In this document: positions 1-35,993 of the stretch, piece after piece
Layout of the letters: every line of letters begins with the position of its first letter
How positions within the stretch are numbered: position 1 is the stretch's first letter
Assembly: GCA_947572725.1 (NCBI GenBank)
Contig: CANPDB010000015.1
Span: 1 to 35,993 of the forward strand
Length of the DNA stretch: 35,993 nucleotides
From: an uncultured Clostridium sp.
GTDB lineage: Bacteria; Bacillota; Clostridia; TANB77; CAG-508
Direction: 5' to 3'
Notes under the pieces: generated by a model
Databases searched by the model: none
Told to the model about the DNA's origin: nothing
The model's input: the letters and a program-made list of their open reading frames with translations, nothing else
Position numbers and translations under genes: made by a program

Positions 1-80
1 CTTAAAAGACAAGGGGTGTAGACAGAGTAATTTTAGAATTAGTTTACACTACCAATTATATAAAGGGGGTGGAAAAAATA

Positions 81-135
81 TAAAATACTAAAAATGTAAG
101 AGTATTTTATGCTTGTAAAACGTCAGTTTTCAAGC
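81..135. other. Two tandem hairpins upstream of the first gene
   Basis: Two stem-loops lie back to back. The first pairs TAAAATACT (81-89) with AGTATTTTA (101-109). The second pairs GCTTGTAAAAC (111-121) with GTTTTCAAGC (126-135), with one bulged T. Neither is followed by a clean T-run on the plus strand. They lie about 70 nt before the first plausible gene start, so they could be a terminator of an off-window gene, an attenuator, or a structured site of the mobile region. Function is unknown. Confidence 0.45.
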
Positions 136-202
136 AATAATGATTGGCGAAAGACAATCTATTACCAAAATTAGCAGTTGCAAAGGATTTGGGGGGAAAA
201 TA

Positions 203-721
203 TTGGAAGATTTATATATTGGAAAAGAATTTAAAACTTCTGTGATTAGTGGATTAGTAGTAGTTAAAAAGATAAGTAATAATATATTTGAGTGTAAATG
301 TATGTGTGGAAACTTACTAAAAGTAAATGCTAATGATTTAATATGTGGTAAAATAAAAAGATGTGAAGAATGTAACGATAAAATCATAATACATCATACA
401 CATACTCCAACAATGAAATTATTATGTTATATATGGGAAATGTATTTATATAAATATGAAAATCCTGATTCAACTTTCAAAAAGGAAATTATAAAAAAAG
501 ATATTGAATTCTTTACTGAATTATTTGAAAGTAACAATCCATTTAAGTTATTTTCTCAATGGGCTTTAGCAAATAAATTTATATATGAAACAGGAAATAT
601 TTATTTGGATAGGAAAGATAAAAGTAAGGATTTTTCTATGAGCAATTGTTTTTGGACTAATGAATATACAGACAAAACAATGATATTTATTACGTCTATA
701 TATAAAGAAGTAATACAGTAG
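203..721 (+). CDS. Divergent HNH/AP2-type mobile-element protein
   Basis: The predicted protein is 172 aa. The TTG at 203 is preferred because GGGGGG sits six bases upstream; the in-frame ATG at 140 has no ribosome binding site. The N-terminal third has the layout of phage HNH and AP2-type proteins: a short lead (YIGKEFKTSVISGLVVVKK), a CKCMCG zinc-knuckle half, a V-x-x-N-x-L-x-x-G spacer, and a second cysteine pair (CEEC). The C-terminal half echoes the usual W-x-x-M and G-Y-x-LDRxDxxxxYSxxNCxW pattern, here with IYLDRKD and SMSNCFW. The histidines and RC motif expected of an active HNH nuclease are largely missing, so it may bind DNA without cutting it, or be decaying. The fold assignment is by eye and the function is inferred. 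Confidence 0.6.
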   Translation: MEDLYIGKEFKTSVISGLVVVKKISNNIFECKCMCGNLLKVNANDLICGKIKRCEECNDKIIIHHTHTPTMKLLCYIWEMYLYKYENPDSTFKKEIIKKDIEFFTELFESNNPFKLFSQWALANKFIYETGNIYLDRKDKSKDFSMSNCFWTNEYTDKTMIFITSIYKEVIQ

Positions 722-1085
722 TTATTCTATGATGTTTATATTTTTTTATATATTATACCTTACTCACTACCACATACAATAAACATTATAACTAAATCCT
801 TATACCTCATAACCTACATAACCATATATTAACAAATTTTTAATTATTCTATATTCTCTATATATTTCATCAATATATAATAAAATCGTTGTTTAAAGTC
901 GGATTATGTATTAATGATGTATATATTATACGTTTTGAATTTGAATTATTAATTTTGTTAGGACAATGGGGGTGCATATATACGATATACATCAATCTTT
1001 ACTTGTCAATATGGTAATGTAGCCCTATCCATATATATTATAATTTTTGGGACGAAAAAAAGATGAAAAATTTTTGCAAAAAGTA
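722..1085. other. AT-rich intergenic region with no gene seen
   Basis: No credible coding region is visible on either strand. The stretch is very AT-rich. It contains a spaced inverted repeat, GATGTATAT (916-924) and ATATACATC (985-993), and ends at the strong promoter of the next gene. It may hold regulatory sites or an origin, but nothing specific can be supported. Confidence 0.4.
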
Positions 1086-1114
1086 TTGACACAACGTTGC
1101 ACACGTAGTATAAT
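1086..1114 (+). promoter_or_regulatory. Consensus sigma-A-type promoter
   Basis: TTGACA (1086-1091), a 17-bp spacer, and TATAAT (1109-1114) form a perfect consensus promoter. The spacer begins with the palindrome CAACGTTG (1092-1099), a likely repressor site. It drives the small AbrB-like gene at 1142. Confidence 0.85.
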
Positions 1115-1141
1115 ATATGTAGAGTTAAGGAGGGAGGGAAA

Positions 1142-1315
1142 ATGGCTAAACTACAAGAGATTAAAGAGTACAAGAAAGACAAGACGTCATTTGTAAAAGG
1201 TTATAGAATATCATTAAAGAAAACAGGAATTGAAAAGACAGAATTTAAAAAAGAAGATGAACTCAATATAAACTATCAAAAAGGAAAAATAACTATAACT
1301 AAAAAGGAAAACTAA
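1142..1315 (+). CDS. AbrB/MazE-like small DNA-binding protein
   Basis: This 57-aa protein starts at ATG 1142 behind the strong site AAGGAGGGAGG. Residues about 18-56 resemble a swapped-hairpin AbrB/SpoVT domain: a GYRISLKKTGIE segment, then an acidic EDELNINYQ turn, then GKITITKK, the usual closing strand. Such proteins bind operators as dimers and act as transition-state regulators or as antitoxins of the MazE/VapB type. No toxin gene follows directly, so a regulatory role is more likely than an antitoxin role. The consensus promoter implies high expression unless it represses itself at the palindrome inside its promoter. Family assignment rests on the hydrophobic pattern and is moderate. 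Confidence 0.65.
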   Translation: MAKLQEIKEYKKDKTSFVKGYRISLKKTGIEKTEFKKEDELNINYQKGKITITKKEN

Positions 1316-1320
1316 AAAAA

Positions 1321-1357
1321 GGCATAGTGTAAATTTTTCGACGACCTACACTATACC
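1321..1357. other. Hairpin after the AbrB-like gene
   Basis: GGCATAGTGTA (1321-1331) pairs with TACACTATACC (1347-1357), with one mismatch and a 15-nt loop. No T-run follows, so it is not a standard intrinsic terminator. It could be a processing site, operator or attenuator between the small regulator and the next promoter. Confidence 0.5.
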
Positions 1358-1375
1358 ACGAACACAAAACGAATT

Positions 1376-1430
1376 CTTGCAAACTCATCTTGTAATTTAT
1401 ATTATAGATGAAATTCACTTTGTTTGCAAG
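1376..1430 (+). promoter_or_regulatory. Promoter embedded in nested inverted repeats
   Basis: CTTGCAAAC (1376-1384) and GTTTGCAAG (1422-1430) form a perfect 9-bp inverted repeat. Inside it CATCT (1386-1390) and AGATG form a second one. A promoter, TTGCAA (1377-1382), 17 bp, TATTAT (1400-1405), lies across them. This looks like a repressor-controlled promoter for the gene cluster starting at 1472. The CTTGCAA half-site recurs in the palindrome at 6342-6353. Confidence 0.6.
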
Positions 1431-1471
1431 AGATTTGAAGAAATTTTTTGTAAAAGGAGTGAATTTTTATT

Positions 1472-1711
1472 ATGGAATTAGAGCCAATTTATTCAAATGT
1501 TAAAAGTTTTTATGGTAAAGCCAAAATAATTAGAGAGGACGGAAAAATAAAGCTAAAAAGCTATGAAACCATAGTAGCAACAATAGAAAACGGAAAACCA
1601 CAAATAAACGGTTGGTATTCAGCTACTACAACAAGACACATCAAGGAATTTTTGCAACAAATGGGCTTTGAGATTGGGACAAAAGCAAAACTAGAAAAAT
1701 TATATTGTTAG
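1472..1711 (+). CDS. Conserved mobile-element small protein, function unknown
   Basis: The protein is 79 aa, behind AAAAGGAGTG about ten bases upstream of the ATG. It resembles a family of short proteins seen on clostridial plasmids, phages and conjugative elements, with the signature YSNVKSFYGKA near the start and NGWYSATTTRHIKEFL near the end. No catalytic motif, signal peptide or membrane segment is visible. It is the first gene of a run of small genes in one direction (1472 to 4100), probably one transcript from the promoter at 1377-1405. The family recognition is from memory of the motif; no function can be given. Confidence 0.75.
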   Translation: MELEPIYSNVKSFYGKAKIIREDGKIKLKSYETIVATIENGKPQINGWYSATTTRHIKEFLQQMGFEIGTKAKLEKLYC

Positions 1712-1715
1712 GATT

Positions 1716-1735
1716 TGGGGGCTTATGCTCCCCCA
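1716..1735 (+). other. GC-rich hairpin between small genes
   Basis: TGGGGG (1716-1721) pairs with CCCCCA (1730-1735) around an 8-nt loop. It is the most GC-rich short structure in the region and lies right after a stop codon. No T-run follows, so it may stabilise the upstream mRNA or cause pausing rather than full termination. Confidence 0.5.
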
Positions 1736-1761
1736 CCTACTAAATTTGAATGGAGGCTATT

Positions 1762-1947
1762 ATGGAAAAAATAGAAATAAAAAGTTTATTTACAGATTGG
1801 CACGAAGTAAGCAAACAACACGCAAAAGACTATGTAAAATTTTTATTAGGAAATATCACAACAAAAAAGAATAAAGAATTAATACAGTACATAGAAAGTC
1901 AAAAACTTAGAGGGATAACAATAAAAGAGTTATTTAAGGAGGTATAG
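1762..1947 (+). CDS. Small hypothetical protein
   Basis: The protein is 61 aa. ATG 1762 is preferred over the in-frame ATG at 1750 because GGAGG (1752-1756) is correctly spaced only for the former. The sequence is charged and probably helical, with no cysteines and no membrane segment (for example DWHEVSKQHAKDYVKFLL). It ends four bases before the next gene, so the two are translated from one message. I do not recognise the family. Its position points to an accessory role in the mobile element. Confidence 0.65.
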   Translation: MEKIEIKSLFTDWHEVSKQHAKDYVKFLLGNITTKKNKELIQYIESQKLRGITIKELFKEV

Positions 1948-1951
1948 AAAA

Positions 1952-2458
1952 ATGCGAGAGTGTGAAAGAGCAAGTGTAAGAGTTGCAATAAAGAAAGCAA
2001 ATAAAACAAATGATTTACAAGTAGGAACTAGAAGTATTTACGAATGGATTGAAAAAATGAAAGACAGTAATGTAGATATAGAAAGCGTTAGATTATGTTA
2101 TAGAAAGTATATAAAAAGAGAAGAACTAAAAAGGCAAAAAGTTTTAAAATGGACTAGAGCAATGCAAAAAAGAATTTATTATTTTTATAATATACATAGT
2201 AAAGATGAATTTTGGAGGGAGGCAAAGTTTTGTGTAGATTATTTAATGGATAGACTAGACGGAAAGCCATTAACAGAGAATATCTATATTAGAAAACAAG
2301 ATAATCAAAGAGTTTTAGCTTGGGTAAATGACAAAATTGTTGATACAACATCGGCATATTGTATTAGAAATAAGAATTGGAAAAGATGTAAAGATAGCTT
2401 AAATTATTTAAAAAATTTATTATTAAGATTGGAGAATTTGGAAGATGATAAAAAATAA
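1952..2458 (+). CDS. Basic hypothetical protein of the mobile region
   Basis: This 168-aa protein has the ribosome binding site AAGGAGG eight or so bases before ATG 1952. It is rich in lysine and arginine, with predicted helices and no membrane span, consistent with nucleic-acid or protein binding. Aromatic and basic clusters (KRIYYFYNIHSKDEFWREAKF) do not match a family I know. Its end overlaps the next gene by 14 bases, a sign of translational coupling. No catalytic motif is visible. Function is unknown. Confidence 0.7.
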   Translation: MRECERASVRVAIKKANKTNDLQVGTRSIYEWIEKMKDSNVDIESVRLCYRKYIKREELKRQKVLKWTRAMQKRIYYFYNIHSKDEFWREAKFCVDYLMDRLDGKPLTENIYIRKQDNQRVLAWVNDKIVDTTSAYCIRNKNWKRCKDSLNYLKNLLLRLENLEDDKK

Positions 2459-2732
2459 AAATCAATTAAAGATTAGATTAAAAGAGAATAAAGAAAGTTT
2501 ATTATTTGAAACAATTAGAAATGATGTAAAACCTGAACGAATAGGCACACAAAGAAAAGTTGGAAAAGTACAAACAAATGCTTTTACATTATTGACAGAA
2601 AATCAAAAAGGGGAATTTTTTGATAGTTGGACTTGGTATAACGATAATATAAAAATTGAAAATAATGTAATAAGTTATTTAGATAATAAAGGCAATCCGT
2701 TTGTACAGATTAAAATAATTGAAATTGCATAA
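2445..2732 (+). CDS. Hypothetical protein coupled to its neighbour
   Basis: The protein is 95 aa and starts inside the last codons of the preceding gene, with GGAAG just upstream. The middle contains RKVGKVQTNAFTLLT followed by SWTWYNDN, a pattern I associate with short clostridial phage or plasmid proteins of unknown role. There is no signal peptide or membrane segment. The C-terminal half looks like a small beta sheet. Tight overlap with the upstream gene suggests that the products work together or are needed in equal amounts. Confidence 0.65.
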   Translation: MIKNKNQLKIRLKENKESLLFETIRNDVKPERIGTQRKVGKVQTNAFTLLTENQKGEFFDSWTWYNDNIKIENNVISYLDNKGNPFVQIKIIEIA

Positions 2733-2739
2733 ATTAAAT

Positions 2740-2802
2740 TTTGGCTTTTTTTTGGAAAATTACTTTATTATATAATAAGGTATTTACCAAAATTAAGCCA
2801 AA
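2740..2802 (+). promoter_or_regulatory. Spaced inverted repeat, possible attenuator
   Basis: TTTGGCTT (2740-2747) pairs with AAGCCAAA (2795-2802) around 47 nt of AT-rich sequence that includes TATAAT (2771-2776). The stem could isolate or regulate a second promoter for the genes from 2836 on. A T-run follows the left arm, so a terminator or antiterminator reading is also possible. Confidence 0.4.
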
Positions 2803-2835
2803 GTAAAAAAATTAAAATTTGGAGGAATAAAAAGT

Positions 2836-3003
2836 ATGGAAACAATTACAAGGAGTGAATGGAAATCATTACCCAAAGATTATAAAACAATTATTAATAA
2901 ACAAAAATACATCTTAAAGTTATTATATGGTGGTACTTGTCTTGTACCAGTAACAGTAATAAAAGATGAGGAGGCAAAACAAAATGAAACAATTAATAAA
3001 TAA
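2836..3003 (+). CDS. Small hypothetical protein
   Basis: The protein is 55 aa, with ATG 2836 preceded by GGAGGAATAAAAAGT, a good ribosome binding site. It begins METITRSEWKSLPKDYK and ends in a basic tail; a short hydrophobic stretch (YILKLLYGGTCLVPVTVI) is too polar for a clear membrane span. The next gene starts within its last 20 bases in another frame, so the two are probably co-translated. Function is unknown, but gene density, start site and overlap support a real gene. Confidence 0.6.
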   Translation: METITRSEWKSLPKDYKTIINKQKYILKLLYGGTCLVPVTVIKDEEAKQNETINK

Positions 3004-3163
3004 AGAAATAGGAAATCTTGACGATATAATAATGGATTTAGAATATGAATTGAACGAAAAAAATCATACAGAAGATAAAAAAAGATTAATAGATAATATT
3101 ATTGAAAGGTATGCAAGGTTAAGGCAAGAATTAATAGAAATGGAGAAATTAAAAAATGATTAA
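2984..3163 (+). CDS. Small coiled-coil-like protein
   Basis: The predicted protein is 59 aa. ATG 2984 is chosen because GAGGAGG lies ten bases upstream; the in-frame ATG at 2966 has none. The sequence is almost entirely charged helix with leucine and isoleucine at heptad-like spacing (LDDIIMDLEYELNEK, LIDNIIERYARLRQELIEME), so a short coiled coil or helical hairpin is likely. It overlaps both neighbours by a few bases. A similar helical peptide follows at 3614. Function is unknown. Confidence 0.65.
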   Translation: MKQLINKEIGNLDDIIMDLEYELNEKNHTEDKKRLIDNIIERYARLRQELIEMEKLKND

Positions 3164-3614
3164 AAGTATATATGAAAATGATAAAAAAGTATATTTTGAC
3201 AATTTTGTAGATGATGAGGATGTTTTAACTATAAAAAAATTATTAAAGAAGTTAGGAAAACTAGAAATAAGTTTTAATGTAGTGGGAAGAACTAAACACG
3301 AAATGTTGGGAAATGAACTAATAAAAAGAGTAAACGAAAAAACGAAAGTTATAGGTCGCACAGATTATCAAAGTTATGGGGTTGAAATTGAATTACAGAA
3401 GAAATTTAAAGCAGTTTTTCAGTTTATAGGAGGACAAGGAATTAAATATTACAAAGACCAATATTGTAATTGGTATGGTGTTATAGATAATGAAATAAAT
3501 TTTTGTTGCAATTGGAAAAATGGAACACCACCTGACGAAAAATTGGAATTTGACAGAGAAGTGTTTGATGTAGAGTTAATAGAGAATATTGAAAATAAGG
3601 AGATTAAAAAATAA
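3156..3614 (+). CDS. Hypothetical protein, mixed alpha/beta
   Basis: The protein is 152 aa and starts eight bases before the previous stop, with GGAG inside the upstream gene. It contains alternating charged helices and strands, with an aromatic, cysteine-bearing C-terminal half (QYCNWYGVIDNEINFCCNW). No metal-binding spacing or known active site stands out. No membrane span is present. The stop codon overlaps the start of the next gene by one base. I do not recognise a family; its placement suggests an accessory gene of the mobile element. Confidence 0.65.
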   Translation: MIKSIYENDKKVYFDNFVDDEDVLTIKKLLKKLGKLEISFNVVGRTKHEMLGNELIKRVNEKTKVIGRTDYQSYGVEIELQKKFKAVFQFIGGQGIKYYKDQYCNWYGVIDNEINFCCNWKNGTPPDEKLEFDREVFDVELIENIENKEIKK

Positions 3615-3775
3615 TGGATAATGAATTATTAAAAATGGAAATATACACAAAAGCTACCAATATACAAGTATTAATAATGAATAATTTGGATAATACAACG
3701 ATTGACTATGTAATAGCAGAAATCGAGTATATAAGAAATAAAGCTACAGAATTAAAAAAAGAAATGGAGATGTAA
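3614..3775 (+). CDS. Small helical protein
   Basis: The protein is 53 aa. ATG 3614 overlaps the previous stop (TAATG), and AAGGAG sits about 11 bases upstream. The sequence is predicted to form two helices ending in a basic-acidic tail (YIRNKATELKKEMEM). It resembles the 59-aa product encoded at 2984 in size and composition, though not clearly in sequence. The next gene starts five bases after its stop. Function is unknown. Confidence 0.6.
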   Translation: MDNELLKMEIYTKATNIQVLIMNNLDNTTIDYVIAEIEYIRNKATELKKEMEM

Positions 3776-3780
3776 ATATT

Positions 3781-4032
3781 ATGAATAGAAAAAGAATAGA
3801 AAAAATTATAAATGAAATTGATAATATATCACAAAAAAATTGTGATGATGATTTTAACCTTGCTATGTATCTTTATGTTAGGTATGGACTACATCACTTC
3901 AATAATTATATTTGTGATGATGAATTAATTGAAATTAACAAGGTATTAAAAAGACATAGCACTTATTTTGATGAGGATATAAACGATGAAGTACGATTGA
4001 TTTTAAATGATGAAGAAGATGAGGAGGATTAG
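3781..4032 (+). CDS. Acidic hypothetical protein
   Basis: The protein is 83 aa, with GGAGATG about ten bases before ATG 3781. It has an N-terminal basic helix, a middle segment with YLYVRYGLHHFNNY, and a strongly acidic end (LNDEEDEED). Acidic tails of this kind occur in phage and plasmid proteins that mimic DNA or bind basic partners, but that is only a suggestion. It sits near the end of the 1472-4100 gene run. No family recognised. Confidence 0.6.
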   Translation: MNRKRIEKIINEIDNISQKNCDDDFNLAMYLYVRYGLHHFNNYICDDELIEINKVLKRHSTYFDEDINDEVRLILNDEEDEED

Positions 4033-4034
4033 AG

Positions 4035-4100
4035 TTGTTATTTGTAATACTAAAGATAATTATTATATTAGTAATGATATTTTATAATTGTAGTAAATAA
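4035..4100 (+). CDS. Possible 21-aa membrane peptide
   Basis: A TTG at 4035 has GAGGAGG seven bases upstream. It opens a 21-codon frame for a very hydrophobic peptide (LFVILKIIIILVMIF) with a short NCSK tail. The ribosome binding site lies inside the end of the previous gene, which suggests coupling. The product would be one membrane helix, like small phage or type I toxin peptides. AT-rich DNA easily produces such frames by chance, so support is the start site and the composition only. Confidence 0.4.
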   Translation: MLFVILKIIIILVMIFYNCSK

Positions 4101-4183
4101 TTAAGTTGACAAGAAGTTGTCAGCATAAATGGTTGTTGATTAAAGTATGCTTTTCCAAACAGTTAAAAATATATAAAAACCTT

Positions 4184-4245
4184 GTTTAGAAAAGTGGTAA
4201 AAACACTTTATAAATATTTAGAAAGTCAATACCACATTTCTAAAC
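4184..4245. repeat. Large inverted repeat upstream of the resolvase
   Basis: The arms GTTTAGAAAAGTGGTA (4184-4199) and TACCACATTTCTAAAC (4230-4245) match at 15 of 16 positions around a 30-bp spacer. They lie just before the serine recombinase start. The arrangement suits a resolvase res or inversion subsite, or an autoregulatory operator. A smaller repeat, TGACAA/TTGTCA, lies at about 4106-4121. Confidence 0.65.
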
Positions 4246-4273
4246 ACAAAAATTAAAAATGGAGATGATGAAA

Positions 4274-4885
4274 ATGTCAAAAACAATAGCTTATGCTCGT
4301 GTAAGTTCTAAAGGACAGAACTTAGACAGACAGATAGAGGAATTTATTAAAATGGGCATACCAGAAAAAAATATATATTGGGATAAATTAAGTGGAAAGA
4401 ATTTCGATAGAACAGGTTACTTATATGCAAAGAAATGTTTAGAAACAGGAGATACATTTGTTATAGATGATTTGGATAGATTAGGAAGAAATGATGACCT
4501 AAGGAAAGAATGGCAATATTTTATGGATAACGAAATCAATGTTAGAGTATTAAATATTCCCTCATTAAATCTAAACTATGATGATGAAAGTATAAAGCCT
4601 ATGGCAAAAATGATTAGAAACATTGTATTTGAAATATTTTGTTGGGAGGCACAAAACAAAAGGGCAACAATATTAAGAACACAAGCAGACGGTATCAAGT
4701 GTGCATTAGAACAAGGCAGACCATACGGCAGACCTAAAATTGATATACCTACCAATTTTAAGGAAATCTACAAACAATGGAAGAATGGAGAAATAACAGG
4801 AACTAAAGCCATTGAATTAACTGGATTAAAGAGAAACAAGTTTTATGATTTTGTAAAAATTTATGATAATAAAGGAGAAATTTAA
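4274..4885 (+). CDS. Serine recombinase (resolvase/invertase family)
   Basis: The protein is 203 aa from ATG 4274, with GGAG nine bases upstream. Earlier in-frame ATGs overlap that site. The N-terminal catalytic domain shows YARVSSKGQ (nucleophile Ser11, Arg9) and DDLDRLGRND, the paired arginines of small serine recombinases. A long helix follows, then GRPYGRPK and a C-terminal helix-turn-helix (residues about 165-195, GEITGTKAIELTGLKRNKFY). Size and layout match Tn3/gamma-delta resolvases and DNA invertases, which resolve dimers or invert segments after binding paired sites. It is not an IS607-type enzyme, since no MerR-like domain precedes the catalytic part. The inverted repeat at 4184-4245 is a candidate binding site. 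Confidence 0.93.
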   Translation: MSKTIAYARVSSKGQNLDRQIEEFIKMGIPEKNIYWDKLSGKNFDRTGYLYAKKCLETGDTFVIDDLDRLGRNDDLRKEWQYFMDNEINVRVLNIPSLNLNYDDESIKPMAKMIRNIVFEIFCWEAQNKRATILRTQADGIKCALEQGRPYGRPKIDIPTNFKEIYKQWKNGEITGTKAIELTGLKRNKFYDFVKIYDNKGEI

Positions 4886-4887
4886 AA

Positions 4888-5068
4888 ATGGAAAATATAA
4901 AAGTAAGAAGTGCAGGAAGACCAAAATTGAATTATAATCATAATATAGCAGAGGCAGAAATTGAAAAATATAAAAATCGGTCAGAAAGCTATTGATACAT
5001 ATAGAAAAATTGGTATAAGTAAAAGTTCATTCTACAGATTATTAGAAAAAATGGAAATTAAAAGATAA
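4888..5068 (+). pseudogene. Frameshifted resolvase C-terminal HTH module
   Basis: ATG 4888 opens a frame (MENIKVRSAGRPKLNY) that stops at 4995. The next frame continues with IGQKAIDTYRKIGISKSS and a further helix to the stop at 5066-5068. Joined, they copy the tail of the resolvase just upstream: the GRPK motif, a linker, and a helix-turn-helix (KAIELTGLKRNKFY versus KAIDTYRKIGISKSSFY). Removing one A from the A5 run near 4973-4977 restores a single frame of about 60 aa with no catalytic domain. It may be a decayed duplicate, a free-standing HTH protein damaged by an indel, or a sequencing error in the A-run. Confidence 0.7.
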
Positions 5069-5119
5069 TATAAATAAAATTATTATAATGTGATAAAATA
5101 ATAAAAAGCAGGAGGTTAT

Positions 5120-5386
5120 ATGAATAAGGGATTAATTGAAAAATTAAGAGATAAAATAGCAGAATATCAAAATCAAGATGTATTTGTTAAGTTAGAAAAT
5201 TCAATACAATTTTATACAACAATATGTAATGCACAAATAATCATCAGTGACCAAAAATTGGTTATTTCAGACCAAAAGAAACAGGATTTTATAGTTGAAT
5301 TGTTTTATATAGAAGATGTTAAAATTGAGGGAAATTCAATATATCTACAGCTTTCAAACGATTTAAACATCATACTAGATTATTAA
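5120..5386 (+). CDS. Hypothetical protein
   Basis: The protein is 88 aa, with AGGAGG seven bases before ATG 5120. A helical start (LIEKLRDKIAEYQNQD) leads into a beta-rich half that carries two similar segments, IIISDQKLVISDQKKQD and IYLQLSNDLNII. No signal peptide, cysteines or membrane span. It is a single gene followed by a strong terminator. I do not recognise the family. Its location between the resolvase and the XRE repressor suggests a mobile-element accessory role. Confidence 0.65.
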   Translation: MNKGLIEKLRDKIAEYQNQDVFVKLENSIQFYTTICNAQIIISDQKLVISDQKKQDFIVELFYIEDVKIEGNSIYLQLSNDLNIILDY

Positions 5387-5398
5387 TAAATAAAAAAT

Positions 5399-5440
5399 AG
5401 AACTAATTTACTACATATACAGTAAGTTAGTTCTTTATTT
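5399..5440. terminator. Bidirectional intrinsic terminator
   Basis: AGAACTAATTTACT (5399-5412) pairs with AGTAAGTTAGTTCT (5421-5434), one G-T pair included, around an 8-nt loop. T-rich sequence follows on the plus strand and A/T-rich sequence on the minus strand. It separates the convergent genes at 5120 and 5435. Confidence 0.85.
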
Positions 5441-5701
5441 TACCTCATTAATAAAATCTTTCAACATTTCTTCCATTGTTACATCGAATACTTTGCATAG
5501 GGCATAAAATTCATATTCTTTTACTACTCTTTTCCCTTTTTCAATATGTTGTAATAATGATTTTCTTATATCAACACCTGTATTGAGCATTATTTCATCA
5601 GATAATTTTGTTAAAGACCAATCTCTCGCCTCTCTAAATTGTCGAACTTTATCACCTATAATATTTAATTTACCATTTTCAAACTTTATAATCTTATTCA
5701 T
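5435..5701 (-). CDS. XRE-family transcriptional regulator
   Basis: The protein is 88 aa with a helix-turn-helix of the Cro/CI type at about residues 17-72. Typical features are VRQFREARDWSLTKLSDEI (helices 1-2), LLQHIEKGKR (recognition helix and turn) and YEFYALCKVFDVTMEEML (final helices). Such proteins repress their own promoter and a divergent gene. The intergenic region (5702-5808) holds overlapping divergent promoters and a TCGATT/AATCGA dyad, consistent with that role. It probably keeps the mobile element silent. AAAGGG is the likely ribosome binding site. Confidence 0.85.
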   Translation of the reverse strand: MNKIIKFENGKLNIIGDKVRQFREARDWSLTKLSDEIMLNTGVDIRKSLLQHIEKGKRVVKEYEFYALCKVFDVTMEEMLKDFINEVK

Positions 5702-5732
5702 AAAATTAGTATTCCCTTTATTCCTATTTTTA

Positions 5733-5780
5733 TTGATTTTACAACAAGATTATGCTATACTCGATTTACACGTCAATCGA
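5733..5780. promoter_or_regulatory. Divergent promoters with a repressor-like dyad
   Basis: Plus strand: TTGATT (5733-5738), 17 bp, TATACT (5756-5761), leading to the gene at 5809. Minus strand: TTGACG (complement of 5771-5776), 18 bp, TAATCT (complement of 5747-5752), leading to the XRE gene. The inverted repeat TCGATT (5761-5766) and AATCGA (5775-5780) overlaps the plus -10 and the minus -35. Binding there could switch both promoters. Confidence 0.65.
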
Positions 5781-5808
5781 CATTCGAAATAAAGGAGTAT
5801 ATGTAAAA

Positions 5809-6060
5809 ATGGAGAAACAAGTCGCAATTAACATACTTGAAGATGTTATGCAATCGTTACTTGGAGATAATGCTAAACGTAAAGGATTATCTACAGTAAA
5901 TCAATATATTAAGGGGTTAGAAATATCAACAAATGAAAAGATACAAACACTTATACATAAGCAAACAGAATATCATCAGAAGTATGGGGAAAATCACAAA
6001 AGAACTCTAAAATTAAATAAAAAAATAGATGAAGAATTAAGGAAAATATATAACGGATAA
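5809..6060 (+). CDS. Small helical protein opposite the XRE repressor
   Basis: The predicted protein is 83 aa. ATG 5809 is preferred over the upstream in-frame ATG at 5752, because AAAGGAG lies 11 bases before it and the promoter overlaps the longer version. The sequence is mostly helical: MEKQVAINILEDVMQSLL, then a lysine-rich middle, then an EYHQKYGENHKRTLKLNKKI segment. No motif is recognised. Its divergence from the XRE gene and the shared operator suggest that it is the gene the repressor controls. Confidence 0.65.
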   Translation: MEKQVAINILEDVMQSLLGDNAKRKGLSTVNQYIKGLEISTNEKIQTLIHKQTEYHQKYGENHKRTLKLNKKIDEELRKIYNG

Positions 6061-6062
6061 TA

Positions 6063-6281
6063 TCATTCTACATCTTCATCATCAACTATTGTAAGCAATT
6101 CATCAAAAGAACAATTTAATGCTCTACAAAATCCCTCTAGGTACTTATAACTTATACACTTTTTCTTTTTACCTCTAATAGCTTTATTTAAGTTATAAAG
6201 TGATATGTCTAACTCATCGCATAGCCACGATTTTGTTTTATTTTGTTGTTTTAGGAGTTTTTCTACATTAATTATTATCAT
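6063..6281 (-). CDS. Small XRE-like HTH regulator
   Basis: The protein is 72 aa and almost entirely one helix-turn-helix domain of the short Cro/YozG-like type: VEKLLKQQNKTKSWLCDEL, then LYNLNKAIRGK (recognition region), then LEGFCRALNCSFDELLTI and an acidic end. It ends two bases from the stop of the convergent gene at 6060. It is divergent from the gene at 6405. The palindrome at 6342-6353 in the intergenic gap is a likely operator. This is the second repressor-like protein within 1 kb. Confidence 0.82.
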   Translation of the reverse strand: MIIINVEKLLKQQNKTKSWLCDELDISLYNLNKAIRGKKKKCISYKYLEGFCRALNCSFDELLTIVDDEDVE

Positions 6282-6341
6282 ATTATCGCCTCTTTTACTT
6301 GATATAAGTATATTTTACAACATAGCTTTTCTAGGTGGTAG

Positions 6342-6373
6342 CACTTGCAAGTGTTATTGAAAAATGATAAAAT
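6342..6373 (+). promoter_or_regulatory. Palindromic operator over a promoter
   Basis: CACTTGCAAGTG (6342-6353) is a perfect 12-bp palindrome. Its centre TTGCAA (6345-6350) also serves as a -35, with a 17-bp spacer to TAAAAT (6368-6373). A protein bound there would block RNA polymerase at the promoter for the gene at 6405. The XRE-like gene at 6063 is the nearest candidate regulator. Confidence 0.7.
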
Positions 6374-6404
6374 GTAGAAAATTGCAGATAAAGGAAGTTT
6401 AATA

Positions 6405-6617
6405 ATGGAAAATGTAATAATGCTAGATATACTAAAGAGGATTAAGATGTTTTTGTTAGATGATTCAGTAGATTTAGCAAGAGAACTGGCACAATTAGAG
6501 TTGGATAACTTAAAAGGGATTACACAAGAAAGATGTAAAAATAAAAAATATCACTTCTACGATTGGTATTGTGTATATTGCAGTAATTTGAATTGTGAAA
6601 GTAATAAGAATAAATAG
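6405..6617 (+). CDS. Small hypothetical protein with cysteine-rich tail
   Basis: The protein is 70 aa, with AAGGAAG nine or so bases before ATG 6405. A leucine-rich helical N-terminal half (LDILKRIKMFLLDDSVDLARE) leads to a short tail containing WYCVYCSNLNCES. With the earlier RCKNKKYH, this tail offers a possible metal site. It is expressed from the promoter with the CACTTGCAAGTG palindrome and may begin the membrane-protein operon that follows. Function unknown. Confidence 0.65.
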   Translation: MENVIMLDILKRIKMFLLDDSVDLARELAQLELDNLKGITQERCKNKKYHFYDWYCVYCSNLNCESNKNK

Positions 6618-6673
6618 TTATTTAGGTTTTAAAAATTAAAAAATAGAAATTGTAAAGTTTGGGGGTGTTTAAA

Positions 6674-7243
6674 ATGGAAAAGGTAAAAGAATTTTTAAAA
6701 AGTCCAAAGAAAACAGCTATTTTAGGGTTAATAGGTTCAATATTTATGTTATTAAGTTGGAGTGTATATTTTTCTTTATATTCTATACTCGATAAATTGT
6801 ATGTAATAGGTTTGATTATTTATTTTGTAATTATTTTGATTAGAATGTTCTTACAAAAAGGAAATTTGAAAATTGCTAACTATACTTTAGTTGGTTTATA
6901 CATAGGACAATTATTGATGATTATACCTAATATAAAGTATATATTTACAGTTAAAGGAATCATTTATGTAATATCATTTATTATTGTACTTCTATACTTC
7001 ATCAATATATTGTTGAGAAAAAAGAACTTTATAAATAATAAGATATTTGCAATAACTATAATTTTATATACTTTAATACAATTAGTATCAGTTATAAGTT
7101 CCTATAACCTATTTGCAATTAAATATTCGCCTTTTATTGAAAATACAATATATATAATAAATTACATAGGCTACTTATTTATAATTCCATATTTCTATAA
7201 CTACTATAATATTTTAAAGGGGGAAAATAAAAATGGCAAGTAA
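6674..7243 (+). CDS. Polytopic membrane protein, function unknown
   Basis: The protein is 189 aa. ATG 6674 is preferred over the in-frame TTG at 6659 because GGGGGTG (6661-6667) is well placed for the ATG. The sequence has about six hydrophobic segments with short basic loops: near residues 15-35, 42-60, 70-90, 95-115, 125-145 and 160-180. No signature of a transporter or enzyme is seen. The end overlaps the next gene by 11 bases, so it is part of the operon 6674-9800 with the zinc-ribbon membrane proteins. Confidence 0.75.
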   Translation: MEKVKEFLKSPKKTAILGLIGSIFMLLSWSVYFSLYSILDKLYVIGLIIYFVIILIRMFLQKGNLKIANYTLVGLYIGQLLMIIPNIKYIFTVKGIIYVISFIIVLLYFINILLRKKNFINNKIFAITIILYTLIQLVSVISSYNLFAIKYSPFIENTIYIINYIGYLFIIPYFYNYYNILKGENKNGK

Positions 7244-7634
7244 ACAAGAACTTGAGGCAATGGGAATAAAAGTTATGCAATGTAAAGAATGTTGCAAAGA
7301 TATTGCAGAAGAAGAATATAACTCACATAAAGGTTATTGCAAAAATTGTTATAAAGATAGATATAATATTGAAAATAAGAAAAGGCAATGTAATCAAGAT
7401 GTTACTGATACTACTAATTATGAAGAAGAAAAGACAACAAATACAGTAGCAAAGATTATAAAAGTTCTAGCAATTATAAATGCTATTGCAAGTATTATTC
7501 TTGGATTAGTTAATATAGAAAATTTTGAATTATATGCAATTTTATTTATTGTTGTAGGGATTATTTCATCAGTTTTTGTCTATTCACTAGGAGAGATAAT
7601 TCAGCTGTTGCAGGATATAAAAAATAAAAATTAG
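7233..7634 (+). CDS. Zinc-ribbon membrane protein
   Basis: The protein is 133 aa. Residues about 17-42 form a zinc ribbon: CKECC, a linker containing EEEYNSHKGYC, then KNCY, giving a CxxC...CxxC ligand set. The C-terminal half has two membrane helices (IIKVLAIINAIASIILGLV and LYAILFIVVGIISSVFVY). Bacterial membrane proteins of this design have a cytosolic N-terminal ribbon and often sense or recruit partners. The ribbon is closely related to the one in the next gene (RECCRDISDEEYNRNKGYC), so the two share an ancestor. No enzyme motif is present. Confidence 0.8.
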   Translation: MASKQELEAMGIKVMQCKECCKDIAEEEYNSHKGYCKNCYKDRYNIENKKRQCNQDVTDTTNYEEEKTTNTVAKIIKVLAIINAIASIILGLVNIENFELYAILFIVVGIISSVFVYSLGEIIQLLQDIKNKN

Positions 7635-7690
7635 AAATTTAAAAATATGAAAATTGTAAAAAGAAGATTTTAATATAGGGGGTATAAAAA

Positions 7691-8800
7691 GTGGTAAAAC
7701 AAAGATGTAGAGAATGTTGTAGAGATATTTCAGACGAAGAATATAACAGGAACAAGGGATATTGTAATAATTGTTATACAGAAAAGACTGGAATTAAAAC
7801 ACCAAAGACAAGCTATAATGCTGTAGATAACACAAAAACAACAAGTAATGAAAAAATGAATTTTAATATAGATAAAAGAATGATTATATTTTCTATAATT
7901 GGTTTCTTAATACTAATCTTTATATGTATTCAAATTAGAAATTATAATGATGATTTAGAACAATGCTATACTGTTGCAAAGAAAGATTTTGATTGGGATA
8001 AATTTCAGTTGATTATAGATAAACACCCTATTCTAAAATCAAGTTTTGAAGAAAAGGCATATCAAGAATTATATAAGGCAATGGACGAAGAAATTGAAAA
8101 AATAAAAAATGGCGATTATGGTACAGAAAAAGAAAGTTTTAACTGGTATAATGAGGCTGATAAAAACAATGTGGATAAGGAATATAAAGATAAAATAAAA
8201 GAAAAACAACAACTGATAGAGCTTTATAAAATGATAAATACAATAAATCGTAAATACATTAAAAATGAAAAATATAGAGAGGCTTTTGCTGAATTGAATG
8301 ATATATATAATGCGTATGGGTTATGCTCTAAAGGACAAAGTATTGCTAAAGATGAACAAAACAAAATAAAGGATAAAGCAGTTGAACAAGTTATTGAAGT
8401 AGCACAAGAACGAATGAATAAAGGAGATTATTCATCAACTAAAGCGATTTTAGAAGATTTTACACATTTAAAAAATAAAACGATAACAGATTTATATAAT
8501 ACTTGTGAACAAAAAGTTGAAGAAGAAAAAAAGCAAGATGAAGAACGTAAGAAACAAGAGGAAAAAGAAAGAATCGAAAAAGAAAAGAAAGATTTTGAAA
8601 TATACTGTTATTTTAATATGATAGCTTGGAGAGATAAAAGTTTAAATGATGAACAAGCATTTTCAAAATGTGCAAGTAAATTTGGAATAACTAAAGAACA
8701 AGCAAAAGAAAGTTATCATAGAATTGAGCCTGTAAGTTATTCTTATCAAGATAAATACCCTGATATTTATAATAAATATGCAAGTCAATATTATAATTAA
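7691..8800 (+). CDS. Zinc-ribbon, single-pass membrane protein with coiled coil
   Basis: The protein is 369 aa with a GTG start; GGGGG lies eight bases upstream. It has an N-terminal zinc ribbon (CRECC ... YCNNCY, residues 6-30), a linker, and one membrane helix (about residues 57-78, MIIFSIIGFLILIFICIQI). A long extracytoplasmic helical region follows, with repeats that recall TPR-like helices (EAFAELNDIYNAYGL), then a highly charged coiled coil (EEEKKQDEERKKQEEKER). The end contains FGITKEQAKESYHRI. The ribbon is shared with the previous gene. A role as a cell-envelope scaffold or sensor is possible, but nothing proves it. Confidence 0.8.
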   Translation: MVKQRCRECCRDISDEEYNRNKGYCNNCYTEKTGIKTPKTSYNAVDNTKTTSNEKMNFNIDKRMIIFSIIGFLILIFICIQIRNYNDDLEQCYTVAKKDFDWDKFQLIIDKHPILKSSFEEKAYQELYKAMDEEIEKIKNGDYGTEKESFNWYNEADKNNVDKEYKDKIKEKQQLIELYKMINTINRKYIKNEKYREAFAELNDIYNAYGLCSKGQSIAKDEQNKIKDKAVEQVIEVAQERMNKGDYSSTKAILEDFTHLKNKTITDLYNTCEQKVEEEKKQDEERKKQEEKERIEKEKKDFEIYCYFNMIAWRDKSLNDEQAFSKCASKFGITKEQAKESYHRIEPVSYSYQDKYPDIYNKYASQYYN

Positions 8801-8816
8801 GAAAGAGGTTGAATTA

Positions 8817-9800
8817 ATGGAGAAGAAAACAAAATTTGTTATATTAATTAGTATAGTTGCTATATTAGTTATAGTTGGAATAATCGTTACATTTATCCCA
8901 TTAAATAAAACAAGTAAAGATGATATATATGTTGCTTTATATAGAAATGGAACTTTAGTATTTAATAATAAAGATGAATTTGATGAGAGTAAAATCGTAA
9001 AAGAATATGGTAATATAAAGGATTATGAAAACGAAGATAAAACATTATGGTATGATGAGGTAGATAAAATTAACAACATAGAGATTCTTAATACTATTTA
9101 TCCTAAAACAACAAAAAAATGGTTTTGGCAATGTAAGTTTATAGATAATATTGATGTTTCAAAGATAAATACTTCAAATGTAACTGATATGAGTTATATG
9201 TTTGCTAATTGTGAGAATTTAAAAGAATTAGATGTAAGTAATTTTGAAACAGCAAAACTAACTAATATGATGAATATGTTTGCAGGTTGTAAATCATTGC
9301 AAAATATATATCTAAAGAACTTTAATACTTCAAATGTAACTAATATATCTTTCCTGTTCTTTGGGTGTGAAAATTTAGAAAAAGTAGATTTAAAAGGACT
9401 AGATATGACAAATGTTACTATGATGAATGGTATGTTTTGTAATTGCAAGAATTTAAAAGAATTAGATATTAAGGATTTCAATACTTTAAATGTAATAAAT
9501 ATGCAAGATATGTTCAAAGGGTGTGAGAATCTAAAGAAAGTTGACTTAACAAACTTTAATACAGCAAATGTAACGAATATGAGTAGAATGTTTATGGGGT
9601 GCAAGAATTTGACAGAATTGAATCTAAAAAATTTCAATACATCTAAAGTAACAAGTATGTTTGCTATGTTTGAAGATTGTGAAAAACTACTTTACATTTT
9701 AGGAATAAATGACTTTGATATGTCTAATGTAACAGATAATAAAAGAATGTTTAATAATTGTACAAAATTAGAAAATTTTGGAACATTACCACAAAATTAG
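8817..9800 (+). CDS. BspA-like (DUF285) repeat surface protein
   Basis: The predicted protein is 327 aa. ATG 8817 with AGAGG upstream is preferred over ATG 8778, which lies inside the previous gene. It has one N-terminal membrane helix (FVILISIVAILVIVGIIV), a short domain, then about seven repeats of roughly 23-25 residues with the pattern FNTSNVTDMSYMFxxCxNLxELD. These are the DUF285/BspA-like leucine-rich repeats common on the surface of gut and oral bacteria and mycoplasmas, where they bind proteins. It is anchored rather than released. It closes the membrane operon and is followed by a strong terminator. Confidence 0.92.
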   Translation: MEKKTKFVILISIVAILVIVGIIVTFIPLNKTSKDDIYVALYRNGTLVFNNKDEFDESKIVKEYGNIKDYENEDKTLWYDEVDKINNIEILNTIYPKTTKKWFWQCKFIDNIDVSKINTSNVTDMSYMFANCENLKELDVSNFETAKLTNMMNMFAGCKSLQNIYLKNFNTSNVTNISFLFFGCENLEKVDLKGLDMTNVTMMNGMFCNCKNLKELDIKDFNTLNVINMQDMFKGCENLKKVDLTNFNTANVTNMSRMFMGCKNLTELNLKNFNTSKVTSMFAMFEDCEKLLYILGINDFDMSNVTDNKRMFNNCTKLENFGTLPQN

Positions 9801-9827
9801 AAAAGAGGACTCTCCTCTTTTCTTTTT
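9801..9827 (+). terminator. Intrinsic terminator of the surface-protein operon
   Basis: AAAAGAGG (9801-9808) pairs with CCTCTTTT (9814-9821) around a 5-nt loop and is followed by CTTTTT. It begins right after the stop codon of the BspA-like gene. Confidence 0.92.
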
Positions 9828-10255
9828 ATCTCTCACATAAATTTTGAGCAATTTTAATTATGGAGATGACATTTATTATATATCTAATATACAAACTTTT
9901 GTTCAAAGGCAATCTCGAGCGTGTGAGAGGTATATATAAAGTGGTTATCATCTATCAATAAAATCAATCTTTTAATAATATATATAGTTTATATTGGATT
10001 CAAAATTTATCTCATAAATAGTCGCTACGCACTCGTCAATACCTCTATTATGTAATTTGGAAAGTTAGACATATAAGATGTTATCTTCAAAATTAAAATG
10101 GCTTAAATTTAATGATATATCAAAATGAAATTTTAGAATATTTAATGTAGATAACGTTGAATATTCAGTACCCCTTAAATTGAGGGATACTGAAACTAAA
10201 ACTTTATTAGTTAATTAGGTAATTACCAATGCATTGATTTATTCATCTATTCCAT
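9828..10255. other. Intergenic region with inverted repeats
   Basis: No credible gene is seen in about 430 bases. It contains a spaced inverted repeat, CTCTCACA (9831-9838) and TGTGAGAG (9922-9929), and a hairpin, TTCAGTACCCCT (10164-10175) with AGGGATACTGAA (10183-10194), one mismatch, 7-nt loop. The palindrome GGTAATTACC lies at 10218-10227. The hairpin has no T-run on either strand. It may be a remnant or a regulatory region of the mobile element. Confidence 0.45.
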
Positions 10256-10561
10256 TTATATAAAGTTACTCGTAAAACTTTTTCTAATATTTATAATATC
10301 ATTTTTCAATCTACTAATAATATCATCTTGACTTGTTAGAGTTATAGAATAAGATTTATTATTTTCTTGATTCTTATATAACAATCTTATTCCACTAACA
10401 CTATTACCTTTTATTCCTGTTATTTCAGAAATACTTTTATAATTAGTTTTATTACTGTTAATATATATATTTGCAAATTCATTACTTTTTATATTATCTA
10501 CAGTTATATCATAATCAATATTGTTTTCTTTTAAAAATTTTTGTACTTTAGTTAATCTCAT
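10256..10561 (-). CDS. Hypothetical protein
   Basis: The protein is 101 aa, with AAGGAGG eight bases before the ATG on the minus strand. It begins with a basic helix (MRLTKVQKFLKENNIDYDI) and continues with beta-like segments (ANIYINSNKTNYKSISEITG). No cysteines, membrane span or known motif. It is the only gene on this strand between the surface operon and the tRNA. A good promoter precedes it. Function unknown. Confidence 0.7.
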   Translation of the reverse strand: MRLTKVQKFLKENNIDYDITVDNIKSNEFANIYINSNKTNYKSISEITGIKGNSVSGIRLLYKNQENNKSYSITLTSQDDIISRLKNDIINIRKSFTSNFI

Positions 10562-10593
10562 AATTAGCCTCCTTATGCTGATTATAATATCAT

Positions 10594-10622
10594 ATTATAG
10601 CAAATTCTTCAAATAATGTTAA
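10594..10622 (-). promoter_or_regulatory. Promoter of the minus-strand hypothetical gene
   Basis: Reading the minus strand, TTAACA (complement of 10617-10622), 17 bp, TATAAT (complement of 10594-10599). The start codon is about 33 bases downstream. Confidence 0.65.
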
Positions 10623-10728
10623 AAGCTCTTATTTTCGATTGTACTGTTAAGAGGTATCATTTGTTGTATTTTATGATTTTATAATTGTGGGACTATGTGT
10701 AGGAATTTTTAGACACATATAAAAGCCC

Positions 10729-10757
10729 TTAACGAATATTACATTTTATGATACAAT
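10729..10757 (+). promoter_or_regulatory. Probable promoter
   Basis: TTAACG (10729-10734), a 17-bp spacer and TACAAT (10752-10757) precede the gene at 10784 by about 27 bases. Confidence 0.55.
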
Positions 10758-10783
10758 GTAAATTAGAAATGAGGTAGATTGAT

Positions 10784-11107
10784 ATGTTTTTAAGTTCGAT
10801 TAGTTCTTGTAGAAATGATAAATGCAGTAAAAAGGATTCTTGTTTAAGATATACTAATGAAAATGATAATATAAAAAGTGAAACGTATTTAGTATTAACA
10901 GAAGAAGAATGTAATAAAAGCAAAAGTTATATAAATAAAGATGAATATTATAAAAAAATGATATTAAATGCTATAAATGAAAGTCCAAAAGATGATTTAG
11001 ATAAAAAGTATTTGTTAGAACTTTGTTATTCGTTATTAGAAGTATCAAAGAAATATGAGTTAAATGCTGAACTGAAAGATAAGATTAAATCAATAGAAAA
11101 TAAATAA
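10784..11107 (+). CDS. Cysteine-containing hypothetical protein
   Basis: The protein is 107 aa, with GAGGTAG upstream of ATG 10784. The N-terminus has three close cysteines (SCRNDKCSKKDSCLRY), a possible small metal site of the kind seen in short phage proteins. The rest is helical and charged, ending in two leucine-rich helices (KKYLLELCYSLLEVSKKYEL). It is the last gene before the presumed element end near tRNA-Pro. I do not recognise the family. Confidence 0.65.
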   Translation: MFLSSISSCRNDKCSKKDSCLRYTNENDNIKSETYLVLTEEECNKSKSYINKDEYYKKMILNAINESPKDDLDKKYLLELCYSLLEVSKKYELNAELKDKIKSIENK

Positions 11108-11113
11108 AAATAG

Positions 11114-11177
11114 TTTCTGCAATTTTCTGCAATTCAAAAAAATTAGTTTCTGCAAATATTGAAGATTTTTTCTGCAA
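11114..11177 (+). repeat. Four direct copies of TTTCTGCAA
   Basis: TTTCTGCAA occurs at 11114-11122, 11124-11132, 11147-11155 and 11169-11177. The spacing is uneven (10, 23 and 22 bases between starts), so this is not a CRISPR. Short iterated sites near one end of an integrated element are typical of recombinase arm-type or protein-binding sites. Confidence 0.6.
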
Positions 11178-11231
11178 GAGCAAAAAAATTTAGAAATACC
11201 CACACAAACTTTAAAGAAAAAATCAATCTAG

Positions 11232-11267
11232 TAAATGATTGAAAAACGTTTATATATCAATCATTTA
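11232..11267. repeat. Perfect 10-bp inverted repeat
   Basis: TAAATGATTG (11232-11241) and CAATCATTTA (11258-11267) are perfect complements around a 16-bp spacer. It lies between the direct repeats and tRNA-Pro, where the end of an integrated element would be expected. Confidence 0.6.
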
Positions 11268-11345
11268 TGAACTTTTTATAAAAATCCATTCTTCCTTGTG
11301 TTTCTAGGAACACAGAGAACGGCAAAACTGGTCTACTTTCAAAGA

Positions 11346-11379
11346 AAAATCCTTGTAACTCAACAGCTACAAGGATTTT
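11346..11379 (-). terminator. Terminator downstream of tRNA-Pro
   Basis: AAAATCCTTGTA (11346-11357) pairs with TACAAGGATTTT (11368-11379). On the minus strand the stem is followed by T-rich sequence, so it should end the tRNA-Pro transcript. Confidence 0.8.
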
Positions 11380-11395
11380 AACTATTATTTTTCAT

Positions 11396-11471
11396 TGGTC
11401 GAGGTGACAGGGATCGAACCTGCGACCTCATGGTCCCAAACCACGCGCGCTACCAACTGCGCTACACCTCG
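11396..11471 (-). tRNA. tRNA-Pro (anticodon TGG)
   Basis: The minus strand folds into a full cloverleaf: acceptor CGAGGTG/CACCTCG, D stem GCGC/GCGC, anticodon loop TTTGGGA with TGG, T arm with TTCGATC, and discriminator A. The CCA end is encoded (TGG at 11396-11398 on the plus strand). The 3' end faces the mobile region, which makes it a plausible integration target. It has its own promoter and a terminator. Confidence 0.96.
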
Positions 11472-11502
11472 ATATAATATATTTTATTTACAATGCCTAT
11501 AT

Positions 11503-11531
11503 AATATATCATAAAATCAAAAAAAAATCAA
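11503..11531 (-). promoter_or_regulatory. Promoter of tRNA-Pro
   Basis: On the minus strand: TTGATT (complement of 11526-11531), 17 bp, TATATT (complement of 11503-11508), about 32 bases before the mature tRNA. Confidence 0.65.
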
Positions 11532-11549
11532 TAACTTTTTCAAAAAATA

Positions 11550-11578
11550 TTGAAAAAACTCAACGATTAAAGTATAAT
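11550..11578 (+). promoter_or_regulatory. Promoter of tRNA-Arg
   Basis: TTGAAA (11550-11555), 17 bp, TATAAT (11573-11578). The mature tRNA starts 30 bases later. Confidence 0.8.
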
Positions 11579-11607
11579 AATAAAGTATTTTTATTAAATA
11601 CATTTTT

Positions 11608-11684
<77 letters not shown>

Positions 11685-11686
11685 AG

Positions 11687-11713
11687 GTTCTCAAAATTAT
11701 TTGAGGACTTTTT
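11687..11713 (+). terminator. Terminator of tRNA-Arg
   Basis: GTTCTCAAA (11687-11695) pairs with TTTGAGGAC (11700-11708), one G-T pair included, with loop ATTA and five Ts following. It begins just after the tRNA CCA. Confidence 0.9.
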
Positions 11714-11779
11714 ATATTTGTTTATTTAAACTTATTAATAAATTAGCCCTCCTTTCGTATAAAATAATATATCCATAAA

Positions 11780-12649
11780 CTAAACTATCTGTTCTTTTGT
11801 TTTATCATTAGAATATAGTTCTTTCTTGATTACTTTTATGGCTTCAATCGTATCTAAAAAACTTACATTTTTTGAATACTCATGCTTTTGGGAATAATCT
11901 AGCCATATCCTATTTAAAAACGGATTATTTTCTAAAATTTTGATTGTTTCTTTTATATTTCTCAGTTCGGTTATACTATTTCTAGCAGAAAAAGTTCTAA
12001 TAATAGCCTCTGATAAAATTTCTTTATCTATACTATCCCATCTGTAATTAACAAAAAAGTACAAATCGTAGTAATCTTTCATTCTACTATTTGTTATTTT
12101 TCTTTCTAATATAGACTGTAATTTTTCGGCAATAATAGTTTCTTGATTGTAAGATAAAATGTCTATGTATGAATTATCAAATAACTTTTTATACTTGTAT
12201 TCAATTGCTCTAGGTGTAATAATATCTCCAGTTGAAACATCCATATGAAATTGTACCTTTATATTTTCATATATAGCAATTATTTTAAATTGGTAACCAC
12301 CATAATATTCTTCTTGTTTTATATCTTCAACTTTCTCTATTTTAAATGTAACATTATCTCCAATATCCATATTTAAAACTTCATTAAGTATTTCTAATAA
12401 TTTTTCTTTGTCTAAATTAATACCTGTTATATTAGTGTCTATATCCATAGTGGTCCTTAAATTTATTCCCATTATTGAAGATAATAGTAATCCACCTTTT
12501 ATAATAAAATTCTCTTTATATTCTGATTTTGATAATCTTTCTAATACTCTTTCAAACATATAATTTTGCAATACTTGTTGAATTGAAATAGCATTCTCAT
12601 TAGCTACATTTCTAGCTTTATATTTTAATGATTTTGCGTTTTTTATCAT
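11780..12649 (-). CDS. abiEii: AbiEii-family nucleotidyltransferase toxin
   Basis: The predicted protein is 289 aa. It has the minimal nucleotidyltransferase layout of AbiEii/DUF1814 toxins: FIIKGGLLLSS (the GG motif), TTMDIDTN (the metal-binding DxD), a later HMDVSTGD strand, and EKLQSILERKITNSRMKDYY with the conserved lysine and RxKDxxD. AbiEii toxins are GTP-dependent transferases that stop growth or phage multiplication when not countered. The ATG at 12649 is chosen because it overlaps the antitoxin stop (ATGA), with GGAG upstream; a GTG at 12658 is possible. Key residues look intact, so the system is probably active. Confidence 0.93.
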   Translation of the reverse strand: MIKNAKSLKYKARNVANENAISIQQVLQNYMFERVLERLSKSEYKENFIIKGGLLLSSIMGINLRTTMDIDTNITGINLDKEKLLEILNEVLNMDIGDNVTFKIEKVEDIKQEEYYGGYQFKIIAIYENIKVQFHMDVSTGDIITPRAIEYKYKKLFDNSYIDILSYNQETIIAEKLQSILERKITNSRMKDYYDLYFFVNYRWDSIDKEILSEAIIRTFSARNSITELRNIKETIKILENNPFLNRIWLDYSQKHEYSKNVSFLDTIEAIKVIKKELYSNDKTKEQIV

Positions 12650-13233
12650 ATAATCCACTCCATTACTTTTTCTAATTTTTTTTCACATTTCATTTTTTTT
12701 GCATATTCCCATATTTTATTTAAATCTACTTGATTGTGTAAAATCATATTCCTAATAAATTTATTTGTTTGTTCTTTATCTATACCTGTATTTCTATCTT
12801 TTAGGATATCACATATCGTTCTTTCCATATTATAAACTTTTACTTTGAACCCAGATGGAGAATTTACTATAACTACTCCTAGATCCAGTAAATCCTTTTT
12901 CACATAATGTACTCTCATGTTATTAGGAAATCTCTGTACATTATATCCACTATATACTGTCACATCAATTTTTTCTGGTGTTCTTTCACTTGCTCTAAAA
13001 AGATACATGGCAGTATTATATGAGAATATGGCATTTTTATTTTTAAGTTGAAATATATAAAATTCATCTTCTAACATATCTCTTGAAATGTATATACCTT
13101 TTTTTACTCTTTCAATAGTGCCACTTTCTATAAATTGTTTTATATGAACTCTAGGAATCCCAATTCCTTCGATTTGTTTTGTTGTAATTATTCCATTATT
13201 TTGTTTTAGAAGTTTTTTGATTTTTTCTTCCAT
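12646..13233 (-). CDS. abiEi: AbiEi-family antitoxin and repressor
   Basis: The protein is 195 aa. The N-terminus (residues about 1-60) is the winged-helix domain of AbiEi (LLKQNNGIITTKQIEGIGI, then VKKGIYIS). The rest matches the AbiEi C-terminal fold (DEFYIFQLKNKNAIFSYNTA, VYNMERTICDILKDR). In known type IV systems the N-terminal domain binds inverted repeats at the promoter and the C-terminal domain counters the toxin. Here the promoter lies inside the 26-bp inverted repeat at 13238-13297, which suits autoregulation. The stop overlaps the toxin start, so the pair is one operon. Confidence 0.93.
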   Translation of the reverse strand: MEEKIKKLLKQNNGIITTKQIEGIGIPRVHIKQFIESGTIERVKKGIYISRDMLEDEFYIFQLKNKNAIFSYNTAMYLFRASERTPEKIDVTVYSGYNVQRFPNNMRVHYVKKDLLDLGVVIVNSPSGFKVKVYNMERTICDILKDRNTGIDKEQTNKFIRNMILHNQVDLNKIWEYAKKMKCEKKLEKVMEWII

Positions 13234-13237
13234 AATT

Positions 13238-13297
13238 CCACCTCTTTACAATTGTACTTATATTGTATCACATATAAGTACAATTGTAAAGAGGTGG
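13238..13297 (-). promoter_or_regulatory. abiE operator: 26-bp perfect inverted repeat with promoter
   Basis: Two perfect 26-bp arms (13238-13263 and 13272-13297) flank an 8-bp centre. Each arm contains the palindrome TACAATTGTA. On the minus strand, TTTACA, 17 bp and TACAAT lie within the repeat, and GAGGTGG at its end is the ribosome binding site of abiEi. AbiEi from a streptococcus is known to bind paired inverted repeats of about this size. A repressor here would cover promoter and start region, and the RNA could fold over the Shine-Dalgarno site. Confidence 0.88.
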
Positions 13298-13551
13298 TGC
13301 AAGGCTTATTTTCATATTTATATATACTATTTGGAATTTACTCTTAAAATTTACAAAAACATAATAATTAAAATAAAATTCATTTATTTCTATATATTTC
13401 CCTAAAAATATGATATAATGCAATCAAATTTTATAAAAAGATAAATTATCATGTTTAAAGAAAATTTAATACTAGAAAATGGAGTCCAAATAATGGGAAC
13501 ATAGTTTTATAGATTTAAAATACTTATTAATAGTAAAGGAGGTCATTATAT
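13298..13551 (+). other. Short intergenic region before the transporter
   Basis: This is AT-rich, with TATAAT at 13414-13419 but no convincing -35. A 17-codon frame (13451-13504, MFKENLILENGVQIMGT) has no ribosome binding site and is not annotated as a gene. AAAGGAGG just before 13552 serves the transporter gene. Confidence 0.4.
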
Positions 13552-14439
13552 ATGGGATATTTATTCGCAATAATATCATCGTTGTTTTTTACATTTTATG
13601 TAATACCTAAAAAAATTTCAAAACAAACACCAACAAAATATAGTTTGTTTATGGGACTAGGTTTCTTCACAATATCACTTATAATATATATTATAAGTAA
13701 AATATTCATCAATAATCCCCAAGAAACTCTTTTAAATCCCATATTAATTTTATCTGGTATTGGTGGAATACTGTGGTTAATAGGTTCCATATTTTTCTTA
13801 ACAGCAATAGATAAAATTGGATTATCAAGGTCAAATCAATGGAAGAATTTGCAAGGGCCAATTGGAGCGATTTTAACATTAGTATTTTTATATGAATTTA
13901 TACAAACGAAAGTAATTTATATTATTCTAGCAATTATTTTTATATTAATATCTGCAATGTTATTTACAATTAAAAATAAAGATGAAAGAATTGTAGATAA
14001 AAAAGGAATTATATATGCAATTTTATCAGCATTATTTTTTGGAACAAATGCATTAATACAAAAATATGCAACTAACAATGGACTAGTATATTCTCAACAA
14101 GTATATTTTTCTGGTTCAGTATTTATATCCGCATTTGTATACCTTTTTGTAAAAGAAAAAAATATTAAATTTTTAAGAAATATAAAAAGTAAAGATAATA
14201 TTTTAGGAATTATAGGTGGATTTATATACTTTTTTGCATCTTTTTTCTCAACATTAGCTTACAAATATATACCAGGCTCAATAGCTTTTACTATAGTTCA
14301 ATTAAACGCTGTTTGGACCGTATTAGTGGGAATATTAATATTTAAGGAAATTGATTTCAAAAAGAATTGGATAAGAATATTACTAGGAATAATATTAGCA
14401 ATTATTGGCGTAATTATGCTTTTATTTGCTCAAAACTAA
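13552..14439 (+). CDS. DMT-superfamily transporter, GRP/GlcU-like
   Basis: The protein is 295 aa with about ten membrane helices in two similar halves of five, the usual DMT plan. AAAGGAGG precedes the ATG. The first half carries FAIISSLFFTFYVIPKK and the GLSRSNQWKNLQGPIGAI loop, similar to glucose/ribose GRP transporters (GlcU, RhaT-like). The second half has GIIYAILSALFFGTNALIQKY. Such proteins usually take up sugars with protons, but DMT members also move drugs or nucleotide sugars, so the substrate is uncertain. It is 56 bases from the alcohol dehydrogenase gene and probably in one operon with it. Confidence 0.85.
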   Translation: MGYLFAIISSLFFTFYVIPKKISKQTPTKYSLFMGLGFFTISLIIYIISKIFINNPQETLLNPILILSGIGGILWLIGSIFFLTAIDKIGLSRSNQWKNLQGPIGAILTLVFLYEFIQTKVIYIILAIIFILISAMLFTIKNKDERIVDKKGIIYAILSALFFGTNALIQKYATNNGLVYSQQVYFSGSVFISAFVYLFVKEKNIKFLRNIKSKDNILGIIGGFIYFFASFFSTLAYKYIPGSIAFTIVQLNAVWTVLVGILIFKEIDFKKNWIRILLGIILAIIGVIMLLFAQN

Positions 14440-14495
14440 ATAACTAGTCACAAATTTGTATTAAAACAAAATAAATTTAAAGGAGTAGTAGAAAA

Positions 14496-15668
14496 ATGAA
14501 TAATTTTATTTATGAAATCCCAACAAAAGTATACTTTGGAGAAAACCAAATACAAGGAAACTTAAATAAAGAAATAAAAAAGTACGGTAATAAAGTATTA
14601 TTAGTATATGGTGGAGGTTCTATAAAAAAACTAGGACTTTACCAAAAAATTATAAAAGAACTTCAAGATGCCAATATAGAAATTTATGAATTCTCTGGAA
14701 TAGAACCTAACCCAAGACATACATCAATAAACAAAGCTGCTAACATTTGTAAAGAAAAAGATATAGATGTAATTTTAGCTGTTGGAGGTGGAAGTGTAAT
14801 TGATAGTTGTAAAGTTATAGCAGCAGGAAAATATTATGATGGAGATACATGGGACTTTATAACAAAAAAAGCTGAAATACAAAAAGCATTACCAATAATT
14901 ACTATACTAACTTTATCAGCAACTGGATCTGAAATGAATCCAACAGCTGTCATTTCAAATATGGAAACAAATGAGAAAAAAAGTGTAAAAAATCCTATAA
15001 CTTTGCCAAAAGTGTCTTTCTTAGATCCAACTATTACCTATTCAGTAAATAAATATCACACTGCCTGTGGTAGTTGCGATATTTTATCACATATATTAGA
15101 AACATATTTTGCGAGAAATGATGGATTATATATGTTAGATACTGTAATGGAAGGATTAATGAAAACTGTAATAAAATATTCTAAAATCGCTTATAACAAT
15201 CCTGAAAATTATGAAGCAAGAGCAAATTTAATGTGGGCTTCTTCTTGGGCAATAAATGGATTTGTCAGAATGGATAAACAACCTAATATATGGGTTTGCC
15301 ATTTATTAGAACACCAATTATCTGCTTTTTATGATATTACCCATGGATTAGGATTAGCTATTTTGACTTCACGATATTTAAGATATGCATTAAATGAAAA
15401 CAATGTAGATAGATACTATAATTTCGGCATAAATGTTTGTAACATTGATAGTAGTTTACCTAAAATGGAAGTTGCAGAAAAATCAATAGAGTATCTAGAA
15501 GAATTATTTTTTAAAGATTTGGGATTAACAAATAATTTATCTGACTTAAATATTGATGATAAACATTTTGAAGAAATGGCAAATCGTATATGTGGTAATG
15601 GTATAGTAGAAGGTTTTATAGATATGAATAAAGAAGATATTGTTAAAATCTTTAAAAATTGTTTATAG
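14496..15668 (+). CDS. Iron-containing alcohol dehydrogenase (YqhD/Bdh-like)
   Basis: The protein is 390 aa, the normal size of group III metal-dependent alcohol dehydrogenases. Residues 38-42 (YGGGSIKK) and 96-103 (VGGGSVID) contact NADP(H) and define the Rossmann part. The metal ligands appear to be Asp195, His199, His269 and His283 (CDILSHILE, CHLLEHQLS, ITHGLGLA), with spacing like E. coli YqhD and clostridial butanol dehydrogenases. These cytosolic enzymes reduce aldehydes to alcohols with NADPH and protect against toxic aldehydes or serve solvent formation. AAAGGAG precedes the ATG. An RNA-like element lies in the convergent gap downstream. Confidence 0.93.
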   Translation: MNNFIYEIPTKVYFGENQIQGNLNKEIKKYGNKVLLVYGGGSIKKLGLYQKIIKELQDANIEIYEFSGIEPNPRHTSINKAANICKEKDIDVILAVGGGSVIDSCKVIAAGKYYDGDTWDFITKKAEIQKALPIITILTLSATGSEMNPTAVISNMETNEKKSVKNPITLPKVSFLDPTITYSVNKYHTACGSCDILSHILETYFARNDGLYMLDTVMEGLMKTVIKYSKIAYNNPENYEARANLMWASSWAINGFVRMDKQPNIWVCHLLEHQLSAFYDITHGLGLAILTSRYLRYALNENNVDRYYNFGINVCNIDSSLPKMEVAEKSIEYLEELFFKDLGLTNNLSDLNIDDKHFEEMANRICGNGIVEGFIDMNKEDIVKIFKNCL

Positions 15669-15686
15669 TATAAATTTCAGTTAATT

Positions 15687-15888
15687 ATTACAGTTCACGC
15701 TTAATAATCTTAAATAGCGCGAAGGAGTTCTATATTTTAATATTTTGTAGTGAAATTGTGGGGACCGTTCAAAAATCCTCAAAAGTTCTATGAACTTTTG
15801 TTATGATTTTTAGAATGGGGATAACGAAAAAAATATTAAAATATAAACTCCTGGGAGCGAGTAGATATTTTTAAATGTGAACTGTAAT
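15687..15888 (-). ncRNA. Candidate structured RNA element, copy A
   Basis: The outer helix pairs ATTACAGTTCAC (15687-15698) with GTGAACTGTAAT (15877-15888). The second helix pairs 15724-15746 with 15830-15851 over 22 bp with one bulge. The inner hairpin pairs AAAAATC (15771-15777) with GATTTTT (15805-15811), and CAAAAGTTC (15780-15788) with GAACTTTTG (15792-15800), triloop. Read on the minus strand, the joining segments contain ACTCGCTCCCAG, CCCCATTCTAAAAAT, ATTTTTGAACGGTC and TTCGCGCTATT, nearly identical to copy B at 33074. It lies between two convergent genes. It may instead be a mobile palindromic repeat. Confidence 0.7.
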
Positions 15889-15895
15889 TTATAAT

Positions 15896-18394
15896 TTACT
15901 CACTCATAAGTTCAGGACTATCACTCAAAATTTTATCAACAATATTCTGTTTCAAATTAAAAGGTTGTACATATCCATATAAAGACTTAGCCTTTTCTCT
16001 TAGAGCCATACAATCTTCATTTACATATATCTTTGCTTTGCCCTTTCCATTTTTAGCCTCTTGAACTAAATTTGCAACTGGTGAATTTCCAGTAAAAGCA
16101 ATAACAATGGACTCTCTGCGTTCAAATATTTCATAATTAAAACTTTTATAAATTCCTAATTCTTCACTTTCTGTTGAAATACGAATACCTTTTATTTGTT
16201 TTTCTAATAATCTATTCATAACTTCTTTTGATATCATTTTAGGTATAATCGCATCAATTTCAAACTTTTTATTATATTTTTTTACTATCTCTATTAATGC
16301 TTTCTCATACCCCTCTACTTGATGGCCTATTACAAAATATGCTTTTTTTGGATTTAACTTTTGTACTAAATCTACTAATAACCTCTCCCCTTCCGGAAGT
16401 AGTTTTGTAGTCTTGTCTTTTGAGTTAAAACTTCCTCCCGCAATTATAATAGGCATCTTATCTTCTGGTAACTTTTTAATTTTATCTTTTAAAACTCTTT
16501 CTGAATCTAGCTTTAAGTTAATTCTTAAATTTGTAGTTAAATTGCTTGCTTTTTTTGTATTATCTTCTTCTAATTTTAAAATTGCTTCTCTAATTGTTCT
16601 TCCATCTAAAAACTTTTCAAATTGCTTTTGTTTTATTTCAAAATATCTTTTACTATCTTTTATTATCTCATCTTCCACTTTAACCATTTTTGCTAAGTCA
16701 TGTTCATCTAATCCTATTAAATTACTTAATGCTAACTGCTCCTCAATTGTATCAACACCATAAAATCCACATCCATCTGTACCTTGAACACATTTTATAT
16801 CAGCATCTAAATATTTTTTAAGTGGATGCCTATCTAATGAATTCAAATTATTTAGTCTAACATTTGAAGTTATTTGAAACTCTAAAACTGCACCAGAAGA
16901 CTTTATTTCATTTATTAATATTTTTCCTTTTTCTGAATCTAAGCTAGGTGTATATAATCCATGTCCTATTCTAATTTTAGGAATTTTATATCCTTCTGGT
17001 ACCGCTTCTTTTACACATTGAATTGACTTTAAGACATTGTCTCTTAAGCTATCATTCTCTCCTGCGTGAATTCTAATTGTAAAATACTTATCTTCTAAAG
17101 TTGCATATTCCACCAATTCTTTAATTACTGGACTTAATTCACTAATATCATTAATTTCCTCACCTATAAAGTCACTTCCAACGACATATGGACTTTTAGC
17201 TACTGCCTTAATAACATCTAAATTTTCCCTTAAATATGTTTCACTTGTTTTTTGGTCTTTAATAATTGTTAAAGGTATTCTTCTAATGGCTGCCAAAAAC
17301 CTTATAGCCACACCTGTTTCCTTTTCTATTTTAGGCATTACTTCATGCACTTCTTCTAAAAACTCAATAGCAGGAATTCCTAATTTAACTAAATCTGTAT
17401 TAGCTATTTCTGTATACATTATTCCTTGTTTTTGATATTCTCTTGCTATCCATAATAATTTATCTTGTCTTAAATTATTTTTTTCATATTGACTGTCTTT
17501 TTTATGATCTTCTATCATTTTTTTAACATAATTTGCAATATCTTTTTCTGGTATTTGGTTTATTTTTTCCTTATTTAAACTAATTTTATCTTCACTTTTT
17601 ATTCCTTTTGCAAATATATAACGATAAAGATATACTTTTTCTAAATTTGTAAAAACTGCTTGCCCATCTTTTAGAATTGCTAAACTTGTTCTAATTTTTG
17701 CAATATTGTATTCTGCATTATCAAGATTATTTAAAATAAAATCGGCAAAATTAATAAATGTATTGTCATCTATCCTTCTTGTTAAATATTTTCCTTTTAA
17801 CTCTGAAAACTCAAATTGTTTCTCTACCTCTTTTCTTTGCTTCATCATCTTTTCTTCTTGACTACTTGTCATCTTTAGGTTTAGTTTCTTTATGTAGTAC
17901 AATGGATATCTTAATTGATGCACAATACCAAGTGCAATCAAAATATCAGGCGAAAGATTAGCATTCATATGTGTATGTAAATCTGTCTTAAACTTATATT
18001 TTTTTAAAATATATGATTTAACAATAGTCTTTTCTATTGGTAATTCATAATCTTTAGTTTGTGACATTAAAGTTTTTGCAATAGCTGGTATCTTTGCTTT
18101 AATTTCCACCCTTCCATCTTGATAAATATTAGCAATTTTAATTCCACCTAGCCTAAATATATATACAATTTCATTATCTCCATTAATACTTGCAGGTATA
18201 ATTCCTTTTATAATTTTCATATCATTTTCATCTTTTACAGTTTTTACTCCACATAACTCTGCCAAATTAGTAATTAAATTTCCTGTATTATGATTAGGTG
18301 TCCTTAATATATAGACAATTTCATCTTCATTATCTTGATATAATTCTACAATAATATCTTTTTCTTTATCTAAATGAAATTTATTTAATAACAT
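15896..18394 (-). CDS. Adenosine-deaminase-like protein with SLOG-like C-terminus
   Basis: The protein is 832 aa, more than twice a normal adenosine deaminase. Residues 1-130 match nothing I recognise. The deaminase part (about 135-570) keeps the zinc and catalytic set: HTH (140-142), IRIHAGEND (His443, Glu446), IGHG (His478) and GTDGCG (Asp540). A roughly 150-residue insertion separates HTH from the rest. Residues about 645-800 look like a SLOG/LOG nucleotide-binding fold (IIIAGGSFNSKD, AYFVIGHQVEGYEKALIE, VIAFTGNSPVANLVQEA). SLOG domains bind nucleotide-derived ligands in phage-defence systems, so a ligand-controlled purine deaminase is possible. RADAR RdrB is also a large deaminase, but no RdrA ATPase is nearby. 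Domain calls are by eye. Confidence 0.8.
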   Translation of the reverse strand: MLLNKFHLDKEKDIIVELYQDNEDEIVYILRTPNHNTGNLITNLAELCGVKTVKDENDMKIIKGIIPASINGDNEIVYIFRLGGIKIANIYQDGRVEIKAKIPAIAKTLMSQTKDYELPIEKTIVKSYILKKYKFKTDLHTHMNANLSPDILIALGIVHQLRYPLYYIKKLNLKMTSSQEEKMMKQRKEVEKQFEFSELKGKYLTRRIDDNTFINFADFILNNLDNAEYNIAKIRTSLAILKDGQAVFTNLEKVYLYRYIFAKGIKSEDKISLNKEKINQIPEKDIANYVKKMIEDHKKDSQYEKNNLRQDKLLWIAREYQKQGIMYTEIANTDLVKLGIPAIEFLEEVHEVMPKIEKETGVAIRFLAAIRRIPLTIIKDQKTSETYLRENLDVIKAVAKSPYVVGSDFIGEEINDISELSPVIKELVEYATLEDKYFTIRIHAGENDSLRDNVLKSIQCVKEAVPEGYKIPKIRIGHGLYTPSLDSEKGKILINEIKSSGAVLEFQITSNVRLNNLNSLDRHPLKKYLDADIKCVQGTDGCGFYGVDTIEEQLALSNLIGLDEHDLAKMVKVEDEIIKDSKRYFEIKQKQFEKFLDGRTIREAILKLEEDNTKKASNLTTNLRINLKLDSERVLKDKIKKLPEDKMPIIIAGGSFNSKDKTTKLLPEGERLLVDLVQKLNPKKAYFVIGHQVEGYEKALIEIVKKYNKKFEIDAIIPKMISKEVMNRLLEKQIKGIRISTESEELGIYKSFNYEIFERRESIVIAFTGNSPVANLVQEAKNGKGKAKIYVNEDCMALREKAKSLYGYVQPFNLKQNIVDKILSDSPELMSE

Positions 18395-18516
18395 ATATTT
18401 TCCTGCACAATATATTTAATAAATTAAATACACTATGCTCTCCCTTCTTTATCTAATTTTAATGATTATATCATAATATTTTATTTTTTGCCATATATTG
18501 ATATGGGGTGTTTTTA

Positions 18517-19635
18517 TTGTTTATTCAGACTATTAAAATAAGTAAAAAATTAATTATATTTATAACAATTTTAGCTTTTATAACAACCTCTGTTATTGTG
18601 TTTTATTCTTTGGCAAATGATGGTTCTAATAGTACAGAAATAAAAGAAGAAGATAAAAAAGATTTTATTAAATGGGTTGATTTTAATATTACAGCTGATT
18701 TGTTGAATAAAACTGCAAAATTAGATATTGACTCACATAATAAAAATTCTGATATTCAATATAATTGGATTGAACTTTTAGCATATTTAGCTTGTAAAAA
18801 TGGTGGTAATTTTAAAAACTTTAAACAAAATGATTTAGATAAATTATTAGAGGAATTAAAAAAAGGCAAAACTATAGAAGAATTAACAAAAGATAATAAA
18901 TATTATTCTTATTACTATGAAAGCTATTCTGCAGCTTTAGATGGGTTTATTGGGAACTACACTATAGAAACCAAAACAGAACCAAAAACAGAAATGGAAA
19001 CAAAATTAAATTCAAGTTCAAATTCGGATTTAAATTCAAATTTAGAATTAGCAGAGTCAAACACAGAAGCAGAAAACAAAACCAAAACCACTGAAGAAAA
19101 GTATGGTCTAAAAGCTTTTTTACCTATTGCTAAAAATTATGGATTTAGCCATTATGATGACTTTGGAAACAGCAGGTCTTATGGTTTTAAAAGAATCCAT
19201 TTAGGAAATGACTTAATGGGAAGTATAGGAACTCCAATTATAGCAGTAGAAGGTGGTACCATTGAGCACTTAGGCTGGAATCAATATGGTGGTTGGAGAA
19301 TAGGTATTAGAAGTGAAAATAAAAAACGATATTACTACTATGCTCATTTAAGAAAAGACCATCCATATGCTGAAGGACTTAAAGAAGGTGATACTGTGGA
19401 AGCAGGAGATGTTATTGGATACCTTGGCATGACAGGATATAGTACAAAAGAAAATGTAAATAACATCAATGTCCCACACTTACACTTTGGCATGCAACTA
19501 ATATTCGACGAATCACAAGTAGATAGTAATAATGAAATCTGGATTGATGTTTATCAAATTATAGAATTTTTAAAGAAAAATCGTTCAGAAGTTTATATGT
19601 CCAATAAAGAAACTAAAGACTATTCTAGAAAATAA
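18517..19635 (+). CDS. Membrane-anchored M23 peptidase
   Basis: The predicted protein is 372 aa from TTG 18517, for which GGGGTG is well placed; a GTG at 18508 is the alternative. In the longer numbering, a membrane helix lies at residues 14-33, then a helical domain, then a low-complexity linker rich in T, E, K and N. The LytM/M23 domain spans about 205-335. Zinc ligands are visible: HLGND (His231, Asp235), YYAH (His280) and PHLHF (His324, His326). Such enzymes cut peptidoglycan peptide bridges outside the membrane. The ligand set is complete, so it is likely active. It is divergent from the deaminase-like gene. Confidence 0.9.
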   Translation: MFIQTIKISKKLIIFITILAFITTSVIVFYSLANDGSNSTEIKEEDKKDFIKWVDFNITADLLNKTAKLDIDSHNKNSDIQYNWIELLAYLACKNGGNFKNFKQNDLDKLLEELKKGKTIEELTKDNKYYSYYYESYSAALDGFIGNYTIETKTEPKTEMETKLNSSSNSDLNSNLELAESNTEAENKTKTTEEKYGLKAFLPIAKNYGFSHYDDFGNSRSYGFKRIHLGNDLMGSIGTPIIAVEGGTIEHLGWNQYGGWRIGIRSENKKRYYYYAHLRKDHPYAEGLKEGDTVEAGDVIGYLGMTGYSTKENVNNINVPHLHFGMQLIFDESQVDSNNEIWIDVYQIIEFLKKNRSEVYMSNKETKDYSRK

Positions 19636-19656
19636 TTTTAAAGATTAAAAAAATTG

Positions 19657-19906
19657 TTACTTATAGGCTTGTCCTCTGTTGTCAACCTTTATGACTAAAA
19701 TAATAAGTTCATTTTGATTTAATTCATAAATAATGCGATAATCGCCGAACTCGAAGTCTATATTCATTTTTACAACCTACCATTTTCTTTATATCGCCAC
19801 TTGGCAGGTTGTAAATTGATTTGTAAATTCGTAATCTTTGAATTTTGTCTTGCTTTTCAATAAATTTGAGAGCTTTGGGTCTAATTTTTATCTTGTAAAT
19901 CATCAT
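19657..19906 (-). pseudogene. RelE/ParE-family toxin with a frameshift
   Basis: The frame from ATG 19906 encodes a RelE-like start (MIYKIKIRPKALKFIEKQDK, then KNEYRLRV) but stops early at 19724 as RRLSHYL. In the next frame the expected ending continues: GDYRIIYELNQNEL, then ILVIKVDNRGQAYK, to a stop at 19657-19659. One extra base in CGAGTTCGGCGATTATCGC explains it; the restored product would be 82 aa, normal for RelE. RelE toxins cut mRNA at the ribosome. The catalytic C-terminal strands lie after the shift, so the product is probably inactive, unless this is a sequencing error. It overlaps the antitoxin gene by 26 bases. Confidence 0.85.
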
Positions 19907-20177
19907 AGGTCAACCCCTCTCTTTGTAAAATTTCTTCAAAAGATACTGCATTTTTTAACTCTTTTTCTTTAGTATCTTTGCTTTCTGTTAAATAGTCTAA
20001 ATACATTACTTTTTCTGTAATATCCATGTTTTCTAAAATGACAGTAGGCTCTAATCGTAATAGTTCAGAATCAATGGCTTTTTCCATTAGAATTTTAATA
20101 GAGTTTAAGCATTCTGTATTAAGTCTTGGTGTCATTTTTATAACATCTTTAATTGCTTGAATTTGTGCTTCAGACAT
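19881..20177 (-). CDS. Antitoxin of the RelE-type pair
   Basis: The protein is 98 aa, with AAAGGAG before the ATG on the minus strand. Its position, its overlap with the toxin, its small size and an acidic C-terminal segment (SFEEILQREGLTYDDLQDKN) fit an antitoxin. The tail with EEILxxxGLTYDDL is similar to ends of antitoxins that wrap around RelE/ParE toxins. The N-terminal half is unusual: no clear ribbon-helix-helix or HTH was recognised, only helical segments (IKDVIKMTPRLNTECLNSIKI). It may therefore lack DNA-binding ability or use an unfamiliar fold. With the toxin frameshifted, it may persist as an orphan or protect against related toxins. Confidence 0.75.
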   Translation of the reverse strand: MSEAQIQAIKDVIKMTPRLNTECLNSIKILMEKAIDSELLRLEPTVILENMDITEKVMYLDYLTESKDTKEKELKNAVSFEEILQREGLTYDDLQDKN

Positions 20178-20269
20178 GTTAATCAGCTCCTTTCTTTTTT
20201 ATTGTAAGTATATTATAGCAAGTTAGAAGTAGATTTACAAGATTAAAAGGCTTTAAATCTATGATAAAA

Positions 20270-20297
20270 TTGCCATTTAAACCCGGAACTGATGGCA
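20270..20297 (-). repeat. Hairpin repeat downstream of htrA, copy 1
   Basis: On the minus strand the sequence reads TGCCATCAGTTCCGGGTTTA followed by AATGGCAA. The ends pair (TGCCAT/ATGGCA) and ATTTTAT follows, so it can act as a weak terminator of htrA. The loop GTTCCGGGTTTAAA and most of the 28 bases recur at 29135-29163. Confidence 0.75.
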
Positions 20298-20302
20298 CAA
20301 TT

Positions 20303-21451
20303 CTATTTTTTACCTAATACTAATGTTATTTCTTTATTTATCTTTCCTCTTCTAATTTGCATTATAACTTGCTCACCAGGCTTCTTAGTATAAACATATT
20401 CTCTTAAATCATTCATAGTATTTAATTCTCTAGAATCTATACTTGAAATAATATCTCCCTCTTTTAATTCTGTATTATCTGCTGGTCCATTTTTTGTAAT
20501 TTGCGCAACATAAATTCCTTTTTCTAATTGAAGATTAGAATTAGAACCAGAATTAGAATTCAAGTATGGTACAACTTCTTTGTCATAAGCATAAATTCCA
20601 ATTGTTGCTTCTTGAAAGTCTTCTGTATTTTTTAGGCTTTCTACAATCGGCTTAACAATATTAATTGGAATTGCAAATCCTATTCCTTCTGCAGATGATA
20701 TTTTTACCGTATTTATTCCTATTACTTGTCCATTAGGATATATTAAAGGTCCCCCACTGTTTCCTGGATTAATTGTTGCATCTGTTTGAATAAGGTCTGT
20801 CATATATGATGATTTGTTTTCTTCTTCTAATTTTATTGTTCGATTTTTGGCACTTATAATTCCTGACGTTACTGTCCTTCTAAATTCAAATCCTATTGGA
20901 TTTCCTATTGCATATACTGTTTCTCCAACTCGTATTTTACTTGAATCTCCTAATTCAACATATTTTAAATTTTTTGCATTTATTTTTGTAATTGATAAAT
21001 CTAAGTCTGTATCACTCCATACTACTGTTCCATCATAGTTGCTTCCATTTTCCAATGTGATATAACATTTACTAAATTTACTTCCAGTAACATGTTCATT
21101 ACTTAAAATATATCCATTCTCACTTACAATAATTCCTGTGCCTAGTCCTAATTCATTTTCTGTGCTTTTTGATAGTATTGTGCTTCCCGCATTTTTTAAT
21201 TTTGAAATTCCTACTACCTTCTCTGTTGTTTCTTCAATTACATCTGCTACCTTTTTGCTATTCTCTTCTTCACTTTCCACAGTTTGTTCTTTAATTGTGG
21301 ATTGCACTTTTTCTGTTTCGTAAGTTTCTTCTTTTGTTTCTATTTCATTATATGTAGCATACATATAAAATCCTAATATCCATAAAATGATAATTGTTCC
21401 AAATATAATTAATATTCTTTTTGATTTGCTTTGTTTTACTCTTCTTTTCAA
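20303..21451 (-). CDS. HtrA/DegP-like membrane-anchored serine protease
   Basis: The protein is 382 aa. An N-terminal membrane helix (about 12-32) anchors it, followed by an acidic linker, a trypsin-like domain (about 85-275) and one PDZ domain (about 300-380). The catalytic triad is visible: His120 (LSNEHV), Asp149 (TDLDLS) and Ser232 (NPGNSGGP). Such proteases degrade misfolded proteins outside the cytoplasmic membrane and respond to envelope stress; the PDZ domain (GDIISSIDSRELN) binds exposed C-termini. Its 3' end is followed by the 28-nt hairpin repeat. It is divergent from the NRPS gene. All key residues are present. Confidence 0.95.
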   Translation of the reverse strand: MKRRVKQSKSKRILIIFGTIIILWILGFYMYATYNEIETKEETYETEKVQSTIKEQTVESEEENSKKVADVIEETTEKVVGISKLKNAGSTILSKSTENELGLGTGIIVSENGYILSNEHVTGSKFSKCYITLENGSNYDGTVVWSDTDLDLSITKINAKNLKYVELGDSSKIRVGETVYAIGNPIGFEFRRTVTSGIISAKNRTIKLEEENKSSYMTDLIQTDATINPGNSGGPLIYPNGQVIGINTVKISSAEGIGFAIPINIVKPIVESLKNTEDFQEATIGIYAYDKEVVPYLNSNSGSNSNLQLEKGIYVAQITKNGPADNTELKEGDIISSIDSRELNTMNDLREYVYTKKPGEQVIMQIRRGKINKEITLVLGKK

Positions 21452-21520
21452 AATTTACACCTCTAAAAATATTGTTTCCTAAACATAGTATTTTAAACAT
21501 ATTTTGTTATAATAACTCTA

Positions 21521-21550
21521 TTGACAATTTTAGTTAAAAAACTATATAAT
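21521..21550 (+). promoter_or_regulatory. Promoter of the NRPS operon
   Basis: TTGACA (21521-21526), 18 bp, TATAAT (21545-21550), 35 bases before ATG 21585. TTTAGT and ACTAAA flank the -10 as a small dyad and may be an operator. Confidence 0.8.
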
Positions 21551-21584
21551 TTGACTAAATAATGGAATAAAAGAGGACTTATTT

Positions 21585-24500
21585 ATGGAAAAAAAATTAT
21601 ATAATTTAACAAATTCGCAAAAGAGTATTTGGATGACCGAACAATTTTATAATGGAACTAATATTAATAATATTGTTGGATATTTGAAAATAGATAAAAA
21701 TGCAAATTTTAAAGCTTTAGAACAAGCTTTAAACTATTTTGTAACTAAAAATGATTCTTTCAAGTTAAAAATTCATTTAGATGATTCTTCAATACCAAAA
21801 CAATATATTGATGATTTCATTTATCAAAACATTGAAATTTTAGATTTAAAAGATGATAATCAACTCATTGAATTTGAAAATTCATTTCCTAGACAATGTA
21901 TTAATTTGCTAGATAATTTTCTATTTCTTACAAAACTATTACGTTTTCCTAATGGTAGTGGTATATTAGTATTGTCTGCACATCATTTAATATCTGATGC
22001 TTGGACAATGTCTTTATGCCTTGAAGAAATTTACTCAAATTATATGAAACTTATAAATAATGAAGTAATTAGTACTACTCCAAATCCGTCTTATATTGAA
22101 TATATACTATCTCAAGAAGATTATAAAAACAGTGAAAAATATATAAAAGACGCAGAATTTTGGAAAACTCAGTTTAATAGCTTGCCTAGTGTAATTTCAT
22201 ATAAGAAAAATACAAATATATCAATTAATGCAAACAGAAAAGTATATACAATTTCACCTTATTTGATAAAAAAAATACATTGTTATTGTGAAGAAAATAA
22301 AATTTCTGATTATGTATTTTTGTTAAGTGTATTTAGTATTTATTTTAAAAATGTATTTAACACTAATAACTTTATTATTGGAAATCCAGTTTTAAATAGA
22401 TCAAATTTCAAAGAAAAGAATATGACAGGTATGTTCGTATCAATTATGCCATTCATTATTAATTGTACTGATACAAATTCATTTTCAGAATTTTGTCACA
22501 CAATTGCAAATAATCAAAAACATATGTATCGTCATATTAAATATCCATACCACGAAATACTAAATGATATTAGAAATACTCATAATTTTTCTGATAGTTT
22601 ATATGATATTGTATTTTCTTATCAGAATGCAAGTATACCTTCTTATTGCAAATGGTTGCATAACCATTCTCAAGCAGAATCTTTACAAATACATATAAAA
22701 AATATTGCAGAAGAAAAGAATACACTTGCTATTCATTATGACTATTTAACAGATTTATTTTCTGAACAGGATATAGATTTAATGCACGAAAGAATATTAT
22801 CTATTATAAATCAAGTACTAAAATCTCCTAATATTAACATATCAAATATTGATATTATTTCTAATTTAGAAAAAACGCTTATATTAAAAGAATTTAATAA
22901 TACCTCTTCTGTTTTTAATAAAACCTCTAATATTGTAAAAGAATTTGAGAAAATAGTAGATAAATATCCTAATAATATAGCTGTAATAGATAAAAATACT
23001 TCACTTACATATCGAGAATTAAATTCAAAAGCTAACTTTTTAGCTAAGAAAATTATTGACTCAAATATAAATAGTAATATTATTGCATTTTCGTTAAAAC
23101 GTTCTTCTTCTATTATTATTACTATTTTAGCAATTTTAAAATCTGGTCATACTTATATGCCAATTGATCCAGATTACCCAATTGATAGAATTAATTTTAT
23201 GATAAAAAACAGTTCTTGCAAATTATTAATTTCAACTATTGATTTTTTTGAAAAAGTAAATTGCAAGATGGATTTTATTGATTATAATACTTTATCTTTT
23301 AATAAACATACACCTAATTTAAACATAAAAATAGATTCTAAAAAGCCTTGTTATGTTATGTATACTTCTGGTTCTACTGGTACTCCAAAGGCTGTCACCA
23401 TAATGCATTATAATGTTCTTAATTTTGTTCAAAGTATGCAAGAACATTTGAACTATAAACCAGCACCTGAAAATAAAGTACTATCAGTAACAACGGTCTG
23501 CTTTGATATTTTTGTATTTGAGATTTACCCCACATTACTGTCAGGTCTAACATTAATAATTGCTGATGAACTTGAAAGTAGAAGTCCCCAACTATTAAGT
23601 AGAATTATTAAAAAACATAAAATTTCAAAGCTTCTAACAACTCCTTCAAGAATAGATTTATTATTTTCTGATAGTAGCTATTCAAACGCCTTATCAAGTA
23701 TTAAAGAATTTATTTTAGGAGGAGAGCCATTTCCAAAAACTTTACTTAATAAGTTAAAGACACATACAAAGTCAAAAATATATAACTTATATGGTCCTAC
23801 TGAAACAACAGTATATTCTACATTTAAAGAGCTTACAAATTGTGATAATATTACAATAGGAAAACCAATTAATAATACTCAAGTATATATATTAAATGAT
23901 AATAATAAATTACAACCACTTAACTTAATTGGAGAAATCTGCATAGGTGGCGAAGGTGTTGGAGCTGGATATTATAAAAATCCCGAAAAAACAAATCAAG
24001 TATTTATTCCTAATCCTTATGGAAAAGGTATTTTGTACAAAACAGGAGATCTTGGTTATTGGCAACGAAACGGAGAATTAGTCTGCCTTGGAAGAAAAGA
24101 TTCACAGGTAAAAATACGTGGATATCGTATTGAACTAGATGATATTAGTAATAACATTCTATCTTTTAACAATATCGAGAAATGTGTAGTTGTAGATAAA
24201 ACTGATAAAAATGATAAAAAATACTTATGTGCTTACCTAGTTTCAAAAGAGAAAATTGATATATCAGAATTAAAAAAACATCTAGTAAACATTTTACCTA
24301 ATTATATGATTCCTACTTATTTTATACAGTTAGAAAATCTGCCATTAACTCAAAATCATAAAATTGATAGAAAAGCTTTGCCAGAACCAGATATATCAAA
24401 CCTAATAATTACTACTAAATACGAAAAGCCATTTACTAAATCAGAAAAATCAATATGTAAAGTTTTTAGAGAGTGTTTAAAAATAAATAGAATAGGAATT

Positions 24501-25859
24501 AATGATGATATATTTGATTATAATATTGATTCATTAGATATAATTCGTATTCAAACAAAGCTATTAGAATATAATATAAAATTAAATACACAAGATTTTT
24601 ATAAATATAGAACTATAAAACAATTAGGAGATTTTTTCGAAAATAAAATTAATATTTCAAGCACAGAAATTGATACAAATTATTTAAGTACTATTAATAA
24701 TAGCTTTCATAAACACAACGATATTATTACATATTCAAAACATAAATATTCAAATATATTACTAATAGGTTCCACTGGCTATTTAGGAATTCACCTATTA
24801 GAGGAATTACTAAATACAACAAACGCTCATATTACATGTATAATACGTATTAAGGAAAACGAAAATCCAAAAGAACGATTAGCAAAATTATATAAATTCT
24901 ATTTTAATAAAGATCTTAACCATTCTAGAATAACTGTTATTGACTCAAATATAACTAAAACTAACTTAGGATTAAACAAATCTAATTACAAAAACTTATG
25001 CAACTCAATAGACTTAGTAATTAATACTGCAGCAAATGTTAGATACTATGGAGATTATAACGAATTTAAAAAAATTAATGTAGATTTAGTACAAAATTTA
25101 ATCAACTTATGTAATTCTAATAATATTAAACTTATACATATTTCTACTTTAGGTGTTTCTGGAAACTATCTTGTTAATCATGAAAAAAATTACAATAGCT
25201 TTTGCGAAAATGACTTTTATATTGGACAAAAGTTTGATGAAAATGTTTATATTCAAACTAAATTTGAGGCAGAGAAACTAATTTATGAACAAATTGCTAA
25301 CGGATTGAATGCTTCTATTATTAGAGTTGGAAACTTAACAAGCAGATATTCAGATGGTACTTTCCAAGCAAATTTTGGAGATAACGCATTTTATAATATT
25401 TTAGTTATGATTTTAAAATATCATATTATACCAAATACAATGACTGAAGAATTCTTGGAGTTTACTCCTATTGACTATTGTGCCAAAGCAATTTGTACAC
25501 TTATATCTAATGTTAATATTAATAGATATGTATTTCACATATTTAATAATAATTATATATGTGTTTCAGATTTACTCTCTATATTTGAGGAACTTGGATT
25601 TGAAACAGAAGTATTATCTGGAAATGATTTTAAAGAGAAAATATTATCTTTATCAAATCAATATCCAGAAGAAAACATATTAAAAGGTATTGTTAATGAC
25701 TTGGACGATACTTTAGGTTTAAGCTTTAAGTCCACTGTTAATCAACAAAATCAATATACTAATTCTTATTTAAACAATTTACAATTTATGTGGCCAATTA
25801 TAGATAAAAAATATATAAAGAAAATATCTAACTATTTAAAAAAGAAAAAATATATTTAA
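21585..25859 (+). CDS. Single-module NRPS with reductase release domain (C-A-PCP-R)
   Basis: The protein is 1,424 aa. The condensation domain (about 1-430) has SAHHLISDAW at 131-140, the HHxxxDG motif with Ala for Gly. The adenylation domain (about 450-930) has TSGSTGTPK (594-602), FDIFVFE, YNLYGPTETT, GEICIGGEGVGAGY and the late lysine in NHKIDRKAL. The carrier domain has NIDSLD with Ser983 for phosphopantetheine. The reductase (about 1057-1420) has IGSTGYLG for NAD(P)H and YIQTK for the catalytic Tyr-Lys. By-eye GrsA alignment gives pocket residues D-I-F-L-I-G-L-V-Y-K, which I cannot decode. R-domain release yields an aldehyde or alcohol, so an N-acylated amino aldehyde is the simplest prediction. 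Regulatory genes follow at once. Confidence 0.94.
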   Translation: MEKKLYNLTNSQKSIWMTEQFYNGTNINNIVGYLKIDKNANFKALEQALNYFVTKNDSFKLKIHLDDSSIPKQYIDDFIYQNIEILDLKDDNQLIEFENSFPRQCINLLDNFLFLTKLLRFPNGSGILVLSAHHLISDAWTMSLCLEEIYSNYMKLINNEVISTTPNPSYIEYILSQEDYKNSEKYIKDAEFWKTQFNSLPSVISYKKNTNISINANRKVYTISPYLIKKIHCYCEENKISDYVFLLSVFSIYFKNVFNTNNFIIGNPVLNRSNFKEKNMTGMFVSIMPFIINCTDTNSFSEFCHTIANNQKHMYRHIKYPYHEILNDIRNTHNFSDSLYDIVFSYQNASIPSYCKWLHNHSQAESLQIHIKNIAEEKNTLAIHYDYLTDLFSEQDIDLMHERILSIINQVLKSPNINISNIDIISNLEKTLILKEFNNTSSVFNKTSNIVKEFEKIVDKYPNNIAVIDKNTSLTYRELNSKANFLAKKIIDSNINSNIIAFSLKRSSSIIITILAILKSGHTYMPIDPDYPIDRINFMIKNSSCKLLISTIDFFEKVNCKMDFIDYNTLSFNKHTPNLNIKIDSKKPCYVMYTSGSTGTPKAVTIMHYNVLNFVQSMQEHLNYKPAPENKVLSVTTVCFDIFVFEIYPTLLSGLTLIIADELESRSPQLLSRIIKKHKISKLLTTPSRIDLLFSDSSYSNALSSIKEFILGGEPFPKTLLNKLKTHTKSKIYNLYGPTETTVYSTFKELTNCDNITIGKPINNTQVYILNDNNKLQPLNLIGEICIGGEGVGAGYYKNPEKTNQVFIPNPYGKGILYKTGDLGYWQRNGELVCLGRKDSQVKIRGYRIELDDISNNILSFNNIEKCVVVDKTDKNDKKYLCAYLVSKEKIDISELKKHLVNILPNYMIPTYFIQLENLPLTQNHKIDRKALPEPDISNLIITTKYEKPFTKSEKSICKVFRECLKINRIGINDDIFDYNIDSLDIIRIQTKLLEYNIKLNTQDFYKYRTIKQLGDFFENKINISSTEIDTNYLSTINNSFHKHNDIITYSKHKYSNILLIGSTGYLGIHLLEELLNTTNAHITCIIRIKENENPKERLAKLYKFYFNKDLNHSRITVIDSNITKTNLGLNKSNYKNLCNSIDLVINTAANVRYYGDYNEFKKINVDLVQNLINLCNSNNIKLIHISTLGVSGNYLVNHEKNYNSFCENDFYIGQKFDENVYIQTKFEAEKLIYEQIANGLNASIIRVGNLTSRYSDGTFQANFGDNAFYNILVMILKYHIIPNTMTEEFLEFTPIDYCAKAICTLISNVNINRYVFHIFNNNYICVSDLLSIFEELGFETEVLSGNDFKEKILSLSNQYPEENILKGIVNDLDDTLGLSFKSTVNQQNQYTNSYLNNLQFMWPIIDKKYIKKISNYLKKKKYI

Positions 25860-25910
25860 AAAAACCGAAAATTATTATAAAATAATACTAAAAATAATTA
25901 AGGAGAACCA

Positions 25911-27914
25911 ATGAAAAATTTTTTTAAAAAATATAATATACAATTAAAATTATTATTTGCACTTACTTTAGGATTAGTCGTTTTATCTACTATTTACTAT
26001 TTTCTTATTCCAATGATATTAAACTATCCTGAAGGAACATATGGAACTTATTTCCAAAAAGAGGTAGAAAATACTGACTATATCACTCAAGTTCTTTTAA
26101 TATCTCTTGCTATTTTTAGTATTTTCGCTATTTTGACTTTTTGGAAAACTAAATTTTTGATTAAGTACAATGACTTAATAGAGTATCCTAACAGATACTC
26201 TATTAAGGAGATAAATTATGTTAAAAATAAGCTACTCACTGTTCCATATTCATTATTTTTACTAAACATTATAATACCTAGTATTGCTCTTACTGTAATA
26301 CATGCATTTACAATACACCAACTTGGTATAACTACACTAAAATTATTTATTTTAGTATTTTCATTAATGACTTTATATGTTACATCAGTTTTTATTTACA
26401 CTTGCAATATTTTTAAACAAATACTAATAAAATTACCATATGATGATACTATTGGTCTGAGGAAAGATTCTTTAAAGAAAAGAATTTTTTATAATATTGC
26501 TCCATTGATATTAGTATCAATATTATTTACTTCATTACTTGGATATTCAATTGTATCAATAAAAACAGGAAATTCTTTATTTGAAACATATCGTAATAGT
26601 TTACATTGCCTTACTTCATATAATGATTTTTCTAGCTTAGATGACTTAAGAACTCAGTTGCATACTATATCCTTATTAGGAGCAGATGACTTTATATTTA
26701 TAAAACATAATAATACTTATATTGATGTAGATGGAAACGAAATACAATTAAGTAAATTTTTTGATAAATATCTAAATGAATTGTCCAATTCAAATAATGG
26801 AAGAGTTTATGAATATTATGGAATTGATTGTCAAGGTGCAACAATTAATATTAAGATTAACAATGAAATCTATACTTTAGGTATTTATTTTTATATTTTA
26901 TCTACAGATATCTTATTATATTTTTCAATATCATTTATCATTTTAGTATTAATGAATATTATTATTTTGACCTTATTTGCTAGATCATTATCTTCTGATA
27001 TTACAATAATTTCTTCTAGTTTCTCTTCAATGGCAAAAAATAATGATATAGACATTATCCAACCTCTAGCTTTAACTTCAAATGATGAAATAGGAAAATT
27101 AATTATTGCTTATAATCAAATACAAAAATTAACAAAAAATAATATTCAGCAAATACACGATAATCAAGAAACTCTAATGGAAAAAGAGCGTTTAGCCTCT
27201 CTTGGACAACTAATTGGTGGAATTGCACATAACTTAAAAACACCTATAATGTCTATATCTGGAGCGGCAGAAGGATTATCAGACCTAATAAAAGAATATG
27301 ACATTTCTATTGAAACACCTGAAGTTACTAAACAAGATCACCACGAAATTGCAAAAGATATGTCAAATTGGATTTCTAAAATTAGAACACATACAGAATA
27401 TATGTCAGATGTTATTACTGCTGTTAAAGGTCAGGCTGTAACTTTATCAAATGAAGAAGATATATCTTTTACAGTTGGTGAATTGTTAAAAAGAGTTAAT
27501 ATTTTAATGAAACATGAATTAAAAAATGCAATTATTTACTTAAATATTGCTATGAAAGTTGACGAAAACTTAGTACTAAAAGGTGATGTTAATATTTTGG
27601 TACAGGTTATTAATAATATGATTTCAAATGCTATACAAGCTTATAATGGTAAACCTGAACAGAAAATAGATTTAATAGTTGAACAAAATAATAATAATTT
27701 GATTATTTCTATTAAGGATTATGGCTCTGGTATGCCTAAAAAAGTAAAGGATAAATTATTTAAGGAGATGATTACTACAAAGGGGAAAAATGGTACTGGT
27801 CTTGGTTTGTATATGTCTTATTCAACTGTTAGGGCTCATTTTAGTGGTGATATTTCTGTTGAGTCTGAAGAAAATCAAGGTACTACTTTTGTTATAACTC
27901 TTCCTTTAAAATAA
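25911..27914 (+). CDS. Polytopic sensor histidine kinase
   Basis: The protein is 667 aa. About six membrane helices (12-37, 57-80, 108-135, 142-168, 192-217, 328-357) surround an external domain at about 218-327. A HAMP-like linker, then the phosphoacceptor region LIGGIAHNLKTP (His440) follows. The ATPase has the N-box (NNMISNAIQAY), DYGSGMP and KGKNGTGLGLYMS. It is 51 bases after the NRPS gene with AAGGAG, so they are probably co-transcribed. The natural inference is that it senses the NRPS product or a related cue and signals to the response regulator at 28065. No known sensor-domain family was recognised outside the kinase core. Confidence 0.94.
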   Translation: MKNFFKKYNIQLKLLFALTLGLVVLSTIYYFLIPMILNYPEGTYGTYFQKEVENTDYITQVLLISLAIFSIFAILTFWKTKFLIKYNDLIEYPNRYSIKEINYVKNKLLTVPYSLFLLNIIIPSIALTVIHAFTIHQLGITTLKLFILVFSLMTLYVTSVFIYTCNIFKQILIKLPYDDTIGLRKDSLKKRIFYNIAPLILVSILFTSLLGYSIVSIKTGNSLFETYRNSLHCLTSYNDFSSLDDLRTQLHTISLLGADDFIFIKHNNTYIDVDGNEIQLSKFFDKYLNELSNSNNGRVYEYYGIDCQGATINIKINNEIYTLGIYFYILSTDILLYFSISFIILVLMNIIILTLFARSLSSDITIISSSFSSMAKNNDIDIIQPLALTSNDEIGKLIIAYNQIQKLTKNNIQQIHDNQETLMEKERLASLGQLIGGIAHNLKTPIMSISGAAEGLSDLIKEYDISIETPEVTKQDHHEIAKDMSNWISKIRTHTEYMSDVITAVKGQAVTLSNEEDISFTVGELLKRVNILMKHELKNAIIYLNIAMKVDENLVLKGDVNILVQVINNMISNAIQAYNGKPEQKIDLIVEQNNNNLIISIKDYGSGMPKKVKDKLFKEMITTKGKNGTGLGLYMSYSTVRAHFSGDISVESEENQGTTFVITLPLK

Positions 27915-27929
27915 ATGCTATCTTACAAA

Positions 27930-27950
27930 TTATTTACTCGCTCACAGAAG
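27930..27950 (+). repeat. Fragment of the structured element (box 1)
   Basis: The segment matches copy B (33109-33129) at 20 of 21 bases, the only change being TCAC for TCCC after ACTCGC. It includes the conserved ACTCGCTC box. Short complementary flanks, ATCTTA (27920-27925) and TAAGAT (27953-27958), could form a small stem around it. The rest of the element is missing, so it is a truncated or minimal copy. Confidence 0.65.
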
Positions 27951-28002
27951 TTTAAGATAATTTTAACTGTACTGTAACTAATAACAAATTTCTACAAATC
28001 TC

Positions 28003-28031
28003 TTGCTTTTTCTCGCATTTACTAATATAAT
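28003..28031 (+). promoter_or_regulatory. Promoter of the response regulator
   Basis: TTGCTT (28003-28008), 17 bp, TATAAT (28026-28031). With 150 bp from the kinase gene, the regulator can be expressed on its own as well as by read-through. Confidence 0.6.
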
Positions 28032-28064
28032 GTAGTCAAATTTAGGTAAAATAGAGGTATTTAT

Positions 28065-29126
28065 ATGAGAATTGGCGTACAAAATGTAGAAAATACAGAA
28101 AATAGAAACTACAAAATAATTGCAGTTGATGACGAAGAAGGTATAATCGATTCATTATCTATTTTCTTAAAAAGGTCTGGATATGACTTTACAGGAGTAA
28201 CTAATCCACAAGAAGCAATTGAAAAAGTAAAAAATGAGCATTTTGATTTAATGATACTAGACTTTATAATGACTCCTTTTCATGGTGACCAAGTAGTTGA
28301 AGAAATTAGAAAATTTAATAATGAACTATATATTTTACTACTAACAGGACATAAAGACTTAGCTCCACCACTAGAGACAATTAGAAGACTTGACATACAA
28401 GGATATTGTGAAAAAAGTGATAAATTTGATCAATTATTATTACTAATTGAATCTGGAATTAAATCTATTGCTCAAATGAATCAAATAAAAAAGATAAATG
28501 ATGAATTAAAAACCACTTATAATTTATTAGAAAAATCATATTTAGAAAGTATAGAAACTTTGCGTTATACTGTTGAAGCAAAAGATACTTATACAAAAGG
28601 ACATTCAGACAGAGTATCAGAATATGCTGTATTAATAGGAAAAAAAGTTGGATTACCAGAAGATGAATTAAAAACTTTACAAATTGGCGGATTATTTCAC
28701 GACATTGGAAAGATTGGGGTTCCAGATACAATATTACAAAAAGAAGCTAAACTAACAGATGATGAATATTCAGAAATTAAAAATCATCCTTCAATTGGTG
28801 CCCACATCTTATCTACTGCAACAATTTTCAAAGAAATTATACCAATTGTAAAACATCATCATGAAAGATACGATGGCCATGGATATCCTAGTCAATTAAA
28901 AGGTGAAGATATACCATATTTAGCAAGAATAACAGCAATTGCAGATACATTTGATGCTATGACTTCTAAAAGAAGTTATCGTGATGCTTTGCCAATGGAA
29001 ACTGTTATTTCAGAATTTGAAAGGTGTAAAGGCACACAGTTTGATTCAAAACTTGCAGATACTTTTTTAGACATTCTAAAAAATAACTTTGATGATATAA
29101 AAGAAATTCAAGAAAAATATAACTAA
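28065..29126 (+). CDS. Response regulator with HD-GYP cyclic-di-GMP phosphodiesterase
   Basis: The protein is 353 aa. The receiver domain (about 15-135) has the acidic pair at VDDEE (22-23) and the phosphoacceptor Asp66 (MILDFIM). A coiled linker (145-165) leads to an HD-GYP domain (about 165-350) with His180 (TKGHSDR), HD at 212-213 (FHDIGKIG), HHHERYDGHGYP (264-275) and AIADTFDAMTS. Such enzymes hydrolyse cyclic-di-GMP to GMP, lowering a signal that favours attachment over motility. The metal and GYP residues are complete, so activity is expected. The paired kinase and NRPS suggest control of cyclic-di-GMP by a small molecule. Confidence 0.95.
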   Translation: MRIGVQNVENTENRNYKIIAVDDEEGIIDSLSIFLKRSGYDFTGVTNPQEAIEKVKNEHFDLMILDFIMTPFHGDQVVEEIRKFNNELYILLLTGHKDLAPPLETIRRLDIQGYCEKSDKFDQLLLLIESGIKSIAQMNQIKKINDELKTTYNLLEKSYLESIETLRYTVEAKDTYTKGHSDRVSEYAVLIGKKVGLPEDELKTLQIGGLFHDIGKIGVPDTILQKEAKLTDDEYSEIKNHPSIGAHILSTATIFKEIIPIVKHHHERYDGHGYPSQLKGEDIPYLARITAIADTFDAMTSKRSYRDALPMETVISEFERCKGTQFDSKLADTFLDILKNNFDDIKEIQEKYN

Positions 29127-29134
29127 TTAAAAAA

Positions 29135-29163
29135 TTGCCACTGGTTCCGGGTTTAAATGGCAA
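29135..29163 (+). repeat. Hairpin repeat downstream of the HD-GYP gene, copy 2
   Basis: TTGCCACTGGTTCCGGG is followed by TTTAAATGGCAA; the ends pair TTGCCA/TGGCAA. It matches copy 1 at 25 of 28 positions and lies on the sense strand nine bases after the stop codon. Confidence 0.75.
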
Positions 29164-29192
29164 CTAAATCCGAAATTAGTAGCAACTTTTTT
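29160..29192 (+). terminator. Terminator after the HD-GYP gene
   Basis: GCAACTAA (29160-29167) pairs with TTAGTAGC (29176-29183), one mismatch, and AACTTTTTT follows. Its left arm overlaps the end of the hairpin repeat, so the two stems compete, which could make termination conditional. Confidence 0.65.
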
Positions 29193-29196
29193 ATTC

Positions 29197-31380
29197 TTAA
29201 ACTTTCATTGAAAGCCCAACTTTTTGTCTTTCTTTATCAATCTTAATTACTTTAACTTTAACAATATCACCTACTGAAACAACTTCTGAAGGATTTTTAA
29301 TAAACTTATCACTCATTTCAGAAATATGTACTAAACCATCATGTTTTACACCAATATCGACAAAAGCACCAAAATCTATTACATTTCTTACTGTTCCCGT
29401 CAAAACCATTCCCTCTTTTAAATCTTCTAATTTCAATACATCACTACGCAAAATTGGCTTTGGCATATCTTCACGAGGGTCTCTTCCCGGTTTTGAAAGC
29501 TCTTCTATAATGTCTGATAAAGTCATTTCTCCTACATTTAACTCTTTTGACATATTAGCTACATTTACACTTTTTAACTTATTTCTTAATTCAATTAGTT
29601 TTTCTTTATCTTTTAAATCTTCTTTATTAAATCCTAAATTAGCAAGTAAACTTTCTGCAACTTCATAACTTTCAGGGTGAACTGCTGTAACTTCTAATGG
29701 GTTGTCTCCATCTAATATCCTTAAGAAACCAGCACATTGCTCAAATGCTACTTTTCCTAGCTTTGGAACTTTTAACAATTGTTTTCTATTTTTTAATTTT
29801 CCGTTTTCATCTCTATATTTAACAATGTTTTTTGCTATTGAATTGTTAATTCCAGAAACATAAGATAAAAGTGAAGGTGTTGCAGTGTTTACATCTACTC
29901 CAACTTTATTAACGCTATCCTCTACTACTCCTGTAAGACTTTCTGCTAATCTCTTTTGATTTACATCATGTTGATATTGTCCAACTCCTATTGCTTTTGG
30001 ATCAATTTTTACTAATTCTGCTAAAGGATCTTGAAGTCTTCTTGCTATTGAAATTGCCCCTCTTATTGATACATTTATATCTGGATATTCTTCTGTTGCA
30101 AGCTTAGAAGCAGAATAAACAGATGCTCCCGCTTCACTAACGATTACATAATGAACTTGTCTTGAAGTATCTTTTATCATATCTGCAACAAACATTTCAG
30201 ACTCTCTTGAAGCAGTACCATTACCAATTGCAATCATATCAATTTTGTCTTTTTCAATTAATTTTAGAAGCTCTTTTTTAGCACCTTCTACATCATTTTG
30301 AGGCTCTGTTGGATATACAGTTGTATAATCTAAAACTTTTCCAGTTTCATCAATAACAGCAATTTTACAACCAGTTCTATAAGCTGGGTCAAATCCCATT
30401 ACTGTTTTGCCTTTTATAGGTGCACCTAATAATAATTGTTTAGAATTTTGCCCAAAAACTTTAATTGCCTTTTCTTCTGCTTTTTCTGTTAAGTCTGAAC
30501 GAATTTCTCTATCAATTGATGGCTCTATTAGTCTTTTAAAGCTATCTTCAATTGTTGTTTTTAGCATTTCGGTAAATTGTGTTTCACCTTTTATTATATC
30601 TTTTTCAATGTATAATAAAATTTTATCTTCTGGCTTTTCTAGTTTAACCTTTAAAAATTCCTCTTTTTCCCCACGATTAATAGCTAAAATTCTATGACTT
30701 GGAATATATTTAATAGCTTCACTATATTCATAATACATTTCATAGTTTGACTTTTCTTCTGGCTTAGAAGCTTTTGTTTCAATTAAACCTTCTCTATAAC
30801 ATTGTCTTTTTATTTCTTTTCTATATTTTGCATTGTCTGAAATATCTTCTGCAATAATATCTAAAGCTCCTTGAATTGCATCTTCTGCTGTTTCTACCAC
30901 CTTGTCTTTATTCTTTTTATCTTCATCAGAAAGTGAATCAACATTAATATATTGTTTTGCAATATCATTAATTGGCTTTGTTTCTTTTTGTTCAATAATA
31001 ATTTGTGCTAAAGGCTCTAATCCTTTTGCTTTAGCAACTGTTGCTCTTGTTTTCTTCTTTTGTTTATATGGTCTATAAATATCTTCCACTTCTGCTAAAG
31101 TTTTAGCTATTGCAACAGCTTGTAAAATCTCATCTGTTAATTTGCCTTGTTCATCTATAGATTTTATAACTTCTTCTTTTCTTTGCTCTAAGTTTCTTAA
31201 ATAATTTAACCTCTCGCCTAAATCCCTAAGAGTTTCATCACTTAAACCACCTGTTACTTCTTTTCTATAACGAGCAATGAATGGAATTGTGTTTCCTTCA
31301 TCAATTAGTTTAATTGTATTTTCTACTTGTGATTGCTTAATGTTTAATTCTTCTGCAATTGTTTTTATTATTTTATCCAT
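29197..31380 (-). CDS. tex: Tex-family RNA-binding transcription accessory protein
   Basis: The protein is 727 aa, the normal Tex length. In order it has the N-terminal helical part (IKTIAEELNIKQSQVENTI, FIARYRKEVTGGLSDE), a YqgF-like fold (VMGFDPAYRTGCKIAVID), helix-hairpin-helix repeats (TPSLLSYVSGINNSIAKNIV, LLKVPKLGKVAFEQCAGFL) and a C-terminal S1 domain (about 650-727: VLTGTVRNVIDFGAFVDIG, DGLVHISEMSD). Tex binds nucleic acids, is conserved in most bacteria and influences transcription and stress responses. It lies 34 bases after the ABC-F gene and is probably in one operon with it. No defect is visible. Confidence 0.97.
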   Translation of the reverse strand: MDKIIKTIAEELNIKQSQVENTIKLIDEGNTIPFIARYRKEVTGGLSDETLRDLGERLNYLRNLEQRKEEVIKSIDEQGKLTDEILQAVAIAKTLAEVEDIYRPYKQKKKTRATVAKAKGLEPLAQIIIEQKETKPINDIAKQYINVDSLSDEDKKNKDKVVETAEDAIQGALDIIAEDISDNAKYRKEIKRQCYREGLIETKASKPEEKSNYEMYYEYSEAIKYIPSHRILAINRGEKEEFLKVKLEKPEDKILLYIEKDIIKGETQFTEMLKTTIEDSFKRLIEPSIDREIRSDLTEKAEEKAIKVFGQNSKQLLLGAPIKGKTVMGFDPAYRTGCKIAVIDETGKVLDYTTVYPTEPQNDVEGAKKELLKLIEKDKIDMIAIGNGTASRESEMFVADMIKDTSRQVHYVIVSEAGASVYSASKLATEEYPDINVSIRGAISIARRLQDPLAELVKIDPKAIGVGQYQHDVNQKRLAESLTGVVEDSVNKVGVDVNTATPSLLSYVSGINNSIAKNIVKYRDENGKLKNRKQLLKVPKLGKVAFEQCAGFLRILDGDNPLEVTAVHPESYEVAESLLANLGFNKEDLKDKEKLIELRNKLKSVNVANMSKELNVGEMTLSDIIEELSKPGRDPREDMPKPILRSDVLKLEDLKEGMVLTGTVRNVIDFGAFVDIGVKHDGLVHISEMSDKFIKNPSEVVSVGDIVKVKVIKIDKERQKVGLSMKV

Positions 31381-31414
31381 TGTTTCTTCCTCTTTCCATA
31401 TGTTTATTCGACAT

Positions 31415-32998
31415 TTATTCTATTCCCAAATATTCATTATATGTTATTTCCCTATCAACTATTTTTCCATCTTGTTTAATATCTATAATCCTATTTGCAA
31501 CTGTTTGAGTCAATTCGTGATCATGTGATGTAAATATAAGATTTCCTGTGAATTTTTTCATTCCTTCATTTAAAGCTGTAATACTTTCCATATCTAAATG
31601 GTTTGTTGGCTCATCAAATATTAAAAAGTTTGCTCCTGATAGCATTATTTTTGAAAGTACACATCTTACCTTTTCTCCTCCTGATAAGACATTTACTTCT
31701 TTTAATGCTTCATCTCCTGAGAATAACATTCTTCCCAAAAAGCTTCTTACGTATGTTTCGTCAGGATCTTTTGAATATTGTCTAAGCCATTCTGTAATTG
31801 ATTCGTTTGATTCAAATAAATAATTGTTATCTTTAGGAAAATACTCACTTGTAATAGTTGTTCCCCATACTAATTCTCCTTCATCTGGCTCTATTTCTCC
31901 TGCTATAATTTGGAATAATATAGTTTTTGCATTTTCATTATCTGCTAAAAATGCTATTTTATCATTTGATTTTATATCAAATGATACATTATCCAATAAT
32001 TTTACTCCTTCTACTGTTTTTGAAATATTTTTCACTTGTAAAATTTCTCTTCCTGGGTCTCTATCAGGTTTAAAGTCTATGTATGGATATTTTCTGTTTG
32101 ATGGTTTTATTTCATCTAACTCAATTTTCTCAAGTGTCTTTTTCCTAGATGTAGCTTGTTTTGATTTTGAAGCATTTGCACTAAATCTTGCTATAAAGTC
32201 TTGCAATTCTTTAATTTTTTCTTCTTTTTTCTTGTTTTGTTCTCTTGCTTGTTTTAATGCTAATTGACTTGATTCATACCAGAAGTCATAATTTCCCGGA
32301 TATACTTTTATCTTTCCAAAGTCAACATCTGCAATATGTGTACAAACTTTGTTTAAAAAATATCTATCATGTGATACTACAATAACTGTATTTTCAAAAT
32401 CCATTAAGAAGTCTTGTAACCAATTAATACTCTTTAAATCTAAGTCATTTGTAGGCTCATCTAATAATAAAACATCTGGATTTCCAAATAAAGCTTGTGC
32501 TAATAATACTTTAACCTTGTCCTTTGCTTCAATTTCTTTCATTAATTTGTAATGATTTTCCGGAATAATACCTAAATCATTTAAAAGTATTGCTGCATCT
32601 GACTCTGCATTCCATCCGTCTAATTCCGCAAATTTTTCTTCTAATTTTGCAGCTTTCATTCCGTCTTCTTCTGAAAAGTCAGGTTTTGCATATATTTCTT
32701 CTTTTTCTTTCATAATGTCGTATAATTCTTTATTTCCCATCATAACTGTATCTATAACTGTAAATTCTTCAAAAGCAAAGTGGTCTTGTTTTAGAACTGA
32801 TAATCTTTCTCCTTTGTCTAAAGTTACATCACCTTTACTTGGTTCTAATTCTTTTGAAAGTACTTTTAAAAATGTTGATTTACCTGCTCCATTTGCTCCG
32901 ATAATTCCATAGCAGTTACCCTTTCCGAATTTTATATTTACATCTTCAAATAATACTCTTTTCCCAAATCTTACTGTTACTCCATTTGCACTTAACAT
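31415..32998 (-). CDS. ABC-F ATPase, YbiT-type
   Basis: The protein is 527 aa with two ATP-binding cassettes and no membrane domain. The first has GANGAGKST, LSGGE-like helices and LLLDEPTNDLD; then the ABC-F linker (FSANASKSKQATSRKK) and the second cassette with LSGGEKVRCVLSKIM and LIFDEPTNHLDMES. The order matches E. coli YbiT and its Firmicute relatives, which act at the ribosome. In the second cassette the Walker A is degenerate: FLADNENAKTILF instead of GxNGxGKST, the lysine alone kept, so that site may bind nucleotide weakly. AAGGAGG precedes the ATG; the promoter is at 33025-33053. Tex follows in the same operon. Confidence 0.94.
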   Translation of the reverse strand: MLSANGVTVRFGKRVLFEDVNIKFGKGNCYGIIGANGAGKSTFLKVLSKELEPSKGDVTLDKGERLSVLKQDHFAFEEFTVIDTVMMGNKELYDIMKEKEEIYAKPDFSEEDGMKAAKLEEKFAELDGWNAESDAAILLNDLGIIPENHYKLMKEIEAKDKVKVLLAQALFGNPDVLLLDEPTNDLDLKSINWLQDFLMDFENTVIVVSHDRYFLNKVCTHIADVDFGKIKVYPGNYDFWYESSQLALKQAREQNKKKEEKIKELQDFIARFSANASKSKQATSRKKTLEKIELDEIKPSNRKYPYIDFKPDRDPGREILQVKNISKTVEGVKLLDNVSFDIKSNDKIAFLADNENAKTILFQIIAGEIEPDEGELVWGTTITSEYFPKDNNYLFESNESITEWLRQYSKDPDETYVRSFLGRMLFSGDEALKEVNVLSGGEKVRCVLSKIMLSGANFLIFDEPTNHLDMESITALNEGMKKFTGNLIFTSHDHELTQTVANRIIDIKQDGKIVDREITYNEYLGIE

Positions 32999-33024
32999 AT
33001 TTTCTCCTCCTTACAACTTTTAGA

Positions 33025-33053
33025 ATTATACATTATATTGGCTTATTTTTCAA
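33025..33053 (-). promoter_or_regulatory. Promoter of the ABC-F/tex operon
   Basis: On the minus strand: TTGAAA (complement of 33048-33053), 17 bp, TATAAT (complement of 33025-33030), 27 bases before the start codon. The structured element lies just upstream and is not part of the leader. Confidence 0.8.
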
Positions 33054-33073
33054 GTATATAATGGTAATCCTAT

Positions 33074-33305
33074 AAAAATCCCAATAATATTATAGTTTAT
33101 TTTTTAAGTTATTTACTCGCTCCCAGAAGGTGATAATTATATATTTTTTCGCTGCCCCATCCTAAAAATTCTATAGAAAAGTTTTTTAAACTTTTCTAAG
33201 AATTTTTGGACGGTCACCCCGGAGTCGCTCAAAAAGTATCTAGTTATAACCTTGTTCGCGCTATTCTTAATTACTAAAATAAACTATAATATTATTGGGA
33301 TTTTT
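33074..33305 (+). ncRNA. Candidate structured RNA element, copy B
   Basis: The outer helix is a perfect 30-bp inverted repeat (33074-33103 with 33276-33305). The second helix (about 33127-33149 with 33228-33250) contains two T-G pairs that are stable only as RNA on the plus strand. The inner hairpin pairs AAAAATTCT (33164-33172) with AGAATTTTT (33199-33207) and AGAAAAGTTT (33175-33184) with AAACTTTTCT (33188-33197). Joining segments contain ACTCGCTCCCAG, CCCCATCCTAAAAAT, ATTTTTGGACGGTC and TTCGCGCTATT, as in copy A, while the helices differ. It lies between DUF378 and the ABC-F promoter. A mobile repeat is the alternative. Confidence 0.72.
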
Positions 33306-33345
33306 AAAAGACTGAAATTATCAGCCTTTGTAAAATATTAAATTT

Positions 33346-33534
33346 TTAGTCATCAAATAATAACTTAATTCCCCATAATCCAGATATACCAACTAAAGCA
33401 TAGATTATTCTAGATACAATTGACATATCACCAAATATTGTATCAACTAAATTAAAATTGAAAAACCCTATTAATCCCCAGTTGATTGCACCAATGATAA
33501 TAAGTACTAATGCTATTTTATCAATTACTTTCAT
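33346..33534 (-). CDS. DUF378 small membrane protein
   Basis: The protein is 62 aa, with GGGAGG upstream of its ATG. Two membrane helices (IALVLIIIGAINWGLIGFF and IIYALVGISGLWGIKLL) and the INWGLIGFFNFNLVD motif identify the DUF378 family, common in Firmicutes and of unknown role. A gene of this length is typical for the family. It is divergent from the CapA-like gene. The structured element copy B follows it downstream. Confidence 0.93.
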   Translation of the reverse strand: MKVIDKIALVLIIIGAINWGLIGFFNFNLVDTIFGDMSIVSRIIYALVGISGLWGIKLLFDD

Positions 33535-33652
33535 AACAATCCTCCCATTTTATTTTTTCAATTATATTGTTTCCTGTTTATATATATTTATACATTTTCT
33601 TGAAAATAATGCATTTTTATGTTATTTTATAATATATGTGGAGGAGATTTTT

Positions 33653-34867
33653 TTGAAAAAAAACATATTTACAATAATTTTATTAATAATATTATTATCT
33701 TTATTAGCATTTATCGTAATTAATTTTTACTTGCCACAAAATGATTTTAATATTCCATCAGTAAAAATAGCTAACTCAGAAATTATGAATAATATTAATT
33801 CTGAAATTGTAGCACCTTCTGAAATTAAAAGTACTACTTTTACATTAACTGCATTAGGTGATATTTTATGTCATAATACGCAATATTGGGATGCTTATAA
33901 TAGTTCAACTGATGAATATGATTTTTCTTATGTTTTTGATGATATTAAATCATATACTAGTGCTGGTGATATTACTATAGCTAATTTAGAAACGTCTTTT
34001 GCTGGAAAAGATGTGGGTTATAGTAATTATCCTACATTTAATTCTCCTGACAGTTTAGCAACTGCTCTAAAAGGAATTGGTATAGACATTATTTCAACTG
34101 CTGGAAACCACGCTTTAGATAAAGGATTTAGTGGTCTTTGTAAAACAATAGATGTATTAGATAGTAACGGAATTGAACATTTAGGAACTTATAAATCAGA
34201 AGATGATCAAAAGAAACTATTATTTAAAAATATAAAAGGATTGAATGTAGCTTTTATTAATTATACTTACGGAACAAATGGAATTCCTGTTCCTGATGGA
34301 AAAGAATTTTGTATTAATTTAATTGACAAGAATTTAATAAAAAAACAAATTGAACAAGCTAGAAATGAAGATGCAGATATTATTATTGCTTGTATGCACT
34401 GGGGGACGGAGTATCAAACTAGTCCAAATGATGAACAAAAAGAGTTATCTGATTTTCTTTTTAAAAATGGTGTTGATATTATCCTTGGAAATCATCCTCA
34501 TGTTTTAGAGCCAATGGAAAAAAGAACTGTTACTTTAGATGATGGTACTACCAAAGAATGTTTTGTGATTTATGCTTTAGGAAATTTTACAGCTGACCAA
34601 AGGGAAACAATAACAAGAAATTCTATTATTTTAAATTTAGCTGTTACATTTACAGACGGAAAACTTTCTATTGATAAAGCTAATTATATTCCAATTTATA
34701 TGTATAATAATCCAAATAAATCATCTAAAAAATTTAAAGTTTTGGATATAGAAAAAACTATTTCCAACTATGAATCTGGAAAAGATACTTCTATTGGAGC
34801 TTCTACATATGAGTTATTAAAAGAACAACTTATAAAAATTAGGAACATTGTTGGAGAAGAATTCTAA
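33653..34867 (+). CDS. CapA-family protein, membrane-anchored
   Basis: The predicted protein is 404 aa. TTG 33653 is chosen because GGAGGAG lies seven bases upstream; a longer version would overlap the divergent DUF378 gene. A membrane helix near the start (NIFTIILLIILLSLLAFIVI) anchors it. The calcineurin-like PGA_cap domain follows: LTALGDILCHN, ITIANLETSFAG, STAGNHALDKG, IACMHWGTEY and LGNHPHVLEPME, carrying the Asp, Asn and His residues of metallophosphatase-type proteins. Members include the poly-gamma-glutamate factor CapA/PgsA, but most are uncharacterised. No capB or capC genes are nearby, so polyglutamate synthesis is not implied. Confidence 0.9.
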   Translation: MKKNIFTIILLIILLSLLAFIVINFYLPQNDFNIPSVKIANSEIMNNINSEIVAPSEIKSTTFTLTALGDILCHNTQYWDAYNSSTDEYDFSYVFDDIKSYTSAGDITIANLETSFAGKDVGYSNYPTFNSPDSLATALKGIGIDIISTAGNHALDKGFSGLCKTIDVLDSNGIEHLGTYKSEDDQKKLLFKNIKGLNVAFINYTYGTNGIPVPDGKEFCINLIDKNLIKKQIEQARNEDADIIIACMHWGTEYQTSPNDEQKELSDFLFKNGVDIILGNHPHVLEPMEKRTVTLDDGTTKECFVIYALGNFTADQRETITRNSIILNLAVTFTDGKLSIDKANYIPIYMYNNPNKSSKKFKVLDIEKTISNYESGKDTSIGASTYELLKEQLIKIRNIVGEEF

Positions 34868-34869
34868 TT

Positions 34870-34912
34870 AAAAAATAGATATAAAACTTGCAAAGTCTTA
34901 TATCTATTTTTT
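34870..34912. terminator. Bidirectional terminator between capA-like and corA-like genes
   Basis: AAAAAATAGATATAA (34870-34884) pairs perfectly with TTATATCTATTTTTT (34898-34912). The A-run and T-run serve both strands. The right arm overlaps the stop codon of the CorA-like gene. Confidence 0.93.
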
Positions 34913-35861
34913 AGTCAAGCATATCTTTTCTTTTTAACCACCAACTAACTGCTAGTGTCGTAATAACAGCAATTAAAATCATAATGATAAATCCTAATGG
35001 ACTATTTTGAAATGGTAATCCAACATTCATTCCCCAAAAACTTGAAATCATTGTTGGAACTGCTAATATAATTGTGATAGAAGTTAAAAACTTCATTACT
35101 CCATTTAAGTTATTTGAGATTATTGATGCATATGCATCCATTGTTCCATTCAAAATGTTACTATATATTTGTGCCATTTCTATAGCTTGTCTATTTTCTG
35201 TAATTGCATCTTCTAATATTTCTTCATCTTCTTCATATAGTTTAATAATTTTACCTCTCATTGTTTTCTCCATAACAAGTTCATTTGATTTTAAAGAAGT
35301 TGTAAAATATACTAAACCTTTTTCTAAACTTAATAATTTTAACAGTTCCTTATTTTTCATAGAATTTTTTAATATGTATTCTGCAATTTCTGTTTCTTTA
35401 TTGATTTGTTTTAGGTAGTTTAAATAATATGAAGAGTTTAAATATAAAATTTGAAAAATAAATCTTGTTTTTTTGTAGGTTTGAAAGTTTTTTATTTTCT
35501 TTTTTTCAAAATCTTCTATAATTTTATTCTTTTTTAATGATACTGTTACAAAAAAATCATCTCTTACTACTATCATTCCAAGTGGCATTGTTGTATATAT
35601 ATCATTTTCTTCGTTTTTTTCTATTATTGGCACGTCAACTACAAAAAGTGTTGTATTATCCTCTTCTTCTTGGTCAATTCTTGCTTTTTCTTCATAGTCT
35701 AATGCGTCTCTTATAAAATCCTCTTGTATATTAATATTTTCACATACTTTTTTTATTTCCGCTTCCGATGGGTTTACTAAATTGATCCAACTTCCTTTTT
35801 GAAATTCTTTGATTTCTTCTATTTTATTTGTTTCTATATTTGTATTATATATTTTTAGCAT
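34911..35861 (-). CDS. CorA-family magnesium transporter
   Basis: The predicted protein is 316 aa, the usual CorA length. The ATG at 35861 has AGAGAGG eight bases upstream; ATGs further up are too close to or beyond that site. The N-terminal cytosolic domain is acidic and helical (LVNPSEAEIKKVCENINI, DALDYEEKARIDQEEED). The long stalk helix leads to two C-terminal membrane helices with the GMN selectivity motif (SFWGMNVGLPFQ) and a basic end (WWLKRKDMLD). CorA pentamers take up Mg2+ and sometimes Co2+ or Ni2+. All expected features are present. Confidence 0.94.
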   Translation of the reverse strand: MLKIYNTNIETNKIEEIKEFQKGSWINLVNPSEAEIKKVCENINIQEDFIRDALDYEEKARIDQEEEDNTTLFVVDVPIIEKNEENDIYTTMPLGMIVVRDDFFVTVSLKKNKIIEDFEKKKIKNFQTYKKTRFIFQILYLNSSYYLNYLKQINKETEIAEYILKNSMKNKELLKLLSLEKGLVYFTTSLKSNELVMEKTMRGKIIKLYEEDEEILEDAITENRQAIEMAQIYSNILNGTMDAYASIISNNLNGVMKFLTSITIILAVPTMISSFWGMNVGLPFQNSPLGFIIMILIAVITTLAVSWWLKRKDMLD

Positions 35862-35892
35862 TCCCATCACCTCTCTTTTATTCCCACTATTT

Positions 35893-35921
35893 ATTTTAGT
35901 TTGTTTCTTGCCTTTTGTCAA
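35893..35921 (-). promoter_or_regulatory. Promoter of the CorA-like gene
   Basis: On the minus strand: TTGACA (complement of 35916-35921), 17 bp, TAAAAT (complement of 35893-35898), about 32 bases before the start codon. Confidence 0.85.
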
Positions 35922-35970
35922 TGTTTTTTGATGAATTTCAGCTATGAGGAATAAAAATTTTTCGCAGTAA

Positions 35971-35990
35971 TAGGCTAAATAATTAGCCTA
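35971..35990. other. Hairpin at the window end
   Basis: TAGGCTAA (35971-35978) pairs with TTAGCCTA (35983-35990) around a 4-nt loop. Whether a T-run follows is beyond the window. It is probably a terminator of an off-window gene. Confidence 0.6.
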
Positions 35991-35993
35991 TCA

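Follow-up and report, generated by a model that had tools for sequence, protein, structure and literature searches.

The window, the whole 35,993-nt stretch of DNA analysed here, contains two copies of an element in which the helices change and the segments joining them stay the same. Does this pattern mark a structured noncoding RNA or a palindromic mobile DNA? Our answer, held with a probability of about 0.86, is that the elements are non-autonomous mobile DNA, MITE-like, each forming one long hairpin in which an internal loop, loop 2, is kept across species. Most likely they represent an undescribed MITE-like family that is moved in trans by enzymes encoded elsewhere.

The copies in the window and their family

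Both copies sit where the original prediction had placed them, and their anatomy is real: all four joining segments are present without mismatch in each copy, as boxes of two internal loops. The features of the window are as follows.

15687..15888, minus strand: copy A, palindromic element, ends type-A-like (ATTACAGTTCAC...), long-type core; model R1, 159.5 bits
15851..15862, minus strand: copy A loop-1 5' box ACTCGCTCCCAG, no mismatch
15806..15820, minus strand: copy A loop-2 5' box CCCCATTCTAAAAAT, no mismatch
15763..15775, minus strand: copy A loop-2 3' box TTTTTGAACGGTC, no mismatch
15713..15723, minus strand: copy A loop-1 3' box TTCGCGCTATT, no mismatch
27936..27978, plus strand: degenerate third copy, with one mismatch in box 1, no interior left and a type-A-like right end; model E-value only 0.21
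33074..33305, plus strand: copy B, palindromic element, outer arms (~30 bp) specific to this copy (AAAAATCCCAATAATATTATAGTTTA...), long-type core; model R1, 134.1 bits
33115..33126, plus strand: copy B loop-1 5' box ACTCGCTCCCAG, no mismatch
33155..33169, plus strand: copy B loop-2 5' box CCCCATCCTAAAAAT, no mismatch
33203..33215, plus strand: copy B loop-2 3' box TTTTTGGACGGTC, no mismatch
33255..33265, plus strand: copy B loop-1 3' box TTCGCGCTATT, no mismatch

Folded as single-stranded DNA and compared with shuffles, copy B had a z of -9.8 and copy A a z of -7.7, with none of 200 shuffles as good in either case. Intact elements are ~155-290 bp long and are predicted to fold into a single long hairpin that two asymmetric internal loops interrupt. 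The idea of an element limited to two copies was abandoned because over 100 copies are present in the window's own genome: a pattern for the first box had 103 matches in this 1.96 Mb draft, about one per 19 kb, while the reversed control had none, and the window itself holds the degenerate third copy. None of 79 copies in this genome overlaps a called ORF of at least 70 aa by more than 60 nt, so the elements are intergenic and have no coding capacity. (The orientation and ORF analysis used 78 of these 79 copies; a further orientation set used 69 of 74.)

A covariance model, as had been proposed, was used to search 112 genomes; the family turned up in 34, every one belonging to a single genus. 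Among the matches listed, the 80 named ones are MAGs of gut-type Clostridia. Six of ten stretches fetched from relatives after a box-1 search (L094, L096-L100) were discarded as chance matches. The box pattern had no match in IMG/VR, and copy B as a query matched none of 50,697 phage or 72,556 plasmid records. The loop-2 pattern found two stretches only in IMG/VR, both GC-rich and chance-like, and on these searches phage or plasmid carriage was rejected. A literature search, with most subscription papers beyond reach, found no paper naming this repeat family.

Conservation across species is confined to part of the hairpin. In 17 relatives found without a sequence pattern (19 rows, less L199 and L200 for their closeness to the rows on which the model was trained), the two loop-2 boxes are 93-94% identical (125 of 133 and 173 of 187 positions); for paired columns the figure is 61% (766 of 1257). 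Loop 1 and the ends are replaced across species, the loop-1 5' box keeping only 41 of 98 positions. An earlier view that both loops are conserved was thus corrected, loop 2 alone being kept.

Ends, target duplications and empty sites

Two kinds of terminal inverted repeat, type A and type B, are each common to many copies. Copies ending in GTTACAGTTCAGA carry 8-bp target duplications: across 39 type A copies, 204 of 312 flanking positions are identical, compared with 126.9 ± 8.3 when flanks are re-paired (maximum 161 in 5000). The signal is specific to this length (z of 9.3 at 8 bp, at most 2.5 at other lengths), and the duplication is exact in 7 of the 39 copies. Type B, with 16 two-ended copies, has a weaker signal for a duplication of ~9 bp, its length not sharply resolved since z is ~5 at several lengths from 7 to 11; in two of these copies (L053 and L054) the flanks match at 9 of 9 positions. 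Type B elements apparently take the -35 box of promoters as their insertion site and leave the promoter undestroyed.

The original prediction had named target duplications and constant outer arms as marks of a MITE. Duplications were found, firmly for type A and less so for type B, and the arms proved constant in part: type A and type B ends recur in many copies, whereas in 12 of 83 copies, including copy B, the outer arms are strongly copy-specific and no terminal repeats are shared. Two such copies inspected by eye (copy B and L083) had no clear duplication. Because arms are common to many copies, a left arm pairs best with its own right arm in only 33 of the 83.

Several sites are polymorphic. 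The site of copy B has no element in the relatives G019, G022 and G024; at the site of copy A, relatives could be matched on one side only. One CANQNU element is missing at the matching site in G022 and G083, and another is present in CANQNU and G083 and missing in G022 and G000. Together with the target duplications, this polymorphism shows mobility. A scan of 298 loci of at least 2 kb for inverted type A ends 0.6-4 kb apart found no autonomous partner; the sole such pair (L039) is 1.0 kb apart, has flanks matching at 6 of 8 positions and encloses no more than two ORFs, 95 and 81 aa long. IS copies tend to drop out of draft assemblies.

Pairing, covariation and the competing explanations

The helices do change in complementary pairs, as had been claimed from the two copies, and the covariation is real. 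Among predicted pairs in 47 cores (45 from the window's genome, after L111, L049 and L077 were left out of 48 rows, and two from G022), 1644 cells are Watson-Crick, 7 G-U, 17 A-C and 19 other. For 83 elements from other genomes (95 rows, reduced to 87 without opposite-strand duplicates and to 83 without identical rows), the two main helices comprise 2883 cells, of which 2842 are Watson-Crick, 14 G-U, 9 A-C and 18 other. Two of the alignments, A3 and A4, follow the structure of the model, and this favours pairing. Changes on both sides of a pair are more numerous than those on one side, with 165 two-sided cells compared with 40.5 ± 6.1 in shuffles; a second measure, further pair types, had no excess (147 of 500 shuffles as high). 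The T-G pairs of copy B had been taken to favour RNA on the plus strand. The pair counts of the 47 cores and 83 elements did not bear this out, and a small lean towards plus-strand RNA came from the 17 pattern-free relatives (5 G-U and 0 A-C among 675 cells). The covariation fits a DNA palindrome.

In resident copies, changes are one-sided in 6 of 7 changed predicted pairs between the orthologs L228 and G083 and in 7 of 8 between L222 and L252, or 13 of 15 in these two comparisons, some of them in flanking hairpins. A third pair, L255/L351, with 9 two-sided and 32 one-sided changes, did not enter the comparison, since its two cores lie in opposite orientation. One site has the core turned around in CANQNU relative to G022 and G083.

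We regard it as very unlikely that the family is instead a genus-wide multi-copy structured RNA, trans-acting or part of transcripts, that works through its loops. Such an RNA would account for a conserved loop 2 between covarying helices, for the absence of copies inside ORFs in the window's genome and for the lean to G-U in the pattern-free relatives. It would also suit the orientation of the elements, since in 65 of 96 tandem gene pairs the plus strand runs in the direction of both neighbours (65 vs. 31, p = 0.0007, pooled). Measured against the majority coding strand of the locus, orientation is unbiased (53 of 98). A neutral MITE does not predict the bias relative to neighbouring genes, which leaves room for an effect on transcripts. 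Against an RNA stand the scarcity of G-U pairs in the larger sets, the mostly one-sided ortholog changes, and the target duplications and polymorphic sites, which show mobility. A known RNA family was rejected because nothing in Rfam matched at the gathering score, sub-threshold matches (mostly miRNA models, with copy B) falling far below the cut-offs; the proposed check for an exact match to a known family was therefore negative. Of the two readings originally left open, the palindromic mobile element without fixed ends is the one supported, given its copy number, duplications, presence/absence and exchangeable ends, while the structured RNA is not supported, given the missing Rfam match, the few G-U or one-sided changes, and two resident orthologs altered mostly on one side. 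With an inner unpaired site kept and arms and ends exchanged, the family looks like jumping DNA with a conserved fold and not like an RNA gene.

Mobile DNA could acquire this structure in more than one way. Template switching during replication might hold the arms complementary, leaving selection to act on the loop alone; arm homogenisation and spacer inversion are outcomes of template switching between inverted repeats described in PMC8604942 and PMC8794818, and both the inverted core at one site and the excess of two-sided changes would fit. We consider this rather improbable; the mostly one-sided ortholog changes indicate that conversion is infrequent in resident copies. Less probable again is a core that is itself a mobile hairpin and enters other palindromes (REP pairs, terminators, MITEs) at their centre, the outer arms then being part of the target. 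Similar cores do occur within different outer palindromes: REP-like pairs (L204, L245), copy-specific arms, and ends of type A or type B. Where CANQNU carries a core between two REP-like hairpins, G083 carries just one such hairpin. However, this is the only informative site, G022 has no REP-like hairpin there, and the type A 8-bp duplication lies outside the outer arms, which implies that arms and core moved together in type A copies.

For a MITE-like family, transposases encoded elsewhere would act on the outer ends, and the fold would matter as DNA, in a hairpin or cruciform, for example in single-stranded DNA during replication or transposition. Well-pairing copies would spread, and resident copies would afterwards decay. 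Loop 2 may be recognised by a protein, either a transposase or a host factor, which would explain its retention while helices and ends were exchanged. A bolder version, possible but doubtful, is that the fold is the identity of the family: a protein would read the C-rich loop 2 (TCCCCATT / AACGGTCCCCACAA) in DNA folded as a hairpin or cruciform. Unrelated mobilisation systems could then exchange helices, outer loop and even terminal repeats, with the loop core persisting genus-wide and one branch inserting exactly at the -35 box and leaving the promoter whole. Helix covariation commonly counts as a strong sign of a functional RNA. In this family the signal is strong, has little of the G-U signature to be expected and belongs to mobile DNA. 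This is a caution for anyone searching AT-rich gut genomes for new RNAs, and it offers a lead towards a protein that might recognise DNA by its fold.

Comparison with known systems

By description, one likeness is to bcr1 of the Bacillus cereus group, a dispersed mobile repeat of ~150 bp with predicted structure, also in Firmicutes. It differs in being flanked by a 5-bp duplication. Pneumococcal BOX, RUP and SPRITE, as described in PMC3049150, are likewise intergenic and hairpin-forming, and their mobilisation is believed to occur in trans. BOX has a modular build, but by that description it is a string of boxA-boxB-boxC modules, whereas the modules here are nested loops in one hairpin.

REP/REPIN sequences, with their RAYTs and GTAG/CGTC tags, resemble our elements in being palindromes with conserved unpaired motifs (PMC3733652, PMC6006769). 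They measure 20-40 bp, not the ~200 bp seen here, and are mobilised by a RAYT gene that copies of the repeat flank. REP-like pairs flank some of our cores, and Y1, the transposase family searched for, is present in 45 of 55 genomes examined. No element ends were found in the 3.5-kb stretches around the two Y1 genes of the window's genome (G000), and a 24-bp match near a Y1 gene in G021, considered as a RAYT link, was attributed to chance because it falls within the coding sequence of that gene. Target duplications accompany both type A and type B ends, and IS200/IS605-type transposition is not known to produce them.

Bacterial MITEs (PMC10969869, PMC3049150) resemble these elements: they are short, AT-rich and gene-free, with terminal inverted repeats, target duplications, high copy number and strong folding. 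In contrast to them, the family described here has no parent IS among the loci scanned, carries several unrelated end types on one kind of core, and keeps an asymmetric internal loop across species while its helices and ends are replaced.

Hairpin anatomy and pairing

The window holds two elements of a family of short palindromic repeats, each a long hairpin with two asymmetric internal loops:

15687-15888, minus strand: copy A
33074-33305, plus strand: copy B

The original prediction had described four joining segments common to the two copies and helices pairing within each, and both were confirmed at these positions; copies A and B fold far better than dinucleotide shuffles. From the outside inwards, an element consists of outer arms, loop 1 (boxes ACTCGCTCCCAG and CTTCGCGCTATT), helix P2, loop 2 (boxes CGTTATCCCCATT and AACGGTCCCCACAA...CAC) and helix P3. 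The description as a two-copy element was wrong on number. As contig C15, the window belongs to a draft genome (G000; 1.955 Mb, 87.9% complete) in which ACTCGCTCCCAG has 103 matches at up to one mismatch, against none for a reversed control. We read 98 distinct family copies there, which a crude automatic sorting divided into 44 whose interior is long, as in copies A and B, 34 with a short one (AGGCTCCCCCAAGTAATTCC...CCTCCT) and 20 assigned to neither group; these last include long-type cores in which the motif used for sorting has a substituted base, the others being degenerate or deleted. Two long-type cores (L009, L036) carry an additional interior insert starting CAAAACCAAGATTTTCTAAACAAGCTTGCTTG.

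In an alignment of 45 cores (43 from G000 and two from its relative G022), standard pairs filled 97.9% of 1705 pair cells, and pairing dropped to 37-54% when the partner was shifted by 1-3 columns. Two-sided differences occupied 165 cells, compared with 40.5 ± 6.1 in shuffles (0 of 500 reaching 165), although these cores are kin and pair-cell counts are not independent events. Further pair types were not above shuffles in the same cores (32 vs. 30.5; 147 of 500 as high), and one-sided changes that keep pairing were rare, at 13 cells, nine of them in a single column pair.

An RNA helix with such turnover would generally be expected to contain many G-U pairs. Among 83 unique elements, found mostly by the loop 2 pattern, there were few: P2 cells comprised 1415 Watson-Crick, 8 G-U, 6 A-C and 11 other combinations, and P3 cells 1427, 6, 3 and 7, with a mean identity of 76% in paired and 83% in unpaired columns. 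T-G pairs had been taken to favor RNA on the plus strand, but the strand preference was not consistent: the G-U to A-C ratio was 5 to 0 in 17 relatives found by a covariance model and leaned the opposite way, 7 to 17, in 47 cores.

Element ends, target sites and gene context

Type A ends, GTTACAGTTCAGA, are bordered by 8 bp direct repeats. In the 39 copies with recognizable ends, the 8 bp flanks matched at 204 of 312 positions vs. 126.9 ± 8.3 when re-paired, with exact duplications in seven copies; flank lengths of 5, 6, 7, 9 and 10 gave z no higher than 2.5. The same ends also enclose other interiors, occur as bare pairs (L135, L141), and are present in another species, where GAAGCTTC stands on either side (L202). 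Type B ends, TATGGCAATCGCTTAAAATTTAATT..., have repeats near 9 bp. Across the 16 copies with both ends, z was ~5, and several lengths (7-11) and offsets scored nearly as well, so the length of 9 bp was taken from single-copy readings (9/9 in L053 and L054, 8/9 in others) and from the position of TTG in the target repeat. A third group has long outer arms that pair inside their own copy and match any other copy poorly; arms were strongly copy-specific in 12 of 83 copies, and copy B of the window belongs here. Some copies (L204, L245) have inverted REP-like hairpins on both sides of the core.

Judged from sequence matches, promoter -35 boxes appear to be the insertion sites of type B elements. 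The type B end was matched 56 times in G000 loci (for example L012, L014, L053, L054 and L058); TTG stood at positions 7-9 of the 9 bp target repeat in 20 of these, with 0-4 at each other listed offset, a -10-like hexamer lay 31-39 nt outside the end in 24, and both occurred together in 14. By a stricter count, TATAAT, TATACT or TAGAAT fell at 32-39 in 22 of 56, other 8 nt bins holding at most five; for 96 type A ends that bin held one, and the highest bins (8 and 9) were at 48-63. Two G022 copies (L091, L092) have a similar arrangement. The TTG of the duplicated target, together with a flanking ACA, would restore TTGACA-N17-TATAAT after insertion. Neither window copy is type B.

No copy in G000 (0 of 79) overlapped a called ORF of at least 70 aa by more than 60 nt, and four of 74 did in other genomes. 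Between tandem genes, the plus strand of the element was co-directional in 36 of 51 cases in G000 (p 0.005) and 29 of 45 in other genomes (p 0.07), or 65 of 96 pooled (p 0.0007), a bias that could come from polarity, replication or an RNA effect. The window also encodes an AbiEii toxin-like and AbiEi-like antitoxin gene pair (11780-13233) adjoined by two tRNA genes (11399-11471 and 11608-11681), and an NRPS-like protein of 1424 aa with condensation, AMP-binding, carrier and terminal reductase domains (21585-25859).

Mobility and conservation among relatives

The elements are mobile. Detailed alignments of the copy B site in G019, G022 and G024 showed no element in any of these three relatives, the insertion point being located approximately, as the intergenic filler differs; the copy A site was uninformative. 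Within a trio of close relatives with 89-96% identical DNA (CANQNU, G022, G083), one element is present in CANQNU and missing from G022 and G083, and another is present in CANQNU and G083 and missing from G022 and G000. The latter is flanked by AATTTTTTG/AACTTTTTG within a longer duplication of ~27 bp. At the L255 site, the core in CANQNU is oriented opposite to that in G022 (L351) and G083 (L354, near 2900-3150, where it is truncated), as would be expected if palindrome arms had recombined or undergone template switching. A CANQNU stretch of ~867 bp (L245:6961-7827), holding one element and an adjoining short reading frame, is missing between aligned flanks in G022, G083 and G000. In two ortholog pairs, 15 predicted pairs had changed, some of them in flanking hairpins; 13 changes were one-sided, and one of the two two-sided changes failed to keep pairing. 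On the evidence of these two pairs, resident copies seem to decay, with pairing seemingly enforced as elements spread.

Plain box 1, the 5' box of loop 1, occurred at up to one mismatch in 15 of 55 genomes including G000, with 1-3 matches in each of the other 14. The loci fetched gave three family copies in G022 (one partial) and one with different helices in G021; the rest of the fetched loci were chance matches. The original prediction had called for a covariance-model search of clostridial genomes, and the model of 45 cores, under strict filters, matched 34 of 112 genomes including G000, all in one of 14 genera. The loop 2 pattern recovered at least 93 stretches in GTDB contigs; among the matches listed, 80 titled stretches were from MAGs that carry the label Clostridia, Clostridiaceae or Clostridium sp., and several MAG names mention rabbit ('Lapin'), chicken, goat or buffalo. 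Both P2 and P3 have been exchanged in full in these relatives, and many have a replaced loop 1. In the 17 relatives found by the model alone, counted separately to escape loop 2 pattern bias, the two loop 2 boxes were identical at 125/133 and 173/187 positions, paired columns at 766/1257, and the loop 1 5' box at just 41/98. Conservation across species therefore lies in loop 2 rather than in loop 1.

The genus has another repeat family as well, seen in G000 and other genomes (L104-L110, L112, L149), whose own conserved loops are GGCCCCTCTCAAA / TTTGAGATTCTCCCA; L104, L105, L106, L109, L110 and L149 are flanked by REP-like hairpins in inverted orientation, for example GTGACAAGAGGGGCGTCCCTTTTTGTCAC. 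At two G021 loci, L095 (the same place as L103) and L114, a single hairpin has the loop 1 of the present family and the inner loops of this other one, and modules seem to have been exchanged between the two families.

Mobilization and comparison with known elements

We infer that the elements are mobilized in trans, with the fold needed in single-stranded or cruciform DNA and the loop recognized by a protein. The candidates examined for the mobilizing enzyme, Y1 transposases, are present in 45 of 55 genomes; element ends were not beside either of the two Y1 genes of G000, and the enzyme was not found among them. The family had no match in Rfam, and no paper naming it was found in a literature search mostly outside subscription journals.

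The family works like bacterial MITEs, and type A and B copies have most of their defining properties. Unusual for a MITE-like element are the hairpin, which is nested and exchangeable yet keeps an asymmetric loop conserved, and the apparently promoter-sparing type B branch.
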